A DNA stretch of 64,000 nucleotides, from IMG/VR virus record IMGVR_UViG_3300020469_003050, positions 278,608 to 342,607 of that record; one strand, written 5' to 3'. Of this stretch, positions 1 through 64,000 are shown piece after piece. The first letter of the stretch is position 1. Each line of letters begins with the position of its first letter. The translations under genes and the position numbers were made by a program. Below the pieces are notes generated by a model. That model was not told the DNA's origin. It was given only the letters and a program-made list of their open reading frames with translations, and ran no database searches. Origin of the DNA: a virus.

Positions 1-118
1 ACACGACCACTTAATGGGTATAACATTTGATAAGAGAGCAAAGACAAGTCAATTAAGTAGAGCATTAGCAATACGTAAAGAGAAACTAAAAAGAATTAAA
101 AAGAGAAGTAAAGATTAA
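1..118 (+). CDS. 3' end of an unidentified gene (partial)
   Basis: An open frame runs from base 2 to the TAA at 116-118 and encodes the last 38 residues of a protein. The tail is strongly basic, rich in Lys and Arg, which is common at the end of nucleic-acid-binding or small phage proteins. The next gene starts on the last base of this stop codon, so the two are probably co-transcribed. Too little is present to name it. Confidence 0.5.
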   Translation, partial: HDHLMGITFDKRAKTSQLSRALAIRKEKLKRIKKRSKD

Positions 119-1044
119 TGGACTATTCCAACTATACATTACTAACCGTAGGGTGTAGTTTTACTTTTGGACAAGGCGCAGTTCCGCATTTCGATAAAAG
201 TAAGTCAACTCCTGAGAATAATGAAGCTAGAGATAGATGGCGTAAAGAATGTAACTTACTTTCTTATAGTCAAAGAGTTAAAGAAATAGTAAAATTTAAA
301 AAAGTTGTTAACTTGGGTACACCTGCAGGAAGTAATGAACTTGCTTTACTCAATATGAATACTTGGTTGGATAAAAATAAAGGTGAAAATGTTTTTGTAT
401 TATTCAGTTTAGCTGATCCACAAAGAGAAATGTTCTTTACTAAGAATAAAATTAGTAGACAACCAGATGCTTATGGATTAGAAGTATTCAATGTAAATCA
501 CACACAAGGTTTACATCCTAACGTAATAGAAGGTTTCTATACATATATTAATACTGACCTTAATATGACATTTAAGAACTGGATATTTAGAAAACAACTA
601 AGTTCAATATTGAGTTATAGAAATTTACCGAACTTAGTATTTCATGCTTATGACCCAATGGATATTAGAATTACTAAATTAAGAAAAATATTTAAATTAA
701 CTGAAGGTACTACGCATTGGCATGATTTAGATATTATATCAGACTTTATACAATGGATGGAAACAATAGAAGATGAACCTACATTTGAAAATTATATAAG
801 CATTAACAAAATTAAAGAGTGGGCCCTATCAGAAGACTGGTCTAAAGACCTAAAAAATATAATAAAAATAGAAGATTACTTACAAGCATATTGTAAAAGA
901 AACAAAAGACACCTCTTTGCACACAAAACACAGTACGGTAACAGAGGAGAAGCATATTCACCTTTCGATAATGCTCATTATAATAAACAAGCACATGTGA
1001 TTTTAGGTGACAAATTGTCGCAAGAAATACACAAAATCAGTTAA
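118..1044 (+). CDS. SGNH-hydrolase-like phage protein
   Basis: 308 residues. Residues about 10-19 read TVGCSFTFGQ, the GDSx-type block that opens SGNH/GDSL hydrolase folds in many marine phage proteins. A second Gly-containing block (LGTPAGSNELAL) follows, and near the C terminus there is a candidate catalytic Asp-x-x-His (FDNAHYN). Family members hydrolyse esters or acyl groups; the substrate here is unknown. A related protein lies at 60831-61703. The start overlaps the stop of the preceding gene (TAATG). Confidence 0.6.
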   Translation: MDYSNYTLLTVGCSFTFGQGAVPHFDKSKSTPENNEARDRWRKECNLLSYSQRVKEIVKFKKVVNLGTPAGSNELALLNMNTWLDKNKGENVFVLFSLADPQREMFFTKNKISRQPDAYGLEVFNVNHTQGLHPNVIEGFYTYINTDLNMTFKNWIFRKQLSSILSYRNLPNLVFHAYDPMDIRITKLRKIFKLTEGTTHWHDLDIISDFIQWMETIEDEPTFENYISINKIKEWALSEDWSKDLKNIIKIEDYLQAYCKRNKRHLFAHKTQYGNRGEAYSPFDNAHYNKQAHVILGDKLSQEIHKIS

Positions 1045-1101
1045 AAATCAACTAAATACAATAGGGTATTATGATATACCCGCAAAACAAAGGAGATTAA
1101 T

Positions 1102-1263
1102 ATGATGAAATGGATAAAAGATAGAACCAAAGAAAGAACATCATGGGATGGTGCAGTTTGTATAGCACTAGGTCTTATGATTTTATTCATGGCACCTCTG
1201 GCAAAAATAGCGGCAGGCCTTGCTATTGCATGGGGCGTTTGGACAATCTGGAAATCAGAGTAA
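1102..1263 (+). CDS. Small membrane protein
   Basis: 53 residues with an AAGGAG ribosome site at 1090-1095. It has a charged N terminus (KDRTKERTSWDG) followed by a hydrophobic stretch of about 30 residues that could form one or two membrane helices, ending IWKSE. The charged head plus tail resembles small holin-like or accessory membrane proteins of marine phages, but no function can be assigned. A weak hairpin (GGGTAT / ATACCC, 1064-1081) lies just upstream. Confidence 0.65.
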   Translation: MMKWIKDRTKERTSWDGAVCIALGLMILFMAPLAKIAAGLAIAWGVWTIWKSE

Positions 1264-1280
1264 GATTGTGAATTTTCTGT

Positions 1281-1499
1281 ATGACACCTGAATTCCGAAA
1301 AGAAGCATACCGTATGTTTTGGCTCGTAAAGGGCCATCTTGGGTGTCATACGTGGCCAGACGAAGACATTATCAAAATGCATGATAGTTATTTTGTAAGA
1401 AATTGGAGATCCGGATGCGACGGAGCGCCGCATTATGAGAGAGAAGAAGGATTTGAAGAAGCATACGAGGAAATAATTGGAACAGAAAATACCCCCTAG
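1281..1499 (+). CDS. Hypothetical protein, 72 aa
   Basis: Small acidic, aromatic-rich protein, EEAYEEI near the end. It contains two Cys and several His (GHLGCHTWPDED) but no clear metal motif. It follows the membrane protein closely and overlaps the next gene by 23 bases, which supports it being real. Not recognised. Confidence 0.5.
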   Translation: MTPEFRKEAYRMFWLVKGHLGCHTWPDEDIIKMHDSYFVRNWRSGCDGAPHYEREEGFEEAYEEIIGTENTP

Positions 1500-1728
1500 A
1501 TTAATACTTTTGTCTGAGTTTTTAGACCAGAGCAAAAGAAAAGAAGATGAAATTCACTTTTATGAAAAGGAACTCAGAAAGATTGAAGAAAAACTATATT
1601 GGCTACGTAGAGAAAAAAATCTAACAGAAACGATTATCAATATAATCACTCAGGAAAAAGTTGTCGATATTAAAGAAGAAATGGAAAAGCGATACCTAGC
1701 AGAAAGAGAAACACAAGAAGATAAATAA
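1477..1728 (+). CDS. Coiled-coil hypothetical protein, 83 aa
   Basis: Begins at TTG 1477 inside the end of the previous gene. Nearly the whole protein is a charged heptad-like helix (for example KELRKIEEKLYWLRREKN), so it is probably an oligomeric coiled coil. A later internal start is possible. No family recognised. Confidence 0.45.
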   Translation: MEQKIPPRLILLSEFLDQSKRKEDEIHFYEKELRKIEEKLYWLRREKNLTETIINIITQEKVVDIKEEMEKRYLAERETQEDK

Positions 1729-1748
1729 AAAAGAAAAAAGGCGAAGTA

Positions 1749-2126
1749 ATGGATTTATTTTTATTCTACCTTGCAGTAAGCGTAATCGTTACTTCAAGTC
1801 TCATCATATATTTTAGAGAACATTTAAGAAAGCAGATTGGCTGGTACTTACTAGGCATGTTGGCCTTTATGGTCATTACAAACTGGAACGAGTACTGGTG
1901 GATGATGTTTTTTAGTTTGGTAGTATTTTTTCAAGTTCCACCATTTAGTGTGGAAGAAAAACTACTTACAAAGGCCGCTAATTCGGACAACCGGTTCAAG
2001 AGGTGGCAACGGAAGAAAGGAAAGTTTGTACAATTTATAGTATACATTTTATGTATGATATTATTGAGTGCATTCGTTACCTGGATTTCAGGCGATGGAA
2101 ATATACATTTCATCTTGATAGGATAG
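1749..2126 (+). CDS. Membrane protein, 125 aa
   Basis: Three or four hydrophobic segments are visible: about residues 2-21, 30-45, 48-62 and 95-116. A charged loop (RFKRWQRKKGK) lies between the last two. It is the last gene of the 118-2126 run, since a new promoter begins directly after its stop. Function unknown. Confidence 0.6.
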   Translation: MDLFLFYLAVSVIVTSSLIIYFREHLRKQIGWYLLGMLAFMVITNWNEYWWMMFFSLVVFFQVPPFSVEEKLLTKAANSDNRFKRWQRKKGKFVQFIVYILCMILLSAFVTWISGDGNIHFILIG

Positions 2127-2129
2127 CTA

Positions 2130-2158
2130 TTGACTCACAATACAACCTATGATATAAT
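2130..2158 (+). promoter_or_regulatory. sigma70-type promoter
   Basis: TTGACT at 2130-2135 and TATAAT at 2153-2158 with 17 bases between. It faces the secreted protein gene at 2215. Confidence 0.75.
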
Positions 2159-2214
2159 GCAATTAGTATTAATCTAAGAACAGGATTAGTATGGACTTAA
2201 CTAAGGAGGATGTT

Positions 2215-2568
2215 ATGAAAACATCAATTATCGGACTGCTAGTCGCAGTCTTTTTTTCTGCAACGGCGTTTGCAGAAGACACAAGTGTATCAAATGATAT
2301 TTCTTGGTCTCTAACATTAGAGAGACAAACAGAAGCAAATGCTAATACAGGCGAACTAATGGGGACTATGGAAGTTTTAGGACTTGATGTTTCTGCGGGT
2401 GGACTGTGGAACATTGATAAATCAGGTGAAGATTTTATTGACTTGAATAAAACGATGTTAAATGTTAGCCACTCGCTTTCTGACCAAGCAAAAGTGTATC
2501 TAAAGAATGACTTTAGTACAGATTGGGACAGAACTGAGTCAACAATAGGTCTACAAATTACGTTTTAA
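2215..2568 (+). CDS. Small secreted or outer-membrane protein
   Basis: 117 residues from ATG 2215, chosen because AAGGAGGA at 2203-2210 sits seven bases ahead; an in-frame ATG at 2191 has no comparable site. The first 20 residues form a classic Sec signal peptide ending AFA. The mature part alternates hydrophobic and polar residues and ends in an aromatic (GLQITF), as in short outer-membrane beta-barrel strands. It may be a fragment-sized porin-like or periplasmic protein. The exact role is unknown. Confidence 0.6.
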   Translation: MKTSIIGLLVAVFFSATAFAEDTSVSNDISWSLTLERQTEANANTGELMGTMEVLGLDVSAGGLWNIDKSGEDFIDLNKTMLNVSHSLSDQAKVYLKNDFSTDWDRTESTIGLQITF

Positions 2569-2572
2569 TTTG

Positions 2573-2603
2573 TTGACAAAAACACCTCTATAGTGTATAA
2601 ATA
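2573..2603 (+). promoter_or_regulatory. Promoter of the tmRNA: sigma70-type overlapping a late motif
   Basis: TTGACA at 2573-2578 and TATAAA at 2596-2601, 17 bases apart. The -10 region is part of TATAAATA (2596-2603), the exact T4-type late promoter word. The tmRNA could therefore be transcribed by the host sigma factor early and by the phage late factor afterwards. Confidence 0.7.
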
Positions 2604-2611
2604 TAGATGTT

Positions 2612-2879
2612 AACGTTGAAGCAAGTTCAACACTATACAGGACCTGGGGGCAGTACCCAGCAGGTCCACCATAAACACATTATCAGTTTGCATTAGTGTG
2701 TTTATGATGGGCCTGAACTAGGATCGACTGGTGGTTAATAGGCGAGTGGAGTTAACCGAGTGACTTCGTTATTGGTCAAACACTATAATTGCAAACGACA
2801 ATTATCAGCCAGAAATGGCAATGGCGGCCTAATTTAGGCACGTAGGGGTTGGTGACTTGCCTGGCAACAGAAAAGTCAC
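2612..2879 (+). ncRNA. ssrA: Circularly permuted (two-piece) tmRNA
   Basis: tmRNA rescues stalled ribosomes and tags the nascent chain for proteolysis. The 3' acceptor half comes first: a T-arm CTGGG/CCCAG, then CAGGTCC and encoded CCA ending at 2671. After a 37-base spacer that folds back (TAAACACA / TGTGTTTA), the coding half starts at 2709 with GGGCCTG, which pairs with CAGGTCC over seven bases (one G-U). The tag frame at 2791-2832 encodes ANDNYQPEMAMAA and stop. The permuted order and an ANDN tag are typical of alphaproteobacteria. A hairpin GTGACTT/AAGTCAC (2852-2879) closes the coding half. Exact processed ends are inferred. The phage also encodes ClpX (12572), whose host counterpart degrades tagged proteins. 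Confidence 0.93.
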
Positions 2880-2908
2880 ATTTTTATTTGGGAGTGGGTT
2901 TTTTGTAA

Positions 2909-3247
2909 ATGGCATACGTAGTAACGCAAGATTGTATAAAATGTAAGTATACTGATTGTGTGGAAGTTTGTCCCGTTGATTGCTTTTATGAGGGCAAAGA
3001 TACTTTAGTTATTAACCCAGATGAATGTATAGATTGCGGTGTTTGTGAACCCGAATGTCCTGCAGAAGCAATAATTCCTGATACGCATGAAAAATTTACA
3101 ATGCGACTCTACGATATAAATAAAAAGTGGTCAGAACAATGGCCAGTAATTACAGAAAAGCAAGATCCCTTACCTGATGCTGATTCACTAAATCCAGCAA
3201 TGGGATATTCAGAAGATAAGACAAAGTTGTTAGATGAATACGATTGA
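2909..3247 (+). CDS. fdxA: 7Fe ferredoxin (FdxA type)
   Basis: 112 residues, the usual FdxA length. Cysteines at 9, 17 and 50 fit a 3Fe-4S cluster; 21, 40, 43 and 46 fit a 4Fe-4S cluster, as in the Azotobacter FdI family. The motifs CPVDCFYEG and [12 protein letters not shown] are diagnostic. It is a soluble low-potential electron carrier. It lies directly behind the tmRNA. A ferredoxin-NADP reductase at 43995 could be its partner, which is inference. Confidence 0.93.
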
Positions 3248-4133
3248 TGATACTATCTGGAATGAAAGAGGCTGGGAATCAGTTACTTTATCTTCATTTA
3301 ATCAGTATAAAGAAATAACAACAAAAGCCGATACAATATCAAAACAAACTACTTGGATTTATAAAGCAACTTTATTAGATATTTGGGAAAATATACGAGG
3401 AGTTAAAACTTTTTATAAATCACTTGACAATTCTTTCAGACAAAATATTGACGAACTATTTGCTAAAGGCAATAAAGTTTGGAGTAATGCAGAATGGCTA
3501 CAAGAATATTATGCACCTGCTGATTGTTCTTTAGCAGACCATTTGTTAACAAGAATGAGTGCTATGCATTATATGTTAGAAGAATTAAGAAATGGTGGAA
3601 AGATTAATGACCCTATAAGTTGTTGTTGGTACCCAGATTGGTATATGCCAGGTATACCCGCTGAAAGACAAAAAGTAGAATTACAAAAAATTAAGAAACT
3701 TTATAAAAGTTCGGTTGGTAGATTTTTTATGCATCCTGGAACTACTAGGATATATCTAGCAGGAGTATATAAAGAAGAAGTCGATGTAATTATAACAGAT
3801 TACTCAAATGGAGAATTATATAATCTTTTTCCACAACCTGAAAAACTAAAACATATAAATGATGCCAAAGAGTTTGATGTAACAGGTAGAACGTTATATT
3901 TCTGTTACTCAGGATCTAAATCTCCTTCTCTTAATAAAGGTGACATAATATCGCCACGTACTCATATTAAAGATAAGTACAGAGAGTTATACGATGATAC
4001 TGTAAGAACTAAATTACAATCACCAGGTAATAAAGTTCCTCCTGAGTTTTACGAAAAAAAGAATAATGAAATATTAGTAAATGGAAAAGTAGTATTAAGA
4101 TGTAGTAATAATTTATGGGAATTAGTTTTATGA
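3234..4133 (+). CDS. Hypothetical protein, first of a tandem paralogous pair
   Basis: 299 residues. It shares with the next gene an HPGTTR-type block, a [11 protein letters not shown]-type block, a C-terminal VNGKVVL segment and the ending LWELVL. It is rich in aromatic and charged residues with no signal peptide. It overlaps the ferredoxin gene by 14 bases. No known family recognised; the paralogy is visible by eye. Confidence 0.7.
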
Positions 4134-4927
4134 AGGAACCTATAATTGTTCATTGGGGTAATAACTATATAAATGTTGAAGATTATCAAACCAATGATTG
4201 TAAAATAAATGATTGGGAACATTTTGTTGCTTTAACTAATCAAGCAGATGCGATTTCTAAAACTAAGACTTTTATATATAAAGGTTCTATAAGTTCAGTA
4301 GTAAAAGACTTATTGAAATGGGGTGACGATTATGATGAATATTCATCGCATAGATTTAGTCAAGAAATCGAAATGTTGTTTAGAAAATCAGATAAAGTTT
4401 TAAGTAATCAAGTTGGTCCAATTAAAAGTACAAAAATAAATGCATTTGATTACATACTTGAAACCTTCAGAAAAGGATATACAATTATGGATCCACTTAA
4501 TCTTCATTATTTTGGAAACGGTAAACTTACACCACACCCAGGTTATACTAGATTATTGTTTGGAAAGTTATACACAATGAATATTAATTGTATAATATAT
4601 GATTACACTAATGGAAAATTTGTGCAAGATTTTAAAGACATAAATATCTTTACACCAGACGAAACAAACTTTGATATTAGTGAAAGAAGATATATGTTTA
4701 GTCACACAGGACAAACTAAAAAACCTAAACAGATACATAAAATGTCTGGCAAGAAAAATGGAGTTAAGTATAGAGAAGTTAATGGCAAAGATCCAATTCC
4801 AAAAGAATTGGGAGATCCTAGATTATATAATCCTCCAAAAATATATATAAAACAAAATAATTTAGTAACAGTAAATGGTAGGAAAGTACTTAAAAACAAT
4901 AATGGACTTTGGGAGTTAGTATTATGA
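4130..4927 (+). CDS. Hypothetical protein, second of a tandem paralogous pair
   Basis: 265 residues from ATG 4130, which overlaps the previous stop as ATGA. It carries the matching blocks HPGYTRLLFGKLY, YDYTNGKF, VNGRKVL and the same ending LWELVL. The upstream copy is longer in the middle, so the pair has diverged by insertion or deletion. Function unknown. Confidence 0.7.
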   Translation: MKEPIIVHWGNNYINVEDYQTNDCKINDWEHFVALTNQADAISKTKTFIYKGSISSVVKDLLKWGDDYDEYSSHRFSQEIEMLFRKSDKVLSNQVGPIKSTKINAFDYILETFRKGYTIMDPLNLHYFGNGKLTPHPGYTRLLFGKLYTMNINCIIYDYTNGKFVQDFKDINIFTPDETNFDISERRYMFSHTGQTKKPKQIHKMSGKKNGVKYREVNGKDPIPKELGDPRLYNPPKIYIKQNNLVTVNGRKVLKNNNGLWELVL

Positions 4928-5475
4928 TAATGACTAAAAAAGATTATGGTTATCCTGTTTGGGTAGTTGAAGAAGTATTTGAAACTAATGTGGCAGATGA
5001 TGTATTAAGACAATCAAAAGATTTACCATTTGTTCCAATGGAAGGCAAGAGAACAGATAAAACAGGTAAAAGAAATTGGATGAATCAATATAAAGGCAAA
5101 GAATGGAATTCATTTGAAGAAGTATGTTTATTGTTTGATAGTAAATATATGAAAAAAAAGTTTAGTGACGTTTGTGAAAAAGACTTTACTAACTTAGGTA
5201 CAAGAATAGAATTATGCAAAGATGCAAAAGGAAGTTGGTTGCACAATCACTTTGACGATAAAGCAAAGTTATTTACTTTACAGATTTACTTAACAGACAC
5301 AGATACAAGTACAAGTTTTATGAAGAAAGATACTCCTGCAAGAAAAAATACAGGTTGGTTCTTTGCAAATACAGGAACTGAACTTCATGGACTAAGTGCT
5401 TTGACACAAAATAGAATAAGCATCATTGTTAACTATTGTGATGAATCATGGAGAGATAGGTCTGTAATTGTATGA
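4924..5475 (+). CDS. 2OG-Fe(II) oxygenase family protein
   Basis: 183 residues from ATG 4924 (ATGA overlap); ATG 4930 is also possible. The iron-binding pattern is visible: HxD-like NHFDDKA near residue 118, a distal His in ELHGL, and an Arg in QNRISI that would bind 2-oxoglutarate. Such enzymes hydroxylate proteins, nucleic acids or small molecules and are frequent in marine T4-like phages. The substrate is unknown. Confidence 0.75.
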   Translation: MIMTKKDYGYPVWVVEEVFETNVADDVLRQSKDLPFVPMEGKRTDKTGKRNWMNQYKGKEWNSFEEVCLLFDSKYMKKKFSDVCEKDFTNLGTRIELCKDAKGSWLHNHFDDKAKLFTLQIYLTDTDTSTSFMKKDTPARKNTGWFFANTGTELHGLSALTQNRISIIVNYCDESWRDRSVIV

Positions 5476-6194
5476 GATATAAAAATAGTAATCAAAGAAC
5501 TAAAGACTATCTAGCTAGATTTGACAAAAATAAAGTTTTACAAAACTTGGTAGGTACGGATACGCCTGTAATTTTAGATATTGGTGCTAACATTGGTCAA
5601 ACTGTAGAAAAGTTAAAGATTATATGGGAGAATGCAGTAATACATTCTATAGAGCCTTTACCAGAAGCATATCAGGAACTATACTTAACGAAGGGCATAA
5701 TGTCAGATGTATATGTGTATAATCATGCTCTAGGCTCAGTAAATGGTTGGCAAGAGTTTAATGTCAATAAACATCAACCTATGCTTAGTGGTTTCTATAA
5801 GCTAAATGAGAATAGCAAAGATAGTATTGCTATCAATAAACCCGAAAAGGCACATAAGAACTTCTTAGAATCTGAACCCACACAGATACCTGTTATGACA
5901 TTAGATACGTTTACAAAGCAACATAACATAGAAAATATAGACATAATTAAGATGGACGTTCAAGGTGCTGAGCCTGAAATACTAGAACATGGTATTGAAA
6001 CATTAAAAAATACACGAATCGTTCTTACCGAACTATCACTATATGATTTGTACGAAAAGCAGTGTAGTTTCTATGATATAGAAAAAACGTTGATTCCCTT
6101 GGGTTTTGAATTATATGATGTTGCTCATGTCAGCAAAAATCCAATGAATGGTCGTACAGATTGGGTTGATTTAATTTATTTGAAAAAAAGTTAA
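5472..6194 (+). CDS. FkbM-family methyltransferase
   Basis: 240 residues. SAM-binding motif I is VILDIGANIGQT, followed by the acidic IEPLPE and the FkbM-typical LDTF and IIKMDVQGAEPEIL blocks. FkbM enzymes O-methylate sugars or other metabolites, in phages often linked to glycan modification. It is the last gene before a promoter and an orphan RNA, overlapping the oxygenase by four bases. Confidence 0.85.
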   Translation: MRYKNSNQRTKDYLARFDKNKVLQNLVGTDTPVILDIGANIGQTVEKLKIIWENAVIHSIEPLPEAYQELYLTKGIMSDVYVYNHALGSVNGWQEFNVNKHQPMLSGFYKLNENSKDSIAINKPEKAHKNFLESEPTQIPVMTLDTFTKQHNIENIDIIKMDVQGAEPEILEHGIETLKNTRIVLTELSLYDLYEKQCSFYDIEKTLIPLGFELYDVAHVSKNPMNGRTDWVDLIYLKKS

Positions 6195-6202
6195 AAAAAG
6201 GG

Positions 6203-6231
6203 TTGACTTTCCCGAATCATTATGCTATATT
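6203..6231 (+). promoter_or_regulatory. sigma70-type promoter of the 6.2-kb RNA
   Basis: TTGACT 6203-6208, TATATT 6226-6231, spacing 17. The spacer contains CGAATCAT, a relaxed form of the CGAATCGTG element shared with promoters at 38628, 59129, 61700 and 61918. Confidence 0.75.
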
Positions 6232-6237
6232 AATAAA

Positions 6238-6551
6238 CATAAGCATAAAACAATTTAGCGGTTGTTTTATTGTAGTGCAAGGAAGAGGCTGTTACCAGAC
6301 GGTCGAACTTGACTAGTTAGGGGTGGTACCCAGGCTTAAAGCTGAGAGGCTAAGAGTCACATCGTTCTACCGAACGGAACTAGGTTCCCTGGATTCAGAA
6401 TGGTATCTGTGTCGAGGGGTTGGGGGTGTAACCAAGTCCCTCCTACTTTGCTTATATTTCTGATTGCAATACCAAGCAATCAAAATTAAGAGACGGTTAG
6501 CAAACCATATTTTACTCACTTTCATTTCATATTGCTAACTGTCTCTTTTTT
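6238..6551 (+). ncRNA. Orphan structured RNA of unknown class
   Basis: A gene-free stretch of about 300 bases has its own promoter and ends in a long terminator hairpin. It is richer in G and C than its surroundings. Local helices include GGAAC/GTTCC around 6380, CGTTC/GAACG around 6364, CTTA..TAAG around 6335 and GAGGG..CCCTC around 6415-6443 enclosing GGTT/AACC. No open frame of note. It lacks the conserved blocks of RNase P RNA, SRP RNA and tmRNA. It could be a phage regulatory RNA or a large ornate RNA. Confidence 0.6.
6489..6551 (+). terminator. Intrinsic terminator
   Basis: AGAGACGGTTAGCAA (6489-6503) pairs with TTGCTAACTGTCTCT (6532-6546), 15 pairs with one G-U, and a T run follows. 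The loop is unusually long, 28 bases. It ends the orphan RNA just before the convergent minus-strand gene. Confidence 0.85.
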
Positions 6552-7245
6552 ATTTCTCTCCAATTATAGATTTTATTTTCCAAGGTGTAAAGCATACAGT
6601 ACCTAAACTTATGTGGTCTGCTCCTGCATCTATATAAGTCTGAGCATCTTCTTTAGAATATACTCCACCACCTGCTATGACTTCTACGTGAGGATACTTA
6701 TCTTTTATATAAGCAATAGTCCCCAAGGTATAGGGTTGAAGAATCTTTCCAGAAAGCCCACCCTTTTCACTGTGTAATGTGTTACTTGCATGAATTTGTT
6801 TATATCCTTTATCTACTATTTTATCTATTAATTTATGTTTTGCAGTTGGAGGTATTTTAACTATACACCATTTATTCTGCATATGTTCTGGAAACTTATC
6901 GAAACCTTCAAATGTCGTAGTGTCTTCATGTGAATCTAAGTTAGGACAACTTATATTTAATTCTATATTTCTAACACGACTAATAGTTGTTCTTATTGTT
7001 TCCCAATCTGATTTTTCTATGGCCGCAAGTGATAACAAATTATCATATGATGTCTTCATCATTCCAGCACGTAATCCAGGATTGCGTAAACCTAATTTGT
7101 TTCTCCAACCCTGTTTAGTATATCTTAATGTTTTGATTATTTGTTTTAGTCTTCCTGGTCTTGGTTCTACTGTCCAGGTACCTGTAACACTAACTGTATC
7201 TTTAAAGTTGAGATAGTTTCCAAATGGTGCGGCTATAAAAAACAT
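6550..7245 (-). CDS. Dihydroorotate-dehydrogenase-like FMN protein (short)
   Basis: 231 residues, against about 300-340 for PyrD. The C-terminal two thirds match the TIM-barrel FMN core: NISCPN, HASNTLHSEKGGLSGKIL and the phosphate-binding VIAGGGVYSKEDAQTYIDAGADHISLG split over the last strands. The N-terminal strands are missing; the protein begins near the VTGTWTVEPRPGR block. If active it would oxidise dihydroorotate for pyrimidine synthesis. A related FMN oxidoreductase is possible. A TATAAATA late promoter lies 20 bases upstream. Confidence 0.7.
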   Translation of the reverse strand: MFFIAAPFGNYLNFKDTVSVTGTWTVEPRPGRLKQIIKTLRYTKQGWRNKLGLRNPGLRAGMMKTSYDNLLSLAAIEKSDWETIRTTISRVRNIELNISCPNLDSHEDTTTFEGFDKFPEHMQNKWCIVKIPPTAKHKLIDKIVDKGYKQIHASNTLHSEKGGLSGKILQPYTLGTIAYIKDKYPHVEVIAGGGVYSKEDAQTYIDAGADHISLGTVCFTPWKIKSIIGEK

Positions 7246-7266
7246 TTATTATTTTCCTCATAAAAC

Positions 7267-7274
7267 TATTTATA
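7267..7274 (-). promoter_or_regulatory. T4-type late promoter (minus strand)
   Basis: Reads TATAAATA on the minus strand, about 21 bases before the start of the dihydroorotate-dehydrogenase-like gene. Confidence 0.7.
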
Positions 7275-7279
7275 TAAGA

Positions 7280-8101
7280 TTATTTCTTATCTAGTGCAGA
7301 AATCATCCTAGTCATTCCAATTCCTCCACCAACTCTTGGGAAGAAATCAAATTCTAAGAATTTTTCTAGTTCTGCTTCTACTCTTTCTTTAGAAAATAGT
7401 TTGTACAATAATTCTGAGTATTCACCATTTGTTATTGTGTGAAAAGTATCTCTCATCATTTCTACATCACATGAACGTTCTGCGGATCCAATAGTTTCCA
7501 TTCCACCTAAGATAACATCTATCTTCTTACTAGTTGCACCGCCTTCATTTCTGCTCATATTCCAGAACGGAGATGTCATTTCAGGAAAATCTGTAATCAT
7601 TGTTGAACCGAATTCTTCAAACATTTTAGTTTCATGTTCTGCTTCCATTTCTACTGTTGGTTCTAAGTTGTAATGTTTTTGCCAATCAGCATATGTTCTT
7701 TCTTCTGGTTTAGGGAACTCTAAGTATTCACATAGTTCGTATTCCATCTTTTTCAAATCATCAATGTCACCTGGCATTTCAAATTCAAACATTGGGAAGA
7801 TAATATCGTGTCTACCTGGAATTGCATTTGGCTCTTGTCTATAGGACGTGGAGACACAAAAAAAGCCCTTTGTATCGGGCTTTGAGAGTAATTCGTGTTC
7901 TAACCACATTTGGCCTGTTTGGGGAAGCGGCCAGACTTGGCCTGCGTAATTGTATGTTGCTACATTGAACGGGTCTTCACATGCCGCCAATATAGATAAT
8001 CTGTTTTGGGTATGGACTTCTAAAAATCCTTTATCCAAAAAAAATGACCTTAAAAGGCCAACTGTTCTTGTAAATTTATCCGGAGATATTAATTGTGTCA
8101 T
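7280..8101 (-). CDS. Class II aminoacyl-tRNA-synthetase paralogue, probable asparagine synthetase
   Basis: 273 residues from the ATG at 8101, chosen because AAGGAA precedes it; an earlier in-frame ATG at 8125 lacks a site. It has the class II catalytic core: motif 2 TSYRQEPNAIPGRHDIIFPMFEFEM split across the ATP loop, and motif 3 GGGIGMTRMISAL. No anticodon-binding domain is present. This matches stand-alone AspRS/AsnRS paralogues such as the archaeal asparagine synthetase that amidates aspartate. The residue choice could also fit another amide-forming role. It is transcribed towards the dihydroorotate-like gene. Confidence 0.7.
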   Translation of the reverse strand: MTQLISPDKFTRTVGLLRSFFLDKGFLEVHTQNRLSILAACEDPFNVATYNYAGQVWPLPQTGQMWLEHELLSKPDTKGFFCVSTSYRQEPNAIPGRHDIIFPMFEFEMPGDIDDLKKMEYELCEYLEFPKPEERTYADWQKHYNLEPTVEMEAEHETKMFEEFGSTMITDFPEMTSPFWNMSRNEGGATSKKIDVILGGMETIGSAERSCDVEMMRDTFHTITNGEYSELLYKLFSKERVEAELEKFLEFDFFPRVGGGIGMTRMISALDKK

Positions 8102-8175
8102 TTTCTTTTCCTTTTTGTTATCCAAAAAAAAATATAGCCAAAAAAAAATTTGGTATTCGTTTTTGATGTTGTTTT

Positions 8176-8183
8176 TATTTATC
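8176..8183 (-). promoter_or_regulatory. T4-type late promoter (minus strand)
   Basis: Reads GATAAATA on the minus strand, about 75 bases ahead of the asparagine-synthetase-like start, in a very A+T-rich tract with two A9-type runs. Confidence 0.55.
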
Positions 8184-8255
8184 TTTTTTATTTAAAAAGT
8201 TATCAACAATTCAATTAAAAATTGTATTGATTTCATATCTATTTTGTGTTACATT

Positions 8256-8263
8256 TATAAATA
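8256..8263 (+). promoter_or_regulatory. T4-type late promoter
   Basis: Perfect TATAAATA, about 95 bases before the phosphate permease. It implies late expression with a structured leader. Confidence 0.65.
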
Positions 8264-8285
8264 TGAAAGTAACAATGAGGTTACA

Positions 8286-8339
8286 ACCAGGCACCAATCG
8301 AGCCTGGTCTAATTATGTGAGCACCGTGGTAAAGACGGT
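8286..8339 (+). promoter_or_regulatory. Structured leader of the phosphate permease gene
   Basis: Two hairpins, ACCAGGC/GCCTGGT (8286-8308) with a 9-base loop and ACCGT/ACGGT (8323-8339). They lie between the late promoter and the AGAAGGAG ribosome site at 8345-8352. They do not mask that site. They could stabilise the messenger or bind a regulator; no known riboswitch class is recognised. Confidence 0.4.
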
Positions 8340-8358
8340 AAGCAGAAGGAGATAAAAA

Positions 8359-9321
8359 ATGGATGCACTCACCCTATGGATGGCAATAGGATTTCTATTT
8401 GCCGCATATTCAGTAATCGCAAACGATTCAGTACAAACTCTTGGTACTTGGATTGCATCAAATAACGAAAAATTTAATTGGAAGATAATGTGGGGAGCCG
8501 CAAGTGCGGTACTGCTTTATACTTTGTGGTATGGTTGGACAACTAATGGCGGAGATATTAGTTACGGACGATTAAACAAAATTCCATTTCAAGAAATACA
8601 ATGGTATCATGCCGCCGCACCAGGCTTACTATTGATATTAACAAGAATAGGTGTACCAGTAAGTACAAGTTTCTTAGTGCTAAGTGCATTTGCTAGTACG
8701 TTTGTATTAGAGAAGATGCTAGTCAAATCAATGATGGGTTATGCAGTTGCGGCTGTGGCGGCATATGTAATCTGGATTGGTGTTACTAAAATACTTGATG
8801 AAGCAAAACCAGTCGCTGAAAATCATAAAATGTATTGGCGAGTAGGTCAGTGGGTAACAACTGGCTTTTTATGGTTTACTTGGTTATCACATGATATGGC
8901 AAACATTGCCGTATTCTTACCAAGACAAATCCCATTTGATTTAATGGTAATGGTAAGTGCAGTATTTGTATTTGGCTTAGGTTATATATTTTATACTGGT
9001 GGTGGTAAAATACAAAACATCGTAATTGAAAAACATAACACACGTTATGTAAGAAGTGCTACAATAATTGATTGTGTATATTTTCTAATTCTTTGGTTCT
9101 TCAAAGAACTGAATGATATACCAATGTCAACAACTTGGGTATTCGTAGGATTACTTTGTGGTCGTGAACTTGCTATGGCAACTATTACAGGTAAAGAAAA
9201 GTTTAAAACTGTTTTCCCTCTTGTAACTAAAGACTTCATAAAGATGATGATTGGTTTAGGTGCAAGTGTTGGTGTAGTCTTATCTATTCACTATATAATT
9301 GTTCCCAACGGTTTACACTAA
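8359..9321 (+). CDS. Compact inorganic phosphate permease (PiT/PHO4 family)
   Basis: 320 residues with about nine membrane segments. The two family signature repeats are visible in altered form: IANDSVQTLGT near residue 20 and LSHDMANIAVFLP near residue 180, corresponding to the GANDVANxxGT blocks that bind phosphate. Bacterial PiT proteins are usually longer; short forms occur in archaea and viruses. It would import phosphate with H+ or Na+ at the host inner membrane, useful in phosphate-poor sea water. Its own late promoter and terminator make it a single-gene unit. Confidence 0.75.
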   Translation: MDALTLWMAIGFLFAAYSVIANDSVQTLGTWIASNNEKFNWKIMWGAASAVLLYTLWYGWTTNGGDISYGRLNKIPFQEIQWYHAAAPGLLLILTRIGVPVSTSFLVLSAFASTFVLEKMLVKSMMGYAVAAVAAYVIWIGVTKILDEAKPVAENHKMYWRVGQWVTTGFLWFTWLSHDMANIAVFLPRQIPFDLMVMVSAVFVFGLGYIFYTGGGKIQNIVIEKHNTRYVRSATIIDCVYFLILWFFKELNDIPMSTTWVFVGLLCGRELAMATITGKEKFKTVFPLVTKDFIKMMIGLGASVGVVLSIHYIIVPNGLH

Positions 9322-9324
9322 AAA

Positions 9325-9332
9325 GATAAATA
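9325..9332 (+). promoter_or_regulatory. Possible late promoter (GATAAATA)
   Basis: GATAAATA directly after the permease stop. The next 110 bases contain no gene and end in a terminator, so this could drive a short untranslated RNA, or be chance. Confidence 0.35.
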
Positions 9333-9445
9333 ACTTTATAGAACAAAACTAATAACTAAGTACGCATAGGATTATAAACAAAAGTATAAGTGTGTCGGAC
9401 ACTGCGTAACACATTCTGACATTCCACAAAACAAATTTATTGGAG

Positions 9446-9467
9446 CCCATTCTTCGGAATGGGTTTT
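9446..9467 (+). terminator. Intrinsic terminator with TTCG loop
   Basis: CCCATTC-TTCG-GAATGGG followed by TTTT. The extra-stable UUCG tetraloop makes this a confident terminator for the permease transcript or a short RNA. Confidence 0.85.
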
Positions 9468-9503
9468 CCATTTGTACCTGTGACATAAATGATAAATACA
9501 TAT

Positions 9504-10286
9504 ATGCGTTATTCAGATATTATAAACATCACATTTAACCAAACACTCAATGAAGCATTCGATGTCAATGAGGCAGGAGAAAGTGCGGAAAGACAAGAGA
9601 ATGGTTTTGTGAAAACAATAGCAGAAGCGATAGAACAGAATGGTGGTAAGCCTATTAAATTAATAGCAGGCGAAACTACTATTGATGGAGTAACCGGTGC
9701 AGTAAAATACACTGGTAGACAAGATTCAGGTTCAGAGCCATATACAGATATTGTACTTAAAACAAGTAAAGGTGATTTAAATCTTTCAATGAAAGGCCCA
9801 TCAGCACCATCATTAGCTGGCGGTGGGTTACGTGGTATTCAAGCAATTATACCAGATATCGGTGAAAACTTTTTTACTGCGGCCTATAAGAATTTATTAA
9901 ATAATGGTTACAAATCTGGAGATAAGATTCCAGATACAGTAGGTAAATTGAACGATAAGGACAAAATGTTACTTGTAGTTGGAACAAAGGCTATGGGAGG
10001 TCCTATAGATTATATGTATATTGGTCCAATGGACGTATCGCATGAACAAAAAGATAATACAGTAAAAGTCAATGGATCTTTATATACATCAAAGTACTAT
10101 GCAGAAAAGAAAGACTTATATTTCAGACTACGTGCTAGACGTATAGACCAGACGTTTGATGAGGACGCAAAATATAGTAATGGAATCCCTAAAATATATG
10201 GAAAATCACCATCAAAAGGTGATAGTGCAGGAAGACTTGTTATCACAGATAAGCCATCTTCTAAGGCATTAAAGATTATATTCTAA
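9504..10286 (+). CDS. Hypothetical phage protein, 260 aa
   Basis: The in-frame ATG at 9489 overlaps GATAAATA (9491-9498), so ATG 9504 is the better start; if that motif is the promoter the messenger would be almost leaderless. The sequence contains ETTIDGVTGAVKYTGRQDSG and KGDLNLSMKGPSAPSLAGGG, resembling phage proteins annotated as hypothetical or structural. No membrane segment or catalytic motif is seen. Confidence 0.6.
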   Translation: MRYSDIINITFNQTLNEAFDVNEAGESAERQENGFVKTIAEAIEQNGGKPIKLIAGETTIDGVTGAVKYTGRQDSGSEPYTDIVLKTSKGDLNLSMKGPSAPSLAGGGLRGIQAIIPDIGENFFTAAYKNLLNNGYKSGDKIPDTVGKLNDKDKMLLVVGTKAMGGPIDYMYIGPMDVSHEQKDNTVKVNGSLYTSKYYAEKKDLYFRLRARRIDQTFDEDAKYSNGIPKIYGKSPSKGDSAGRLVITDKPSSKALKIIF

Positions 10287-10337
10287 AAAAACATCTAAAA
10301 AGCAAGTAAAATATGGCGTTTTTTACGCCTTTTAAAC

Positions 10338-10366
10338 TTGACAAAACCACCAAAACCGTGTATACT
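10338..10366 (+). promoter_or_regulatory. sigma70-type promoter
   Basis: TTGACA 10338-10343, TATACT 10361-10366, spacing 17. It lies inside the longer open frame of the next gene and therefore supports the downstream start at 10400. Confidence 0.75.
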
Positions 10367-10399
10367 GTAAGTATATTAACAATGAGAAAGGTATATGAA

Positions 10400-10933
10400 A
10401 TGAAAAAACTAATTGTAATGATAACTGGTGCAGTTATGCTATTCTCAAGTGTAGCAATGGCTAATGCACATCATATTAATAAAACTGTAAGAGTACAGGC
10501 AGAAGTTGTATCTTCTACTGCAATCACACAACAGGTAGTACAAAGAGTACCTGAGCAACAATGTACAGTTGTAGACGTACCTATCTATAGTACACAAAAC
10601 AATGCTACTACGGGTGACGTAATAGTAGGTGCTATTATTGGTGGTGCAATCGGTAATCAATTTGGTAAAGGTAAAGGTAACGATGCGGCGACAGTATTAG
10701 GCGCTATCATCGGTGCAGATTCAGTTAACAAAAAGAATAGTAGTAAAACTATTGTTGGTTACAAACAAGTAAATCAATGTAATACTATCTTTATCGAAAC
10801 AGTTGCAGACAAGATTGTAGGTTATACTACAACTATGAAAACTACTGAGGGCGAAACATATACGTTTCAAACTAGTTCTCAATATGCAGTTGGAACAATC
10901 GTATTCTTAAAAAAGCAAGTTTCACTAAACTAA
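10400..10933 (+). CDS. Glycine-zipper envelope protein with signal peptide
   Basis: 177 residues from ATG 10400; the earlier ATG at 10313 precedes the promoter. Signal peptide of about 23 residues ending MANA. The middle holds a glycine zipper (VGAIIGGAIGNQFGKGKG, then LGAIIGAD), like the SlyB/17-kDa antigen family of outer-membrane-associated proteins. It probably sits in the periplasm or outer membrane of the infected cell. It could alter the envelope, for instance in superinfection exclusion, which is inference. Confidence 0.7.
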   Translation: MKKLIVMITGAVMLFSSVAMANAHHINKTVRVQAEVVSSTAITQQVVQRVPEQQCTVVDVPIYSTQNNATTGDVIVGAIIGGAIGNQFGKGKGNDAATVLGAIIGADSVNKKNSSKTIVGYKQVNQCNTIFIETVADKIVGYTTTMKTTEGETYTFQTSSQYAVGTIVFLKKQVSLN

Positions 10934-10951
10934 ACATAACATAGAAGTTAA

Positions 10952-11003
10952 ATTCTCCTTCTTAATTAGATAAATACAGATGAGGTCTACTAAGAAGGAG
11001 AAT
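10952..11003 (+). promoter_or_regulatory. Ribosome-site-masking inverted repeat with late promoter in the loop
   Basis: ATTCTCCTTCTTA (10952-10964) is perfectly complementary to TAAGAAGGAGAAT (10991-11003), which includes the ribosome site AAGGAG. The late motif GATAAATA (10969-10976) lies between the arms. Read-through early RNA would fold and hide the ribosome site, while late RNA starting near 10982 lacks the first arm and is free. T4 uses this logic for lysozyme. Confidence 0.75.
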
Positions 11004-11006
11004 ATT

Positions 11007-12554
11007 ATGTTATTTCCAATTATTACCTTTGCTACGGCTATTGCGATTGCTTTTATAGCCGCGTGGTTTTCAATCGTCGGACTTATGGCGATTTTTGCCG
11101 CCTCAGCAATACCAGTAGCATTAATGGCAGGTTCACTTGAAGTCGGTAAATTAGTTGCCGCCTCATGGGTGTACCGTAATTGGAAGAGGGCTCCATTTCT
11201 ATTAAAATTTTATTTGACAATAGCAGTTGTCGTTTTGATGTTCATCACAAGCATGGGTATTTTCGGTTTCTTATCGAAAGCACACCTTGAACAAGCCGCT
11301 CAGGGAACGGCTAACGTGGCAAAGGTTGAACGTATTGACAACGATATTATCAGGTTTAATGCATTAATAGAACGTACTGAAATTAAAATAGCTAAACTTG
11401 AAAATGAAACTAGTGATGATTCATCTGATATCAATGCTCAGATTGATGCAGAGCAACAACGTATGGATAATGCGTATGCTCGTATTCAACCTGCTATTGA
11501 TGAGCAAATGGAAATCATTAGAGAAGAACAAAAAGGTTCTGATGAACAAGTAAAATCTTATACAGAACAAATTAATCGTATAGATGACCAGTTACAAAAG
11601 TTACAAACTTATGCTGATAACATCGAAGATGAAAATAATGTTAAGAAAATTCAGGCTATGATTGGTACAAAAGTAGATGGAAGATATGGATATCGTACTG
11701 CTGGCAAGGTTACTGATTTTATTGAGAAATCAAATGCTGAAAAACAGAAACTAATTGCTATTGTAGAAGATATTCGTAATTCAGTAAACACAGATATTAT
11801 CGACCAGGCACGTGAAGAAATCAAAAGACTACGTGCAATGGCAGACAGAGAAATACAAAATGCACAAGATAATATTAATCGTCTACGAAACGTCTTATCA
11901 CAAGTAGGAGAAATAGACAATACAGATGAAATCGATACTTTAGTTATAAAGGTGTCAGATACAGAGCAAAGAATCGAAGTTCTTTTAGATGAGAAGTTTG
12001 AAATTGAAAGCGAAGTTAGACAACTTGAAGCAGAAGTAGGACCAATAAAATATATAGCAGAACTAATATATGGAGAAACCAATCCCACTATTATTGATTC
12101 GGCTGTACGTTGGTTAATCATCGTGTTTATATTTGTTTTCGACCCATTGGCTGTTATATTATTGGTTGCGGCAAACTACAGTTTTGCTAATAGAAATAAC
12201 CATGAAAACAGACAACAAGAAATGTTTGATGGACTTTTTCACAGAAATGAAGAAAAAACGCTTGACAAAACGACCTCAATGAGCGATAATAAAGATATTG
12301 ATTTGGATACAGAAGAAGAAACTGTTGAAGAAATTAAAGATGAAATTAAAGATGAAAAAGAAACTGAAAACGTGGAAGTAGTTAAATCAGAAACTAAAAA
12401 GCCAGGTGGCGTATATTTAGATCCAGCTGAAATTGATTTAAAGAACATCGATGAGAAATCATTGAAAGAAATTAAATCGAAAGTAGAAAGAGAAATAAAT
12501 ACTAAAGCAGAGAAACGTTCTGGCTGGCTAGATGATTTAAACAATGGAAAATAA
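11007..12554 (+). CDS. Large coiled-coil membrane protein
   Basis: 515 residues from ATG 11007, six bases after AAGGAG. Three N-terminal membrane segments (about residues 1-22, 25-45 and 65-87) are followed by some 240 residues of coiled coil. A fourth membrane segment lies around residue 375 (WLIIVFIFVFDPLAVILLVAAN), then an acidic, low-complexity tail. Similar proteins are frequent in marine T4-like phages without a known role. Expression should be late because of the masked ribosome site. Confidence 0.75.
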   Translation: MLFPIITFATAIAIAFIAAWFSIVGLMAIFAASAIPVALMAGSLEVGKLVAASWVYRNWKRAPFLLKFYLTIAVVVLMFITSMGIFGFLSKAHLEQAAQGTANVAKVERIDNDIIRFNALIERTEIKIAKLENETSDDSSDINAQIDAEQQRMDNAYARIQPAIDEQMEIIREEQKGSDEQVKSYTEQINRIDDQLQKLQTYADNIEDENNVKKIQAMIGTKVDGRYGYRTAGKVTDFIEKSNAEKQKLIAIVEDIRNSVNTDIIDQAREEIKRLRAMADREIQNAQDNINRLRNVLSQVGEIDNTDEIDTLVIKVSDTEQRIEVLLDEKFEIESEVRQLEAEVGPIKYIAELIYGETNPTIIDSAVRWLIIVFIFVFDPLAVILLVAANYSFANRNNHENRQQEMFDGLFHRNEEKTLDKTTSMSDNKDIDLDTEEETVEEIKDEIKDEKETENVEVVKSETKKPGGVYLDPAEIDLKNIDEKSLKEIKSKVEREINTKAEKRSGWLDDLNNGK

Positions 12555-12571
12555 CAGAGAAAGTATAAACA

Positions 12572-13846
12572 TTGGCTGACAAAAAAGATTATCATTGTTC
12601 ATTTTGTGGGAAACATAAGAATGAAATTAGTACATTAATTGCAGGTCCTTCGACATTTATCTGTAATGAATGTATTGACCTATGTCACTCTATCGTATAT
12701 GAACGCAAGAATGTAACTAAAAAATCTAAAACTGTAAACAGTGACATTCCGACACCTGACGAAATTAATGAGTTTTTGAATGCTCATGTAATTGGTCAGG
12801 GAGAAGCTAAAGAAGTCCTGAGTGTGGCTGTTTACAATCATTATAAAAGAATTAATCAATCAGAAGATGATGATGTAGAGTTAGAGAAATCTAATGTTAT
12901 GATGCTCGGTCCTTCTGGTACAGGTAAAACACTCTTAGCAAAAACAATCGCAAAATTCTTAGATGTTCCTTTCGCACAAGTCGATGCAACTACATTAACA
13001 GAAAGTGGTTATGTAGGTGAAGATGTTGAAAACGTAATACAACGTTTACTTATGAATGCAGACTTTGAAATTAAGAAAGCAGAACAGGGTATTATCTACA
13101 TAGATGAGATAGATAAGAAAGCTAAAAAGGGTGAAAGTATTTCAATCACTAAAGATGTTAGTGGTGAAGGTGTTCAACAAGCCTTATTAAAAATTGTTGA
13201 AGGCACTGTTGTTCGTGTTCCGCCAGGTGGTGGGAGAAAACATCCAGGTGCTGATATGCTTGAAGTTAATACTGATAACATTTTATTCATTGTAGGTGGT
13301 GCATTTGTAGGACTTGATAAAGTAATCAAACGAAGATTGAATTCAAATGGTTCAATTGGTTTTGGTGCAAGAGTTATGGCACAAGATAGCAGTGATGATA
13401 TGACAGTATCACAAGAAGTGTTGCCAGAAGACGTAATTAAATATGGTATCATTCCAGAATTTATGGGTCGTTTTCCAATACTTGTAGGCATAGACGATTT
13501 AACTGAACGTGAGTTAAGTCGTATATTAACAGAACCTAAGAATAATTTAACTGCACAATTTAAGAAGATTTTTAAATTAGATGGTGTAGATTTAAATTTT
13601 ACTGAGGATGCAATAACAGAGATATCTAAAATAGCAAAAAAGAATAAGACTGGAGCAAGAGGTCTAAGAAGTGTTTTAGAAAAGTCATTGTTAAAATTAC
13701 AATTCAAATTACCTAAGCTATCAAAGAATGCTGGCTTAACGTCTGTTGAAATAACTGGTGACTTTATTAATAAAAATGCTGATCCAATTTTGGTATTTAA
13801 GGATGAAACAGAGGAAAATATAAACATTAATGAAAAGAAACTTTAA
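12572..13846 (+). CDS. clpX: ATP-dependent Clp protease unfoldase ClpX
   Basis: 424 residues, full length, TTG start. An N-terminal four-Cys zinc domain (CSFC..CNEC) is followed by the AAA+ core. Walker A is GPSGTGKT, the pore loop is GYVG, Walker B is IIYIDEID, the RKH loop is GRKHPG and sensor 2 is GARGLRS. The ClpP-docking IGF loop is intact (SIGFGARV). It unfolds proteins, including tmRNA-tagged ones, and feeds them to ClpP. No clpP is in the window, so host ClpP would be used. It forms a tight unit with IF3 and S21, overlapping IF3 by 17 bases. Confidence 0.96.
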   Translation: MADKKDYHCSFCGKHKNEISTLIAGPSTFICNECIDLCHSIVYERKNVTKKSKTVNSDIPTPDEINEFLNAHVIGQGEAKEVLSVAVYNHYKRINQSEDDDVELEKSNVMMLGPSGTGKTLLAKTIAKFLDVPFAQVDATTLTESGYVGEDVENVIQRLLMNADFEIKKAEQGIIYIDEIDKKAKKGESISITKDVSGEGVQQALLKIVEGTVVRVPPGGGRKHPGADMLEVNTDNILFIVGGAFVGLDKVIKRRLNSNGSIGFGARVMAQDSSDDMTVSQEVLPEDVIKYGIIPEFMGRFPILVGIDDLTERELSRILTEPKNNLTAQFKKIFKLDGVDLNFTEDAITEISKIAKKNKTGARGLRSVLEKSLLKLQFKLPKLSKNAGLTSVEITGDFINKNADPILVFKDETEENININEKKL

Positions 13847-14375
13847 AGATGAAAGAGGGCGAAAGCCTTTTATTATCGCTAACCAACGTATCCGTGCAGA
13901 CGAGTTACGTGTGGTAACAGACCAAGGTGAGCAACTTGGTATCATGCAAAAAAATCAAGCACAACAAAAAGCGGATGCTGACGGATTAGATTTAGTTCTT
14001 ATAGTTCCTAACGCCAATCCTCCTGTAGCAAAAATCATTAGTATAAATAAGTACAACTACGAAATCAAAAAACGTGAGAAAGAGAAGGCAAAACTAGCCA
14101 GACAAAATTCAGTTGAAGTTAAAGAAGTTAAGTTCAGACCAGCTATAGGCGAGAATGACCTAAAGATGAAACTTAACCAAGTTCAAAAGTTTATTGACAA
14201 AGGCAATAAAGTAAAAGTGACAATACAAATGAGGGGCAGGGAAAATGCAAAAGCTACAGAAGTTTTAGCATATTTCAATTCCCAAATCTCTGAATACTTG
14301 AGTAGTTTTAAGTATGACCTTCCTCTAAAAACTAACGGGAATAGAATAATAGGTGTAATAATAAAAAATGACTAG
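13830..14375 (+). CDS. infC: Translation initiation factor IF-3
   Basis: 181 residues, the normal bacterial length. The N-domain (RIRADELRVVTDQGEQLGI), the lysine-rich linker (YEIKKREKEKAK) and the C-domain (EVKEVKFRPAIGENDLKMKL, then MRGRE) are all complete. IF-3 binds the 30S subunit, blocks premature 50S joining and checks the initiator tRNA and start codon. It starts with ATG, unlike host infC genes that use ATT for self-control, so that feedback may be bypassed. It overlaps clpX and rpsU. Very unusual for a phage. Confidence 0.95.
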   Translation: MKRNFKDERGRKPFIIANQRIRADELRVVTDQGEQLGIMQKNQAQQKADADGLDLVLIVPNANPPVAKIISINKYNYEIKKREKEKAKLARQNSVEVKEVKFRPAIGENDLKMKLNQVQKFIDKGNKVKVTIQMRGRENAKATEVLAYFNSQISEYLSSFKYDLPLKTNGNRIIGVIIKND

Positions 14376-14634
14376 TTACAATAATAGTTATAGAAACAAA
14401 AATAATAGAAATGATTTTTCACAAACAGGTAAATCAGGTCTAACAGTAGAAGTAAGAAACGGGCAGTTTGAAAGAGCATTAAGAAAGTTCAAAAAGAAAG
14501 TGCAAGAAGCAGGTATCATACAGGAAGTACGAGACAGAAAGGCTTATGTTAAACCAAGTGAAGTTAAACGTAAGGCTAGGGACGCCGGAAAAAAACGTTG
14601 GTACAGAAAAATGAAAATGCAGGAACTAGAATAA
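14368..14634 (+). CDS. rpsU: 30S ribosomal protein S21
   Basis: 88 residues. The S21 core starts around residue 24 (LTVEVRNGQFERALRKFKKK) and continues through EVRDRKAYVKPSEVKRKARD to a basic tail; the 20-residue Asn-rich leader is extra. S21 sits near the anti-Shine-Dalgarno end of 16S RNA and affects start-site choice. Phage S21 genes are known from Pelagibacter phages and jumbo phages. Here it is coupled to IF-3, so both act on initiation. A terminator follows directly. Confidence 0.93.
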   Translation: MTSYNNSYRNKNNRNDFSQTGKSGLTVEVRNGQFERALRKFKKKVQEAGIIQEVRDRKAYVKPSEVKRKARDAGKKRWYRKMKMQELE

Positions 14635-14665
14635 AAAAGGGGAACCTAAGTCCCCCTTTTAATCT
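14635..14665 (+). terminator. Intrinsic terminator of the clpX-infC-rpsU unit
   Basis: AAAAGGGG (14635-14642) pairs with CCCCTTTT (14653-14660). The A and T flanks mean it can act in both directions, also ending the convergent gene at 14683. Confidence 0.8.
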
Positions 14666-14682
14666 TAATAATTATGTCTCTA

Positions 14683-15000
14683 TTAGAACAAATGATTATC
14701 AGAGAATTCTTCAAAGATAGGTTGACTATCAGCAAATCCTTGCATTTGAGTACCGATAGCAGTTTCAATAGCATTCATAGTTTCGTTGTTTGGATAAACA
14801 ACTGTAATCATGCCTTCAAACTTATCAGCAGTCAATTCTTCTTTGTATTTTGTAGCATCATTCAAATCAATACCGTTATCAGAAAGAATTGTTCTCATAA
14901 GGTTGTAATATGAACTGTAGCTATTCTCAGAAATCAGTTGAGCATTATCGTCATATTGTTTCACAATATGTGGATAAAATACTTTTGTTTCTTTAATCAT
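14683..15000 (-). CDS. Hypothetical protein, 105 aa
   Basis: Preceded on the minus strand by AGGAGG and by a GATAAATA late motif. The protein is soluble and acidic with an aromatic N-terminal half (YSSYYNLMRTIL) and no known motif. The good ribosome site and late promoter make it a real late gene. Confidence 0.65.
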   Translation of the reverse strand: MIKETKVFYPHIVKQYDDNAQLISENSYSSYYNLMRTILSDNGIDLNDATKYKEELTADKFEGMITVVYPNNETMNAIETAIGTQMQGFADSQPIFEEFSDNHLF

Positions 15001-15037
15001 AATAGGTGGCCTCCTAAAGTCTGTTTGATTATACTGT

Positions 15038-15045
15038 TATTTATC
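15038..15045 (-). promoter_or_regulatory. T4-type late promoter (minus strand)
   Basis: GATAAATA on the minus strand, about 38 bases before the gene ending at 14683. Confidence 0.65.
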
Positions 15046-15068
15046 AAAATTAAAATAAGGATTGTGAA

Positions 15069-15314
15069 TTGGATATAGATTTAGACAAATTATCACTAAG
15101 AGAACTGCAACAAGAAAGCACCAGAGCATTGCTTACGCAGGACGGAACTAGTGTAGGTATCTCAAAATACAACAAAAAAGCTAATCATAATAGTCAATTA
15201 TGGTACAAAGCAGTACTTGAAGACTATATTGAGAAATATGGTGGTTTACCTCGTGATGCAGGCCCATCTAAGGGAATTGTACTTTTTTCAGAAAAACTTG
15301 ATAAAGGCACTTGA
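15069..15314 (+). CDS. Hypothetical protein, 81 aa
   Basis: Starts at TTG 15069 with AAGGATT a few bases ahead. Charged and soluble, with SLRELQQESTRALL then a basic patch. Not recognised. Its last codons overlap the promoter of hsp20. Confidence 0.5.
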   Translation: MDIDLDKLSLRELQQESTRALLTQDGTSVGISKYNKKANHNSQLWYKAVLEDYIEKYGGLPRDAGPSKGIVLFSEKLDKGT

Positions 15315-15368
15315 CATTTGGAAAAAAATCACTATATTATAATATATGCATAAAATTATGCATAAATA
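15311..15368 (+). promoter_or_regulatory. Promoter region of hsp20
   Basis: TTGACA 15311-15316 with an AT-rich -10 at about 15333-15343 (TATATTATAAT). Downstream, CATAAATA at 15361-15368 resembles a late promoter next to the inverted repeat TATGCATAAAATTATGCATA. Confidence 0.6.
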
Positions 15369-15432
15369 ACTGTGTAGATTGCTTTAGATAGGATCTACAT
15401 TTAAATTAACTTGCTTAATAAAGGAGTAAACA

Positions 15433-15876
15433 ATGACAAACGGACTATCTATTTTTAACCAGTTACGACCTGTAACTGTAGGCTTTGACAACATGTTTGA
15501 CCACTTTGAACGTATGTTCGATGGCGATGTTGCAACATTTCAAACTCAAGTAAACTTCCCACCTTACAATATCGTAAAGACTGGAGATTTCACTTATGAT
15601 GTAGAACTAGCATTAGCTGGATTCTCAAAAGATGATATTACAGTTGACTATGCTGATAACATTTTGACGGTTAAATCTGTTAAGAAAGAAAAATCAGATG
15701 ATGATAAAGACGGTGTTCTTCACAGAGGTATCTCTAAAAGAATGTTCTCTAAAGCATTCACTATTGCAGATGATGTTGAAGTGAAAGGTGCAGAGTTGAA
15801 AGACGGGTTACTGAAAATATCTTTAGAACGTATCGTTCCAGAAGGTAAGAAGCCTCGTAATATCGAAATATCATAA
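15433..15876 (+). CDS. Small heat-shock protein Hsp20 (IbpA type)
   Basis: 147 residues with a complete alpha-crystallin domain: YNIVKTGDFTYDVELALAGF at its start and the ADNILTVKS and LKDGLLKISLER strands. The terminal motif is reduced. It holds unfolding proteins in the infected cell for refolding or proteolysis. Hsp20 is a core gene of marine T4-like phages. AAGGAG precedes the start; a terminator follows. Confidence 0.92.
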   Translation: MTNGLSIFNQLRPVTVGFDNMFDHFERMFDGDVATFQTQVNFPPYNIVKTGDFTYDVELALAGFSKDDITVDYADNILTVKSVKKEKSDDDKDGVLHRGISKRMFSKAFTIADDVEVKGAELKDGLLKISLERIVPEGKKPRNIEIS

Positions 15877-15894
15877 AATATTTCTAATCAAAAT

Positions 15895-15924
15895 AAAAGC
15901 GAGGGATTCGTTCCTCGCTTTTTT
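15895..15924 (+). terminator. Intrinsic terminator of hsp20
   Basis: AAAAGCGAGG / CCTCGCTTTT with an 8-base loop and T6. Confidence 0.9.
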
Positions 15925-15937
15925 ATATAAAAATCAC

Positions 15938-15977
15938 TTGATAAATTCCTTTATAAATGCTATAATACAGATAAATA
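15938..15977 (+). promoter_or_regulatory. Tandem sigma70 and late promoters of clpS
   Basis: TTGATA 15938-15943 and TATAAT 15961-15966 (17-base spacing), followed directly by GATAAATA at 15970-15977. Expression in both phases is likely. Confidence 0.7.
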
Positions 15978-15999
15978 CTATAGACAGTGAGGAAAATAA

Positions 16000-16314
16000 A
16001 TGCACGTACAAAACGATAGTGAAACAGTAGTTGATGCATCTACTAGGACTTCAATAGAACCTCCTAAGAGATATTATATTGTTATGCATAATGATGATTC
16101 AACTCCTATAGATTTTGTAGTAAAGGTGTTAATCGAACTGTATAAACACGAAGACCAAACGGCGGCTGACCTAGCAAATAAAATTCACATAGATGAAAAA
16201 GCTATTGTCGGCATGTTCAATTTAGAAATAGCAGAACAGAAGGTGGAAGAGACTCACGGAACAAGTAGGGCGCATGGTTACCCATTAACGGTAACATTAG
16301 AACAAGCAGATTAA
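16000..16314 (+). CDS. clpS: ClpS N-degron adaptor
   Basis: 104 residues, full length. The N-degron pocket is intact: NDD in VMHNDDSTPIDFV and the His in KIHIDEKAIVG. The family-typical EIAEQKVEETHGTSRAHGYPL follows. ClpS delivers proteins with N-terminal Leu, Phe, Tyr or Trp to ClpA of the host ClpAP protease. Together with phage ClpX it suggests redirection of host proteolysis. No clpA is in the window. Confidence 0.94.
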   Translation: MHVQNDSETVVDASTRTSIEPPKRYYIVMHNDDSTPIDFVVKVLIELYKHEDQTAADLANKIHIDEKAIVGMFNLEIAEQKVEETHGTSRAHGYPLTVTLEQAD

Positions 16315-16328
16315 CCGGAGAACTCCCC

Positions 16329-17036
16329 ATGATTTCCTATAAATTTTTACAATATAACACGGATAACCTCCGCCTCGGATGGCCTATCCTTGAACAGTTA
16401 GCTGGACAAAGCGACTTTTTATTACTACAAAGATTTCCAAAAGATAAACAAAAAGAACTATGCAACATAACTGGCAAAGCATTCTTAGGTGAAAGTGTAA
16501 CGAATAAAAATTTATCACTTGCTATAGGTAGAGCAAATGGTTTAAGTTCAGTTGGAGGTATAGAAACTATAAACTTACCAAGTAGTCAACTAGTACAAGC
16601 AGTTGGTAATGAATGGCAAGGATGTAGTGCCCTAAAAGGTATGTATAATAATAAATTATTAGTTTCAGCATTACCTTGTTATCCCGAATCAATTGGAGAA
16701 TTTCCAATATCAAAGGCAGATAACGAAAAAGATATAAAATTTCTTTTAGAAACATTCAAAGATGAGCCTACTATTATTGCAGGTGATTTTCATTTTAGTC
16801 CAGAAGACAATGCGATAAATGACTTAATAGAAGCAAATGGATTTAAGAGTTATTTGGATGGACATAAGACATTCAAATCCTCAAGCAATGGACAAATGAT
16901 GAATTTAGATAAATTATTATGTAACTTTCCTATTGACATTTCGGATATAATAGTGCATAATACAGATATAGATATACAACAAGGACATTTTCCTATAACG
17001 TATACATTGAGTTGGGAAGCAAACCCAAAAGACTAA
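16329..17036 (+). CDS. Endonuclease/exonuclease/phosphatase-fold protein
   Basis: 235 residues. EEP-superfamily landmarks are AGDFHFSPEDN (for GDFNxxP), LDKLLCN and a terminal GHFPITY (for SDHxP). The usual N-terminal NxxG-metal Glu block is weak. Members cleave phosphodiesters in nucleic acids or lipids. It follows clpS by 14 bases with a GGAG site. Confidence 0.65.
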   Translation: MISYKFLQYNTDNLRLGWPILEQLAGQSDFLLLQRFPKDKQKELCNITGKAFLGESVTNKNLSLAIGRANGLSSVGGIETINLPSSQLVQAVGNEWQGCSALKGMYNNKLLVSALPCYPESIGEFPISKADNEKDIKFLLETFKDEPTIIAGDFHFSPEDNAINDLIEANGFKSYLDGHKTFKSSSNGQMMNLDKLLCNFPIDISDIIVHNTDIDIQQGHFPITYTLSWEANPKD

Positions 17037-17049
17037 TATGAGGACATAA

Positions 17050-17727
17050 ATGAATTTAAAAATCTTACACGAATTAGATAGAATTCTAAAACACAATCCA
17101 AGTTTGCAATCAAATAAACACACACTTTGCCAAGTTGTAAATGGTGTATTTGATATTGAACTAAAGCAAATTGATAATACAGAGGTTCATGCACTAGCAG
17201 AGCAAATTGATAGAGAAGTGTTGTCAAACTATTTTAGTAGAGTTTGGCAACCTGAAACAAAGAAATACAAATATAGCGGTCTTTCAATCATAGATGAAGT
17301 GAATGCAATGAACCCTGATAATGTAGTCGATATTGGTTGTGGTTATAACGAGTTCAAAGGAAAGATTAGTAATCTAGTTGGTATTGATCCGTATAATGAT
17401 AGAGCGGATATTAGTGTACATACATTAGATTATAAACCAGACGTTGAATTTGATGTTGCCATATGTTTAGGTAGTATTAATTTCGGTAGCAGTGATAAGA
17501 TACTTAATGAACTTGAAAATGTAGTAAACATGGTCAAGTCAGGCGGGCTCTTATATTTCAGAGTTAATCCTGGTATTCAACATGATAAACCAGCGGCTAA
17601 ATGGATTAACTTTTATGATTGGGATCCAATCTTCATTTCAAATGCCGCAGAACATCTTAATTGTAACGTATTAACATTACGCCAAGACGAAGGCGATAGA
17701 TTTTATTTTGTTTTACGTAAAAAATAA
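17050..17727 (+). CDS. Class I SAM-dependent methyltransferase
   Basis: 225 residues. Motif I VVDIGCGYNEFKG lies near residue 93 and the motif II acidic end at VGIDPYND; later strands FDVAICLGSINF and LLYFRVNPG complete a Rossmann core. An N-terminal helical domain of about 70 residues precedes it. The substrate is unknown. Confidence 0.8.
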   Translation: MNLKILHELDRILKHNPSLQSNKHTLCQVVNGVFDIELKQIDNTEVHALAEQIDREVLSNYFSRVWQPETKKYKYSGLSIIDEVNAMNPDNVVDIGCGYNEFKGKISNLVGIDPYNDRADISVHTLDYKPDVEFDVAICLGSINFGSSDKILNELENVVNMVKSGGLLYFRVNPGIQHDKPAAKWINFYDWDPIFISNAAEHLNCNVLTLRQDEGDRFYFVLRKK

Positions 17728-17755
17728 GCATATATAATTATATACGAATATAAAT

Positions 17756-17763
17756 GATAAATA
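17756..17763 (+). promoter_or_regulatory. T4-type late promoter of the tct unit
   Basis: GATAAATA about 150 bases before tctC. Confidence 0.6.
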
Positions 17764-17765
17764 AA

Positions 17766-17816
17766 AGTAATACGGAGCCGTATTACTAATACATGTATTG
17801 CAGAGTTGCAACATGT
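17766..17816 (+). promoter_or_regulatory. Hairpin leader upstream of tctC
   Basis: AGTAATACGG-AG-CCGTATTACT (17766-17787) is a perfect ten-base inverted repeat. ACATGT...ACATGT (17791-17816) encloses TGCA...TGCA. Neither is followed by a T run, so they look like 5' messenger stabilisers or a regulator target. A further 70 bases to the ribosome site hold nothing recognised. Confidence 0.45.
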
Positions 17817-17914
17817 CTTATCTCACTTAAATCAAAAACAAGAAATAGGATATGGGTGTAATATGCAATTCCATATACTATTCTTTATAACTAAACTACA
17901 TAAAGGAGAAATAT

Positions 17915-18970
17915 ATGTTTAGAAAATTAGTAATGACAGTTGCATTGACTTTAGGTCTAGCAACATCGGCATTAGCTGATTATACATTGATTGTTCCTCA
18001 GGAGCCTGGTAAAGGTACTTCTGTATGGGGAGAAATCATTGCTAAGAACTTAGAAAAGTTCATCGGTGAACCAGTCGTAGTTCGACATATCCCAGGTGCA
18101 AGAGATATTCCTGGATTCAATAAATTCCACAAAAGCCTACGTTTTGATGACAAAACAATCATGGTTGCACACGGTGGTAACGGTGTATCATACTTACTAG
18201 ATAAAGTTGATTACAATTATTTCGATTATGAACTAATTGGTTCAATGAACAATGATATCGTTCTTGGTAAGCATGAAGGCGCAAGTGAAAAAGAAGACCA
18301 TTGGACAATCGCAGGCGGATCAGGTTTCGAACCAGATGCGGCGGCAGTTGCAATGTTAATCTGTGGACCAACAGGTAATAATTCAGTTGATGATTATCTA
18401 GCATGTTGGAGAGAACGTGTAACTTGGGTTAACGGCGTATCAGGCGGTGAAAAACGTCTTGGTTTTAAAAACGGCGAATTCGATGTAGCACGTGAATCAC
18501 CAGCGGCATGGAAACGTTTCTATGAAGGTATTGAAGGTAATGAACTATGGTTCACACACGGCATCCTAGACTTAGAAAACAATGTACAAATGGCAGATCC
18601 AAACTTCCCTAACACACAGTTTGAGGATGTATACGAGTCACTATGGGGCGAAAGACCATCAGGTGATTTATATCAAGCATATAAACTAACTCGTAACTGG
18701 CGTGATGCTATTCAAAAATCACTTTGGATGAACAAAGGTAACCCAAATGCGGCAAAAGTTAAAGCGGCTGTAACTGAAATGATTAATGATCCAGTTGCAA
18801 GTGCAGAGATTTATGCTAAGACTGGTGTTTACCCTTGGATTCAAGATGGACCAGCTTTATTGGCGGCTTTGAAATCTTTAATTACAGAGAAAGCACTTAA
18901 AGATGCGGTTCGTTGGAACCAAGAAGCATATGGCTTCCCATCAATCTATAAGCCTGAACTTTTAAACTAA
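17915..18970 (+). CDS. tctC: Tripartite tricarboxylate transporter solute-binding protein (TctC type)
   Basis: 351 residues with a clear signal peptide (ATSALA cut near residue 21). The mature start YTLIVPQEPGKGTSVWGEIIAKNLEKF corresponds to the Bug/TctC first domain. It captures a carboxylate in the periplasm and hands it to the membrane part TctA, encoded ten bases downstream. It is slightly longer than typical Bug proteins, and the ligand cannot be read from sequence. AAGGAG precedes the start. Confidence 0.83.
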   Translation: MFRKLVMTVALTLGLATSALADYTLIVPQEPGKGTSVWGEIIAKNLEKFIGEPVVVRHIPGARDIPGFNKFHKSLRFDDKTIMVAHGGNGVSYLLDKVDYNYFDYELIGSMNNDIVLGKHEGASEKEDHWTIAGGSGFEPDAAAVAMLICGPTGNNSVDDYLACWRERVTWVNGVSGGEKRLGFKNGEFDVARESPAAWKRFYEGIEGNELWFTHGILDLENNVQMADPNFPNTQFEDVYESLWGERPSGDLYQAYKLTRNWRDAIQKSLWMNKGNPNAAKVKAAVTEMINDPVASAEIYAKTGVYPWIQDGPALLAALKSLITEKALKDAVRWNQEAYGFPSIYKPELLN

Positions 18971-18980
18971 GGATATAGCT

Positions 18981-20489
18981 ATGGATTATGTTATCTGGGC
19001 ATTAATTGGCACCTGTTATGGAATGCTAGTTGGTATTATACCTATCGCAGGTGTAACTACCGCCCTGATAACTGTCTTTAGCATGGGAGCATACTTTATG
19101 GCCGACCCCTATTTGGGGTTGGTCTTTTTAACGGCTATCGTGGCAAGTTGTGCCAGTGCAGATAGTTACACAAGTATTCTTACTGGTATTCCAGGCGCAA
19201 GTACAACTGCGGCATGTGTTATTGATGGTTATCCTATGGCGAAGAAAGGCCAAGCGGCCAGGGCAATGGGAATTGCTATCGCAGATTCAACATTTAATGG
19301 TGTAGTATTTGCGGCTCTAACCTTTTTCTTACTTCCTTATTATGGGAAAGTAATTGTATTATTTGGTCGTCCAGAATTTCTGGGCTTCATGTTGATGGCA
19401 CTTGCATGTGTAGGTTTCGTTGCAAGTAAGAATGTTTTCTTAAGTATCTGTGCAATCATATTTGGATTATGTGTGGGTATGGTAGGAGAAGATGTTGTAA
19501 GTAATCCTAGATTAACATTTGGTTGGGAATATTTACAAAACGGAATAGGCATGGTTGTTCTATTATCAGGTCTGTTTGGTGTTCCAGAATTATTAGATGG
19601 ATTTAGAAGAAAACTAAAATCAGCGGCACCTCCAATGGAAGGAAGTTATTGGGAAGGGCTAAAAGAAGGTTTTGGTGATGTTCGAAAGAATTGGAAAGAT
19701 ATGATGCGTGGTGGTCTAATTGGTTTTGTTACTGGTTTGTTACCAGGTGTAGGAGGCGCAGTAGGTGACTTCTTAGCATACGGTGCCACAAAAGCCGCAC
19801 ATAAAGATAAAGACCAAGAAGTACCTTTTGGATCAGGGAATCCAGTAGGGTTATTAGGCTGTGAAGGAGCCAACAACGCACAGAAAGTATCTAGTATGAT
19901 ACCTGCTTGTTTGTTTGGTATTCCAGCGGCGCCATTTGCGGCTATGGTTATGGCAATCTGTATGTATTTTGGTATGGAAATCGGTACACCTAGTTTACTA
20001 GATGATATTCAATTTACAAATAGTTTAGCATTTGGATATATCTTTGGAACTATTGGTGTAGCACTATTAAGTATATTCTTATACAAATGGATTCTTAAAG
20101 TACTAGAAGTTCCTTTCTGGATTTACGCAACATTTATTTTAGCAGTAATTGTTTATGCTAATATGCAATACACAGGTGGTTGGGAAGACCTAGCCTTACT
20201 GGCTATATTAAGTGCTATTGGTGTTGTATGTAAAATATACAATATTAGTAGACCAGCTATTCTTGTTGCATATGTTGTAGCATTTAAAATTGATGAGTAT
20301 TTTTGGGGAACATTACAGTTGTATGGTTACAAACAATGGAAACCAGGGTTAACTTCAATGTCAGATTTTAGATGGTTTGACTTATTCAACATTTATAATC
20401 ACCCTATCTTTCTTGTGTGTATTCTTATAGCTTTAGGAATATTCATAAATAGTCTTGTAAGAAAAGATAAAGGACTCGATTATACATGA
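18981..20489 (+). CDS. tctA: Tripartite tricarboxylate transporter large membrane subunit TctA
   Basis: 502 residues, the normal TctA length, with about twelve membrane segments. Family blocks GIIPIAGVTTALI, YTSILTGIPGAST and the second-repeat GLLPGVGGAVGDFLAYG are visible. It is the permease channel for citrate-like or other carboxylates. The small subunit TctB expected beside it is absent; the next gene is an oxygenase. Host TctB or a TctB-free mode would be needed. Confidence 0.9.
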   Translation: MDYVIWALIGTCYGMLVGIIPIAGVTTALITVFSMGAYFMADPYLGLVFLTAIVASCASADSYTSILTGIPGASTTAACVIDGYPMAKKGQAARAMGIAIADSTFNGVVFAALTFFLLPYYGKVIVLFGRPEFLGFMLMALACVGFVASKNVFLSICAIIFGLCVGMVGEDVVSNPRLTFGWEYLQNGIGMVVLLSGLFGVPELLDGFRRKLKSAAPPMEGSYWEGLKEGFGDVRKNWKDMMRGGLIGFVTGLLPGVGGAVGDFLAYGATKAAHKDKDQEVPFGSGNPVGLLGCEGANNAQKVSSMIPACLFGIPAAPFAAMVMAICMYFGMEIGTPSLLDDIQFTNSLAFGYIFGTIGVALLSIFLYKWILKVLEVPFWIYATFILAVIVYANMQYTGGWEDLALLAILSAIGVVCKIYNISRPAILVAYVVAFKIDEYFWGTLQLYGYKQWKPGLTSMSDFRWFDLFNIYNHPIFLVCILIALGIFINSLVRKDKGLDYT

Positions 20490-21232
20490 TACACAAAACA
20501 AATTGGTCTAAGACCTTAAAAGACCCGTCTGAATTCGAATCGAATTGGGATTGGACAGTAGCACATAGCGAATATCATTTTGACGATAACAAAGTTGATA
20601 AAGAAGGTGAATGGTTTAAGGTTTTAGGCCGATTTGATAATCCAGATTTGTGGAAAGAAGATAGAGATAAATTAGTTGAGCAATCAACAAAAGCAATTAA
20701 TTGGGAAACTCGTAAATTCTACGGAGATAGAGAAGACGAGTCCCCAATGTTGAAACAAGAAGAACATGATATTGCACAAGGTGGTGGGGACCCTAAAAAA
20801 CTTATGCTTACAAATATGAAAGATGAGTTAGAAGATTATCCAATGCTTGTTAAAATGAAAGAACACTTTGGAGTAATAGGCGGAAAAGACGAATTAAAAT
20901 ACCGGGCCCATGTACAGTTAACAGGTCAAATGTTTAATTTACATATTGATAAACTATGGGATAGATGTATCGATGATCCAGAACAAGTATGTCGTATTAC
21001 ATTTTTCTTAGATGATTGGAAACCAGGACAGTTTTATATGTATGGAAATTGTATCTACGAAAGATGGAAAGCTGGTGAGGCTCATATTTTTGATTGGGCT
21101 AACGCACCACATGCCACTGCAAACGCAAGTAATTTTCCTAGACCAAGTATTCAGATTACAGGATTAAAATCTGAAAAGACTAGAGAAATCATTGCTAACG
21201 GATCACGTGATACAGTATGGACACTAGAGTAA
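20486..21232 (+). CDS. 2OG-Fe(II) / aspartyl-hydroxylase-like oxygenase
   Basis: 248 residues. In the C-terminal half, NLHID (HxD), RITFFLDDWKPGQFYMYGN, a distal His in NAPHATAN and Arg in FPRPSIQITG fit the double-stranded beta-helix iron site. The N-terminal 120 residues are charged and unassigned. It overlaps tctA by four bases, so it shares its transcript. Confidence 0.7.
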   Translation: MIHKTNWSKTLKDPSEFESNWDWTVAHSEYHFDDNKVDKEGEWFKVLGRFDNPDLWKEDRDKLVEQSTKAINWETRKFYGDREDESPMLKQEEHDIAQGGGDPKKLMLTNMKDELEDYPMLVKMKEHFGVIGGKDELKYRAHVQLTGQMFNLHIDKLWDRCIDDPEQVCRITFFLDDWKPGQFYMYGNCIYERWKAGEAHIFDWANAPHATANASNFPRPSIQITGLKSEKTREIIANGSRDTVWTLE

Positions 21233-21417
21233 GAAGCCTTGTTAAAACTGTATCTTGGAGATTAACAGGAACTCTTTGTACATTTTTAATCAGTTATGCA
21301 ATACTACGTGATTTAACTATCAGTGGTTCTATTGCAGTAATTCAATTAACAGCCAACACAGTTGCATTCTATATACATGAACGTATATGGAACCTAGTAA
21401 AATGGGGTAAACGTTGA
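21217..21417 (+). CDS. DUF2061 membrane protein
   Basis: 66 residues with two membrane helices. The family hallmarks RSLVKTVSWRLTGT at the start and YIHERIWNLVKWG at the end are complete. DUF2061 proteins are common beside sulphur-assimilation kinases in marine bacteria and phages; their function is unknown. A second copy is at 41551. Confidence 0.88.
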   Translation: MDTRVRSLVKTVSWRLTGTLCTFLISYAILRDLTISGSIAVIQLTANTVAFYIHERIWNLVKWGKR

Positions 21418-22055
21418 AACCAATATTAACAATAATGACAGGTCCACAAGGAAGTGGTAATCATTTATTCAGTAAAGTATTAGGACAAAATAAAAATATA
21501 TTTGTATGGCCGAATCTACAAGAAAAATATTGGGAAGGACATGATTTAGAACCCTTTGCAGAATGCTGGAAAGACCCATCAAAACTAAAAGATTTTGATT
21601 GGAGACAAAGCAATTATTTCATCACAAGTATCAGTTGTCCTTATTTTGATGATGGAGTAGAAACTATACCACAATATAATGAGTTTATAAATATAGCGAA
21701 GAAATTTGCTGATATTCAATTTCTTATACTTGGTAGAGATAGAAACATTATGAAATTGCAACAAGAACGTGTAAGAGGAAAACATACTACTCCTGAATTT
21801 ATGACACAAATAGATAGTATAATTTTTAATTTTAGGACTATCTTTGCAAGCCAAGAAATGTTATACTTATATAAGTTAAATTATCTACAGTGGTTAGAAA
21901 AAGAATTAGGATTGTATCCAATAGAAATAACATTAGACGATATTAAATTATTAGATGTATTACGTAAAGATGCAAATGAAAAATACATATCACAAACAGA
22001 GTCAGAACTAGACGAAGTAATAAAATTAGCAAGTAGTCGGAAAGGGGCAATATGA
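21414..22055 (+). CDS. Sulfotransferase-like P-loop protein
   Basis: 213 residues. The N-terminal TIMTGPQGSGNHLFSKVL resembles the PAPS-binding loop of sulfotransferases in marine phages. It overlaps an APS-kinase-like gene by four bases, which supports a role in sulphate-group transfer. A generic P-loop kinase is the alternative. Confidence 0.55.
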   Translation: MKPILTIMTGPQGSGNHLFSKVLGQNKNIFVWPNLQEKYWEGHDLEPFAECWKDPSKLKDFDWRQSNYFITSISCPYFDDGVETIPQYNEFINIAKKFADIQFLILGRDRNIMKLQQERVRGKHTTPEFMTQIDSIIFNFRTIFASQEMLYLYKLNYLQWLEKELGLYPIEITLDDIKLLDVLRKDANEKYISQTESELDEVIKLASSRKGAI

Positions 22056-22543
22056 AAATTTTAATATTTGGTTTACCAGGAAGTGGCAAGAGTACTCTTG
22101 CTGAACCATTAGCAAAACTTCTTGGAGGGTTTCATGTCAACGCAGATAAAGTACGAGAAAAATATGAAGGACATGATATGAGTAAATGGGACTTTAGTCC
22201 TGAAGGACGTATGAGACAAGCACAAAGAATGAAATTCATTAGTGATGGTGTAGTTATGGCTGGCAAAATTGCGGTTGCTGACTTTGTTTGCCCCACACAA
22301 AAAGCAAGAAAAGAATTTGGTGCAGACTTTACAGTGTGGATGGATACTATTGAAGAAGGTAGATACGAAGATACAAACAAAATGTTTGAAAAGCCTAGTG
22401 CCTATGAAAGAGATTATCATGTCGCAAAATGGTTTGATGATACTCATGTACAGTTAGTACCTATCGTAGAAAGATATATGAAGAAAACATCAACAACACC
22501 TGTAGGATACAGTGCATGGAGATTAGATAATGACGATATTTAA
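22052..22543 (+). CDS. Adenylylsulfate-kinase-like protein (CysC type)
   Basis: 163 residues. Walker A GLPGSGKST, then NADKVREKY as in the APS-binding NADxxR block, and VADFVCPTQKARKEF as in CysC. It would phosphorylate APS to PAPS. It lies between the sulfotransferase-like and nucleotidyltransferase-like genes with overlapping ends, and behind DUF2061. Confidence 0.78.
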   Translation: MKILIFGLPGSGKSTLAEPLAKLLGGFHVNADKVREKYEGHDMSKWDFSPEGRMRQAQRMKFISDGVVMAGKIAVADFVCPTQKARKEFGADFTVWMDTIEEGRYEDTNKMFEKPSAYERDYHVAKWFDDTHVQLVPIVERYMKKTSTTPVGYSAWRLDNDDI

Positions 22544-22940
22544 TACATTTAAACCCACAACACAAATGCTAGGTAGATGGCAACCCTGGCATGATGGACA
22601 TACTGAATTATTTAAACGTGCATTAGCAGAAACAGGGCAAGTTTGTATTCAGATTAGAACTGTGCCACAACAAGAAGATGCAAGTGGAGGGCGTACAGTA
22701 GTACAAGATGATAATCCTTTTATTGCTACAGATGTAGAAGAAAACATTAAGAAAGAATTAGAAAAAGTAGGATATACATATGGGCATGAGTATATCATAA
22801 TGAGAGTGCCTAATATAGTAGATATTAGCTATGGAAGAGGCGTAGGTTATACGTTCACAGAACATGACTTAGGAAAAGAGATACATAGTATTAGTGCTAC
22901 AAAAATACGAGCAGAAATGCGAAAGGAAGGCAAATTATAA
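22530..22940 (+). CDS. HxGH nucleotidyltransferase
   Basis: 136 residues. GRWQPWHDGH near the start carries the adenylyl/cytidylyltransferase HxGH signature and ISATKIR near the end is the second nucleotide block. The size fits nicotinamide-nucleotide adenylyltransferase-like or a minimal ATP-sulfurylase-like fold. Its position next to the APS kinase hints at the second, but HxGH alone cannot decide. Confidence 0.7.
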   Translation: MTIFNTFKPTTQMLGRWQPWHDGHTELFKRALAETGQVCIQIRTVPQQEDASGGRTVVQDDNPFIATDVEENIKKELEKVGYTYGHEYIIMRVPNIVDISYGRGVGYTFTEHDLGKEIHSISATKIRAEMRKEGKL

Positions 22941-22941
22941 A

Positions 22942-22970
22942 TTGACTTTATAATTTGAATTTGTTATAAT
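22942..22970 (+). promoter_or_regulatory. sigma70-type promoter
   Basis: TTGACT 22942-22947 and TATAAT 22965-22970, spacing 17. The -10 overlaps the apparent ATG of the next gene, see the findings. Confidence 0.65.
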
Positions 22971-23193
22971 GAACATAGTATATATTAAATACGCAAGTGC
23001 AATCTTAATATTAGTTGCCATGGTTTTACATGTTGCAGGTATTACACCATGGAATAGTATCATACAAATGATAGGAGCAAGTGGTTGGATATATGTGGGC
23101 TATAAATGGAATGAAAAAGCAATTATATTAAATTTCTTACCACAGTTTGCAATCATAATACCAATGCTAATATGGATTTATTGGATTAGTTAA
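22969..23193 (+). CDS. Small membrane protein, 74 aa
   Basis: Two hydrophobic segments (about residues 8-25 and 55-73) around an aromatic middle (GASGWIYVGYKWNEKA). The first ATG overlaps a promoter -10. Transcripts from that promoter would need a later start such as ATG 23020; transcripts reading through from upstream could use 22969. Confidence 0.5.
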   Translation: MNIVYIKYASAILILVAMVLHVAGITPWNSIIQMIGASGWIYVGYKWNEKAIILNFLPQFAIIIPMLIWIYWIS

Positions 23194-23203
23194 GGAAAAT
23201 AAA

Positions 23204-23917
23204 ATGACAGTAGGTGTAATCTCCGCAATCCCAGAAGAATATTCAAAGTTAAGGTGGGATAGTGAACCAAGAACTGAAACGATTATCAATAAGATTTTTC
23301 AATTCGGTACAATGAATGATGTAAAAGTTATTGCCGCAGAATGCGGTATTGGTAAAGTTAATGCAAGTATGACAACTTCATTGCTTTTAGGACATTTCGG
23401 ATGTGATAGTATCATATTCTCAGGTGTAGCAGGAGGGTTAAATCCAAAATATAACATTGGTGATGTATTAGTTGCAGAACAACTTATTCAGCATGATTAT
23501 GGTGCAATAGTAAATGGTCAAGTAATTAGTGCTATACCGGGTAGTTTCCCAGGCATGGTAGATGAGAACGAAGATGTATCATATAAAATGTCATTAGACA
23601 TGCGTGAAGCAATCAAAAGAAATGTAGACGATGATATAAAGTTTGGTAGAATTTTAACAGGTGATACATACCTTGCTTGTTCTAAAACAAGAGAAATGTT
23701 TCATAAACAATTTAAAGCAGATGCAATAGAAATGGAAGGAGGAGCAATCGCTCAAGTGTGTTGTAATTGGCATAAACCATTTGTTGTTATACGTGTATTA
23801 AGTGATTTATCAGGAAATGATTCGCATTTCGATTTTAATGAATTTGTTGACGAAAGTTCAGCAAAGTCGGCAATAGTTGTAAATAGACTATTACCGGTAT
23901 TGGACGCATGGGCATGA
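23204..23917 (+). CDS. mtnN: 5'-methylthioadenosine/S-adenosylhomocysteine nucleosidase
   Basis: 237 residues, full length. Active-site features are AIPEE near residue 11, the phosphorylase-like FSGVAGGLNPKYNIGDV, AIEMEGGAIAQV and the catalytic Asp in RVLSDLSG. It cleaves adenine from MTA and SAH, removing inhibitors of the many SAM-dependent enzymes encoded by this phage and returning purine to salvage. Confidence 0.92.
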   Translation: MTVGVISAIPEEYSKLRWDSEPRTETIINKIFQFGTMNDVKVIAAECGIGKVNASMTTSLLLGHFGCDSIIFSGVAGGLNPKYNIGDVLVAEQLIQHDYGAIVNGQVISAIPGSFPGMVDENEDVSYKMSLDMREAIKRNVDDDIKFGRILTGDTYLACSKTREMFHKQFKADAIEMEGGAIAQVCCNWHKPFVVIRVLSDLSGNDSHFDFNEFVDESSAKSAIVVNRLLPVLDAWA

Positions 23918-24357
23918 TTGAGAAATTTGAAGATACTCCTTTTGAAAAAAATAAACAAAAAGTAATAGAAGAAACAGAATACTATAAAGCATTTGAAGAC
24001 AAATGGCCCGTATGTGAAGGTCATTTGCTTTTTGTTCCTAAAGAAAATAACACAAAATTCATTACAATAGCCCTACAAGCAACTGTCCAGTATGGTGAAA
24101 AGCTAATTGAAGAAGGTAAAATCGATGGTTATCATTTTGGAATGAATATGAGAAAGCCAGCTGGTCAATCAGTTATGTGGCCTCATGTTCATTTTATGCC
24201 AAGAAAAGAAGGCGATATAGAAGGTTTTCCCGGAAGTGTAAGATTTGCAGTTAGAAATGGCAAAGGCCCATCGTACTATATGGAACACCCTAAATACAAA
24301 GAAGAATTTATTGAAAAACATCAAAAAGAAATAGAAGAGGACGGATTTAATTTTTAA
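23908..24357 (+). CDS. HIT-family nucleotide-binding protein
   Basis: 149 residues. The histidine-triad region reads GQSVMWPHVHFMPR, with the first His replaced by Trp and the catalytic HVH retained. GHLLFVPKEN is the first HIT strand pair. HIT proteins hydrolyse or transfer nucleoside phosphates. It overlaps both neighbours. Confidence 0.8.
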   Translation: MGMIEKFEDTPFEKNKQKVIEETEYYKAFEDKWPVCEGHLLFVPKENNTKFITIALQATVQYGEKLIEEGKIDGYHFGMNMRKPAGQSVMWPHVHFMPRKEGDIEGFPGSVRFAVRNGKGPSYYMEHPKYKEEFIEKHQKEIEEDGFNF

Positions 24358-25799
24358 TGAATGATAAAACTTTCTGCATTGCTCCATGGCATGATGTTCA
24401 TATTATAACAGACGGAACATTCAAAGGGTGTTGCGTGATGAACCACGGAGAAGTAGGAGGGAGACTTTTAACTAACGGTGTTGTTCACACAGTAACAGAT
24501 AGTGGTGTGAATGGTGCAATGAATTCTGATACAAGTAAAGAATTAAGATTAGATATGCTACAAGGTAAATGGCATACTAATTGCACACGATGTAAAAATG
24601 AAGAAGCATCTGGTATGCGTAGTATGAGACAGTTATACGGAGACAGATGGAAAAACTTTACATACAAAGATGCAGAGAAAATAACTAATTTAGATACTGG
24701 CGAAATACCAGTAGACCACAAACCTTTCTATTATGATATTCAGTTAGGTAATTTATGTAATCTTAAATGTAGAATTTGTAATCCACTAGTTAGTTCTGCT
24801 TGGATACCTGATTACATGAAAATGATGAGATTAGGTAATAAAGCTGAGATTAAAGTAAGAGGCGGTAAGAAACCTTTTAAGATTGATATTGAACACGTAA
24901 AAGGTAAACAATATAATATTTCACCTAATCCATTTGCGTGGGCAGAGTCAGATGAATTTTGGGAACAAATGTCTGCTATTAAAGGAGAGATTGACCATCT
25001 ATATTTGATTGGGGGCGAACCAATGATGATTCATAGACACTTTAAGTTTTTAGAAGAATGCGTAGAAAGTGGTGATGCGAGTCATATTACATTACAGTAT
25101 GATACTAACTTAACAAACATTCCTGAAAAAGTTATGGGATATTGGTCTCATTTTAAATCTCTAATGATTGGTTTTAGTATTGATGGCATGGGTCCAGAGT
25201 TAGAATACATGAGACACCCTGTAAAGTGGTCGCATATTCTTAGAAATATAAACAGAGTAGAAGAATTTGCAAAGAAAAATGATAACGTTAAGTTAAATGA
25301 TTCTATCACAATCAATACATATAACGTACTTCATATACTTGATTTCATTGAATGGAAAGTAAAAGCAGGTAAAAATGATTATGAATTTTTATGGCAATGG
25401 CATGATGAGAACTTTTGTGCCCATCCATTGCATGGTCCTGATTTTTTGTGTGTTAAGACTATGCCATTGAGTGCTAAAAAATATGTTACTCAGAGATATT
25501 ACGAATGGCGTGATAAAATGCATGAATGGTGTGATAGTATTGATTACTACACAAAGAGGCGTAAACCAGAAGATATCAAAATTGCAGTAACTAAGTTTGT
25601 CGATAGATGGGTAGAATTCATCAACCAAGAAGATTGGTCTCATAGAGTATGGAAATTCTGGGAGTATACGAATGACCTAGATGAAGTCAGAGGTGAGAAT
25701 TTTAAAGAAGTATTCCCTGAACTTGCTAAGATTATGTGGGATTATCCAAAGAAACCTAGCTGGATGTTTGCCCCTACGAATACGTATCCAACAGAATAA
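24357..25799 (+). CDS. Radical SAM protein with twitch-type layout
   Basis: 480 residues. The 4Fe-4S motif is CNLKCRIC (CX3CX2C) near residue 137, and IGGEPMM gives the SAM-binding GGE. The N-terminal FCIAPWHDVHI and CCVMNHGE block is typical of twitch-domain radical SAM proteins in marine phages. It is a radical chemistry enzyme with unknown substrate. It starts on the stop of the HIT gene (TAATG). Confidence 0.87.
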   Translation: MNDKTFCIAPWHDVHIITDGTFKGCCVMNHGEVGGRLLTNGVVHTVTDSGVNGAMNSDTSKELRLDMLQGKWHTNCTRCKNEEASGMRSMRQLYGDRWKNFTYKDAEKITNLDTGEIPVDHKPFYYDIQLGNLCNLKCRICNPLVSSAWIPDYMKMMRLGNKAEIKVRGGKKPFKIDIEHVKGKQYNISPNPFAWAESDEFWEQMSAIKGEIDHLYLIGGEPMMIHRHFKFLEECVESGDASHITLQYDTNLTNIPEKVMGYWSHFKSLMIGFSIDGMGPELEYMRHPVKWSHILRNINRVEEFAKKNDNVKLNDSITINTYNVLHILDFIEWKVKAGKNDYEFLWQWHDENFCAHPLHGPDFLCVKTMPLSAKKYVTQRYYEWRDKMHEWCDSIDYYTKRRKPEDIKIAVTKFVDRWVEFINQEDWSHRVWKFWEYTNDLDEVRGENFKEVFPELAKIMWDYPKKPSWMFAPTNTYPTE

Positions 25800-25809
25800 T
25801 AAGAATACT

Positions 25810-25817
25810 GATAAATA
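25810..25817 (+). promoter_or_regulatory. T4-type late promoter of the lipase-endolysin unit
   Basis: GATAAATA 40 bases before the lipase start, followed by a strong AAGGAGG. Confidence 0.7.
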
Positions 25818-25849
25818 GTCGTAGTTATCTATTTAAGGAGGACACAACT

Positions 25850-26860
25850 ATGATGATTTTTTTAGTAAGATATTTTATAAAATGGGTTATTCAGGGTTGG
25901 ATCCTTGCCAGATTAGCCAAAAGAGTTAGAAAGGCATTAGTAAAAAAGTACAATTTAGAAGGCAAATTTAAAGAAACTGTTAAGAACAAAAAAGATATAG
26001 ATTGGAAAAAGATTAAATGGTATGCTGAATTAGCCGGTTATATTTACAAAGATAACAAAAGTATTCAGAAAAAGTACAAGAATCTTGATAAGAAAATATA
26101 CATAAACGAGATTAACGAAATCAAGTACTGCATTATAACTGATAATCACAGACAAGCATATTATATATCAATAAGAGGCACGAAGAATTCTCATAATGCA
26201 ATGCAAGATATTAACTTTTTCAAAGATAAGAGTTTCAGACTAGGTATAGAATTACACACAGGCTTTCATAGAACTGCCGAAATGATAGCAGATGATATCA
26301 TGGGTAGATTAGATAAGACTTGGGATATAACTGTAACTGGTCATAGTTTAGGTGGTGCAGAAGCAGTAATCGTAAGTTGGTATTTAGATTATGCAGGATT
26401 TAAAGTTTCTGAGTGTATTACATACGGTCAACCTAAAGTAACAGATTCACACGGTACTAGAGCAATGAGAGGTAAGATTAAACTTACACGTATTGTTAAT
26501 GAAACAGATATAGTTGCATTAGTCCCACCAGCTGGAACGCATAGACATAGATATGCTCATAGTGGTACATTAATTAAATTGCTAGACAATGGTAAATATT
26601 GTCATTTAGAAGAACCAGATAGTTTAAACTTTGGTGTGAATAGTTTCTGGTTGTTCGCGGCAAGAGAAGATTTTTCATTTTGGGAAGTTGGCAAAGAACT
26701 GCCCGACCATTACATGACAGGTTACATCGACAATATTGATAAAATAGTCGATAATGGCGAAGAGGTCTTATGGAATAAAAGACTAGAACATATTGAAGAC
26801 AGTGGCATGTTAGGTGAATGGGTGAAAGATGATAAGAAGAAAGGTAAGGGTAAAAAATAG
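25850..26860 (+). CDS. Class 3 lipase-like alpha/beta hydrolase
   Basis: 336 residues. The nucleophile elbow is GHSLGGAEA near residue 165; ISIRGTKN is the oxyanion strand, NETDIVALVPP carries the Asp and HRYAHSG a candidate His. The first 25 residues are hydrophobic and basic, so it may be membrane-anchored. The late promoter and downstream endolysin suggest a role in lysis or envelope lipid attack. Confidence 0.8.
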   Translation: MMIFLVRYFIKWVIQGWILARLAKRVRKALVKKYNLEGKFKETVKNKKDIDWKKIKWYAELAGYIYKDNKSIQKKYKNLDKKIYINEINEIKYCIITDNHRQAYYISIRGTKNSHNAMQDINFFKDKSFRLGIELHTGFHRTAEMIADDIMGRLDKTWDITVTGHSLGGAEAVIVSWYLDYAGFKVSECITYGQPKVTDSHGTRAMRGKIKLTRIVNETDIVALVPPAGTHRHRYAHSGTLIKLLDNGKYCHLEEPDSLNFGVNSFWLFAAREDFSFWEVGKELPDHYMTGYIDNIDKIVDNGEEVLWNKRLEHIEDSGMLGEWVKDDKKKGKGKK

Positions 26861-27097
26861 ATGGAAGATAAATTAATCGACATTGACCATTTAGATAAAG
26901 CAGAAGCAAATTGGTTTACTCATTTTTACAAGGCGATGTATTTTAACGGTATTGGTTTGCTAATGGTAATAACAGGCATTATTCATGCTTTCTTTCCACA
27001 GTTTTTTGGATTTCTTCCATATAAACTTGCAAAGAAAATAACAGACGGGACAGAAAAGAACTTTCCTGGTTGTTTGAAAGATGCCAATAAAAAGTAA
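26861..27097 (+). CDS. Small membrane protein, DUF6356-like
   Basis: 78 residues with a helix around 30-50 including IIHAFFPQFFGFLP, and a soluble C terminus. The pattern HFxxAxxFNGxGL...HAFFP resembles DUF6356. It is directly adjacent to the lipase stop. Confidence 0.6.
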   Translation: MEDKLIDIDHLDKAEANWFTHFYKAMYFNGIGLLMVITGIIHAFFPQFFGFLPYKLAKKITDGTEKNFPGCLKDANKK

Positions 27098-27109
27098 TTG
27101 GAGAGGATT

Positions 27110-27550
27110 ATGTATGAGTACCGATGTAAAATACTAAGAATAGTAGACGGAGACACAGTAGACGTTGATATTGACTTAGGCTTTGGTGTATGGATGCACA
27201 GAGAAAGAGTTAGGATTATGGGTATTGATACTCCTGAGTCTAGAACCAGAGATTTAACTGAAAAGAAATTCGGACTTGCGGCTAAAGAGTTTGTAAGATT
27301 TTTAATGCCAGTTGGGTCTAGTCAAATTATCATGACACAAAAAGATAAGACAGGTAAGTTTGGCAGAATTTTAGGAGACTTTAAAATCTGGGATAAAGAT
27401 AAAGATGATTATGTAACATTTACTACAGTTATGTTAGACAATCATCATGCAGTCCCTTATGAAGGTCAATCAAAAGACGCCATACAAGAACAACACCTGG
27501 AAAACAGAAAATGGCTAATAGAAGCAGGCCAAGTTAAATTGGAGGACTAA
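27110..27550 (+). CDS. Thermonuclease-like (SNase) endonuclease
   Basis: 146 residues from ATG 27110; GGAGAGG lies just ahead, and the longer frame from TTG 27098 would swallow it. RIVDGDTVDVDIDLG and RVRIMGIDTPESR carry the metal and catalytic residues of the SNase fold. It probably cuts host or competing DNA or RNA. No signal peptide, so it is cytoplasmic. Confidence 0.88.
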   Translation: MYEYRCKILRIVDGDTVDVDIDLGFGVWMHRERVRIMGIDTPESRTRDLTEKKFGLAAKEFVRFLMPVGSSQIIMTQKDKTGKFGRILGDFKIWDKDKDDYVTFTTVMLDNHHAVPYEGQSKDAIQEQHLENRKWLIEAGQVKLED

Positions 27551-27553
27551 AGA

Positions 27554-28384
27554 ATGGCTTTTAAGTTTAATTTCACTGTAGAACATGTAGCAGAATTACT
27601 ACCACGCATAGATGCTAACGAATGGCACGATGCAATGACTAGAGTTTTGCCTAGGTGGGATATTGATACCGTTGATAGAGTAGCAGGTTTTATTGCTCAG
27701 ACGGCTCATGAGTCCGCTGGATTTACTGTTCTATCTGAAAATCTAAATTACAGTGCAGATGCACTAGATAAGATTTTCCCGAAATATTTTAAACGTGCAG
27801 GAAGAAATGCACAAGAATATCATAGACAACCAGAAAAAATCGCAAACGTAATCTATGCAAATCGTATGGATAACGGAGATACTGACTCTGGTGACGGTTG
27901 GAGATTTAGAGGTGGGGGAATCCTACAACTAACAGGTCGTCACAACTATACAAAGTTTGGAGAGTCAGAAAGAAGAACTGCGGAAGAATGTACTGATTTT
28001 GTTCGCACACCTATTGGTGCATTAGCAAGTGCATGTTGGTTCTGGGAGACTAACAATATTAATCGTTATTGTGATGCACAAGATATTGTTGGAATGACAA
28101 AACGTATCAATGGTGGAACTATAGGACTAGAAGACCGTAAGAAACATTATGCACATGCGATAGAAGTACTAGGTGGTCATTATGATCCAAAAGAAGTACT
28201 AGAGACTGTTCGTAAAGGTAGCAAAGGAAGTACTGTTGCAAAAATGCAAAAAGCCCTTGGTATTAGTGCAGATGGAGATTTCGGCCCTGGAACAGAAGCG
28301 AAGTTGAAAGAATGGCAAACAAGTCAAGGACTAGTTGCTGACGGTATTGCAGGACCAAAAACTTTAGCGAAACTATTGGGTTAA
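27554..28384 (+). CDS. Endolysin: GH19 glycosidase plus peptidoglycan-binding domain
   Basis: 276 residues. The catalytic Glu is in TAHESAGF near residue 55, with RGGGILQLTGRHNY as the GH19 substrate cleft. Residues about 215-275 form a PG_binding_1 domain (GSTVAKMQKALGISADGDFGPGT split by its repeat). It hydrolyses peptidoglycan at the end of infection. No signal peptide, so a holin-type partner is needed. Confidence 0.94.
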   Translation: MAFKFNFTVEHVAELLPRIDANEWHDAMTRVLPRWDIDTVDRVAGFIAQTAHESAGFTVLSENLNYSADALDKIFPKYFKRAGRNAQEYHRQPEKIANVIYANRMDNGDTDSGDGWRFRGGGILQLTGRHNYTKFGESERRTAEECTDFVRTPIGALASACWFWETNNINRYCDAQDIVGMTKRINGGTIGLEDRKKHYAHAIEVLGGHYDPKEVLETVRKGSKGSTVAKMQKALGISADGDFGPGTEAKLKEWQTSQGLVADGIAGPKTLAKLLG

Positions 28385-28482
28385 TGAACCCACAACTTAT
28401 CACAGTTTACCTCATGATAGGTATTTGTATATTATTACACGTTGTTGTAATACCAATATGGATGTGGAGTTTGGGATTATAA
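28384..28482 (+). CDS. 32-aa single-span membrane protein, candidate holin
   Basis: Starts on the last base of the endolysin stop (TAATG) and encodes one hydrophobic helix of about 24 residues with almost no charge. The coupling to an endolysin lacking a signal peptide suggests a pinholin or lysis helper. This is inference from position and topology. Confidence 0.55.
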   Translation: MNPQLITVYLMIGICILLHVVVIPIWMWSLGL

Positions 28483-28489
28483 AAGAATA

Positions 28490-28515
28490 AAGGGATCATA
28501 AAGATCCCTTTTTTT
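28490..28515 (+). terminator. Intrinsic terminator
   Basis: AAGGGATC-ATAAA-GATCCCTT followed by a T run. It ends the lipase-endolysin transcript and also abuts the convergent minus-strand operon. Confidence 0.9.
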
Positions 28516-28654
28516 ATTTGCCTTGACCGTTGTACTTTTTGTACTGTCTTCTTTTATTCTTATTCTTAGGTCTAGTTCTGTTTGAATGTCCTATAGATGT
28601 TCTTTTCTTAGGTCCCTTTTCATGTGCAGTAGTGTTAGGTGCGTACCTCGCCAT
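28514..28654 (-). CDS. Small basic protein, 46 aa
   Basis: Starts MARYAPNTTAHEKGPKKR and ends in a Lys/Arg/Asn-rich tail (KNKNKRRQYKKYNGQGK). AAAGGA precedes the start. Basic proteins of this kind recur in marine T4-like phages; it may bind DNA or RNA. It is the last gene of the minus-strand operon. Confidence 0.65.
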   Translation of the reverse strand: MARYAPNTTAHEKGPKKRTSIGHSNRTRPKNKNKRRQYKKYNGQGK

Positions 28655-28670
28655 AAATCCTTTCTAGTGA

Positions 28671-29087
28671 TTACCACTTCCTACAAGACCAATATCTTGC
28701 TTTAGTCTTTGGACCTGGGTTATCACAGTTATGTCTAGCCCTGAAAGATTTTCTTCTAGCAGGATTAGATTTTTTAATTTTCATATTTGGATCACCAAAG
28801 CTAACTTTGATAACATTGCCTTTATCATTCTTTACATAAACCTTAAACTTCTTAACATCACCACGCATTGGCTTGTTAAGTTTAACTTTACGTCCTTGAT
28901 ATTCAGCTTCAAACATATCTGCTTCATCTTCTGAGAAAGCTAGATATCCGTATTCTTCATGAAAATCTTGGTCATCTTCTAGTACTACTTCATTCGTAAC
29001 AGTTTCACTGTTGATAGTTTCTTCATCACGAATAGCATCAACAATCGAATCACGCAATCTTTTCATTTCGTTTGATAATTGACTCAT
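28671..29087 (-). CDS. Conserved marine-phage protein with C-terminal Cys motif
   Basis: 138 residues. The acidic N-terminal half is followed by VSFGDPNMKIKKSNPARRKS and RHNCDNPGPKTKARYWSCRKW, a combination I associate with marine T4-like phage late proteins. The two Cys, His and basic residues could bind metal or DNA. Probably a virion or prohead component. The N-terminal helical part may be a scaffold-like region. Confidence 0.65.
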   Translation of the reverse strand: MSQLSNEMKRLRDSIVDAIRDEETINSETVTNEVVLEDDQDFHEEYGYLAFSEDEADMFEAEYQGRKVKLNKPMRGDVKKFKVYVKNDKGNVIKVSFGDPNMKIKKSNPARRKSFRARHNCDNPGPKTKARYWSCRKW

Positions 29088-29284
29088 TTCTTTTTTCCTT
29101 TGTTATTACATTCTGAACATCTACAATGCTCACATATCTTTACTTCTCTGTATTCGCCACCATCGATAGCATAATCTTTAAATGTTGCATACTTTGGTCC
29201 ACCGCAGTGAGAAGTATGCCCACAGTTTTGACAACAAGTCTGAGTAGTTCTAGTACTAGGAGACTCTATTATCAGTTGTGCCAT
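29084..29284 (-). CDS. Small zinc-ribbon protein, 66 aa
   Basis: Two CxxC pairs (CQNC near residue 19 and CSEC near residue 57) plus CCQ and CEHCRC offer a zinc site. It overlaps both neighbours by a few bases or less. Role unknown. Confidence 0.6.
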   Translation of the reverse strand: MAQLIIESPSTRTTQTCCQNCGHTSHCGGPKYATFKDYAIDGGEYREVKICEHCRCSECNNKGKKK

Positions 29285-29481
29285 TATTTACTTCCTATGT
29301 ATCCAGCGATAATACCTATTAACCCTGTAAGAGCCATCTTCATAAGAGTAATTACACTTTCGTCTACTGGTCTGTTTTCTTGTAATGCTACATAATAGTC
29401 ACCTACAATAATAACACCTAATAGTGCTAAGACACCTGCAACTAATACAACAATTATTAAGTCTTTTAAATTCTTAATCAT
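29284..29481 (-). CDS. Two-span membrane protein, holin-like
   Basis: 65 residues. Helix 1 runs about 8-29, helix 2 about 45-63 (MALTGLIGIIAGYIGSK), joined by an acidic loop. It resembles small putative holins of marine phages. Late position supports it, without proof. Confidence 0.6.
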   Translation of the reverse strand: MIKNLKDLIIVVLVAGVLALLGVIIVGDYYVALQENRPVDESVITLMKMALTGLIGIIAGYIGSK

Positions 29482-29611
29482 TTTTCAATCCTCTCAGATA
29501 TTTATATTCATATCTAGTATCACCTTGCATATATCTTTGCCATGCCGGAGTGTTTAATCTTTTATCTGCTTCCGTAACTTGCATCTTAATAATTTTTTTA
29601 TTCTTATTCAT
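29474..29611 (-). CDS. Hypothetical protein, 45 aa
   Basis: Basic N terminus (MNKNKKIIKMQ) and a Tyr-rich end (RYEYKYLRGLKND). It overlaps the next start by eight bases, which suggests translational coupling within the operon. Not recognised. Confidence 0.55.
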   Translation of the reverse strand: MNKNKKIIKMQVTEADKRLNTPAWQRYMQGDTRYEYKYLRGLKND

Positions 29612-29612
29612 A

Positions 29613-30017
29613 TTATTTCTTTGGACGATTACTTACGTTCTTTGCTTTACCTTTACGATTTTTGTTCGGGTCATTTGTCTTTTTACGTTTAACTGCATTA
29701 GCAATAGCTTTCTTGCCACCACTACTTCTAAGACTTGCGGCTTTAGATTTTGATAAACATTTTGGCTTACCTTCGCCTTTGCCACTATCTCCACATTTGC
29801 CTACACGTTCACCTTTAGTGTTATAACGATCCCAGCCGCCACCGCCTGCTCCGCCTTTTTTACCTTTACCAAACCAAGCACGTAAATCTTCATCTAATAC
29901 TGATTCTACTTTACGACAATCAGGTACACGTTTACCAAACATCATTTTAGTGCCGTGCTTCTTATAGCCCTTCCAGCACTTTTCGAAAAGTTTACTATCT
30001 ATCTCTGCAATTTTCAT
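29613..30017 (-). CDS. DUF5872-like basic protein
   Basis: 134 residues. ELFEKCWKGYKK-type start (here LFEKCWKGYKKHGTKMMFGKR), then WFGKGKKGGAGGGGWDRYN and a very basic KAASLRSSGGKKAIANAVKRKK tail ending in NRKGKAKNV. This arrangement recurs in T4-like marine phages and in some bacteria. It is probably nucleic-acid-binding and packaged or late. Confidence 0.75.
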   Translation of the reverse strand: MKIAEIDSKLFEKCWKGYKKHGTKMMFGKRVPDCRKVESVLDEDLRAWFGKGKKGGAGGGGWDRYNTKGERVGKCGDSGKGEGKPKCLSKSKAASLRSSGGKKAIANAVKRKKTNDPNKNRKGKAKNVSNRPKK

Positions 30018-31057
30018 TACTTTGAATTACCCCAATTTTTAGCACCTACTTTACGACACTTAACTAAGGCACCAGATGCATATGCACTAGGCCAAACTTT
30101 GTATCTGCTTTTTACTTTATGATAACAAGCATCTTTTTCACCAGCCGCTTCATCAAATTGTTCTTCTGTTAATGCTTCTGACTTATCAATACTTTCCATT
30201 TGATAATAATCTTCTTCTGGTTTAATCTCTGGTGCGATTTCAACTGTTTGATTTACAATTTCTTCTACTGTATTCATATCAGCGGCATCTTCAATGTATA
30301 ATGTACCTTTGTTAAAGAACCCATTTATACCTTCTTGTTGTAATGCGTTAATGATTGCACCTTCATAACCTTCGTCAATCTTTGCACTTTCATCTAATTC
30401 ATCTTTATAATATCCTTCGCCTTGTTTTATTAAACTTGCTAAGTCTTCACCTGGGTGTGCATCAATCCAATGCATGATATCAGCAATGATATCGCCTGGA
30501 GCATCAGCACCCATGTTCTTTAGGATATTGTCAATATTTTTTACACTTTCGGCTCTGCCTCTAGCAACACTGCCACCTTTTTCTTCTGTCTTCATGCCAG
30601 TATAGTCATTGTCAAGTTTTTGGAATTCTTCATAAGACATGTACATATCAGTGTCAGGGTCATAGTACTTGCCTTCTTTTGGATCATAGTAAACTACTTT
30701 ACCACTTAGTGTAGAGAAAGGACCTTCTAGTCCATCACGTGATTGATATTTGTCTCTATCAATCGATGGTAGAACTTTGTAACCTTCGTCTACTTGTTGG
30801 CCGTCCATGTAATCTGCGACATTTTGTAGATAATCTTCTGCCATAGTTAATTTAGATGCAACCCAACCTTCAAGACCGTCTTGTTCTGATAAATCTTTAA
30901 GATGTTTTGCTATTCTTACTGAACTTTTAACAGATGATAGTAATTGTGACTTTGCCATGCTAACTTCATGGTCTGTGTGATTTGCATCTTCCATATCGTG
31001 TTCTACTACTTTCATAGCATTTTCAACGATATTCTTCCATTTTTTTACGTCTGACAT
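30017..31057 (-). CDS. Acidic late protein with Cys-containing tail
   Basis: 346 residues. A helical first 110 residues, then a long acidic middle with EGYEGAIINALQQEGINGFF, and a C-terminal motif CYHKVKSRYKVWPSAYASG followed by LVKCRK. The tail motif is shared by putative structural or prohead-associated proteins of marine phages. It is the first gene of the minus-strand operon, behind a GATAAATA late promoter. Confidence 0.65.
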   Translation of the reverse strand: MSDVKKWKNIVENAMKVVEHDMEDANHTDHEVSMAKSQLLSSVKSSVRIAKHLKDLSEQDGLEGWVASKLTMAEDYLQNVADYMDGQQVDEGYKVLPSIDRDKYQSRDGLEGPFSTLSGKVVYYDPKEGKYYDPDTDMYMSYEEFQKLDNDYTGMKTEEKGGSVARGRAESVKNIDNILKNMGADAPGDIIADIMHWIDAHPGEDLASLIKQGEGYYKDELDESAKIDEGYEGAIINALQQEGINGFFNKGTLYIEDAADMNTVEEIVNQTVEIAPEIKPEEDYYQMESIDKSEALTEEQFDEAAGEKDACYHKVKSRYKVWPSAYASGALVKCRKVGAKNWGNSK

Positions 31058-31079
31058 ATCTAATTCCTTTAATAAAACC

Positions 31080-31108
31080 TTGACTTTTAGTTTATATTGT
31101 AATATAAT
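31080..31108 (+). promoter_or_regulatory. sigma70-type promoter
   Basis: TTGACT 31080-31085 and TATAAT 31103-31108, spacing 17, facing the gene at 31144. Confidence 0.75.
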
Positions 31109-31109
31109 G

Positions 31110-31117
31110 TATTTATC
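31110..31117 (-). promoter_or_regulatory. T4-type late promoter of the minus-strand operon
   Basis: GATAAATA on the minus strand, 53 bases before the 31057 start, back to back with the early promoter of the plus strand. Confidence 0.7.
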
Positions 31118-31143
31118 ATTATTGTAAAGGAAGTAAGCAGATT

Positions 31144-31431
31144 ATGACAACACACGAATTTAAATTCAAGTTTAGCACACGTGAGCAATTCTATGGTATT
31201 GTTAGACTGCTTAATGCTGAATGTGGTAAGGGGAACTGGACTATTAAAGGTAAAGTACTTAAAGGATTGAAACGAATTGAGACTACATGGGGTGGTTGGG
31301 GTATGTCCTCACATAATACTGCTTATACTCCATATGTAGAGAAAACAGTAGTTGTACCTGAAAAGTATAAACACGTAGAATCTATGCTACTTTTCATATA
31401 CAAAGATGAACGAATTAAAGCAAATGACTAA
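31144..31431 (+). CDS. Hypothetical protein, 95 aa
   Basis: Soluble, mixed alpha/beta-looking protein with FSTREQFYGIVRLLNAECG and a Gly/Trp-rich centre (TWGGWGMSS). Good start ATG with AAGGAAG ahead. Not recognised. Confidence 0.6.
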   Translation: MTTHEFKFKFSTREQFYGIVRLLNAECGKGNWTIKGKVLKGLKRIETTWGGWGMSSHNTAYTPYVEKTVVVPEKYKHVESMLLFIYKDERIKAND

Positions 31432-31828
31432 GACTTTACTCACAATAGAAAAATCATTACACAGTAGACTAGATGCGGAAGATATATCTCCCGTTAGTGT
31501 ACAAGTATTTCCATCATGGGAAGAGGGCTTTAAAGGACACAAGAGAAAAAGAGGTGTCTATATTATCTTTGATGAAGATGAAATGATTTATGTAGGTAAA
31601 GGATTCTTTTCTGCACGTAATAAAAGCCATTACGATAAAGCGACAAACAAAGCAAATTATAATCCAAAAGGCTGGATATGGTTTAAAGAAAATTATAATT
31701 ATAGTATTGACAACTGGCACCTATTTCTGATAGAATTAGATAGTGAAGTAGATATAACTTTTATGGAAGGCGCATTGATTAAAGATTTGCGTCCACTCGC
31801 AAACGATGAGGTATACATTGACAGGTAA
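31406..31828 (+). CDS. GIY-YIG-type nuclease domain protein
   Basis: 140 residues; ATG 31424 is an alternative start. The core is RGVYIIFDEDEMIYVGKG (GVY...IYVGK) with an Arg in SARNKSHYDKA and a catalytic-type Glu in FMEGALIKDL. GIY-YIG nucleases cut DNA in repair, recombination or homing. Next to the UV-damage endonuclease, repair is likely. Confidence 0.75.
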   Translation: MNELKQMTKTLLTIEKSLHSRLDAEDISPVSVQVFPSWEEGFKGHKRKRGVYIIFDEDEMIYVGKGFFSARNKSHYDKATNKANYNPKGWIWFKENYNYSIDNWHLFLIELDSEVDITFMEGALIKDLRPLANDEVYIDR

Positions 31829-32831
31829 AGTTGGGTTCGCATGTAAATTCATGCACGAAAATCAAAGTCTCAAGCCTAAGGAGTTGAAGGAGATTCAACA
31901 GCCTCTGAACTTTCGTGGTACAACTATTAAATGGTTACGTGAAAATAAATCACAAGCACAAGAAAAAGTTTACGAACTTGTAGAACATAACTTGAATGCT
32001 ACAGAAAATCTTATTGACTATGTAAGCACGTTACCTATGCAACAACGTATGATGCGATTAGGTAGCGACATGTTACCTGCATATACAGAAGTTAATTTTC
32101 AACATCTAACAAAAACTAATTACATCACTAATTTGATAGCAGATAGGCTAAATACAATTGGTGAGAAGGCACGGGCAAATAATATACGTTTATCTATGCA
32201 CCCAGGTCAATTCACTGTTCTTGCATCGGATAGACCCGATGTTGTAGAAAATAGCATAAAGGAATTCGAATACCATGCAGATATCATCAGGTGGTTGGGC
32301 TACGGCAAGTCGTTTCAAGACTTCAAATGTAACGTCCACATATCGGGTAGAAAAGGTCCAGACGGCATCAAAGCAATACTCAGAAGACTCTCGCAAGAGG
32401 CGAGAAACACAATCACAATCGAAAACGAGGAAAACACGTGGGGTCTCGATTCTTGCCTAGAACTAGAGAAAGATGTTCCTCTAGTACTCGACATACATCA
32501 TCACTGGTGTCACACTAACGGTGAATACATTTCTGCGGAAGATGACCGTGTTAAGCGGGTTATTGATAGTTGGCGTGGGGTGCGGCCCACTCTACACTAC
32601 TCAGTGTCAAGAGAAGAACTCTTGCCCGACCACCCGACAGACAGACGGCCTGACTACAAAAGTTTGTGTGAGCAGGGCCTTAACAAACAAAAACTCAGGG
32701 CCCATAGTGACTACATGTGGAACACAGATGTCAACGAATGGGCAGGCACATTCCGTAGAGATTTCGATATCATGGTAGAGGCTAAATGTAAAAATCTAGC
32801 AAGTATTCCGTTTGAGGAGAGTACAAGATGA
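31806..32831 (+). CDS. uvsE: UV-damage endonuclease UvsE/UVDE
   Basis: 341 residues, the typical length. TIM-barrel metal-binding blocks: MHPGQFTVL, NVHISGRKG, ITIENEE, LVLDIHHHWCH, LHYSVSRE and AHSDYMW. It nicks DNA 5' of UV photoproducts, useful in sunlit water. It overlaps the GIY-YIG gene by 23 bases. From about 32280 onward the codons shift to C-ending forms (GAC, AAC, CTC), unlike its own first half, suggesting a recombined 3' part. Confidence 0.93.
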   Translation: MRYTLTGKVGFACKFMHENQSLKPKELKEIQQPLNFRGTTIKWLRENKSQAQEKVYELVEHNLNATENLIDYVSTLPMQQRMMRLGSDMLPAYTEVNFQHLTKTNYITNLIADRLNTIGEKARANNIRLSMHPGQFTVLASDRPDVVENSIKEFEYHADIIRWLGYGKSFQDFKCNVHISGRKGPDGIKAILRRLSQEARNTITIENEENTWGLDSCLELEKDVPLVLDIHHHWCHTNGEYISAEDDRVKRVIDSWRGVRPTLHYSVSREELLPDHPTDRRPDYKSLCEQGLNKQKLRAHSDYMWNTDVNEWAGTFRRDFDIMVEAKCKNLASIPFEESTR

Positions 32832-32965
32832 ATAAAGAAACAATCATCAAAGAGATAGAGAAACTAAAACAAACGTTACACATATCAGAAATTGAAAAAG
32901 TACAACACAAATATTTAGAAGGGATTAGGGACAAGATAAAGGTATTGAGTGCCAAATTAAAATAG
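32828..32965 (+). CDS. Short coiled-coil protein, 45 aa
   Basis: ATG overlaps the uvsE stop (ATGA). All-helical and highly charged (IIKEIEKLKQTLHISEIEK). It is coupled to the next gene with no gap. Not recognised. Confidence 0.55.
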   Translation: MNKETIIKEIEKLKQTLHISEIEKVQHKYLEGIRDKIKVLSAKLK

Positions 32966-33145
32966 ATGAAATCGTATACAATAGAATTAAAAGTTGGTGA
33001 TAAAATCGATTTAGGTCGATTTAAAAACGTTCGGTCTGAAATTAAAGACATTAAACTTGATGACCATGGTCAGCCAGTAATTATTACAAGTAAAGGCGAG
33101 AAGAAAGCATTAAGTTTTAGACTTAGAAAGTTAGATACTAAATGA
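32966..33145 (+). CDS. Small basic protein, 59 aa
   Basis: Begins MKSYTIELKVGDKIDLGRFKN, a beta-rich pattern like a small SH3-type or translation-related barrel, with IITSKGEKKALSFRLRKL at the end. It is coupled on both sides. Function unknown. Confidence 0.6.
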   Translation: MKSYTIELKVGDKIDLGRFKNVRSEIKDIKLDDHGQPVIITSKGEKKALSFRLRKLDTK

Positions 33146-33381
33146 GACCTACGTTACAACAACTAGTAGAATTAGCAAGAGAATCAAACATAACAGATCC
33201 AATAGATTGGTCAAACTTAAACGTATCAGAAGATACAGTTTATGAAATGATTGGTCTTAGTGTTATTGAAATGTTAGATAAGATAGAAGGAAAAGATGCT
33301 GAGATAATCATGTCTGCTTCCATACTTAAACTGACGGTTGAAAATTTTGTACTGAATCTGAGGCTCAATGGCAAAATATGA
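33142..33381 (+). CDS. Hypothetical protein, 79 aa
   Basis: Acidic helical protein (RPTLQQLVELARESNITDP). Resembles small conserved hypotheticals of marine T4-like phages. ATGA overlaps at both ends. Confidence 0.6.
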   Translation: MRPTLQQLVELARESNITDPIDWSNLNVSEDTVYEMIGLSVIEMLDKIEGKDAEIIMSASILKLTVENFVLNLRLNGKI

Positions 33382-33551
33382 CGGACAGGGCGCAACACTG
33401 TTGCAAGAATCTAAATATAGTAAGGGACGAAACTATGGTTGAAAAGAATGGTTTTGTCTTTAAAGTTACTATTACATATTGTAGCAGTTGTGGTAGCAAG
33501 AAATATGGAGGTACAGGAATAAGCGATGGCAAAAAAATACATACACGTTAA
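33378..33551 (+). CDS. Small Cys-containing protein, 57 aa
   Basis: Starts with an ATGA overlap at 33378; an alternative ATG at 33435 gives 38 residues. CC at 8-9 and CSSCG at 35-39 could hold zinc. It overlaps the next gene by 26 bases. Real but of uncertain start. Confidence 0.4.
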   Translation: MTDRAQHCCKNLNIVRDETMVEKNGFVFKVTITYCSSCGSKKYGGTGISDGKKIHTR

Positions 33552-33756
33552 CCAACATAAGATAAGAGCAAACAAAAAGCATGGCACTGATGAGCCAGTT
33601 ATAACGATAAAAGAAGGTAAAAAGAATACATATTGTCACGAAGTTAAAATACATGGTGGCTCAGTTATTAGGTATGGAGGTAACGACAAACCTATACTAT
33701 CTTGTGGTGCTAGAGTCGTAATAGAAACAGAGGCAGAAGTAGAGGTATTAAAGTAA
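33526..33756 (+). CDS. Hypothetical protein, 76 aa
   Basis: Basic N-terminal half with Asn, His and Lys (KYIHVNQHKIRANKKHG) then beta-rich (GGSVIRYGGNDKPILSCGARVVIET). Similar short proteins recur in marine phages. Not assigned. Confidence 0.6.
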   Translation: MAKKYIHVNQHKIRANKKHGTDEPVITIKEGKKNTYCHEVKIHGGSVIRYGGNDKPILSCGARVVIETEAEVEVLK

Positions 33757-33956
33757 TGTCACAAGAATGGATGTCACCAATAAGAAAAAAGTATTTTAAG
33801 ATTATACAAAATCTTACAAATAATGCTGATATATTCAGTAGAATGTATTCACAGACTGGTGATAAAGGTGCATTGGCGGCTTACAATAATTACGTAAAAG
33901 AAATAAAAGAAATAAAAGAAAAAATTATAACTAAAGAAAAAGAGGATAATAAGTGA
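33756..33956 (+). CDS. Hypothetical helical protein, 66 aa
   Basis: Starts on the last base of the previous stop. Helical with a repetitive KEIKEIKEKIITKEKE tail. No known family. Confidence 0.55.
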   Translation: MSQEWMSPIRKKYFKIIQNLTNNADIFSRMYSQTGDKGALAAYNNYVKEIKEIKEKIITKEKEDNK

Positions 33957-34144
33957 TACGTTGGTATGACTATGTAGCATGTTTATTGATGGCAGACTTT
34001 ATATTAGTTCAAATCAAAATCGCACTTATATCTCCTGTATGGTGGCAACAATCATTAGCCGTGTTTTGTGCCTGGGGTTTATACAATCTTTGGCTAAATG
34101 TTTATTGTATATGGCGATTAAAACAGGAGAATGAAAGAACATGA
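33953..34144 (+). CDS. Membrane protein, 63 aa (GTG start)
   Basis: GTG at 33953 overlaps the previous stop as GTGA. Two hydrophobic segments (about 8-25 and 33-53, WWQQSLAVFCAWGLYNLWL) and a charged tail. Not recognised. Confidence 0.55.
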   Translation: MIRWYDYVACLLMADFILVQIKIALISPVWWQQSLAVFCAWGLYNLWLNVYCIWRLKQENERT

Positions 34145-34866
34145 TATTAGTAGTTGGGTGCGGATTTGTAGGGGAAACGGTAGCAAAATCACTTGAAGAA
34201 AATGGAACAGAAGTTGTAAGAATTGATCCAAAGTTAAACGATAACAAAATACACGATTATCCAAAGGCAAAAGGAGCAGTTGTATGTGTTCCTACTCCAA
34301 CAGTAAATGGTAGATGTGATGATAGTATTATCAGAACTGTATTGGAAGAATTAAGAGATACAAAAGTATTATTAAAATGTACAGTACCACCTGATATGTT
34401 AGCAACATATCCAGACAATGTAACATACAATCCTGAGTTTTTAAGAGCAAATACGGCTAAAGAAGATTGGGATAGACAGAAACATTTTATACTTGGTGGT
34501 GCTCCACAAGGTTGTCACTTCTGGAGAGGTGTGTTTTCATATCTAAATGTTTTCTTTTTCGATGTAGATAGAGCAACGGCGAGTATGATAAAATATGTTC
34601 ATAACTCTTGGTTAGCAACAAAAGTAGCATTTTTCCATGAAATGAAAAATAATCTTGACAATTCCTACAATCATGATAAGATGATAGATATATTAGGCTT
34701 ATTTGAGAATATAGGACCTAGTCATATGAAGGCACCTAACGATGATGGTGGACTTGGTTATGGAGGACATTGTTTTCCTAAAGATACTGAGGCATTCTAT
34801 GATTACTCAAAAAGTGAAATATTAAAAACTGTAATAGAAGTAAACAAGAAATTGAGAAAAGAGTAA
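34141..34866 (+). CDS. Compact UDP-glucose/GDP-mannose dehydrogenase family protein
   Basis: 241 residues instead of about 400-450. NAD-binding GCGFVGETVA at the start, CVPTPT, YNPEFLRANTA, and GYGGHCFPKD with the catalytic Cys. The C-terminal UDP-binding domain is missing and the central helices are shortened. It would oxidise a nucleotide sugar if still active; the trimmed design may accept another substrate. Confidence 0.85.
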   Translation: MILVVGCGFVGETVAKSLEENGTEVVRIDPKLNDNKIHDYPKAKGAVVCVPTPTVNGRCDDSIIRTVLEELRDTKVLLKCTVPPDMLATYPDNVTYNPEFLRANTAKEDWDRQKHFILGGAPQGCHFWRGVFSYLNVFFFDVDRATASMIKYVHNSWLATKVAFFHEMKNNLDNSYNHDKMIDILGLFENIGPSHMKAPNDDGGLGYGGHCFPKDTEAFYDYSKSEILKTVIEVNKKLRKE

Positions 34867-34868
34867 CT

Positions 34869-35405
34869 ATGCCAACACATGCAACAATCGACTTAGAAAC
34901 ATTAAGTACGAAACCAGATGCAGTATTACTAACAATAGGTGCAATTAAATTTGATCCTTTTACAACTGACCCTCCTTATAATGAATTTTATTATAGAGCA
35001 AACGTAGATGAACAAACTGCTATAGGAAGACATATAGAAGAAGGCACTTTACAATGGTGGTCAAGACAAGCACCTGAGATTGTCGAAGAAGCATTGTCGG
35101 ATGATAACAGACATCCAGTTAAAGAAATTCTAACTAAATTAAATAAGTATCTTGTTGGTGTAGATAAGATTTGGTGTCAAGGTCCAGTATTTGATATTGT
35201 TATTTTAGAAAATTTATATAGACAGTTAGGATTACATTGGAATTGGGCATTCTATAATATCAGAGATAGTAGAACTTTGTTTAGTCTTATGCCTAGAGAT
35301 CCTAGAAAAGATATATCCTTTTCGGCTCACAATGCATTAGAAGATTGTAGAATACAAAGTATATGTGTACAGAAGTCTTTAAGAAATTTAGGAGTTACTC
35401 AGTAA
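34869..35405 (+). CDS. DEDDh 3'-5' exonuclease (DexA-like)
   Basis: 178 residues. ExoI TIDLETLST near the start, ExoII WCQGPVFDIVIL, ExoIII HNALEDCR. This fits the T4 DexA / Rv2179c-like group of small 3'-5' exonucleases that trim RNA or DNA ends. It follows the dehydrogenase by two bases. Confidence 0.85.
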   Translation: MPTHATIDLETLSTKPDAVLLTIGAIKFDPFTTDPPYNEFYYRANVDEQTAIGRHIEEGTLQWWSRQAPEIVEEALSDDNRHPVKEILTKLNKYLVGVDKIWCQGPVFDIVILENLYRQLGLHWNWAFYNIRDSRTLFSLMPRDPRKDISFSAHNALEDCRIQSICVQKSLRNLGVTQ

Positions 35406-35888
35406 CTACCATCTTCCTTGACCTTTACCTACAAGCCAAATAATAAAACCAATAATTACTGATAGTCCTATCGCAAAAGATAAACCTATAATCCATTCTA
35501 AGATTCTTTGTTTTCTTTCTTCTGCGGCGTAGACTGCCGCTTTACGTTCACTACGCATCCGTGCTTCTATTCCAACAATTTCTTTCCATGCCGAAGGTCC
35601 ATAATATAAACTAATATGGGAACGTAATTCTTCACGCATTTCTTTTGCTTTTTGCTGGTGACCCCAAACTTCTAGGGCATTTTGTTCTACTTTACTCGCT
35701 CCAAATAGTTTTTTAAACATAGGAGGATTTTCTGCTTGTCGATGTGCAAAATCTAAATCACTCATTGACGTTGCCCACGTTTGTAGTGTTCCCGCCATAT
35801 CATGTAAACTTTTGCCTGTTTCTACTGCTGACTTAATGCCACGATATGCGGCTGTTGCCATACCAATGGCGGATACTGGATCAATCAT
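35406..35888 (-). CDS. Marine-phage membrane-tail protein, 160 aa
   Basis: Begins IDPVSAIGMATAAYRGIKSAVETGKS, followed by a long helical part and one C-terminal membrane segment (about residues 130-152). This layout recurs in marine T4-like phages with unknown role, perhaps virion-associated. Late promoter upstream. Confidence 0.65.
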   Translation of the reverse strand: MIDPVSAIGMATAAYRGIKSAVETGKSLHDMAGTLQTWATSMSDLDFAHRQAENPPMFKKLFGASKVEQNALEVWGHQQKAKEMREELRSHISLYYGPSAWKEIVGIEARMRSERKAAVYAAEERKQRILEWIIGLSFAIGLSVIIGFIIWLVGKGQGRW

Positions 35889-35920
35889 ATACCTCTCCTC
35901 ATATGAAGTGCCTATATCGT

Positions 35921-35928
35921 TATTTATA
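35921..35928 (-). promoter_or_regulatory. T4-type late promoter (minus strand)
   Basis: TATAAATA on the minus strand, 33 bases before the 35888 start. Confidence 0.7.
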
Positions 35929-35934
35929 AAAAAC

Positions 35935-35963
35935 TTGACAAAACCTCCAGTTAATGTTATTAT
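35935..35963 (+). promoter_or_regulatory. sigma70-type promoter
   Basis: TTGACA 35935-35940 and TATTAT 35958-35963, spacing 17, next to the divergent late promoter. Confidence 0.7.
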
Positions 35964-35990
35964 ACTTCTTAGAAATTAGGAGTTATTTGT

Positions 35991-36452
35991 ATGACAATGC
36001 ATTTAGTGGGTCCGTATATGACCACCAATAATTATAAGAAGAAAAAACGTAGTAAGATTACGGCTGGTAAAATGAAACAGTATGAGATTGATTTACGTGC
36101 ATATAATAAGAATATGAAACGTGTAGGAAGTCACAATCTTCAAATGACTATGGACGAGTATATTGATTATCGACAGGGCTACTACAAGCCGAAATCAGAA
36201 CCACGTGCAGTACAAACACCATGGCACTATTCAGGTGCTAACATACGAGAGACAGAACATGTTCCGAGTCTATCTTCTGCTTCTAGTATTGGTACTGCAA
36301 CAAAGAAACCTTCGATGCAATACACAGGTGAACGTAAACTTGTAGGTATTGCAATGATGCACAAATCAAATCTTGTTCCTGTATTTGCAGACGAAGATGA
36401 TAAGACAGGTCAGAAACAAGCTACAGAGATTGCACAGATGAGGAGAAATTAA
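35991..36452 (+). CDS. Basic hypothetical protein, 153 aa
   Basis: A basic N-terminal half (NNYKKKKRSKITAGKMK) and a C-terminal block GERKLVGIAMMHKSNLVPVF that I associate with a conserved small protein of marine phages and bacteria. No catalytic motif. Confidence 0.65.
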   Translation: MTMHLVGPYMTTNNYKKKKRSKITAGKMKQYEIDLRAYNKNMKRVGSHNLQMTMDEYIDYRQGYYKPKSEPRAVQTPWHYSGANIRETEHVPSLSSASSIGTATKKPSMQYTGERKLVGIAMMHKSNLVPVFADEDDKTGQKQATEIAQMRRN

Positions 36453-36856
36453 TGCCACATAAAACAGAAGCAAAATTATTTTCAGTTGGTGACTTTACAA
36501 GTCATGCTGGTCTTCCATTAAAATGGAAAATAGAATGTGATGCTATATCACCAGAACAATGGTCAGCATTAGCAACTATGATAATGGATTATCAAAAAGA
36601 ACCTTTTAGTAAAGTTTTAGGCATTCCAAGAGGTGGACTAGCATTGCAATATGCTCTGGAACAATACGTAACAGAAGGCGACCACCCTTGGTTAGTAGTT
36701 GATGATGTATATACAACAGGTACAAGTTTTAGAGAATTTTGTACAAATGCAAAAACAATGTTCTCACATAAATGGGTAGTGTTTGCAAGAAAACCAATAC
36801 CTGCTATGGAAAATATTAATGCATTGTTTACAATGCCAGGGAGTATAAATGAATAG
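36452..36856 (+). CDS. Phosphoribosyltransferase-like protein
   Basis: 134 residues. The PRPP-binding loop is LVVDDVYTTGTS near residue 82, and KVLGIPRGGLALQYAL is the first PRTase loop. Size and layout resemble small orotate- or purine-type PRTases. It probably makes nucleotides from bases and PRPP. Starts on the previous stop. Confidence 0.78.
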   Translation: MPHKTEAKLFSVGDFTSHAGLPLKWKIECDAISPEQWSALATMIMDYQKEPFSKVLGIPRGGLALQYALEQYVTEGDHPWLVVDDVYTTGTSFREFCTNAKTMFSHKWVVFARKPIPAMENINALFTMPGSINE

Positions 36857-36983
36857 ACATCAAATAATACTTACAATCATTGTTCTTGTAATGATGGTTT
36901 TTGCATTATCTAGTTGTAGTAGTATAGAAGATAATTGCACAGACGATGGTTGTCCTAGTTTTCATGAGTTGAACGATGAATAA
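36849..36983 (+). CDS. Small lipoprotein, 44 aa
   Basis: A hydrophobic helix ends in the lipobox LSSC, cleaved before Cys 23, leaving a short acidic mature part with two more Cys. It overlaps both neighbours by eight bases. It may sit at the inner or outer membrane. Confidence 0.6.
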   Translation: MNRHQIILTIIVLVMMVFALSSCSSIEDNCTDDGCPSFHELNDE

Positions 36984-37266
36984 AGTTTGGAGTGTAACAA
37001 TTAATGGACAAAATGATTGTGTTGTAATGACAGACGAACAAGCAATGGTTATTACACTAAAGTTTTCACCAGATATTCAAATTATTGATATGACAGAGAA
37101 ACACGGTATGACACCTGAGCATATGCAAAAGGCAGACCGTCAACAACAACTAGAAGAATATGGAAGAGACATGTTTTTTGAAAAATGGGAAGGCGTTGGT
37201 GGCTTTAATCATTATGTAAAAGCAGATTGGACTTTCGAAAAATTATTAGCAATGGAGGCAATATGA
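36976..37266 (+). CDS. Hypothetical protein, 96 aa
   Basis: Soluble protein with an N-terminal beta segment (VWSVTINGQNDCVVMTDEQA) and a charged helix (AAD-type MQKADRQQQLEEYGRD). Not recognised. Coupled to both neighbours. Confidence 0.6.
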   Translation: MNKVWSVTINGQNDCVVMTDEQAMVITLKFSPDIQIIDMTEKHGMTPEHMQKADRQQQLEEYGRDMFFEKWEGVGGFNHYVKADWTFEKLLAMEAI

Positions 37267-37370
37267 GTAAAAAACTATCAGCAAAAGGCAGAATTAGAAA
37301 TATGAAATCTGCCGCAAAACAAAACAAAAGACGTTTATCTTTTAAAGCAAAGAAAAAAGCGAGTAGATAA
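37263..37370 (+). CDS. Very small basic protein, 35 aa
   Basis: ATGA overlap with the gene before and TAATG overlap with acpS. About a third of the residues are Lys or Arg, which is ribosomal- or histone-like. It could bind RNA or DNA. Confidence 0.5.
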   Translation: MSKKLSAKGRIRNMKSAAKQNKRRLSFKAKKKASR

Positions 37371-37783
37371 TGAGACATTCACTCAACACAAAGATTCATG
37401 GTATTGGCGTAGATATCGTTGAAGTAAGAAGAATGAAAGATGCTATCGATAGGCACGGTGATAAGTTTGCTACGAGAATTCTAAGCAAAGCAGAACAAGA
37501 TACTTATCTTGCATCTTCAAACAAAGCACAATATCTTGCAAAGTGTTGGGCAGTAAAAGAGGCCTTTGTCAAAGCGATAGGTACAGGCTTTAAGGGAAAC
37601 TTTCTTTGGAAGAATATAACATATTTTTCTCCTGCAGGAGGTTTAGGATTAGGTCATCCTCAAGTTAGATATAGTGATGAAATTAAACATGATTCATTAA
37701 TGGACAATAAAATTGTTCATCTAAGTGTGAGCGATGAACAATCACTTGTAATAGCATATGTAACTATAGAGGTAAAGCCATGA
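37370..37783 (+). CDS. acpS: Holo-[acyl-carrier-protein] synthase
   Basis: 137 residues, full length. GIGVDIVEVRR holds the Mg-binding Asp, and KCWAVKEAFVKAIGTG the Glu and Lys of the CoA site. It transfers 4'-phosphopantetheine from CoA to ACP. No ACP gene is seen, so the target would be host ACP. It could boost fatty-acid synthesis or act on another carrier protein. Rare in phages. Confidence 0.93.
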   Translation: MRHSLNTKIHGIGVDIVEVRRMKDAIDRHGDKFATRILSKAEQDTYLASSNKAQYLAKCWAVKEAFVKAIGTGFKGNFLWKNITYFSPAGGLGLGHPQVRYSDEIKHDSLMDNKIVHLSVSDEQSLVIAYVTIEVKP

Positions 37784-38079
37784 CAGACAATGTAATTCAA
37801 TTAAGTAAGTATAAAAAAGATTTATGGGAACCACCTACATCAGTAGAAGATGAAGTTGAAGAAATTACAATAGAATACATTCAACAAAACATTGAACTAC
37901 TAAATGATTATGGTATGGACCCATATGAAACGAATCTTGGAAATGAAATGGTAGCAATATCGATGTTGTTTAGAGCAATGATTGATAAACAATACGGTAG
38001 AGAAAATCATCTACAAACTATGCTAGATGTAATGACTAAAGATATGAGAAAAATAGAAGAGGATAAAAATGATGAATAA
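37780..38079 (+). CDS. Hypothetical protein, 99 aa
   Basis: Acidic helical protein beginning TDNVIQLSKYKKDLWEPP. Resembles small conserved hypotheticals of T4-like marine phages. Overlaps acpS by four bases and the greA-like gene by 11. Confidence 0.6.
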   Translation: MTDNVIQLSKYKKDLWEPPTSVEDEVEEITIEYIQQNIELLNDYGMDPYETNLGNEMVAISMLFRAMIDKQYGRENHLQTMLDVMTKDMRKIEEDKNDE

Positions 38080-38623
38080 TACTATTATGGGATTTAAGGT
38101 AGAGCAAACTGATAAATATGCAAGTCAAAATAATAAAAGTGAGAATATAAAAAATATGGACTTAATTAGTGCTAAAGGCAGAGACGATTTATACAGGAAG
38201 ATTTTAGAAACACAAGATAAAAGACCTGAAATTACAGAACGTATTCAAGCCGCAAGAATGCAAGGTGGCTTAGAAGAAAATGAGGAACTTTTGGTTGCTT
38301 TGGAAGATATGCAACGAATTGATATGGAAGTTCACAAGTTACAAGAAATGTTAGAAAATGTAACTGTAATGGATGCTCTTAAAAAAGGTAAGTACAAAAA
38401 GGCATGTTTTGGTACTACTGTAAAGATTGAAAACTGCGATAATGGCAAAATATTAAAATATAAACTTTTAGGTGAATTCGACTCAGATCCATCTAATGGT
38501 ATCATTTCCTTTAAATCTCCTTTAGGAGCAGAGTTAATTGGCTCATCAAAAGGCGATATTGTAGCACTTATGCGTCCTGCAGGTGATATAGAGTACGAAA
38601 TACTTGACATTTTTGTACCATAA
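38069..38623 (+). CDS. GreA-like transcription factor lacking the tip aspartate
   Basis: 184 residues. The N-terminal coiled coil (RPEITERIQAARMQGGLEENEE) and C-terminal FKBP-like domain (ACFGTTVKIENCDNGK, then SFKSPLGAELIGSSKGDIVAL) match GreA. E. coli GreA uses Asp41 and Glu44 at the coil tip to place Mg in RNA polymerase; here the Asp is Gly and the Glu remains. It should still enter the secondary channel but may not stimulate cleavage well. It could act like Gfh1-type inhibitors. A 20-residue extra leader is present. Confidence 0.85.
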   Translation: MMNNTIMGFKVEQTDKYASQNNKSENIKNMDLISAKGRDDLYRKILETQDKRPEITERIQAARMQGGLEENEELLVALEDMQRIDMEVHKLQEMLENVTVMDALKKGKYKKACFGTTVKIENCDNGKILKYKLLGEFDSDPSNGIISFKSPLGAELIGSSKGDIVALMRPAGDIEYEILDIFVP

Positions 38624-38627
38624 AAAC

Positions 38628-38655
38628 TTGACAAAATAGCGAATCATGTTATAGT
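38628..38655 (+). promoter_or_regulatory. sigma70-type promoter with CGAATC element
   Basis: TTGACA 38628-38633, TATAGT 38650-38655, 16-base spacer ending GCGAATCATGT. Belongs to the repeated early promoter family. Confidence 0.8.
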
Positions 38656-38685
38656 ATATACATAATCAAAAGAAAGAGGCAGTAA

Positions 38686-39369
38686 ATGTTAAGATTTCTA
38701 AAGATAATGGGTAACGGTTTTGTTACTTTAATGAACATAACTACTATGGCTATATTGGTTGCTTTTGCCGCCTATGCCACTGGTACTACAATCACATCAG
38801 GCGAGGATCAAATACACGATAGTAGCCAAGAAATATATATTCCTGTTCAAGTAAATCCATCATCACGTATTGATATGGAATACTTTCTAATTGATCCTTA
38901 CAAATTTGAACAAGAATTTTGTCTTGCACAAAATATTTTCTTTGAATCAAGTGTTGATAACAAAGCAGGTATGGCGGCAGTTGCAGATGTTGTTCTTAAT
39001 CGTGTAAAACATTCTTATTATCCTAACACTATTTGTGAAGTAGTATATCAAGCTAAAATGAAAGAAAGCTGGAAAACAAAACAGTTTCCTGACTTAGATG
39101 ATAGTGAACGTAAGTATGTTCCAATTCGTCACCGATGTCAGTTTAGTTGGTACTGTGATGGTAAATCTGATGATATACCTTTAGGTTCAGAGAACTGGAT
39201 TAAAGCACAAATGATTGCATGGGATATTATGCACAATGATGGGCTACGAGGTATCACTGAAGGTGCAACACATTATCACGCAACATATGTAAAACCAAAA
39301 TGGGCTAGTCAACATAATATGGACTTAGTTGGTCGAATTGGTCTTCACATTTTTTATCGTTGGAACTAA
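38686..39369 (+). CDS. SleB-type cell wall hydrolase
   Basis: 227 residues. One N-terminal membrane helix (about 12-32), then the Hydrolase_2 fold: AQNIFFESSVDNKAGMAAVADVVLNRV split over two helices, with the catalytic Glu in FFES, and CQFSWYCDG. It cuts peptidoglycan in the periplasm. The early promoter suggests an entry or host-wall role distinct from the late endolysin. Confidence 0.87.
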   Translation: MLRFLKIMGNGFVTLMNITTMAILVAFAAYATGTTITSGEDQIHDSSQEIYIPVQVNPSSRIDMEYFLIDPYKFEQEFCLAQNIFFESSVDNKAGMAAVADVVLNRVKHSYYPNTICEVVYQAKMKESWKTKQFPDLDDSERKYVPIRHRCQFSWYCDGKSDDIPLGSENWIKAQMIAWDIMHNDGLRGITEGATHYHATYVKPKWASQHNMDLVGRIGLHIFYRWN

Positions 39370-39377
39370 AATAGTTG

Positions 39378-39406
39378 TTGCAATCTAATGAATTCTGATG
39401 TATACT
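39378..39406 (+). promoter_or_regulatory. sigma70-type promoter
   Basis: TTGCAA 39378-39383, TATACT 39401-39406, spacing 17. Confidence 0.55.
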
Positions 39407-39476
39407 AATATTAATATCACCGAAATGTGATTAAACTACAATACAATTTTGTCAACTACAGAAGAGGATATATGAA

Positions 39477-39725
39477 GTGGCAAATAAAACACAACGAGGT
39501 CGTAAGCCTCGTAAAATGTCGGCATCGATGGAAGAAGCAGTTAGTCTTCTGAAACCGATGAAAGGTCGTAATGGGCTGTATAGTTGTTTTAGTAAAAACG
39601 ACAACGGCGAGTACACTGAGGTCGGTGTATATAATTACTCAACTAAGAAATATGCAATATTTCGAACTGAGTACGTAGATGGTACAGCCGTCGATGAGAT
39701 TAAAGAAGTTATCAAGGGACTTTAA
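39477..39725 (+). CDS. Small basic protein, 82 aa (GTG start)
   Basis: GTG 39477 with GAGGA ahead. Basic AT-hook-like start (NKTQRGRKPRKMSASMEE) and a beta-rich rest. It could bind DNA. No family recognised. Confidence 0.55.
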   Translation: MANKTQRGRKPRKMSASMEEAVSLLKPMKGRNGLYSCFSKNDNGEYTEVGVYNYSTKKYAIFRTEYVDGTAVDEIKEVIKGL

Positions 39726-39755
39726 GTCCTTTGATTACTCTATTAAGGCAGGGAA

Positions 39756-40928
39756 ATGCATATTGAAAATGAAATAAAATTAAACTACGATGATGTTCTA
39801 ATCAGACCTAAACGTAGTACATTAGGATCACGTAAAGCAGTTGACTTAGAACGTGGCTTTAATTTTCCAAATTATAAATCTTATGTAGCAAAAGATGTAT
39901 TGCCAGACGGATATCCTGTAGTTGAAAAACAAGATAAAGATTTTCGTGGTGTTCCTATTATTGCAAGTAATATGGATGGTGTTGGTACATTTGAAATGGC
40001 TGATAAATTAGCTGAACAGAAAATTATGACATGCCTAGTCAAAACATATTCAGTAGATGAACTTGTCAGTTTTTATGATGGTGACATAGATAGTAAAAGA
40101 AAAGATTTTGTAGCATATTCTATGGGCATTACTGAAAATGATGAACAAAAATTTAAAGTAGTATATCAACAAACATCAAATATTAAATATGTTTGCATTG
40201 ATGTAGCAAATGGATATTCAGAAAGATTTATAGACTTTGTAAGAGAGTTTAGAATGAATTATCCTCATGTAGTAATTATTGCAGGTAATGTAGTTACTGC
40301 TGACCAGACACAGGAGTTAATCTTAAATGGAGCAGATATCGTTAAAGTGGGTATTGGTCCTGGCAGTGTTTGTACTACAAGGATACAAACTGGTGTGGGT
40401 TATCCTCAATTATCGGCAGTTATGGAGTGTGCCGATGCCGCTCATGGTCTTAATGGACATATTATTGCTGATGGCGGTTGTACTTGTCCTGGTGATGTAG
40501 CAAAAGCATTTGCCGGCGGAGCAGATTATGTTATGTTAGGTGGAATGTTAGCAGGACATGATGAGGGTGGAGGCAAAATTGTTACTAAACATATTGCAAC
40601 AGGTGGAGCATACAAAACATCTGAAGGAACATTTGTTCCTTATTTCGAAGAACAGAATTTTATTCAGTTTTATGGAATGAGTTCAGATGCGGCTAACACA
40701 AAACATTTTGGTGGTCTTAAAGATTATCGTGCTAGTGAAGGTCGTGAAGTGTTAGTTCCATATAGAGGAAATGTAGAAAACACAATACAGACTATTTTAG
40801 GTGGCATTCGTTCAACTTGCACTTATGCAGGTGCAAAAAGGTTGAAACATTTATCAAAATGTGCTACATTTGTTAGAACAAATAGTCAGTTTAATAGAAC
40901 ATATGAATCAACAACAACAAAAATGTGA
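39756..40928 (+). CDS. guaC: GMP reductase (IMPDH/GMPR family)
   Basis: 390 residues. [13 protein letters not shown] at the start, [21 protein letters not shown] with the catalytic Cys, and [26 protein letters not shown] split over the phosphate site. The absence of CBS domains and the CTCPGD block favour GMP reductase (GMP to IMP) over IMP dehydrogenase. It feeds adenine nucleotide synthesis from host GMP. Confidence 0.88.
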
Positions 40929-41191
40929 TGGGTAGATACAGAGTAAACATTGCTAAATCTAATACAGATATAGGGGTAGGGCTTCCATATACTGTCGTAG
41001 CACAGATATTACCAGAAAGTGATGCTGAGGAGTTAGATAATAGCAACGATGTAATTAAGTTGTTTAGAACAGACTTGTCAGGAAGTTATTCACAACAAGA
41101 CATATCTTGTCACATTGATAATTATACAAGAATAGCAACAATACGATTTAGAAACGAAAAGGATTGTGCAGATTTCTTAATGAGGTATTAA
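40928..41191 (+). CDS. Hypothetical protein, 87 aa
   Basis: ATG 40928 overlaps the reductase stop as TGATG; GTG 40925 is also possible. Mixed alpha/beta, with VGLPYTVVAQILPESDAEE. Not recognised. Confidence 0.55.
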   Translation: MGRYRVNIAKSNTDIGVGLPYTVVAQILPESDAEELDNSNDVIKLFRTDLSGSYSQQDISCHIDNYTRIATIRFRNEKDCADFLMRY

Positions 41192-41539
41192 ATGCTATTT
41201 CAAATATTATTAACCTTAGCATTATTTTTAACAGTTACAACAATCGTATACAGATTAGTAGGGTTTAGAAAAATTATTGAATGTGTCAAAATGTATGGCA
41301 CAAAAAAGTATTGGGTTAACTATAATATCGTAGAGGCGTCAGCCTGGTATGCAAAAGCATTAGTTATTTTGCCTGCATTATTATACGGTATTGAAGTTTG
41401 GCAATTTCATTTTTTAACACTTTTTACAAGCAGTCTTTTAATATGGGCTAGTAGAGAAAAAGGATTACCTACGTTAGTAATCTTTAATACTTTATGGTTA
41501 GGTATTTCTAGTATTGTTATTGTGAGAAATATAATATAG
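41192..41539 (+). CDS. Membrane protein, 115 aa
   Basis: Four hydrophobic segments (about 3-22, 48-64, 68-84, 92-112). It begins directly after the previous stop. Unknown role. Confidence 0.6.
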   Translation: MLFQILLTLALFLTVTTIVYRLVGFRKIIECVKMYGTKKYWVNYNIVEASAWYAKALVILPALLYGIEVWQFHFLTLFTSSLLIWASREKGLPTLVIFNTLWLGISSIVIVRNII

Positions 41540-41550
41540 AAAGGTACACT

Positions 41551-41781
41551 ATGGAGTTTAATGAAGGAATATTCAAAACATTAAAAGAATTAGCATTAAA
41601 AAGCGATTCATTAACACTTGCATTGATTTATACTTGCGGTCATGTCATTATTGCGATGTCAGTTGTTTCAATAATGACAAATGCATCTTTATGGGAAGCA
41701 GGCGCAGTAGCACTTATTGAACCAGCTATTAATGGTGTTTGGTTTTATGTGTTGCACAAACTTTGGAAAAAGTTTGCATGA
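41551..41781 (+). CDS. DUF2061 membrane protein, second copy
   Basis: 76 residues. TLALIYTCGHVIIAMSVVSI and EPAINGVWFYVLHKLWKKF match the DUF2061 two-helix layout. Less typical than the copy at 21217. It overlaps sufE as ATGA. Confidence 0.75.
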   Translation: MEFNEGIFKTLKELALKSDSLTLALIYTCGHVIIAMSVVSIMTNASLWEAGAVALIEPAINGVWFYVLHKLWKKFA

Positions 41782-42173
41782 AAATAAATGAATGGGCAGA
41801 CAATTTAAATCTTTTTGATGATGGCAATGAGAGATTGGTCTATCTAATAGAACTTGCAAAAAAATCTACTACACTACCATATGAATTAAGAACTGATGAT
41901 AGACTTGTAGGTGGGTGTATGTCAAAGATTTGGATTGATGTAGGCGTAGTAGAAGATAAAGTAAAAGTGTATTATGATAGTGATGCAATGATTACAAAAG
42001 GTATCACTAGTATTGTTGCAGATTGTTTTTCAGATATACCAGTTGAAGAGGCAAAAGAAATCAAGCATGAAGATTTTCAAAGTTTAAACATTCAACAATT
42101 ATTATCACAACAACGTAGAAATGGATTAGGAAATTTAATTGAAACTATAAGACAAAAGGTACACGTATTATGA
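41778..42173 (+). CDS. sufE: SufE-like sulfur acceptor
   Basis: 131 residues from ATG 41778, which overlaps the DUF2061 stop. LVGGCMSKIWI carries the persulfide-accepting Cys, as in VxGCxSxVW of SufE. SufE takes sulfur from the cysteine desulfurase SufS for Fe-S cluster assembly. It would support the phage ferredoxin and radical SAM protein using host SufS and scaffold. Confidence 0.88.
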   Translation: MKINEWADNLNLFDDGNERLVYLIELAKKSTTLPYELRTDDRLVGGCMSKIWIDVGVVEDKVKVYYDSDAMITKGITSIVADCFSDIPVEEAKEIKHEDFQSLNIQQLLSQQRRNGLGNLIETIRQKVHVL

Positions 42174-42580
42174 GAATAGGATTTACATGTAGTAGTTTTG
42201 ACTTGTTACACGCAGGTCATACATTAATGCTTGAAGAGGCAAAAGCACAATGCGATTATCTTATTGTAGGATTGCAAACAGACCCTTCAATAGATAGACC
42301 AACAAAGAATAAACCCGTACAGACAGTTGTTGAAAGATATTTACAATTACGTGCATGTAAATACGTAGATGAGATTATTCCATATGGTACTGAACAAGAC
42401 TTAGAAGATATTCTTTCAGGTATGGATATTGATGTAAGGATTTTAGGTGTAGAATATAGAGACAAAGATTTTACAGGTCGTGATATCTGTAAAAAACGTG
42501 AGATAGAAATACATTTTAATGAACGTGACCATAGGTTTAGTTCAAGTGATTTACGTATGAGGGTAACAAAATGCAAATGA
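42170..42580 (+). CDS. Glycerol-3-phosphate-cytidylyltransferase-like protein
   Basis: 136 residues. FTCSSFDLLHAGH is the HxGH block and FSSSDLRMRV the second signature, as in TagD. It forms CDP-linked intermediates from CTP. The substrate could be a sugar or ethanolamine phosphate. Overlaps sufE and the cupin gene. Confidence 0.85.
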   Translation: MRIGFTCSSFDLLHAGHTLMLEEAKAQCDYLIVGLQTDPSIDRPTKNKPVQTVVERYLQLRACKYVDEIIPYGTEQDLEDILSGMDIDVRILGVEYRDKDFTGRDICKKREIEIHFNERDHRFSSSDLRMRVTKCK

Positions 42581-42900
42581 ATTTATGGGAAATTGATGGG
42601 CAGATAGTAAAGGAAGACGATAGATACGTAGTAAAAGATAATACTTTACTAAAAAATTTAATAGTTAGTTCAACTACATTACATTCAGGTAAATCTACCA
42701 GTGGACATAAACATGAAGGACAAGAAGAAGTTTATATGTTTTTAAAAGGTCATGGTACTATGGAACTTGATGATAAAGAATTACATGTCATTGAAGGTGA
42801 TTGTGTACTGATTGAAGATGGTGTTTTTCATCGTGTACATAATAACGGTTCGGGTGATTTGTATTTTGTATGTGTATTTGATGGCGGGCGAAATCATTAA
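42571..42900 (+). CDS. Cupin-domain protein
   Basis: 109 residues forming a single cupin barrel. GHKHEGQEEVYMFLKGHG has the first His/His/Glu metal set and VFHRVHNNG the second His. This resembles sugar-phosphate isomerase or metal-binding small cupins. It sits between the cytidylyltransferase and a lipoprotein, consistent with sugar metabolism. Confidence 0.83.
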   Translation: MQMNLWEIDGQIVKEDDRYVVKDNTLLKNLIVSSTTLHSGKSTSGHKHEGQEEVYMFLKGHGTMELDDKELHVIEGDCVLIEDGVFHRVHNNGSGDLYFVCVFDGGRNH

Positions 42901-43058
42901 TGAAAATACTCTTAGTTGTGATGATATTATTAGTCAGTGCTTGTGCCACACCTAAGACAGAAAAAGAAAAGAAGGACAGAACAACATTACAAGTAATTAA
43001 AATTATAGGATGTGTTGTTGCTCCTCATATACCAGTATGTATAACACCAGGTAAGTAA
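42900..43058 (+). CDS. Small lipoprotein, 52 aa
   Basis: Signal with lipobox LVSAC, so Cys 15 would be lipidated. The mature part starts with a charged stretch (TEKEKKDRTT) and ends with two more Cys. TAATG overlap with the cupin gene. Confidence 0.6.
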   Translation: MKILLVVMILLVSACATPKTEKEKKDRTTLQVIKIIGCVVAPHIPVCITPGK

Positions 43059-43059
43059 G

Positions 43060-44007
43060 ATGAATATATTTGTAAACTATGAAGCAGGGTCAGGTGGTGA
43101 CTTTTTAAAAATAGCATTGTGGTTTTTATTGAATCCAGAGATTAAAGTAGATTGGAAAAATTTAGATAATATGGATATCCCAATCTTCAATTATTGTAAC
43201 GAACCTGTAGACGGTCTTAAGATAACTGTAACACATGAACCTTATGGTGAATATCTACTATGTTCATTAATGGACGATGGGTCTGTAAAACCTAGTACAG
43301 TTTTAGCTGGTCACGATATAATTGATTTCGGTACGTCTTATCAAAATCAAGTTAGAAATATTCGTGTACATGAAATAGCAATGCTTTATGCTGATGTAAA
43401 TAATATAACAAAGAAAGAAGCACTTGTTAGATTATCAAGGGCACAGGTAAAAAATCAACCACGTAAAGTGAAAGAAGCTATTAAGAAAAGGAATTTTGAA
43501 CATACAGTTTTAGGCGGACATTGGAGTTTTAGTGTAGGGTCAAGGTTAGAAGATATAAATGAATTTTATAAAAGTGTTGTAGGCAAAACATTTAATAGGG
43601 TTATAACTATATTACCTAGTAAACCAAGTGAGCAAATTATGATAAGACACTTGGACTACATTAAAAATAATGGAGTAGAAAATAGACAAGTAATAAATGA
43701 TTCATATAATAACTTAAGAAATATGATTGAGTTGATGAGAAATTATACAACTGCAAAAGAAATGTCTAAACATTATGGTTATAATATAATAACATTTAGT
43801 GAATTGCATTGCTCAAGTGCATTAGACTTGGCAAAAAAGTTAGCAACACACATAGAAGGAATAAAGGTTAATGAGACTTATTTAGAGTTTCATAAAAGAT
43901 ATTCAGAGTTAAACAATATACCATCACTATTAAAGAGTAATAAACTAAAAATATGTGATGATGTAATTGGTAGCTTTATGAAGGAGGTAGACGAATGGGT
44001 ATTATAA
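43060..44007 (+). CDS. Hypothetical protein, 315 aa
   Basis: The N terminus NYEAGSGGDFLKIALWFLL resembles the opening strand and loop of phage sulfotransferase-like proteins. A long helical middle follows. No second motif clinches this. Overlaps the FNR gene by 13 bases. Confidence 0.6.
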   Translation: MNIFVNYEAGSGGDFLKIALWFLLNPEIKVDWKNLDNMDIPIFNYCNEPVDGLKITVTHEPYGEYLLCSLMDDGSVKPSTVLAGHDIIDFGTSYQNQVRNIRVHEIAMLYADVNNITKKEALVRLSRAQVKNQPRKVKEAIKKRNFEHTVLGGHWSFSVGSRLEDINEFYKSVVGKTFNRVITILPSKPSEQIMIRHLDYIKNNGVENRQVINDSYNNLRNMIELMRNYTTAKEMSKHYGYNIITFSELHCSSALDLAKKLATHIEGIKVNETYLEFHKRYSELNNIPSLLKSNKLKICDDVIGSFMKEVDEWVL

Positions 44008-44780
44008 AAGAAAAAGTTTTAGAAGTAAAACATTACACAGACAAGTTGATGCATTTTAAAACTACACGTGCTCCTGGAACTAGATTCCGTGATGGAGAAT
44101 TTTTAATGATTGGATTAGATAATTGGTCAGAGAAGTTACAAAAGAATAAACCAATTATGAGAGCATATTCAGTTGCATCACCAAACTATGAAGAATACAT
44201 GGAATGGTTCTCAATTAAGGTACCAAATGGACCATTAACAAGTAGATTACAACATATAAAACCAGGTGACGAAATACTTGTTAATGATAAATCAGTTGGT
44301 ACATTAGTTATGCCAAATCTAAAACCTGGCAGAAATTTATATCTACTTGCTACTGGTACTGGTGTTGCACCATTTATGAGTTTAGTAAGGGGAATAGAAA
44401 CATACGAAGACTTTGATAATGTAATCTTGGTATGGGGAACTAGAACAGTAAAAGAACTTGCATATAAAGAATTTTTGGAAGGGTTGAATGAACATGAGAT
44501 ATGGGGAGAAATAACTCAAGGTAAGTTTAAATTTTATCCTACAGTGACACGTGAAGAATTCGAAAACACAGGCAGAGTAACAACTGCTATGTATGAAAAC
44601 AAAGTACAAGATAAATTAGGATTACCTAAATTAGATAAAGAACACGATAGAGTTATGATATGTGGCTCAATGCCAATGAATGTTGAATTGAAAGAATACT
44701 TAGAAGGATTAGGTTTCGAAGAAGGAAGTAATAGAGTCCAAGGCGAGTATGTATTAGAGAAAGCATTTGTAGAGAAATGA
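43995..44780 (+). CDS. fpr: Ferredoxin-NADP+ reductase
   Basis: 261 residues, the bacterial Fpr size. RAYSVASPNY binds FAD, LATGTGVAPFMSL the NADP pyrophosphate, MICGSMPMN near the end the nicotinamide, and the C terminus EKAFVEK is family-typical. It passes electrons between NADPH and ferredoxin or flavodoxin. Likely partner of the FdxA-type ferredoxin at 2909. Confidence 0.93.
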   Translation: MGIIKEKVLEVKHYTDKLMHFKTTRAPGTRFRDGEFLMIGLDNWSEKLQKNKPIMRAYSVASPNYEEYMEWFSIKVPNGPLTSRLQHIKPGDEILVNDKSVGTLVMPNLKPGRNLYLLATGTGVAPFMSLVRGIETYEDFDNVILVWGTRTVKELAYKEFLEGLNEHEIWGEITQGKFKFYPTVTREEFENTGRVTTAMYENKVQDKLGLPKLDKEHDRVMICGSMPMNVELKEYLEGLGFEEGSNRVQGEYVLEKAFVEK

Positions 44781-44813
44781 TAAGTACATACATTAGAAAG
44801 GATAAAAGGACTT

Positions 44814-45056
44814 ATGAAAGCAACAGTATACAGTAAAAACGCATGTGGGTATTGCGTACAAGCAAAGAATTTATTAAAAATGAAGGGTATCGACATTACA
44901 GAATATAATATACAATTAGACAACGATGCCCGTGTAAAGCTATTTGAAGAATGTAGTAAGATTAATGTAGTTCCAAGAACCGCACCTCAAATATGGTTAG
45001 ACGATGAATACATCGGTGGTTTCCATGAATTACAGAAACATTTTGAAAATGCATGA
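44814..45056 (+). CDS. Glutaredoxin
   Basis: 80 residues. Redox motif CGYC at 11-14, the TAPQIW cis-Pro loop near residue 57, and GGFHEL near the end. It reduces disulfides with glutathione, for instance for ribonucleotide reductase. GAAAGGATAAAAGG precedes the start. Confidence 0.93.
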   Translation: MKATVYSKNACGYCVQAKNLLKMKGIDITEYNIQLDNDARVKLFEECSKINVVPRTAPQIWLDDEYIGGFHELQKHFENA

Positions 45057-45672
45057 TTATACTTTCTTAACAGGTGCACCAGGATCAAGATGGTCTGGTG
45101 TTGCACAAATCATTTCAGAGAACTTCAATTATAACAATTCAGATGAAACAGACTGGAGAGTTTACAAGCATGGAGAATTCTCAGGTCATAGAGGAGCCTA
45201 TTGGGGTCCACATATGGAATTAGGGCAAAACTTTCATAGTCTTGAAAGAAATTACAATAATGATATCATAGGATTTAAGAAAGCATGTGATGTGGGATTT
45301 ATAGAACCCATTTCAGCAAAACCAAAGATGATTAAGTGTCACCAATTTGCTTACGGTTTAGATTGGTTAAATCAAAATATAGAAAATTCACAGATACTAA
45401 TAGTCAAAAGAGGAAACCAAGAATGCTTTGATTGGTGGCATGAAGCAGGTGGTTGGAATATATACTATCCAAAATATACATGGTATGTAGATGATAATCA
45501 TATGATGCATTATATTGAAGCAGAAAATAAACTATTAAATGAATTCGTTAAAAGAAATGGTGAATGGGAAGATTTCAATGAAGAATGGTTAACAGAAGAA
45601 TATGGTGAACATAATATTGAAATCGACAAAGACAAATATAGTGACGTAAAGGTTTGCCTAATTAAAACTTGA
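45049..45672 (+). CDS. Sulfotransferase-like P-loop protein
   Basis: 207 residues from ATG 45049, which overlaps the glutaredoxin stop; the longer frame from 45004 is unlikely. YTFLTGAPGSRWSGVAQII is the N-terminal loop seen in related marine-phage proteins, followed by many Trp, Tyr and His. Probable group-transfer enzyme with unknown acceptor. Confidence 0.6.
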   Translation: MHDYTFLTGAPGSRWSGVAQIISENFNYNNSDETDWRVYKHGEFSGHRGAYWGPHMELGQNFHSLERNYNNDIIGFKKACDVGFIEPISAKPKMIKCHQFAYGLDWLNQNIENSQILIVKRGNQECFDWWHEAGGWNIYYPKYTWYVDDNHMMHYIEAENKLLNEFVKRNGEWEDFNEEWLTEEYGEHNIEIDKDKYSDVKVCLIKT

Positions 45673-45696
45673 CATTATACAAAAAGGTGCTATATT
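45669..45696 (+). promoter_or_regulatory. sigma70-type promoter
   Basis: TTGACA 45669-45674, TATATT 45691-45696, spacing 16. The GTGCTATATT end matches the repeated early promoter family, without the CGAATC core. Confidence 0.75.
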
Positions 45697-45719
45697 AATA
45701 TATAATTACAAGGAGTATT

Positions 45720-46052
45720 ATGTACGAGTTCGAAAATGACGATATGATAGATGTTGAAGGTGTTGAACTTCAAGGGTATGTATCTACAACATACCAAAGA
45801 TTAGTTGACACATTTGGCGATCCTACTATAGGTAGTGATATGTCTGATGCTGAATGGGTCTTACAATTCAAAGTACCTCATGATACTGAGGGGTATAGCG
45901 AAGAAGTTGATTACATTGCGGCAACTATACACAAAATAGATGAGTGGGATGAAGATAACATTCCTGATGGAATATATAAATGGCATGTAAGTGGTTTCGA
46001 TGAGGAAGCACTTGATTGTGTCAAGGAAGTATTAGGCGAAGAAGATGAGTAA
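45720..46052 (+). CDS. Acidic phage protein, 110 aa
   Basis: DVEGVELQGYVSTTYQRLVDTFGDP, a distinctive start I associate with small proteins in many phages, then AEWVLQF and GIYKWHVSGF. Very acidic. Role unknown. Confidence 0.65.
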   Translation: MYEFENDDMIDVEGVELQGYVSTTYQRLVDTFGDPTIGSDMSDAEWVLQFKVPHDTEGYSEEVDYIAATIHKIDEWDEDNIPDGIYKWHVSGFDEEALDCVKEVLGEEDE

Positions 46053-46224
46053 AAAGAAAGCACATTTTTTATATCTTATTGACCATCCTGATGGCAATAA
46101 CGAAATGAAATTAATGACAGAATCAGAAGCGAAACATTATGCGTTGATACATGAAAGAGAAGTCTGGAATGTTCATAGTTCAATGGATTTAGAACCTGAT
46201 ATGCTTGAGCCTCAAAAACTATAA
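46045..46224 (+). CDS. Hypothetical protein, 59 aa
   Basis: Basic start (SKKKAHFLYLIDHPDGN) then acidic end. Overlaps the previous gene by eight bases. It is the last gene before a 450-base gene-free stretch. Confidence 0.55.
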   Translation: MSKKKAHFLYLIDHPDGNNEMKLMTESEAKHYALIHEREVWNVHSSMDLEPDMLEPQKL

Positions 46225-46274
46225 TATACAATATATTGTAAGTAAATTAATCCACAAATTGTAGTAAATACTTA

Positions 46275-46376
46275 TGCAGGCTTTTTGCCTGCACTTTAGT
46301 ACGGTGCTCCCTGCACCGTTCTCTAGTCCTCTTCGCCAACTGACCCGGTAGTAGCAATACTATCGGGTCTTTTTTT
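46275..46376 (+). terminator. Hairpin array ending in a strong terminator
   Basis: Three hairpins in a row: TGCAGGC/GCCTGCA (46275-46293), ACGGTGC/GCACCGT (46301-46319), and GACCCGGTAGTA-GCAA-TACTATCGGGTC (46342-46369). The last has a GNRA loop and is followed by T7, so it is a confident terminator. The first two may protect the RNA end or form a short untranslated RNA. Confidence 0.85.
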
Positions 46377-46406
46377 GCTTGTTTTCAAAGTGATTTCTAC
46401 GAAAAT

Positions 46407-46637
46407 AATAAATATTTGCATGGGAAATACAAGTAGTTTTCTGTTTTACAGTTTACTATCGCAACCCAACTGATATCGCATAATAGCGATTAAAATGAAT
46501 TATTGCGAAGTCCCTTCTCTTTATGAGGTGCAAAAGGTTCGAACCGTTATATTTGCATTGCAACAGTAACAGAGAGGTCTTCTATTCAGAATATAGGGTT
46601 GCACTTTGAGTGCAACCCACTGAAACATTAATCAGTG
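46407..46637 (+). ncRNA. Structured RNA or leader upstream of putA
   Basis: A gene-free region begins with the late-like AATAAATA (46407-46414). GCAACCC (46461-46467) can pair with GGGTTGC (46596-46602), enclosing ATCGC/GCGAT, TGCAAA/TTTGCA and GGTTCGAACC helices. The same GGGTTGC can instead form a perfect ten-pair hairpin, GGGTTGCACT-TTG-AGTGCAACCC (46596-46618). A CACTGA/TCAGTG hairpin follows. Two exclusive folds suggest a switch or a 6S-like rod. No known class recognised. Confidence 0.5.
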
Positions 46638-46642
46638 CGATA

Positions 46643-46650
46643 GATAAATA
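46643..46650 (+). promoter_or_regulatory. T4-type late promoter of putA
   Basis: GATAAATA 26 bases before the putA ATG, leaving room for the AGGGAAAG ribosome site. Confidence 0.65.
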
Positions 46651-46675
46651 CATACATAAGTAAAGCAGGGAAAGT

Positions 46676-49522
46676 ATGAAGTGTTATCCACATAATGATT
46701 ATTATAGATCCGATGAATTAGAAATTGTTCCAAAACTTCTAATTGCATCTAAGGCATCTAGTGAAGTCCTTCGGTCAGTAATGGCTGAGGCAGAAACCAT
46801 TCAATCTAAACTTACCGATGAACATTATTTGACTCATATAATGAAGTCATATGATATGAGTGCTCCTGAGGGCATGGCACTTATGACTCTTTGTGAATCT
46901 CTTTTACGTACACCAGACAAAGAAACACAAGACAAACTTATCAAAGATAAATTATCAAATGCAGAATGGTATAAATTATCTAATAATAGTTTTTATTCTA
47001 AAGCGGCCAGTATTGCATTAACTCAGGCACAAATGCTTTCAGCATATGAAGGTATAGTAGGAAGAATAGGCTGGCCAGCAGTAAGAGAAATGACAAAGAC
47101 TATGGTAAAACAAATGGGTACTTTATTTGTTATGGGTAGCAACATAGAAACTGCAATAAAAAATAAGAAAAAAGGTTATGCATATTCATTTGATATGCTA
47201 GGAGAGGCCGCAACAAATTGGGAAGATGCAAATTTATACTATGAAAGATATTTAGATGCGGCTATTAAGTCAAAAGAATCCATATCTATAAAACTTAGTG
47301 CAATACACCCTAGATACGAATTAAAGAACCACAAAGACGTTTTACACACACTAGTACCTAAATTAGCCGCTATAGCTAGAGTATGCGAAGAAAACAACAC
47401 TACAATGTTTATTGATGCAGAAGAGGCACGTAGGCTCGATATAAGCATTATGATACTTGAAGAAATGCTTAAAACATACAAATTTAAAGATTTTACTATA
47501 GGATTTGCTCTACAGGCTTATCAGAAACGTGCTTTTTGGGTTATTGATACGTTAGAGACAATAGCAGAGCATAGTAGCGCCAAACTCGTTATACGGCTTG
47601 TTAAAGGCGCATATTGGGACACTGAGATAAAGTATTCACAACAAGAAGGACTAGATTATCCAGTATTTACAAGAAAAGAGAATACAGACATATCTTATCT
47701 AGCATGTACTAAAAAACTGATGCATAGTGAAAGATTGAAAACTGCATATGCTACACATAATCCATATACAGTTTCAGCAATACAATGTGTTGGTAAATGT
47801 AGTAAGCAAGAATATGAATTTCAGAAACTTTACGGAATGGGTGATAGTTTATTCAGTCAGATAGTAGGAGATACGAAAGTCAGAGTATATGCACCAGTCG
47901 GTGAGTATAAAGATTTATTAGCATATCTAATAAGACGTTTATTAGAGAATGGTGCTAACACTAGTTTTGTTCATACAAATGAAGTTGTAGATCCTTTTAA
48001 AGAAGTTAAAAAGAAAAAGAAATCACTTAAGTCATGGAAAGATTTATATCCTGGAAGAAAGAATAGTAAAGGATATGATTTAACTGATCCAGCTATGGTT
48101 GATTATATGTTAGACTCTGCGGTTCACCCTCACCATGATGAAGAATTACTTTCAGTGGAAGATAGTATAGAACATTTATACAACTATCAAAATCAATGGG
48201 CAAATACAACATTTGAACATAGAAAGAAAATTCTACTAGCATGTGCAGATAGTTTAGAAGAAGAAATGATTCCTGCGGCAAACAGATTAGTAAAATATTC
48301 TTTTAAAACATATCCAAATGCAGTTGCAGAAATTAGAGAGTCAGTTGATTTTATTCGTTACTACGTAGAACAAGCTGAATTAATGTATGGAGAAAATATC
48401 AAAATAGGTTATACCGGTGAATATAATTCTACAGTTTTTAATCCTAGAGGAACTTGGATGGTAATAGCACCTTGGAATTTTCCTTATGCAATTTTCTTAG
48501 GACCAATCGTAGCCGCATTGATTACAGGAAATACCGTATTGGCAAAACCCGCACCACAGACCCTAGAAATTGCAAAAGTTGTATTGGGTGCAATGCATCA
48601 CGTTGGTGTACCAATAGATGCACTACGTATGTGTGACCCTGATATTGAAGAGGCTTCTAAAGCAATCAAAGATGAACGTATATCAGGTATAACGTTCACA
48701 GGCTCTCATAAGAGTGCTAAGACTATACAGAGGCTTATTGCTGAACGTGATGGGCCTATTATACCTTTCATTGCAGAAACAGGTGGTATAAATTCTATGA
48801 TTGCAGATTCTACTTGTTTACCTGAACAGTTAGTCGAAGATGTATCATATGGTGCATTCGATAGTGCAGGACAAAGATGTTCAGCAACTAGATTTTTATT
48901 TCTTCAAAAAGAAAATAGTGAAGAAATTATTAATATGTTAAAACATAAAATTAAAGTAATATCACTTGGTAATGCAGATGATTTAAATACAGACGTATCA
49001 CGTGTTATTGATGGTGTGGCATATGCAAAGATACAAGAAAGAATTGCAGTACTTGAAGAAAACGAAACATTAATTGCAACGAAATCTCGTAATGGAAAAG
49101 AGTTACCAAAATTAATTATCCCACCAAGTGCTTATCTTGTAACAGACTACAAAAAGTATTTTGATGAAGAAATATTTGGCCCATTGTTGCATGTTTATGT
49201 TTATGAAAAAGATGAATTAGATGAAATAGTATCTTTTATAAATGAAAGTAAATTTGGACTAACATTAAGTATACATTCACGTGTAACTAAGTTCTATGAT
49301 AACATAGCTAAGAAAATGAAGATAGGTAACATTTATATAAACAGAGACCAAATAGGTGCAGTTGTAGAGACTCAACCATTCGGTGGATACGGTTTAAGTG
49401 GTACTGGACCTAAAGCAGGTGGTCCTAATTATCTAACTCCTTATGTGTGGGAGAAACACATAAGCATCAACACTTCTGCTATCGGCGGAGACACTTTGTT
49501 ATTGACTTCTGAACCTCGATAG
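46676..49522 (+). CDS. putA: Bifunctional proline dehydrogenase / P5C dehydrogenase PutA
   Basis: 948 residues. The proline dehydrogenase barrel (about 60-420) shows SFDMLGEAA, SIKLSAIHPRYE, DAEEARRLD, QAYQKRA and RLVKGAYWDTEIKYSQ. The aldehyde dehydrogenase part (about 450-930) shows VIAPWNFPYAIF, FTGSHKSA, ETGGINSMI, the nucleophile in DSAGQRCSATR and EEIFGPLL. It oxidises proline to glutamate, passing electrons to the quinone pool and to NAD+. The N-terminal DNA-binding domain of regulatory PutA forms is absent. No key residue is visibly lost. Exceptional for a phage. Confidence 0.96.
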   Translation: MKCYPHNDYYRSDELEIVPKLLIASKASSEVLRSVMAEAETIQSKLTDEHYLTHIMKSYDMSAPEGMALMTLCESLLRTPDKETQDKLIKDKLSNAEWYKLSNNSFYSKAASIALTQAQMLSAYEGIVGRIGWPAVREMTKTMVKQMGTLFVMGSNIETAIKNKKKGYAYSFDMLGEAATNWEDANLYYERYLDAAIKSKESISIKLSAIHPRYELKNHKDVLHTLVPKLAAIARVCEENNTTMFIDAEEARRLDISIMILEEMLKTYKFKDFTIGFALQAYQKRAFWVIDTLETIAEHSSAKLVIRLVKGAYWDTEIKYSQQEGLDYPVFTRKENTDISYLACTKKLMHSERLKTAYATHNPYTVSAIQCVGKCSKQEYEFQKLYGMGDSLFSQIVGDTKVRVYAPVGEYKDLLAYLIRRLLENGANTSFVHTNEVVDPFKEVKKKKKSLKSWKDLYPGRKNSKGYDLTDPAMVDYMLDSAVHPHHDEELLSVEDSIEHLYNYQNQWANTTFEHRKKILLACADSLEEEMIPAANRLVKYSFKTYPNAVAEIRESVDFIRYYVEQAELMYGENIKIGYTGEYNSTVFNPRGTWMVIAPWNFPYAIFLGPIVAALITGNTVLAKPAPQTLEIAKVVLGAMHHVGVPIDALRMCDPDIEEASKAIKDERISGITFTGSHKSAKTIQRLIAERDGPIIPFIAETGGINSMIADSTCLPEQLVEDVSYGAFDSAGQRCSATRFLFLQKENSEEIINMLKHKIKVISLGNADDLNTDVSRVIDGVAYAKIQERIAVLEENETLIATKSRNGKELPKLIIPPSAYLVTDYKKYFDEEIFGPLLHVYVYEKDELDEIVSFINESKFGLTLSIHSRVTKFYDNIAKKMKIGNIYINRDQIGAVVETQPFGGYGLSGTGPKAGGPNYLTPYVWEKHISINTSAIGGDTLLLTSEPR

Positions 49523-49530
49523 TATATAAT
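49502..49530 (+). promoter_or_regulatory. sigma70-type promoter
   Basis: TTGACT 49502-49507 (inside the end of putA) and TATAAT 49525-49530, spacing 17, facing the gene at 49563. Confidence 0.75.
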
Positions 49531-49562
49531 AATACTACTAGTACTAGAAGAAGGAATAACAA

Positions 49563-50084
49563 ATGAGCGATAAATTACACATATCTTGGGATAGATATGA
49601 AGAAGAAATCGAAAAATTAGCTATAATGGTTCACGAAGATGGATACAAATTCAATCAAGTAGTTTGTATTGCAAAAGGTGGATTAAGAGTAGGAGATATT
49701 TTTGCTAGATTATTTGATGTACCATTAGCAATAATGTCAGTAGAATCATATCATGGTGATGAAGTAAAGGATCAAAGAGGACAAATTATCTTTGGAAATT
49801 CTCTTGCTAAAACAACTCCTAACATAGGTAGCAAAATTTTATTAGTAGATGATTTAGCAGATTCTGGAACAACATTTGAGAAGTGTGTAGAATGGTTACA
49901 ATTCACAGAAGGTTTTTTCATTGAAGATATTAAAACTGCGACAATGTGGTTAAAAGGAAGTTCATCATATACACCAGACTATTTCGTAGAATATTTGGAA
50001 GACAACCCATGGATTGTTCAGCCAATGGAAAAATACGAAGAAATAAATATAGAACAACTTATAAAGAACAGGGAACAACAATGA
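49563..50084 (+). CDS. Purine-type phosphoribosyltransferase
   Basis: 173 residues. VVCIAKGGLRVGDIFARLF and the PRPP loop ILLVDDLADSGTTF, close to xanthine/hypoxanthine PRTases. Likely salvages purine bases, including adenine breakdown products and those from MTA nucleosidase. AGAAGGAAT precedes the start. Confidence 0.82.
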   Translation: MSDKLHISWDRYEEEIEKLAIMVHEDGYKFNQVVCIAKGGLRVGDIFARLFDVPLAIMSVESYHGDEVKDQRGQIIFGNSLAKTTPNIGSKILLVDDLADSGTTFEKCVEWLQFTEGFFIEDIKTATMWLKGSSSYTPDYFVEYLEDNPWIVQPMEKYEEINIEQLIKNREQQ

Positions 50085-50494
50085 GTAAACAGGTAGACTT
50101 AAATAAATACAAAGAGTTTGTACAAGAGGTTACATCAAAGCAGTCAGGCAATACAGACGAACTAACTGCGACTCTTAAAAAACTTGATGAAGAAACAGGC
50201 GTCAATATGGCGTTGCTTATGACAGGTGCAATCGGCATTGCATCAGAGGGAGGCGAGTTCAGTGAGATTGTTAAGAAATGTGTATTTCAAGGTAAACCAC
50301 TTGATAATGAAACTATCTTTCATTGTAAACGAGAACTTGGTGATATTATGTGGTATTGGGTTAATTCTTGCCGTGCATTGGGTTTGGATCCTAATGACGT
50401 AATGGCAGAGAATGTTGAAAAACTAAAAGCAAGATATCCAGGCGGAGAGTTTGATGTTTACTATTCAGAAAATAGAAAAGAAGGAGATTTATAA
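50081..50494 (+). CDS. MazG-like nucleotide pyrophosphohydrolase
   Basis: 137 residues from ATG 50081 (ATGA overlap); the longer open frame is a shadow. EGGEFSEIVKK and ELGDIMWYW form the metal-binding helices of the all-alpha NTP-PPase fold. MazG-like enzymes hydrolyse NTPs or alarmone-type nucleotides and are typical of marine phages. Confidence 0.88.
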   Translation: MSKQVDLNKYKEFVQEVTSKQSGNTDELTATLKKLDEETGVNMALLMTGAIGIASEGGEFSEIVKKCVFQGKPLDNETIFHCKRELGDIMWYWVNSCRALGLDPNDVMAENVEKLKARYPGGEFDVYYSENRKEGDL

Positions 50495-50598
50495 TGGACT
50501 TTTTATTATGGCATGGAATCGCAATGATTTCTGTAATAGCAGTAAGTTTCAGTGCAGGTTACTATACCGCGGTTAAACGCAAAAAAGGCGAGATTTGA
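50494..50598 (+). CDS. Single-span membrane protein, 34 aa
   Basis: Starts on the last base of the MazG stop. One helix (about 4-26) with a basic tail KRKKGEI. Small membrane helper of unknown role. Confidence 0.5.
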   Translation: MDFLLWHGIAMISVIAVSFSAGYYTAVKRKKGEI

Positions 50599-51080
50599 TT
50601 GAAGATATTAAGAAGTGGATTGAGGATTTTGTGTCAGTACACAACGAACCTATTGGGCATGTGCCATGTCCTTTTGCGAAACAGGCAATGCTCAAAGAGA
50701 GAATCAACTATGTATCAGGAGGAAAGCATACTATATCACCTCTGCTTGATTCTCTCGCTGAGAACTGGGACGACAAATATGAAGTTGTAGTTCTCTACTG
50801 TCCTACGGAAGATTACACGCCAGAAGAACTTTCAAAAATTGTAAAAGATTTCAATGATGTTGCTATGAGTAAAGATATAGTAGCACTTGAGGATCATCCT
50901 AATGACCCTGAAATACTTAGTGGCGAAAAAATGAACTACGGTAAAGCTATATTAGTCTTAGTTCAGAGACTATCAAAATTAAATCAAGCAAGTAAAATAC
51001 TAAAGAAACAAGGGTATTATGATAAATGGCCTGATGAAAATTACGATGATGTTGTGAAATGGAGATTTGATAAGGAATAA
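50595..51080 (+). CDS. Hypothetical protein, 161 aa (TTG start)
   Basis: TTG 50595 overlaps the previous stop. GHVPCPFAKQAMLKERI in the first third holds the only Cys-Pro motif; the rest is helical and charged. Similar proteins occur in marine phages. Not assigned. Confidence 0.6.
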   Translation: MIEDIKKWIEDFVSVHNEPIGHVPCPFAKQAMLKERINYVSGGKHTISPLLDSLAENWDDKYEVVVLYCPTEDYTPEELSKIVKDFNDVAMSKDIVALEDHPNDPEILSGEKMNYGKAILVLVQRLSKLNQASKILKKQGYYDKWPDENYDDVVKWRFDKE

Positions 51081-51083
51081 ATA
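51076..51083 (+). promoter_or_regulatory. Late-promoter-like motif with local hairpin
   Basis: AATAAATA, then TGTAACT-TAGG-AGTTACA (51086-51103), a seven-pair hairpin whose loop exposes part of the ribosome site. Confidence 0.4.
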
Positions 51084-51105
51084 GATGTAACTTAGGAGTT
51101 ACAAT

Positions 51106-51531
51106 ATGACAACTTATGCCCGAATAGACCTAGCACAAACTAATTATTCTGTTATACCAAATTGTAGATTTTTGAAAGAACCAAACATACCTGAACTTAA
51201 TGAAATCTATAAAACATATTGTAGACATAAAGGTTTTAAAAGTGTAATGCCAATGTTCGATAATGATTATTTGCAAAATGATATTATTGGATATTATGAT
51301 GAAGAAGATAAACTTGTTGCATTCAGTTGTATTATGATACAAGACCATGAAAGTGTTGAAGCATTGCAGTTTGCTTGGGATTACAAAACTCCTAAATTAC
51401 ATTTAGGTATAAAAAGTTTAAGAAATGAATGTGCAATATATAAAAGTAAAGGTTACAAATATTTGTATTTAGGCGAAGCACATAGTTATAAGAAACAGAT
51501 AAAAGGATTTGAGATACTAGGACCCATTTAA
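51106..51531 (+). CDS. GNAT-fold protein resembling aminoacyl-tRNA:protein transferases
   Basis: 141 residues. LHLGIKSLRNECAIYKSKG, YKYLYLGEAHSYKKQIKGF and EILGP align by eye with the C-terminal half of ATE/Bpt enzymes (SLG..IE.A..LGL, Y.YLGY, YK..F.P.E). Bpt adds Leu to N-terminal Asp or Glu, creating ClpS substrates. This protein is about half the usual size, so it may be a minimal transferase or another GNAT enzyme. Confidence 0.55.
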   Translation: MTTYARIDLAQTNYSVIPNCRFLKEPNIPELNEIYKTYCRHKGFKSVMPMFDNDYLQNDIIGYYDEEDKLVAFSCIMIQDHESVEALQFAWDYKTPKLHLGIKSLRNECAIYKSKGYKYLYLGEAHSYKKQIKGFEILGPI

Positions 51532-51878
51532 TGGACATATATACAATCTACGCAGACCATAGTGAGGAAGTAAATTCTTATCATTTTGCTAAAAAGATGA
51601 AATTGTTTTTAGATAAAATGGTAGAGTTAGGACATATGGAAAGTTATAGACTTACAAGAATGAAATTAGGATTTCGTTCTATGGACTTACCTGAATTTCG
51701 TATCGATATGGAATTCAAAAACATGCAACAACTAGACGATGCAATGACAGGAGTGTTACGTAATGAAGAAAACATTGAGGGAGAACATGTTGGATTTAAT
51801 CATATGGTAGACGTAACAACAATACAACATTTTTTATATAGAGATTTCCCAGATGAATTACCGAATAAACAAGATTAA
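51531..51878 (+). CDS. DUF6614-like protein
   Basis: 115 residues. IYTIYADHSEEVNSYHFAKKMKLFLDKMVELGHMESYRLTRMKLGF split over two helices, and HHM-type end VTTIQHFLYRDFPD, resemble DUF6614. Unknown function. Starts on the previous stop. Confidence 0.7.
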   Translation: MDIYTIYADHSEEVNSYHFAKKMKLFLDKMVELGHMESYRLTRMKLGFRSMDLPEFRIDMEFKNMQQLDDAMTGVLRNEENIEGEHVGFNHMVDVTTIQHFLYRDFPDELPNKQD

Positions 51879-53091
51879 TTCTTATAACGGTTGGGACCCA
51901 TTGAAACAAGTTATTCTTGGCAATGTGTTTGAACCTGAGTTCTTTGAAGACTTGCCAGATACTAGAACAAGAGACTTGATACAACAACTTCTTTACGAAA
52001 CACACGAAGATTTAGATAACATACAAAAGACTATGGAAGACATGGGAGTTGATGTTGTTAGAACACCTGCTAATGCAACTATGTTAGCAGACTTATCAGA
52101 CGGGTTACCTCAAATATCTAAACATACATCAGTAATGGATTGGGTAGAAAAATCAAATACAGACAAGTTTCAAGGTCATGGTATTCCAAAACCTTGTTTA
52201 TCTCCTAGAGATTTCTTTATTTCGATGGGAGATAAAGTTTTATACACTAATGGATTTCATCAATCTAAAGGTCTACAGGTAAATGGACAATCTTTAATAA
52301 ATCCAGAAGTTTTAGATATGAGATTAAAAGGCGATGAGTATACATTTGGTAGATTTATTCCTTCTAAATCATACATGGAAGACAATGGACTTCCAGTAGA
52401 TTGGCTTAGTTGGAATGCACATGAACGTAAAAAAATGGAAAGTGTAAGAGGTAATCAAGTAGCAAGATATAAAGCATCTACTCAAATGTTTTGGGCACCA
52501 ACTATAACACGTATTGGTGATACATTAATTATAGATAAAAAAGATGTTATAAATTTACCAGAAGTAATAAGTGAATTATATCCAAATTATAAAACTCCTC
52601 ATGTCGCTATTGGAGGACATAATGATGCTACATTCTGCACCCCTAAACCTGGTCTAGTAGTATGTGCTCCATGGCTTAAACCAGAGCATTTTAAAGAAAC
52701 ATTTCCAGGCTGGGATATATTAAGAATAGAACATCCTAATCAAATGCAATCAGATTGGGGTGACTGGCAAAACGAAAAACACTTATCACAAGGTAGATGG
52801 TGGCATCCTAAACAAAAAGATAATAAAGCATTTGCAAGATTTGTAGATGCATGGTTAAGTAAATGGGTTGGTTATGTAGAAGAAACAGTATTTGAAGTTA
52901 ACATGCTAAGTGTTTCACCTGATGTTATTTTATCTTTAAATTATCAAAAGGAAGTGCATGACAAATTGAAGCAACATGGAATAGAACCTGTCTATTGTCG
53001 TTTTAGACACAGAAATTTTTGGGATGCAGGGTTACATTGTTTGACAGTTGATACAGTCAGAGACGGTGGAATGCAGAATTATTTTGAATAA
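51853..53091 (+). CDS. Amidinotransferase / arginine-deiminase superfamily enzyme
   Basis: 412 residues. WDPLKQVILGN at the start and LSPRDFFISMGDK give the superfamily strands; GGHNDATFC and the terminal GLHCLTVDTVRDGG carry the catalytic His and Cys. It resembles glycine amidinotransferase, which makes guanidinoacetate from Arg and Gly. Related phage enzymes exist; the substrate is unproven. Overlaps DUF6614 by 26 bases. Confidence 0.85.
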   Translation: MNYRINKINSYNGWDPLKQVILGNVFEPEFFEDLPDTRTRDLIQQLLYETHEDLDNIQKTMEDMGVDVVRTPANATMLADLSDGLPQISKHTSVMDWVEKSNTDKFQGHGIPKPCLSPRDFFISMGDKVLYTNGFHQSKGLQVNGQSLINPEVLDMRLKGDEYTFGRFIPSKSYMEDNGLPVDWLSWNAHERKKMESVRGNQVARYKASTQMFWAPTITRIGDTLIIDKKDVINLPEVISELYPNYKTPHVAIGGHNDATFCTPKPGLVVCAPWLKPEHFKETFPGWDILRIEHPNQMQSDWGDWQNEKHLSQGRWWHPKQKDNKAFARFVDAWLSKWVGYVEETVFEVNMLSVSPDVILSLNYQKEVHDKLKQHGIEPVYCRFRHRNFWDAGLHCLTVDTVRDGGMQNYFE

Positions 53092-53094
53092 ATA
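53087..53094 (+). promoter_or_regulatory. Late-promoter-like motif
   Basis: AATAAATA overlapping the amidinotransferase stop, 22 bases before the next gene. Confidence 0.4.
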
Positions 53095-53115
53095 TAAGTA
53101 TAGAAAGTAAATATT

Positions 53116-53409
53116 ATGTATACAGATTATAAAAGTCTTACCGAAGAGGACCTAGATAAGAAGATAACTGATTTGCAATCTAAAATGGAAATCGCTTATC
53201 GCTTGGGACAGGAACACGTTATGGAACAGTTACAACATCATTTGGATGAGTTGAAACTAGAATATTCAGAACGTTTTGAGAAAATGAAGTTTGATTTGAT
53301 AAATCAGAAAACCCCAAATTCTATGGTCATAGGAGAAGACGATGAACCAACAGACGGAGACGATAATACGTCCGAAAAAACCACAAAGGATAATAAACGT
53401 ATATCATAG
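53116..53409 (+). CDS. Coiled-coil protein, 97 aa
   Basis: A long charged helix (DLDKKITDLQSKMEIAYRL) followed by an acidic tail with many Asp and Thr. Probably oligomeric. It overlaps the next gene by 68 bases. Confidence 0.5.
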   Translation: MYTDYKSLTEEDLDKKITDLQSKMEIAYRLGQEHVMEQLQHHLDELKLEYSERFEKMKFDLINQKTPNSMVIGEDDEPTDGDDNTSEKTTKDNKRIS

Positions 53410-53731
53410 CTTGACATGTGACTGCGATGATGTTACTATTACTAAGTTTATAGATTATATGGATACAGAGTGGTCTAATCAGTGGCACCCATTGTTTAAT
53501 ATTAAAACTATGAAATTTGACATTGGGCATGACATATTGCATTTTGAAACATTTAGTGCTAAACTAGATTTAATTAAGTATATTTTAAAACTAAGTCAGT
53601 TGTTTCCTAAGATGTTTTTTATGTATGATTTCTATACAATCAATGAAGCAGACCATAAACAAGGAACGTATTTTGTTATGGACGGAAAGATTACTGACCA
53701 AAATATGATAGCAAATAAAACAGAGGTATAA
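53342..53731 (+). CDS. Hypothetical protein, 129 aa
   Basis: Begins NQQTETIIRPKKPQRIINVYHS. Aromatic-rich middle (LFPKMFFMYDFYTINEAD). The start is uncertain because the first 23 codons overlap the previous gene; a later start is possible. Confidence 0.5.
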   Translation: MNQQTETIIRPKKPQRIINVYHSLTCDCDDVTITKFIDYMDTEWSNQWHPLFNIKTMKFDIGHDILHFETFSAKLDLIKYILKLSQLFPKMFFMYDFYTINEADHKQGTYFVMDGKITDQNMIANKTEV

Positions 53732-53732
53732 A

Positions 53733-54395
53733 TTGACAGACGATTACATAAACAGTTACACAACATATGAAGCAAAATTCAGTGTAACTATGCTACAAGC
53801 AGACCCTTTTATTCTAAGTGATACATTTGATATAAAAATAGATTTCGCTTGGAATTCAGCAGATTTGGCTAAAGGAAACGCGGCTTTTCTAAAAATGAAA
53901 TATTTTGTAGAAGATGTACTACACCAGTCGATATTTACACACAAAGCGGCTACTATTGATATGATGCATTTAAAGAATAAAGTAGTTGTATTTCCTTTTG
54001 TTCCTACAAGTGATATTATTGCAATGACAATACATGCAAAACTAAATGCCATTTGTGCAGATTTTATTGAGGTTGTTTCAGTAACTATTGGAAGTAATTA
54101 CACCAATCCCAAGATGTCTTATACATATTCGGATACACATTATCCAGCATTACCAACATTAAAAGAATGGATTGGGCAAGAAAAGTACTACTATGATTCA
54201 CCATGGTGGGGTCGAAATACCGTAGAAACACAAGATTATTCAGTAAATGAAAATACGGACTTGACATCTCCTCCAGAATTTGATACTATATTAGATAATA
54301 TTGATAAATTGACAATGGGTGAATTAACATTGAAACCAGAAGGCGGAGAAGTTGTAGACATTAATGGCTGGAAACCTAAAATCATCAAAGATTGA
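53733..54395 (+). CDS. Hypothetical phage protein, 220 aa (TTG start)
   Basis: TTG 53733 follows AGAGGT. Contains DIKIDFAWNSADLAKGNAAF, VVVFPFVPTSDIIAMTIHAKL and a C-terminal acidic part. Similar proteins are seen in marine T4-like phages. No function known. Confidence 0.6.
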   Translation: MTDDYINSYTTYEAKFSVTMLQADPFILSDTFDIKIDFAWNSADLAKGNAAFLKMKYFVEDVLHQSIFTHKAATIDMMHLKNKVVVFPFVPTSDIIAMTIHAKLNAICADFIEVVSVTIGSNYTNPKMSYTYSDTHYPALPTLKEWIGQEKYYYDSPWWGRNTVETQDYSVNENTDLTSPPEFDTILDNIDKLTMGELTLKPEGGEVVDINGWKPKIIKD

Positions 54396-54918
54396 CGGTC
54401 TTAAAGACCAGTATGGAAGAATCGTATATAATCGACAAGATTTATACGAAATGCTTTATAATGGCGAAGACATATCTAAAGTCACTGAAATGGAGTGGCA
54501 TGATGATATTGAAAAGTACAATAAAGCATTATCATTAAATAATGTTGAAAAAGACTTGATTGAACCCATACAGAAATTATCTAAGGAAATAACTGAATTT
54601 GATGATGAAAATCAGAAAGAATGGTTTATACCAGATGAATATAAAAACTTAGACATTTGGAAGTATGTATTAGATAAATGTCCTGATGATTTGCCCGAAA
54701 TGAACAGAACATGCAATGAGTTATATTTATATGATAAATACGGTATAATAGACGTACTTAAAGTGTGTGTCTATATTGTTGATACTCTACGTAAACATAA
54801 TATTATATGGGGTGTTGGCAGAGGCAGTAGTGTTTCAAGTTATGTGTTATACTTATTGGGTATACACAAAGTTGATAGCATTAAGTATGAATTGGATATA
54901 AATGAGTTTTTAAAATGA
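54364..54918 (+). CDS. Stand-alone DNA polymerase III alpha-like fragment
   Basis: 184 residues. The last 40 residues (WGVGRGSSVSSYVLYLLGI, then a KYELDINEFL segment) match DnaE just before its catalytic Asp motif (VGPGRGSAAGS.V.YLLGIT.VDP). The polymerase active site itself is absent, so it is not a polymerase. It may act as a binding decoy, a clamp-loader partner or a relic. Overlaps the previous gene by 32 bases. Confidence 0.7.
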   Translation: MAGNLKSSKIDGLKDQYGRIVYNRQDLYEMLYNGEDISKVTEMEWHDDIEKYNKALSLNNVEKDLIEPIQKLSKEITEFDDENQKEWFIPDEYKNLDIWKYVLDKCPDDLPEMNRTCNELYLYDKYGIIDVLKVCVYIVDTLRKHNIIWGVGRGSSVSSYVLYLLGIHKVDSIKYELDINEFLK

Positions 54919-55139
54919 CAAATGATACTATAGTTAAATTTCCAAACAGTAAACGTTGTTTAACGTCTGATGAGGAACGTCTAGTAAAAAGTACAACGAA
55001 CATTATACATAATTCATATCAACATACTAATCCTTTCGTTAAATCAAACGATAGGACAAATTTTGTTGAACTGCAAATTAAAACTTTACTAAGAAAAGTT
55101 TTTGAAATTAACGAAGATACAAACGAGGATATACGATGA
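54915..55139 (+). CDS. Hypothetical protein, 74 aa
   Basis: ATGA overlaps on both sides. Helical and charged (TSDEERLVKSTTNIIHNSY). Not recognised. Confidence 0.55.
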   Translation: MTNDTIVKFPNSKRCLTSDEERLVKSTTNIIHNSYQHTNPFVKSNDRTNFVELQIKTLLRKVFEINEDTNEDIR

Positions 55140-55579
55140 AACAATATAAAAGTATGCGTGGCGTAAGTATAGACCTTGCTAAACTGATGGCAAAATCTGA
55201 AAAGAATATTTCTGTAGGAAATACTCAGACAAATGCCAGAGGAGACCAATTAGGTCGTGGAGGCAGAGTTGTAAAAAGTGCTGATGCAATAGCACGTGAA
55301 CACTATAACGTAAACAATCCACGTGCAGTAGTTAAGTCTTCTATAAAAGTTGATAATGATGTTGATGCATCAGGCAAGGAAGAGGCTGTAAAGAAAGAGC
55401 CTGTCAAACAAACAGAGGATGATTGGGTAGAACCAACTCCTACAAAAGAAGAACCCAAAGAAGAAGTTAAAGAAACTGAACCTGTAACTCAGGAAGCAGA
55501 AGACGATGATTGGGTTGAAGACGAAAACGGAGACTTTGTAAGAAAGTCTGAAACTAAAAAAACTAAAAAAAAGAAATAG
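55136..55579 (+). CDS. Marine-phage protein with acidic repeat tail
   Basis: 147 residues. YKSMRGVSIDLAKLMAKSEK and ISVGNTQTNARGDQLGRGG form an N-terminal block I associate with a conserved protein of T4-like marine phages. The second half is low-complexity Glu/Pro/Thr/Lys with two DDWVE repeats. Unknown function, possibly structural or regulatory. Confidence 0.65.
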   Translation: MKQYKSMRGVSIDLAKLMAKSEKNISVGNTQTNARGDQLGRGGRVVKSADAIAREHYNVNNPRAVVKSSIKVDNDVDASGKEEAVKKEPVKQTEDDWVEPTPTKEEPKEEVKETEPVTQEAEDDDWVEDENGDFVRKSETKKTKKKK

Positions 55580-55597
55580 CTTAAGGGGGCTAAAATT

Positions 55598-55795
55598 ATG
55601 AGAACAATGTTGGCGATTTTTGCATTGGCAATATTAACAGGATGTAGCGGAAACGTTACTCCACCAGAAGTAAAATTGGGTAAAAAGTGTATGACAAATA
55701 ATGACGGTACAGTAGTTTACTCATATGTTTGGATCCATAAAAAAGGAACTGAACTAGAAGCAGACAACGAAACTTGTAAATTGATAGAGGATTAA
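55598..55795 (+). CDS. Small lipoprotein, 65 aa
   Basis: Signal with lipobox LTGC (Cys 16). The mature part has two further Cys (KCM and ETCK) that may form a disulfide. AAGGGGG upstream. Confidence 0.7.
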   Translation: MRTMLAIFALAILTGCSGNVTPPEVKLGKKCMTNNDGTVVYSYVWIHKKGTELEADNETCKLIED

Positions 55796-55796
55796 A

Positions 55797-56120
55797 ATGG
55801 CACAACTAAGACCGTTGGGAGACCGAATTCTATTAAAGAATTTGGATAAAGGGGAAAAGACAACAAAGGGTGGAATCATCGTTCCAGATGATTCACAAAT
55901 GTCCGCAGGTGAACGTGGCATCAGACCACGTTGGGCTCAAATCTATGCAGTAGGACCTAGACAAGAATCTGTACAAGCAGGTCAATGGGTTCTTATGGAA
56001 CATGCAAGATGGACAGAAGCACATAAAGTAGAAATCGATGGTGTAGAAACTGAGATTTGGATGGGTGATCCAGAAGGTATGTTAGGAACAAGTGAGACAA
56101 AGCCAGACGATGTAGCTTAG
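55797..56120 (+). CDS. GroES-like co-chaperonin (phage gp31-like)
   Basis: 107 residues. RPLGDRILLKNLDKGEKTTKG and the mobile loop KGGIIVPDD give the GroEL-binding part; YAVGPRQ-type and GQWVLME strands complete the ring subunit. It differs from host GroES in the loop after the mobile segment, as in T4 gp31 and cyanophage versions. It adapts host GroEL to fold phage proteins, for example the capsid. Confidence 0.9.
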   Translation: MAQLRPLGDRILLKNLDKGEKTTKGGIIVPDDSQMSAGERGIRPRWAQIYAVGPRQESVQAGQWVLMEHARWTEAHKVEIDGVETEIWMGDPEGMLGTSETKPDDVA

Positions 56121-56122
56121 AC

Positions 56123-57736
56123 ATGCAACCTTTATTGGATATTTTTTATCTAACATATAAGAATGATTTTTCACAAGATAACTTTGACAGACTAAAAGAG
56201 AAGTCAGGGTACCCTCAACGTGTGGTCAATGTAGCAGACATTGATGGCATCTATAATGCACATAAAGAATGTGCAAGACAATCAAAAACAGAACACTTTT
56301 TTGTAGTAGACGGTGATGCTTGGATTACCGATGATTTTGATTTTTCTTATATACCTAGTACAACTGATGAAGTATATCCAGAAACATGTTCTGCACAATG
56401 TACACATGTTTGGAGAGCAATTAACCCTGCTACAGGAAAAACATATGGGTACGGTGGCGTGAAGTTATTTGCTAGAGAGGCATTCTTTGATAAAGCATGG
56501 GGGTATGAACAGTTTCCAGGTGTAGATGTAACATCGGAAGTTGCAAGACGAGGCTTTCCATATTTACCAATAGAAGAAATATCCAATGAAACACGTTTCA
56601 ATACAACTGCCTTTAATGCTTGGAAAGGTGCATTTAGAGAAAGCACTAAACTTGCAAGTGGTATTGCTACACAAGATAGAAGACAGAAATTATCAGAGTG
56701 GAAGAACCCATTAGAAGATGTAGGTTTTCGTGCAGAAATCTTATCAGGTTCTATCATGGGAGAAAACTACGGTACTGTAAATGTAGGTAAAGGTGATAAG
56801 TTACACAGAATTAATAATTGGAAATGGTTGAACACTTGGTTCAAACAAAGAAAGAATTGGAAACCACAGCCTATAGTTGAATTCGATACAACATACCCTG
56901 ATGGTAGATATATGCTAAATGGTATTCAACGATATGCTGAATGGGTAAATCATCCAGATGCAGATGATATAGATTTGATGCGACTTGCAGTTATGGATTC
57001 TAATAAAGACCATCAACAAAATATTTATAATGCAGTTGAAAAACTTATATGGGATAAGAAATATAAGTCAGAAAATTTACAAATGTTTTTACAATATCTT
57101 TATAGTGGATCGAAGAACAGATTCAATCCAGAAAGATGTGTACATTTCATGTTTGAATACTTTGGAAGTGAACAAGATCCTTATTTTGGTATGTTGATGG
57201 GTGCAGTAAAAGAAGCACCAGATTGTAACTACATTGATGCTCATTCTAATTATCAAGTAGAAAGTAAAATATGGTTAATAGAAAATTTAATAAAACTAGA
57301 CACTAGATTTAAAGATGCAGTATTTGTAGGTGGTTGGTTAGGTATATCAAGTTTTTGGTCAGTTAAGAAAAACGTAATGCATAAAGTAACTAATATAGAT
57401 GTTGATGAACAAGCAATAAAATTTAGTAAAGCATTGAACAAGTATAATGATACATACACAGGTTTAGTAGCAGATGCAAATAGTTATGATTATGATAAGC
57501 ATGATTTAGTTATTAATACAAGTGCAGAGCATATGACAGAAGAATGGTTTAATAAAATTAAGCCAGGTACTACAGTAGCAATACAAACAAACGATTTTCA
57601 TGAAATAGACGAACACATAAACACAGTTAAGGACTTGACAGAGTTAGAGAAAAAGTATACTATGTCTAAAGTACTATTCTTAGGAACTAAGGATTGCGAT
57701 AGGTATAATAGATTTATGTTAATAGGTATAAAATAA
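56123..57736 (+). CDS. Glycosyltransferase-like plus methyltransferase-like fusion
   Basis: 537 residues. The first about 200 residues resemble a GT-A fold (FFVVDGDAWITDDFDF as a DxD-type site, YGGVKLFARE). The last about 140 residues form a Rossmann-like domain (DAVFVGGWLGISSFW, VTNIDVDEQAIKFSK, LVINTSAEHM). The two domains suggest it transfers and methylates a sugar. Similar fusions are seen in marine phages. Confidence 0.65.
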   Translation: MQPLLDIFYLTYKNDFSQDNFDRLKEKSGYPQRVVNVADIDGIYNAHKECARQSKTEHFFVVDGDAWITDDFDFSYIPSTTDEVYPETCSAQCTHVWRAINPATGKTYGYGGVKLFAREAFFDKAWGYEQFPGVDVTSEVARRGFPYLPIEEISNETRFNTTAFNAWKGAFRESTKLASGIATQDRRQKLSEWKNPLEDVGFRAEILSGSIMGENYGTVNVGKGDKLHRINNWKWLNTWFKQRKNWKPQPIVEFDTTYPDGRYMLNGIQRYAEWVNHPDADDIDLMRLAVMDSNKDHQQNIYNAVEKLIWDKKYKSENLQMFLQYLYSGSKNRFNPERCVHFMFEYFGSEQDPYFGMLMGAVKEAPDCNYIDAHSNYQVESKIWLIENLIKLDTRFKDAVFVGGWLGISSFWSVKKNVMHKVTNIDVDEQAIKFSKALNKYNDTYTGLVADANSYDYDKHDLVINTSAEHMTEEWFNKIKPGTTVAIQTNDFHEIDEHINTVKDLTELEKKYTMSKVLFLGTKDCDRYNRFMLIGIK

Positions 57737-58632
57737 TGAAAGCGATTTACATAATTGCGTATCACGGACATCGTGCTAATACAGAGACAAGGCAGAAAAG
57801 AAGTGATAATCATAATAAACAAATAGATTGGTGGTTAAATTATGATAAAGAAATTGAAATTAGAATACTCGCTATGGACTTTGATGAAGTTGAGTATTGG
57901 GATAACGATAGGGTTCATTATATTGACAGGCTTGATGTTCCTACTCCTCCTGCAAGTGCAAGAAATATATTATTCAATCACTTCTATGACACCGGAGATG
58001 AGTGGGCTATTTTTGCAGATAGCGATGCAATTCTTAATCTTCACCCTAATTTCCCTCACACTCATATCAACATTTGTGATATCTTTCGTAAAAGTCCGGG
58101 AAAGTTTAAAGACATTACGTTATTCGCACCGCACAACGACCAAAGACCGGGTGATGGGGCGTTTTATGACAAGTTTAATGGAGTAGATAACGATTACAAA
58201 GATGTAGACTGGAATACAGAGTTTGTATTCGATAGAAAACTTACTCATATGAAAGGTACACTTTTCTTTCTTAGAAACAATAAAGAAAGATTAATGATGG
58301 ACGAATACTTCAATGTTCATCCATGGGGTACGAAACCTATACTAGGTGGTGAAGACGATGAATTTATTATGTCATGTGTGATGGCAAATAAAGGAACATA
58401 TATGTTACGTAACATTATGTTAAAAGAAATGACTGCTGGATCAACTTGGAGCGATACAGAAACACGCAAAGACGATGAAAAGATGCGTGATGATTATATT
58501 GCAAAGAAGTATAATTTACCAAGTGACAAAGCCAAATGGACGCAGATAATCAAAAAAGAAAGAACTGGTTATCCAAAGCAGTTGCGTATTAACCCTAACC
58601 AAGCAGATGCCTTTGGTAGTCTGTTTGATTAA
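57736..58632 (+). CDS. Glycosyltransferase-like protein
   Basis: 298 residues. AIYIIAYHGHRANTETRQKR opens the fold, and WAIFADSDAIL carries a DxD-type metal site. A C-terminal basic part follows. It starts on the previous stop and probably works with the preceding fusion protein on glycans or DNA. Confidence 0.7.
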   Translation: MKAIYIIAYHGHRANTETRQKRSDNHNKQIDWWLNYDKEIEIRILAMDFDEVEYWDNDRVHYIDRLDVPTPPASARNILFNHFYDTGDEWAIFADSDAILNLHPNFPHTHINICDIFRKSPGKFKDITLFAPHNDQRPGDGAFYDKFNGVDNDYKDVDWNTEFVFDRKLTHMKGTLFFLRNNKERLMMDEYFNVHPWGTKPILGGEDDEFIMSCVMANKGTYMLRNIMLKEMTAGSTWSDTETRKDDEKMRDDYIAKKYNLPSDKAKWTQIIKKERTGYPKQLRINPNQADAFGSLFD

Positions 58633-58643
58633 TGAGATAGATT

Positions 58644-59126
58644 GTGAAAATTGTAAAAGATAAAATCAATGATTATTTTAGATGGGTCAAAGGAACAGAA
58701 TTAGTAGAGTTAGATGATATAGATGTATCCGAAGATCCAGTTAGGCCTGAGTTAACTTTGGGCTGGCGAATTACAAATGGGCGTAAAATTTACGGATTAC
58801 AATACGAGAATAATATTGAAGCAATTATTTGTATTGCATATACGAATGACGTTCCAACAAGTGTAAGAGAATTAGATATGATGAGTGAACTTGCATATTT
58901 AAAAAAAGATGAAAAAGTTGCTATTGCATATACAGTATGGTCAAGAAAAAGAGGTGCTGGTAAAGAGATAGTTAACAAAATGATTTCTTATGCTAAAGAT
59001 AGAGGAATCAATAGAGTGGTTACATTATCTCCTCTCACACCAATGGCTACACACTTTCATATCAGTAATGGTGCAAAGCAAATTGGTATCAACGACAATA
59101 CTCAGAATTTCGAATACACTACATAA
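58644..59126 (+). CDS. GNAT-family acetyltransferase (GTG start)
   Basis: 160 residues from GTG 58644. VAIAYTVWSRKRGAGKEIVNKMISYAKDRG contains the acetyl-CoA-binding R/Q-x-x-G-x-G/A equivalent, and VTLSPLTPMATHFHISNGAKQIG the family's last strand and helix. The acceptor is unknown. Confidence 0.75.
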   Translation: MKIVKDKINDYFRWVKGTELVELDDIDVSEDPVRPELTLGWRITNGRKIYGLQYENNIEAIICIAYTNDVPTSVRELDMMSELAYLKKDEKVAIAYTVWSRKRGAGKEIVNKMISYAKDRGINRVVTLSPLTPMATHFHISNGAKQIGINDNTQNFEYTT

Positions 59127-59128
59127 AC

Positions 59129-59156
59129 TTGACAGATTCACGAATCGTGTTATAGT
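59129..59156 (+). promoter_or_regulatory. sigma70-type promoter with CACGAATCGTG
   Basis: TTGACA 59129-59134, TATAGT 59151-59156, spacing 16. The spacer ends in CACGAATCGTG, a perfect 5-1-5 inverted repeat. Confidence 0.82.
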
Positions 59157-59214
59157 ATATACATACTGCGAAGAAAAATCACAATAATCTACGCACTTAA
59201 TCCTAAGAATATCC

Positions 59215-59222
59215 GATAAATA
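59215..59222 (+). promoter_or_regulatory. T4-type late promoter
   Basis: GATAAATA 17 bases before the metallopeptidase-like gene. Confidence 0.55.
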
Positions 59223-59238
59223 TTGATGAGAGAGAAAT

Positions 59239-59670
59239 ATGTACTATTCTATAAAAGGCGGGAAAAAGTCAGAGAAAGAATTGGTAATAAAGGCCTTATG
59301 GTTTGCCAAGGATTATCTTCTACCTCGACACAAGCATATAGAAGTAGATATCGAACTCAAAAAGAATATCAAATGTGATGCTGATGTAGTTAGCGGTGAC
59401 GAATATCGTGAATATATCATGCGAATTAGACGAGGTCTTAAAGAAGACGATATTCTAACTAGTGTTTTCCACGAATTTGTTCATATTAAGCAAGATGTAC
59501 GAAAAGAACACCCATTATTTGAGTGTTCAGATACTCCATATTTAGAACGTGCATGGGAAGTGGAAGCATTTGACTTACAAGAAACTATGCTCACTGCTTA
59601 TCGTAAGGAAGAAAAGCAGGTCGCGGCTAAAAAATCCAAGAAATTAAAAGCAAAAAACTTGACAAAATAG
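59239..59670 (+). CDS. HExxH metallopeptidase-like protein
   Basis: 143 residues. SVFHEFVHIKQD contains HExxH, and RAWEVEAFDLQ supplies a downstream Glu as in gluzincin-type zinc peptidases. A basic Lys-rich tail follows. Likely a small cytoplasmic zinc protease of phages. Confidence 0.72.
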   Translation: MYYSIKGGKKSEKELVIKALWFAKDYLLPRHKHIEVDIELKKNIKCDADVVSGDEYREYIMRIRRGLKEDDILTSVFHEFVHIKQDVRKEHPLFECSDTPYLERAWEVEAFDLQETMLTAYRKEEKQVAAKKSKKLKAKNLTK

Positions 59671-59686
59671 CATTTAGTGTTATTAT
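59659..59686 (+). promoter_or_regulatory. sigma70-type promoter
   Basis: TTGACA 59659-59664, TATTAT 59681-59686, spacing 16. It overlaps the end of the metallopeptidase gene and faces DNA ligase. Confidence 0.8.
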
Positions 59687-59710
59687 ATATACATAATCAG
59701 GAGAAAATGT

Positions 59711-60850
59711 ATGCAAAATATCACAAGTTTAGCAAGTCTATATAAGAGAGATACAAAAGGCAAATTAAGAATTTGGACTGTAGAATACGGTTTTGATTCT
59801 GATGATGTTGCTGGTACTAGAACTATTGCCGGATTAATTGATGGCCAGAAAGTCACTAGCGAATGGAATTTATCTATTGCTAAAAATGTTGGTAAAGCAA
59901 ACGGAACAACTGCTAAGACCCAAGCTATCTCAGAAGCACAATCTAGTTGGGACCAAAAAGCAGATAAAGAATATTTTGAAAACATAGATGATGTTGATAG
60001 TTACGAACTATTCAAACCTATGTTAGCTAATGATTTTACAAAGAAGCCAGTTACTAGCGGTTACACACAACCGAAACTAGATGGTATCAGATGTTTAGTT
60101 AATAAACATGGTATGAATTCAAGAAGTGGTAAGCCTATTAATAGTTGTCCTCATATTGCAGAGGCATTAGAAAACTTTGTTAAAGATTATCCTAATATTA
60201 CACTTGACGGTGAACTATACAATCACGAACTTAAATCAGATTTTCAAAAGATTGTTTCACTTGTTAGAAAAGTAAAGTGTAGACCAGAAGAAATAGCCGA
60301 GAGTGCAGAATTAGTTGAGTATCACATTTATGATATGTTTGATGCCGATAATCCTGATATGCCTTTCATTGATAGAATGTATTTCTTAGTAAAGCATTTA
60401 CCAGTAGAAGGTAATTACCTTGACGGTCTTGGTAAGATTGTTATTGTTGAAACTGCTAAAACTGATACTACTGCCGATATCGATAAGATGTATGGTGAGT
60501 ACACAGAAGCAGGTTATGAAGGTCAAATGGTAAGACAAAATTCTGCTTACGAATGTAAGAGAAGTAAAAATCTTTTAAAGAGAAAAGAATTCATTACAGA
60601 AGAATTTAAAGTAGTAAGTGTTGAAGAAGGAAATGGTAACTGGTCAGGTTATGCAAAAAGATTTAATCTTCAACTTTCTAATGGTACTCAGTTTAGTTCA
60701 GGTATCAGAGGTTCACAAGCAAAACTAAAAGAACTTCTAAATGCTGAAACTCCTAATTGGGCTACTTGTAGATACTTTGAATTATCAAATGATGGTATTC
60801 CAAGATTTCCAGTTGTTATCGATTATGGATATGGCGAACGTGACGATTAA
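59711..60850 (+). CDS. ATP-dependent DNA ligase
   Basis: 379 residues. The nucleotidyl-accepting Lys is in QPKLDGIR (K122); LDGELYNHEL, GYEGQMVRQ and LLKRKEF are the further ligase motifs. A C-terminal OB-like domain follows. Residues 1-90 form a WGR-like leader seen in phage ligases. It seals nicks in replication and repair. Confidence 0.92.
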   Translation: MQNITSLASLYKRDTKGKLRIWTVEYGFDSDDVAGTRTIAGLIDGQKVTSEWNLSIAKNVGKANGTTAKTQAISEAQSSWDQKADKEYFENIDDVDSYELFKPMLANDFTKKPVTSGYTQPKLDGIRCLVNKHGMNSRSGKPINSCPHIAEALENFVKDYPNITLDGELYNHELKSDFQKIVSLVRKVKCRPEEIAESAELVEYHIYDMFDADNPDMPFIDRMYFLVKHLPVEGNYLDGLGKIVIVETAKTDTTADIDKMYGEYTEAGYEGQMVRQNSAYECKRSKNLLKRKEFITEEFKVVSVEEGNGNWSGYAKRFNLQLSNGTQFSSGIRGSQAKLKELLNAETPNWATCRYFELSNDGIPRFPVVIDYGYGERDD

Positions 60851-61703
60851 CATAGAATTAACATCTACTGGTCTTAAATCATATATCGACACAAAGTACT
60901 TTGACGATAGTGAAAAGGTAATGGTGGATCATATGAGAAATGATGATTCACTGTCTGACTCATTTAGTATAAACCAACTTGGATATACATTAGACAGATT
61001 TTTAAATTTTGGTTATACTAAAAACTCTTACGGTTTCAGAGATTACAAAAACAGAGAATATGAATTAGAAAATTCTGAAAATGAAATATGGTGTTTTGGT
61101 TGTAGTTGGACTGAAGGTATGGGTGTACCTGCTGAATATTCTTGGCCTGCTCGTATTGAACAAGAAACAGGAATTACTGTAAAGAATTTTGGTGTAGGTG
61201 GTGGGGGTCCTTTTACTGCACACAGAATAATGAAAGCATGGTTAGAGAATGCGACATATAAACCTAGTAAAATATATATGTTAGGTTGGTGGCCTGGTAG
61301 ATTTGAATACAGATTTAACGACAAATACATTTTGATTCATGCTAGACTTTTAGCTGATGGACATGAACTTTCTAAAATTCATGGAGTAGGTAAAAAAGAT
61401 TATAGACAAATACAAGATGAGTTTTTATCACTCAATAACTATAATGAAATTAATAATAACATAAAAGAATTATGTAATTATCATAATGTAGAAACAAAAC
61501 GATTATCCAATATCATAGATAAAAACTTTTCAGATGATTGGGATAGTAAAATGCTTATGGCCTTAAAGATAAAACAATCTGATTTTAAAGATTTATCACA
61601 CCTAAAAGATTGGGGCAGGGACGTAAATAACATTAGTAATCCTACGTGTCACCCTGGAATAAAATACCAAGATATTATCGCAAAAACGTTCTTAAAAACT
61701 TGA
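60831..61703 (+). CDS. SGNH-hydrolase-like protein
   Basis: 290 residues from ATG 60831, chosen over ATG 60741 because the longer frame is buried in the ligase gene. CFGCSWTEGMGVPAEYSW is the GDS-type block; FGVGGGGPFTAHR is the Gly block, and a C-terminal TCHPGIKYQD provides a His. It overlaps ligase by 20 bases. Confidence 0.7.
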   Translation: MANVTINIELTSTGLKSYIDTKYFDDSEKVMVDHMRNDDSLSDSFSINQLGYTLDRFLNFGYTKNSYGFRDYKNREYELENSENEIWCFGCSWTEGMGVPAEYSWPARIEQETGITVKNFGVGGGGPFTAHRIMKAWLENATYKPSKIYMLGWWPGRFEYRFNDKYILIHARLLADGHELSKIHGVGKKDYRQIQDEFLSLNNYNEINNNIKELCNYHNVETKRLSNIIDKNFSDDWDSKMLMALKIKQSDFKDLSHLKDWGRDVNNISNPTCHPGIKYQDIIAKTFLKT

Positions 61704-61727
61704 CAAATCCCCGAATCGTGTTATATT
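61700..61727 (+). promoter_or_regulatory. sigma70-type promoter with CGAATCGTG
   Basis: TTGACA 61700-61705, TATATT 61722-61727, spacing 16, spacer ending CCGAATCGTGT. Confidence 0.82.
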
Positions 61728-61752
61728 AAATACATAATCAAGAGAGAGAAAA

Positions 61753-61914
61753 ATGATAGAACAATACGAAAACGAAATCAAAAAGTTAGAAAAATATCTA
61801 ACTACTTTTGCTGGTAACACTTCATCAGTAAAAATGAAAAAGTATGCGATTGAAAAAAAGATCCAAACATACAAAGATATTGTTAACGAAATGAAGTTAA
61901 TACTTGCTATATAA
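61753..61914 (+). CDS. Short helical protein, 53 aa
   Basis: GAGAGAGAAAA ahead of ATG 61753. Mostly one charged coiled coil (IEQYENEIKKLEKYLT). It is flanked on both sides by members of the same promoter family, so it is a one-gene unit. Confidence 0.6.
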   Translation: MIEQYENEIKKLEKYLTTFAGNTSSVKMKKYAIEKKIQTYKDIVNEMKLILAI

Positions 61915-61917
61915 AAC

Positions 61918-61945
61918 TTGACAATATCACGAATCGTGCTATATT
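61918..61945 (+). promoter_or_regulatory. sigma70-type promoter with CACGAATCGTG
   Basis: TTGACA 61918-61923, TATATT 61940-61945, spacing 16. The spacer again contains the perfect inverted repeat CACGAATCGTG. Confidence 0.82.
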
Positions 61946-61976
61946 AATTAAGTAATCAGAGAGAAAGAGAATCACT

Positions 61977-62300
61977 ATGACAAACGAAACAATCTATTCA
62001 AATCTTAACGAAAATCGTATGGTATTCGATTGTGAATCCAAAAAAGCAATGAGTATCCCTGATGGTGAATATGAATTGCGAACTGATATGGCTGACTATC
62101 GTTTGAATACTGATGATTTCTTTATGATGCAATGGGCATCAGGTCATAAAATTAAAGTTGTTAACGGTGAATGGGATGTTCCTTCTGTTCTTAAGGCTTC
62201 ACAACATCTTATGGATGCTTGTGGGTATTGGGGCGTTTATGTTGAACAACTTGAATATAACTACGAAGGCGACTTTGTTGAGTTGACAGTAGGTTCATAA
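61977..62300 (+). CDS. Hypothetical protein, 107 aa
   Basis: Acidic soluble protein with DGEYELRTDMADYRLNTDDFF. Early promoter. Not recognised. Confidence 0.6.
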   Translation: MTNETIYSNLNENRMVFDCESKKAMSIPDGEYELRTDMADYRLNTDDFFMMQWASGHKIKVVNGEWDVPSVLKASQHLMDACGYWGVYVEQLEYNYEGDFVELTVGS

Positions 62301-62302
62301 TA

Positions 62303-62581
62303 ATGTATACTGTATTTCATAGCAATCAAAAGATTGAAAATCTTAAAGCAGAGATTGATATGAATATGTGTCCAAATATAATCGAAGCAGGTGGGTCACC
62401 TCAATACTGCTTTGGAGATTTAGAATCGATTGGTTATGCAGTTAGAGAAAAAGAAAGTGCCGGTGGTATGTGTATGAATATACGTTGGAAGTATACCGGA
62501 CCAAACTGTATCAATACACGTTTCTATGGTGTAATGAAAACAGGTGATGCAACAGAATGGATTGAGAAGGATTACTCATGA
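62303..62581 (+). CDS. Hypothetical protein, 92 aa
   Basis: Contains four Cys (NMCPN, QYCFG, GMCMN, PNCIN), possibly a metal or disulfide set. Overlaps the next gene as ATGA. Confidence 0.6.
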   Translation: MYTVFHSNQKIENLKAEIDMNMCPNIIEAGGSPQYCFGDLESIGYAVREKESAGGMCMNIRWKYTGPNCINTRFYGVMKTGDATEWIEKDYS

Positions 62582-62748
62582 TTGAATTATTGAACGACAT
62601 TGAAAGTTTAGAGAACGCACTTATTCTTATTAAAGAAGGTGCGAGTGATGAAAAACGTAGTGGCTATGCAATCATTGAACGAATGATTGAAGATAAGAAA
62701 ATGATAGTTGCTCAATTTGAAAATGACATGGCTCCTAAATATGCGTAA
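62578..62748 (+). CDS. Helical protein, 56 aa
   Basis: Acidic helical protein (IELLNDIESLENALILIKEG). Coupled to both neighbours. Not recognised. Confidence 0.55.
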   Translation: MIELLNDIESLENALILIKEGASDEKRSGYAIIERMIEDKKMIVAQFENDMAPKYA

Positions 62749-63028
62749 ACGATTTTCATTTGATGATTTACATTTCACTGAAGGACTAGGTGGCATTATG
62801 CGTACACGTATAAAGTTTGGACCTAAGTATTCATTGAGTATTATCAAAGAGCCACAGAAATCTTTGTATGAGATTGGTGCATTAATTAATGGCGAACTGA
62901 ATGAACTACCAGGCATTACTGATGAAGGTAATTCTATTCGACAAGGTTTGTCTCCAGACGATATCAATTTTCTAATTATGAAAATGCATACAATTTCAAC
63001 TGAACAACCACAGGAGGAAAATGTTTAA
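62741..63028 (+). CDS. Hypothetical protein, 95 aa
   Basis: Start ATG 62741 is preferred over 62708, which lies deep in the previous gene. Contains RTRIKFGPKYSLSIIKEP and a Cys-free acidic end. It ends six bases before the first tRNA. Confidence 0.6.
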   Translation: MRKRFSFDDLHFTEGLGGIMRTRIKFGPKYSLSIIKEPQKSLYEIGALINGELNELPGITDEGNSIRQGLSPDDINFLIMKMHTISTEQPQEENV

Positions 63029-63033
63029 GTTTA

Positions 63034-63118
63034 GCCTCCTTGGTGGAATAGGTAGACACAAGAGACTTAAAATCTCTCGCCTCAAGGCGTCCCGGTTCAA
63101 GTCCGGGAGGAGGCACCA
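63034..63118 (+). tRNA. tRNA-Leu (anticodon TAA)
   Basis: 85 bases with CCA encoded. Acceptor GCCTCCT / AGGAGGC, a long variable arm (CGCCTCAAGGCG), T-arm CCCGGTTCAAGTCCGGG. The anticodon is in CTTAAAA. It reads TTA, a codon abundant in these AT-rich genes. Confidence 0.97.
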
Positions 63119-63122
63119 ATAT

Positions 63123-63198
<76 letters not shown>

Positions 63199-63221
63199 TC
63201 TTAAATGTGAAAGGAAACATT

Positions 63222-63476
63222 ATGGAATGCACATACACATATGAATTTACAGTAGATGAATTTGGTCGACCCGGCGGCATGTATAGTTTGGCTGATTTGC
63301 CTATCGTTGCTATCAAAGAACTAACTCGTACTGGAACTATTATTACACAAGATAGTGTAAATAAACTTTACGAAATCAAAGACAATGGACGTGACCCAGG
63401 AGGTTTTACAGTGGTCGTTCCAATGAAAGATGTAGTTCTTAATGAAGAGGATTTTCATAATCCTACACCATCTTAA
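63222..63476 (+). CDS. Hypothetical protein, 84 aa
   Basis: ATG 63222 with AAGGAA five bases ahead; the GTG at 63207 is less likely. Beta-rich (CTYTYEFTVDEFGRPGG). Lies between two tRNAs. Not recognised. Confidence 0.6.
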   Translation: MECTYTYEFTVDEFGRPGGMYSLADLPIVAIKELTRTGTIITQDSVNKLYEIKDNGRDPGGFTVVVPMKDVVLNEEDFHNPTPS

Positions 63477-63490
63477 ATATCACAATAATT

Positions 63491-63567
63491 GCTTTCGTAG
63501 TTCAACTGGATAGAACAGCCGACTTCTAATCGGCAGGTTGAGGGTTCGAGTCCTTCCGAAAGCGCCA
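63491..63567 (+). tRNA. tRNA-Arg (anticodon TCT)
   Basis: 77 bases with CCA. Acceptor GCTTTCG / CGAAAGC, anticodon stem GCCGA / TCGGC with loop CTTCTAA. It reads AGA, the dominant Arg codon in this window. Confidence 0.97.
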
Positions 63568-63585
63568 AATACAAGAAAGAAGAAA

Positions 63586-63738
63586 ATGGGAAAACATATT
63601 AAAACAAAGCTAGATTATGAAATGATTGCAGAACTGGCTAAGGAAGTTTATAGATTAGATCCTGAAAATTCTGTGCTGAAAAAGTATCTTGCAATGGAAA
63701 ACTTTGAAGGATCTGAATTAAGAAAGGTTATTAAATGA
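63586..63738 (+). CDS. Hypothetical protein, 50 aa
   Basis: ATG 63586 follows AGAAAGAAG; the longer frame from 63538 would run through the tRNA. Helical and charged. ATGA overlap with the next gene. Confidence 0.55.
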   Translation: MGKHIKTKLDYEMIAELAKEVYRLDPENSVLKKYLAMENFEGSELRKVIK

Positions 63739-63887
63739 GTCAAAATTATTGTACAACAAAAGGATTGCTACCAGCATTTTTGATACTTTTATTTTTTATA
63801 GTAGGTGTACCAGTGTTGTTAGTAGACAATGCCAAGTATTGTAAACAAAGCATTGTACCTTGTTATCCATGGACGGTGCCAGAATGA
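63735..63887 (+). CDS. Small membrane protein, 50 aa
   Basis: One hydrophobic helix (about 11-30) and a C-terminal part with two Cys (KYCKQSIVPCYPW). ATGA overlaps on both sides. Confidence 0.5.
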   Translation: MSQNYCTTKGLLPAFLILLFFIVGVPVLLVDNAKYCKQSIVPCYPWTVPE

Positions 63888-64000
63888 ATGATGAAGTAAA
63901 AGCCGCCGCACAAGAAGAAGCTGAACGTACATTCGAAGCATTTATGTTGTGGACAAAACGTACATGTCTTGCATTTGGTTTATTTGGTGCAGTAGTTGTT
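63884..64000 (+). CDS. Membrane protein gene cut by the window end (partial)
   Basis: The first 39 residues are seen: a charged helix (NDEVKAAAQEEAERTFEAF) and the start of a membrane segment. ATG 63869 is an alternative start. Confidence 0.45.
   Translation, partial: MNDEVKAAAQEEAERTFEAFMLWTKRTCLAFGLFGAVVV

Follow-up and report, generated by a model that had tools for sequence, protein, structure and literature searches.

A conserved viral gene island of ClpX, ribosomal protein S21 and ClpS in a jumbo phage that also carries tmRNA and ClpP

A conserved arrangement of translation and proteolysis genes was identified in a marine jumbo phage, wherein the gene for memCC, a membrane protein containing an extended coiled coil, leads those for the unfoldase ClpX, IF3, ribosomal protein S21, the small heat-shock protein Hsp20 and the N-degron adaptor ClpS. 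What is new here is that dozens of viruses, only distantly related to one another, keep this order as a fixed gene island, a recurrence that suggests a joint role for the core genes. The conserved gene order likewise argues that the translation and proteolysis parts belong together. We give an even chance to the reading that the phage encodes a tag-and-degrade system plus factors that remodel the 30S subunit, through which ribosomes and amino acids would be recycled. Unless given for the full record, coordinates refer to the window, which is the whole analysed stretch of 64,000 nucleotides, and all features located within it lie on the + strand.

The record (342,607 bases, or 342.6 kb) represents a bacteria-infecting, T4-like jumbo phage, one of a clade of large phages of that type. 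Genes for terminase, portal, major head protein and tail sheath are present, and the contig ends carry an exact direct repeat of 93 bases, by which the contig is apparently complete. These structural genes and the terminal repeat rule out a bacterial chromosome or a chimera, and bear out the view expressed in an earlier note on this DNA that the segment is phage-borne.

The tmRNA (2609..2882) is of the two-piece (permuted), alphaproteobacterial type, with the acceptor and T-arm half located 5′ of the tag half. Two Rfam families match it above their cut-offs, namely alpha_tmRNA (RF01849; 122.6 bits at 2560-2882, cut-off 50) and tmRNA_permuted (RF04321; 114.4 bits at 2609-2832, cut-off 47). From this tmRNA type only, we infer that the host would be alphaproteobacterial. 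The RNA has the G3:U70 pair of alanine identity, a CCA end, paired acceptor and T stems, and a tag frame (2791..2832) that ARAGORN predicts to encode ANDNYQPEMAMAA and a stop, the tag end being of the degron type. Across the tmRNA copies compared, the G3:U70 pair is kept in all 19 testable ones, the T-stem is wholly paired, with covariation, in 21 of 21 copies, and a comparison of tags found [L/M]AA at the ends of 18 of 19 distinct ones. The sequence also reveals a sigma-70-type promoter at 2573..2601 (TTGACA at 2573-2578, a 17-base spacer, TATAAA at 2596-2601). There are 17 perfect −35 sites genome-wide, that of the tmRNA included, versus 2.9 in shuffled sequences, and the same promoter lies upstream of the tmRNA in 13 of 20 relatives. 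Given the invariant G3:U70 pair, the covarying stems, the tag ends and this promoter, the phage tmRNA looks functional. A T4-type late promoter, TATAAATA, was considered and rejected, since genes are not preceded by TATAAATA more often than by its letters in other orders, and the copy at the tmRNA is the −10 region of the sigma-70 promoter kept in relatives. The tag has the ordinary bacterial ending, which host ClpXP would read as well.

The clpX gene (12572..13846) uses a TTG start. Its product scores 571.6 bits against an NCBIfam equivalog model (cut-off 359), also matches Pfam zf-C4_ClpX, and on alignment with ClpX from the PDB exhibits the C4 zinc finger, Walker A and B motifs, and GYVG, RKH and IGF loops. 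A motif count over 52 distinct ClpX loci found the GYVG pore motif in 50, the zinc finger and ATPase motifs in the great majority, and an IGF-type docking loop in most. As an origin of clpX, recent capture from a host was rejected, since the best bacterial matches, mostly from Firmicutes, are just 51-56% identical; the scan that returned them was biased by short patterns, and they therefore do not settle the donor lineage. The gene overlaps by 17 bases with infC (13830..14375), whose IF3 product has both domains (Pfam IF3_N and IF3_C) and scores 145.1 bits against TIGR00168 (cut-off 60). An overlap of 8 bases joins infC to rpsU (14368..14634), coding for an S21 protein of 88 aa (TIGR00030; 61.6 bits, cut-off 29) whose Pfam Ribosomal_S21 domain is above cut-off. 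Compared with the sequences of relatives, it has an N-terminal extension and is without the C-terminal -LY present in many of them. A terminator-like (intrinsic) hairpin with a T-run follows in the sequence at 14634..14663. With its two overlaps and this hairpin, the ClpX-IF3-S21 segment is indeed the coupled unit that had been described.

The hsp20 and clpS genes are units apart from clpX-infC-rpsU. Hsp20 (15433..15876; Pfam, 63.3 bits) has its own terminator-like hairpin in the 3′ sequence, and clpS (16000..16314) is preceded by a promoter-like site (TTGATA, 17 bases, TATAAT; 15938..15966). ClpS scores above the Pfam cut-off (83.3 bits) and under the strict NCBIfam cut-offs, and its N-degron pocket, located through a PDB alignment (E. 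coli N34, D35, T38, H66), has N, D, T and H invariant in 35 of 35 phage relatives. Outside the window, a profile match and motifs identify ClpA (record 14634-16850), which scores 902 bits to TIGR02639, below the strict cut-off of 993, and has Clp_N, two AAA+ modules with both Walker A motifs, an IGF loop and no ClpB middle domain; the ClpP-docking IGF loop is present in all five phage ClpA proteins. ClpP (record 167039-167635; PF00574, 259.5 bits; NF001368, above cut-off) is likewise outside the window, as is a second, ClpP-like protease (record 251669-252310), and the catalytic Ser-His-Asp is intact in 17 of 17 phage ClpPs. The degradation part of the earlier proposal is thus strengthened, in that neither ClpX nor ClpS has lost its functional residues and the same genome adds ClpP and ClpA, although these two are ~60-125 kb distant from the island, measured on the circle. 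All seven genes of the kit (tmRNA, ClpX, IF3, S21, Hsp20, ClpS and a GroES-like protein) are real by Rfam, NCBIfam or Pfam scores, and are where they had been placed. They do not form a single cluster, however, because ~8 kb of unrelated genes lies between the tmRNA and memCC-clpX, while hsp20 and clpS stand apart.

The order memCC-clpX-(infC)-rpsU-hsp20-clpS is kept in 39 of the 52 distinct ClpX loci, at ClpX identities of 43-100%; these loci were gathered via ClpX and are therefore uninformative on islands without it. The adjacency of clpX, infC and rpsU, for which a search of viral databases had been suggested, thus recurs in other viruses, with infC included in 20 of the 39 island-bearing lineages, a share that led us to reject IF3 as a core part. 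Other neighbouring genes each occur in at most 2 of the 19 most divergent loci, and no structural gene lies within the island. The island genes co-diverge, with distance correlations (0.73-0.96) as high as none obtained in 999 permutations, and these correlations reflect joint inheritance, not joint function. All five island-bearing records longer than 300 kb carry tmRNA, ClpA and ClpP along with ClpX-S21-Hsp20-ClpS.

The leading gene, memCC (10980..12554), was characterized with an alignment of 30 relatives and an AlphaFold model (mean pLDDT 72), and an alternative ATG at 11008 agrees with the starts of relatives. Neither PHROG nor fold searches gave an informative match, the latter yielding nothing more specific than generic coiled coils and phage proteins that lack a name. 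Weak peptidoglycan-binding matches fall within the coiled coil of some members, and elsewhere the gene neighbours a glucosaminidase (Pelagibacter phage Mosig) or lies near lysis genes (Flavobacterium phage immuto). A role as a ClpX adaptor is unsupported, as memCC occurs without adjacent ClpX in Xanthomonas phage XacN1, Stenotrophomonas phage RAS14 and Mosig. It is conceivable, but highly speculative and in our judgement very unlikely, that the conserved ‘GWL’ C-terminal tail of memCC brings phage ClpX to the membrane together with ribosome-bound S21, such that rescue, tagging and ClpP degradation would share one early phage-built compartment and the island would be an ancient dedicated viral machine.

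Searches of the whole phage genome found no SmpB, even at E<=1, and no SspB, Aat or GroEL. The phage is therefore not self-sufficient for trans-translation, having no SmpB alongside its tmRNA, and with SmpB and SspB missing the tag-and-degrade circuit is not closed. Among island-bearing records SmpB is found only in G027, one of the five longer than 300 kb, where it lies ~140 bases from the tmRNA. The earlier note’s assertion that the phage rebuilds three steps of the host protein cycle at once is overstated, given that SmpB is missing here and IF3 is missing from half of the island-bearing lineages. Its inclusion of GroES at 55.8 kb is correct as to the gene (55797..56120; Pfam Cpn10, 38.0 bits, cut-off 21.1) but not as to kit membership. 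The protein also matches PHROG 931 (head morphogenesis; 45.4 bits), and by its Cpn10 fold, this family assignment and the lack of a phage GroEL it is most likely a T4 gp31-type co-chaperonin for the head protein, probably outside the rescue and degradation kit.

Our best reading of the sequences is that the tag-and-degrade circuit would be nearly closed given host SmpB. Host RNA polymerase would transcribe the tmRNA early from its consensus sigma-70 promoter, and the tmRNA, with host SmpB and host AlaRS, would free ribosomes stalled on host messengers under destruction and add a peptide ending in MAA to the stalled products. Phage ClpX and ClpA would dock via their IGF loops on phage or host ClpP, leading to degradation of the tagged fragments, while ClpS would deliver N-degron substrates to ClpAP and Hsp20 would hold unfolded substrates. 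IF3 and S21, on the same messenger as ClpX, may steer freed 30S subunits to phage messengers, and the net gain would be ribosomes and amino acids recycled to the benefit of a large phage whose host is slow and nutrient-poor. The sequence itself establishes the genes with their intact functional residues, the promoter, the coupling, the gene order, and the tag and identity elements of the tmRNA; we infer the joint action of the parts, its timing and its purpose. The distance of ClpA and ClpP from the island and the tmRNA’s having its own promoter count against a recycling circuit, in that co-regulation of the parts does not follow from this layout. Moreover, the timing of the parts may differ, given an early-looking tmRNA promoter and the late expression of bS21 in other jumbo phages (PMC9723584). 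That phage tmRNA tags host proteins early so as to recycle amino acids was proposed independently (PMC9004378), and here the protease half sits in the same genome. If the circuit works in this manner, one virus supplies both the tagging RNA and the destroying protease, and thus both ends of ribosome rescue, and the protein-recycling idea (PMC9004378) becomes directly testable, as there are cultured relatives (Sinorhizobium phages Phosso and AP-J-162, Salicola phage SCTP-2). On rational grounds, the conserved island also makes a connection of S21 with ClpX worth seeking, and it draws attention to memCC, an unstudied membrane protein found in their company.

Other explanations deserve consideration. 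It is possible, though rather unlikely, that the island aids late phage protein production and the tmRNA is a separate, early and unrelated acquisition, wherein ClpX, Hsp20 and ClpS would act on misfolded and surplus structural proteins of the phage, remodelling or clearing them, and S21 (and IF3) would favour late messengers. According to Chen 2022 (PMC9723584), phage bS21 is expressed late and located near head genes with Hsp20 and Clp genes close by; a virion assembly role was also suggested by the authors describing phage Atu_ph07 (PMC6102473), and the tmRNA lies outside the island, and searches of some ClpX-bearing relatives (e.g. G011) did not find it. However, the island is without any structural gene, the near-complete island-bearing genomes retain tmRNA, ClpA and ClpP in five of five cases, and an N-degron adaptor with an intact pocket fits degradation, not folding.

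Degradation could instead be turned by ClpX, ClpA and ClpS onto chosen host regulators or defence proteins, as Iyer 2021 proposed for jumbo-phage ClpP and ClpS (PMC7824862). The divergence of phage ClpX and ClpS from the bacterial proteins (51-56% for the best ClpX matches) leaves room for new specificity, but we consider such host takeover or counter-defence improbable: both ClpS, in its degron-reading residues, and ClpX, in its pore loops, are of the standard kind and so give no sign of new specificity, and the tmRNA tag ends in an ordinary bacterial degron. That the genes are spare versions of host housekeeping genes which buffer infection stress without forming a circuit would accord with every gene being known singly in jumbo phages, and with the wide gathering of translation and chaperone genes by such phages (PMC7162821, PMC7824862). 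Yet order and strand are fixed down to 43% ClpX identity while the surroundings are wholly turned over, a pattern that random hoarding would not produce, and we judge the spare copies decidedly improbable.

Comparable sets had been described piece by piece in other giant phages, and the earlier note’s remark that this set was not known must be withdrawn, as most of it had appeared in the descriptions of Atu_ph07 (2018) and AP-J-162 (2024). Agrobacterium phage Atu_ph07 was reported with ClpX, ClpA, ClpP, ClpS and DnaJ as a set (PMC6102473), and its ClpX adjoins IF3; unlike in our phage, the genes are scattered, and a tmRNA was looked for and not found. Sinorhizobium phage AP-J-162 has a tmRNA, six Clp proteins, clpX adjoining IF-3, S21, Hsp20, DnaJ and GroES (PMC11242549). 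Sinorhizobium phage Phosso (PV764938) has adjacent clpX and infC, tmRNA, ClpP and ClpA, but the tight island is absent, as memCC was not found 5′ of clpX and S21 is ~7 kb away. Al-Shayeb 2020 listed IF3, S21, tmRNA and SmpB for huge phages (PMC7162821). For freshwater phages, Chen 2022 (PMC9723584) reports Hsp20 (127 genomes) and Clp genes (50 and 47) within 10 genes of bS21, which in contrast to our island lies beside terminase, capsid and portal genes, and its available part describes no fixed ClpX-S21-Hsp20-ClpS order, IF3 or tmRNA. Mosig and methylophage Melnitz share the two-piece alpha-type tmRNA (PMC9004378), and an early-promoter, amino-acid-recycling hypothesis was already put forward for that of Melnitz (PMC9004378). 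Mosig, whose memCC homologue is without adjacent ClpX (and ClpX is unmentioned in the text of PMC9004378), has a tmRNA tag ending in ALAA. In Salicola phage SCTP-2 (MF360958), the S21 gene product (gp193) is annotated as hypothetical. That phage differs from ours in being without IF3 and without Hsp20 between S21 and ClpS, but its memCC (gp195), ClpX (gp194), S21 (gp193) and ClpS (gp192) follow one another in the same order.

The window covers bases 278,608-342,607 of G000, a 342,607-base IMG/VR virus record whose first 93 bases are identical to its last 93. Assembling a genome that is circular, or circularly permuted, leaves such ends, and a gene's absence is then meaningful, though not proof. 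Because it encodes a terminase, a portal, a major head protein and a tail sheath along with recombination genes of the T4 type, we place this genome among the T4-like myoviruses. These genes together with the repeated ends lead us to reject the bacterial chromosome or chimera that the earlier note had named as its refuting case.

The tmRNA, ClpX, IF3, S21, Hsp20, ClpS and GroES-like protein named in that note are real: the tmRNA exceeds the Rfam thresholds and the proteins those curated in Pfam, with ClpX, IF3 and S21 also exceeding those of NCBIfam. The tmRNA belongs to the alphaproteobacterial type, being circularly permuted and made of two pieces. The coupling proposed for clpX, infC (IF3) and rpsU (S21) also stands, since the three genes overlap and are then followed by a terminator-like hairpin. 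The hsp20 gene ends in a hairpin, a TTGATA-17-TATAAT site belongs to clpS, and both genes are predicted to be separate transcription units. Although all these genes share a region, unrelated genes fill the 8 kb from the tmRNA downstream to clpX and the membrane coiled-coil protein gene (memCC) preceding it, and thus the proposed 14-kb kit is not an operon. The GroES-like protein, originally counted with the kit, is most likely a head chaperonin of the T4 gp31 type and is left out of it here.

Scanning IMG/VR for ClpX yielded 68 loci which, with Sinorhizobium phage Phosso included, collapsed to 52 at 95% ClpX identity. In 39 of these 52 distinct loci, memCC is located directly before clpX and rpsU after it, all on one strand. 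The gene infC, whose adjacency to clpX and rpsU the earlier note suggested searching for, is present in 20 of the 39. The complete order memCC-clpX-(infC)-rpsU-hsp20-clpS, hereafter the island, is found in 35 loci, and the other four reach a contig end. When each window gene within ~10 kb was searched for in the same 39 loci as a control, memCC, ClpX and S21 were recovered in 39/39, Hsp20 in 36 and ClpS in 35, while every other neighbour gene occurred in at most two of the 19 most divergent loci. Distances between lineages agree from one island gene to another (r 0.73-0.96, a level reached by 0 of 999 permutations), so these genes have moved through the lineages as a group.

Alignment of 30 memCC relatives reveals a conserved N-terminal membrane part containing GIFGFLSKAHLEQ, followed by a coiled coil whose length varies. 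After this come a return segment that is likewise conserved (GPIKYIAE...FDPLAVLLLIAAN) and a disordered tail, which in most members ends in a Trp-Leu motif. The AlphaFold model (mean pLDDT 72, pTM 0.34) consists of long helices and offers no reliable fold, and no informative relative was found in PHROGs, BFVD or PDB. An envelope role is suggested by weak peptidoglycan-binding matches, seen in some members, and by neighbours such as the glucosaminidase gene in Pelagibacter phage Mosig. A simple ClpX adaptor is argued against by the occurrence of memCC without ClpX beside it.

IF3 and S21 act in 30S initiation, and the C-terminal end of E. coli S21 lies near the anti-Shine-Dalgarno region. Given that S21 of the G000 clade (window 14368-14634) is without the C-terminal -LY that many other phage S21s retain, start-site choice may differ.

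Ribosomes that stall are freed by tmRNA-SmpB, which adds a degron for ClpXP or ClpAP, and ClpS brings N-degron substrates to ClpAP. Elsewhere in G000 we identified ClpA (G000:14634-16850; 738 aa, with Clp_N and two AAA+ modules), directly preceded by a J-domain protein gene, and ClpP (G000:167039-167635), which has a sigma-70-like site 40 bases upstream. A further ClpP-like protease, proline-rich at its N-terminus (G000:251669-252310, or 11669-12310 of sequence piece L013), is found in many relatives, and its alignment shows Ser, His and Asp preserved at the catalytic positions; this protease could be either a ClpP partner or a separate enzyme. A peptide deformylase gene is situated just before the window, and no SmpB, SspB, L/F-transferase Aat or GroEL was found in G000.

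Judged by their conserved residues, the proteolysis parts look active. The catalytic triad is intact in 17/17 phage ClpPs, 5/5 ClpAs have both Walker A sites as well as the IGF loop for docking on ClpP, and all 35 ClpS proteins share the N-degron residues N, D, T and H. Among the 52 ClpX loci, 50 carry the GYVG pore loop, most an IGF-type loop, and the great majority the zinc finger and AAA+ motifs. The sequence thus shows the parts, their intact residues, the promoter and the gene order, whereas the cooperation of these parts, its timing and purpose, and the host are inferred. The ClpA of another island-bearing record (G021:212900-216700, sequence piece L210) carries an in-frame insertion of ~350 aa near the second Walker A site, which matches LAGLIDADG homing endonucleases and, weakly, Hint domains, and is probably an intein.

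A permuted tmRNA occurs in 23 of 42 ClpX-bearing records, 20 of which were compared together with Mosig. All 21 have a fully paired T-stem that shows compensatory changes, and the 19 tmRNAs whose acceptor 5' strand could be placed all carry the G3:U70 alanine identity pair. The 19 distinct tags end in Ala (penultimate Ala in 18) with Leu or Met third from the end in every case, and are otherwise variable. The RNA thus looks functional. Upstream, TTGACA/TTGACT and TATAAA/TATAAT separated by exactly 17 bases (13/20) form a host-polymerase promoter, and expression would then probably be early; G000 holds 17 perfect -35 sites with such a layout versus 2.9 in shuffled sequence.

Additional cargo was observed. 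The manA RNA motif (Rfam RF01745, 59.8 bits) lies at window 6254-6452, a stretch that also matches Mosig at 75%. Window 7280-8125 (minus strand) encodes a 281-aa class II tRNA-synthetase catalytic core of the D/K/N type, which falls short of a full synthetase and is possibly an asparagine-synthetase-like paralogue. TctC-like (as read from the sequence) and TctA tricarboxylate transporter genes and a full-length, 948-aa PutA-type proline dehydrogenase/aldehyde dehydrogenase (window 17915-20489 and 46676-49522) are an uncommon load for a phage and would suit the catabolism of amino acids in infected cells. By eye, G000:32209-34097 and 47198-47578 encode two A-type iron-sulfur carriers, a J-domain HscB-like protein and an IscU-like scaffold, seemingly a partial iron-sulfur assembly set, and radical-SAM and glycosyltransferase-like proteins occur in extended series at G000:96-112 kb and 134-147 kb.

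The gene set had been proposed as new, yet the literature already contains its individual parts and a large share of the combination. In the literature searched, which excludes most subscription journals and all preprints, we found no account of the fixed island or of memCC as its member, nor of how consistently tmRNA, ClpA and ClpP occur alongside it. Parts of the set are covered by work on huge phages (PMC7162821), a jumbo-phage overview (PMC7824862), and papers on bS21 neighbourhoods (PMC9723584) and marine two-piece tmRNAs (PMC9004378). Phage Atu_ph07 encodes ClpX, ClpA, ClpB, ClpP, ClpS and DnaJ (PMC6102473), and AP-J-162 a tmRNA, six Clp proteins and clpX adjoining IF-3, S21, Hsp20 and GroES (PMC11242549). 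One survey places tmRNA in ~2% of phage genomes (PMC9004378); all five island-bearing records above 300 kb (G000, G013, G021, G027 and G036) encode permuted tmRNA, ClpP and ClpA. Genome size and kinship confound this comparison, which is offered as a lead. In G027, SmpB lies ~140 bases from the tmRNA. Outside the island-bearing clade, one-piece tmRNAs accompany ClpP and ClpX in phage G and, with SmpB, in the virus record G025. The cultured Salicola phage SCTP-2 carries memCC-ClpX-S21-ClpS, where gp193 (9314-9607 of sequence piece L186), annotated as hypothetical, is S21 (E 8e-23).

Follow-up and report, generated by a model that had tools for sequence, protein, structure and literature searches.

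Most metabolic genes described in phages act in photosynthesis, carbon flow, nucleotide supply or the uptake of nutrients, and the locus studied here raises the question of whether a phage encodes a complete PutA and, if so, what such an enzyme would do during infection. PutA catalyses two oxidations, in which proline and quinone give P5C and quinol, and glutamate semialdehyde and NAD+ give glutamate and NADH. The stretch analysed, hereafter the window, is the final 64 kb (64,000 nt) of a 342,607-bp virus record (IMGVR_UViG_3300020469_003050). The original prediction, made from the letters of the window, placed in it a 948-residue PutA with all recognisable motifs and without the DNA-binding domain, set apart by an upstream terminator and equipped with its own leader RNA and a late promoter. 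Features of the locus and its surroundings are collected in Table 1.

Table 1. Features of the window; positions are counted from its first nucleotide.
Feature	Position	Strand	Remarks
Permuted alphaproteobacterial tmRNA	2560-2923		Rfam RF01849, 122.6 bits; tag ANDNYQPEMAMAA
GMP reductase	39756-40928		Passes one of its curated models; purine salvage
110-aa conserved phage protein	45720..46052	+	Syntenic upstream neighbour of putA in jumbo-phage relatives
Promoter-like GTAAATAC	46264..46271	+	Precedes the small RNA; all relatives have TAAATA
Putative small RNA	46272..46376	+	Three hairpins and a T run
Small RNA hairpin 1	46275-46293	+	
Small RNA hairpin 2	46301-46319	+	
Small RNA linker TAGTCCTCTTCGCCAACT	46324-46341	+	Invariant
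Small RNA terminator hairpin	46342-46369	+	With T run
Late-promoter-like ATAAATA	46408..46414	+	At the leader's 5' end; L020 has the block too
Structured leader element CGAAGTCCCTTCT...AGAGAGGTCTTC	46506..46584	+	Common to L020 and L029
Leader hairpin GGGTTGCAC..GTGCAACCC	46596..46618	+	L020 and L029: same place, different sequence
Late-promoter-like ATAAATAC	46644..46651	+	Right before the putA start (ATAAATA at 46644)
putA	46676..49522	+	948 aa, ATG start; bifunctional proline dehydrogenase / L-glutamate gamma-semialdehyde dehydrogenase without RHH
Phosphoribosyltransferase	49563-50084		Closest to xanthine PRTase; follows putA directly; purine salvage
MazG-like nucleotide pyrophosphohydrolase	49946..50494	+	Directly after the small RNA in putA-less L235
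Arginine:glycine-amidinotransferase-like protein	51853-53091		2.3 kb downstream of putA; weak PDB match, E 7e-7
Conserved phage gene block	53116..56120	+	Downstream of putA; in relatives with or without putA

Domains, residues and fold of the phage PutA

Pfam finds Pro_dh (7e-80) and Aldedh (4e-81) in the protein, and Pfam, phmmer and NCBIfam all indicate a PRODH domain fused to a P5C/GSA dehydrogenase domain in one phage protein. In the NCBIfam PutA equivalog model (NF008869) it scores 980.7 bits, above the cut-off of 747, and it stays below the cut-off of the trifunctional PutA model (767.8 bits, cut-off 1750). The same PRODH-ALDH architecture is that of the Bradyrhizobium japonicum enzyme (BjPutA; 3HAZ, 4Q73), which is likewise without the DNA-binding domain and from which the phage PutA differs in being ~37% identical, ~50 residues shorter and phage-encoded; phmmer aligns the two end to end (3HAZ, E 1.3e-192). 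The phage protein begins at about BjPutA residue 5-12 and, because its residue 8 already aligns with chain residue 12, the RHH repressor domain is absent, as predicted; a search for a ribbon-helix-helix domain gave no match in it. PF14850, which Pfam names 'DNA-binding domain of Proline dehydrogenase', matches residues 53-151, that is, the segment preceding the PRODH barrel, which BjPutA has as well.

The phage PutA was aligned with 9 further viral PutAs and 16 from bacteria; all 19 catalytic or ligand positions checked are identical in 26 of 26 sequences, so that the loss of catalytic residues against which the original prediction had warned is not seen. Among these positions are K206, D247, Y313, Y405, Y417, R420, R421 and E424, and N601, K624, E701 and C735, whose PRODH and ALDH roles we assign by reference to PutA structures. 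An AlphaFold2 model (pLDDT 83, pTM 0.84) has BjPutA as its top structural match (4q73/3haz, TM 0.83), with an rmsd of ~6 Å and a low-confidence C-terminus, so the placement of the domains should not be over-read. The protein is predicted to be a catalytically complete bifunctional PutA, and this chemistry is well supported.

Distribution among jumbo phages and probable host

The terminase of the window phage is 56% identical to those of PA5oct-type jumbo phages, the next-nearest being those of Phosso, Atu_ph07, K64-1, XaC1 and GAP32. For the PA5oct / Atu_ph07 / Rak2-like jumbo phages, with genomes of ~285-490 kb, identity of the terminase large subunit is ~45-56%, and within the phage collection none of them has a full-length PutA. 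Query coverage above 80% was reached there in two records only, labelled Acinetobacter phage MD-2021a; since these hold many host dehydrogenase genes they seem to be assemblies of bacterial DNA labelled as phage, were rejected as phage PutAs and were used solely as bacterial PutA. The permuted alphaproteobacterial tmRNA of the window is also present in three other putA phages (G007, G008 and G009), and of 14 control genomes searched with the same model Caulobacter alone gave a match. Because of this tmRNA, the host is probably an alphaproteobacterium, and the putA phages in general probably infect Alphaproteobacteria. The carriers, known from environmental metagenomes, apparently form one clade of T4-type jumbo myophages that infect Alphaproteobacteria.

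An initial scan found the locus almost unchanged in another assembly (L002, with 99.99% identity across 15.4 kb), together with a 75% relative (L003, whose contig is that of L020). A broader scan for putA, the survey of viral contigs that had been proposed with the original prediction, gave 11 loci: beyond the contig of L002, relatives of 62-75% identity lie in eight contigs (L020-L025, L027 and L029; L022 and L023 appear to be near-copies, and L029 sits in a 342,181-bp record), and two distant viral PutAs are found in L026 (42-44%) and L028 (39%). The three longest relatives have the terminase as well, at 78-79% identity. Jumbo-clade loci commonly have the 110-aa gene upstream, and the downstream block too where the contig extends there; a search with a flanking gene found putA adjoining in 10 of the 10 contigs reaching far enough.

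Two contigs of one type, L235 and L238, have the neighbourhood without putA, in the order deaminase, small RNA, mazG and block, so putA appears dispensable for some phages. No putA was found among 18 contigs with related terminases, a negative that carries little weight as most of them are fragments, and no PutA was seen in L212, a 347-kb record with a 52% identical terminase. The dN/dS of putA, ~0.05-0.2 (Nei-Gojobori; higher dS values saturated), indicates purifying selection, and its GC3 lies inside the range of the genome. putA is a metabolic gene resident in phage genomes and conserved across phages; judged from the sequences compared here, it is a stable, though not universal, gene of the jumbo lineage.

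Origin and precedents

The best bacterial PutAs among the matches listed in the genome-contig search were 36-41% identical to the phage PutA, and those sampled from Alphaproteobacteria, and from one order in particular, reached at most ~44%; a bacterial sister above ~44% was not found in the genome contigs and alphaproteobacterial samples, among the matches listed. The phylogeny against alphaproteobacterial PutA suggested at the outset placed nine viral PutAs including L026 in one group apart from the bacterial ones (98% SH-aLRT), with a long stem leading to the jumbo clade, and the jumbo-phage PutAs fall outside all bacterial groups sampled. A topology that unites the jumbo clade and the alphaproteobacterial PutAs nearest to it, leaving L026 outside, was rejected (p-AU 0.007), a value to be read with the usual caution about long branches. 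Support for the branch placing L028 with the other viral PutAs was 7 in one tree and 86 in another. Acquisition of putA does not seem recent, because the nearest bacterial PutAs found are ~44% identical and the stem is long.

Proline oxidation encoded by viruses has a precedent in algae. One report describes a monofunctional 253-aa PRODH, close to the host gene, in the algal large DNA virus OtV5 (PMC2386258), and another also names a proline dehydrogenase in haptophyte viruses (PMC11953307). These are likewise virus-encoded, but consist of PRODH alone and belong to eukaryotic viruses; unlike the OtV5 enzyme, the phage PutA has two domains, occurs in bacteriophages and is far from any host gene found. 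Its sole match in PHROGs runs through an ALDH family whose function is unknown, and its matches in the viral structure library are all partial. In keeping with the original prediction, which knew of no described phage PutA, none was found in PHROGs or in the full-text literature searched, which contains few subscription papers. The enzyme family is a familiar one and, as far as these searches go, its setting is new; a phage PutA may have been reported elsewhere.

Promoters, leader and upstream small RNA

Genome-wide, 26 of the 44 copies of ATAAATAC fall within 60 nt upstream of an ORF start, against 1.5 expected, a placement that resembles that of T4-type late promoters. T4-late-like motifs stand at 46408 and 46644, which agrees with the late promoter predicted in front of the gene, and the type of motif by itself suggests that putA would be expressed late. 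Conservation of the leader proper (46408-46675), with its second helix and its hairpin, is limited to the window phage, L020 and L029, and in L021-L027 another gene occupies its place; the prediction of an own leader RNA holds for the former three and fails for the latter.

Further upstream lies a putative small RNA of three hairpins, present in the window, L020, L021, L022, L024, L025, L027, L029, L235 and L238, with the linker consensus TAGTCCTCTTCGC(C/A)AACT across phages. Eight sequences were aligned by hand, and 208 of 208 base-pair cells are standard pairs, with two-sided changes at many positions; since complementary arms were picked by hand, what is informative is that hairpins and linker keep their order while the arm sequence changes. 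The RNA precedes putA in the window, L020 and L029, a 179-aa gene that itself stands before putA in L021-L027, and mazG without putA in L235 and L238. As it also occurs without putA, it would be an independent phage RNA and no putA switch. The terminator predicted upstream of putA does exist, T run included, as the 3' hairpin of this independent RNA. No Rfam family matches the small RNA or the putA leader at the gathering score, and the small RNA is best described as a putative phage RNA, a candidate supported by covariation. Pairing of its linker with ORF starts showed no gain over shuffled sequences (best -19.9 kcal/mol versus a shuffled mean best of -20.5), and the putA start ranks near the bottom for such pairing.

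Neighbouring genes and transport

Two distant viral lineages share a small gene next to putA. In L021-L027 a gene of 179-180 aa lies upstream and overlaps putA by 4 nt (L025:7465-8004), and in L028 a 197-aa gene (4895-5488), 40% identical to the 179-aa partner, has a 4-nt overlap with the 3' end of putA. Both carry the motif HDCIHxLLGRGxLxQDE, that is, HDxxHx11E, which we take to be the motif typical of COQ4, a protein of ubiquinone biosynthesis; Pfam, PDB and PHROG searches gave no support for this assignment of the 179-aa partner, and its AlphaFold2 model (pLDDT 38) is useless. In L026 (7938-12202) a relative of L-piperidine-6-carboxylate dehydrogenase, at 695.8 bits just below the cut-off of 730, lies 2 nt upstream of putA. 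L-piperidine-6-carboxylate (aminoadipate semialdehyde) dehydrogenase is an enzyme of lysine breakdown, and this pairing fits an amino-acid-oxidation role. The amidinotransferase-like protein of the window could yield ornithine; its gene is absent from the putA loci of L021-L029.

No recognisable proline transporter was seen in the window phage. Its SSS symporter, encoded away from the putA locus, was rejected as PutP (37.8 bits against a cut-off of 515.5) and has no sequence relative in the PDB. Transporters of the phage include a TctA-family protein, preceded by one that bears a signal peptide, as well as a symporter of the sodium:solute type and a permease of the xanthine/uracil type (window 17915-20489, L006:5638-7125 and L007:6363-7655).

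Proposed role and alternatives

We consider it probable that the phage PutA is functional and oxidises host proline for energy and glutamate, close to the original prediction that proline is burned late in infection for energy and nitrogen. The sequence itself shows the phage location, the full catalytic set, the fold, purifying selection and the conserved locus; activity, late timing and metabolic benefit are what we infer. The PRODH domain would convert L-proline to P5C, with electrons passing via FAD to the host membrane quinone; P5C would hydrolyse to glutamate semialdehyde, from which the ALDH domain with NAD+ would make glutamate and NADH. Proline might be freed by proteolysis, imported or drawn from a stored osmolyte, and the phage would gain respiratory energy, as well as glutamate as amino donor or precursor, during its growth. 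Since the RHH domain is absent and the promoters are phage late-like, the gene would escape the proline-dependent control of the host.

That PutA is ordinarily bacterial and the record metagenomic would fit a bacterial or chimeric contig with putA as host DNA, a reading to which we attach next to no probability and which is rejected by the terminase, the second assembly and the syntenic relatives with putA: the same locus recurs in independent assemblies, long relatives hold terminase and putA together, GC is even along the contig, and bacterial searches and Alphaproteobacteria samples contained no PutA above ~44%. The same catalytic evidence would serve equally if PutA were active and its value lay elsewhere, in removing osmolyte or antioxidant proline before lysis, in host damage by P5C or ROS, or in P5C clearance, and sequence cannot say which product matters. 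We nevertheless regard such a value as unlikely, as both domains are under purifying selection and PRODH alone would suffice for proline removal or P5C making, and as the second amino-acid semialdehyde dehydrogenase beside putA in L026 favours complete oxidation.

Regulation by the three-hairpin RNA as a cis-acting leader or riboswitch acting on putA through termination is suggested by its position directly upstream, its intrinsic terminator and the finding of the exact linker and terminator start only in the nine jumbo-clade putA contigs. We judge this very improbable and reject it: the RNA occurs without putA at the locus, before mazG (L235/L238), the gene that it precedes in L021-L027 is another one again, it has a TAAATA motif of its own upstream, the window has a distinct leader downstream of it, and it lacks an Rfam match. 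A wider respiratory programme for burning amino acids, with PutA, the lysine-type dehydrogenase of L026, a COQ4-like partner supplying quinone and the new small RNA managing the locus, is an improbable extension. If the simpler proposal of proline oxidation for energy and glutamate is true, the conserved PutA would mean that some phages switch on respiratory oxidation of free amino acids, obtaining ATP and glutamate together in nutrient-poor hosts. As a marker, phage putA could also help to identify the host and to follow how fast proline turns over in environmental bacteria under infection.

Other features of the phage genome

A manA RNA lies at 6254-6452 of the window (Rfam RF01745, 59.8 bits, gathering score 55.2). 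Elsewhere, a small-molecule-like cluster (L008:2103-8550, genome 82103-88550) holds an AMP-binding ligase, a tryptophan-halogenase-type flavoprotein, a fatty acid desaturase and a beta-ketoacyl synthase. Many minus-strand proteins with radical-SAM-like cysteine motifs are encoded at ~95-147 kb of the genome (L008-L011), with a DegT-type aminotransferase near them; both of the two tested match Radical_SAM, and one also matches SPASM.
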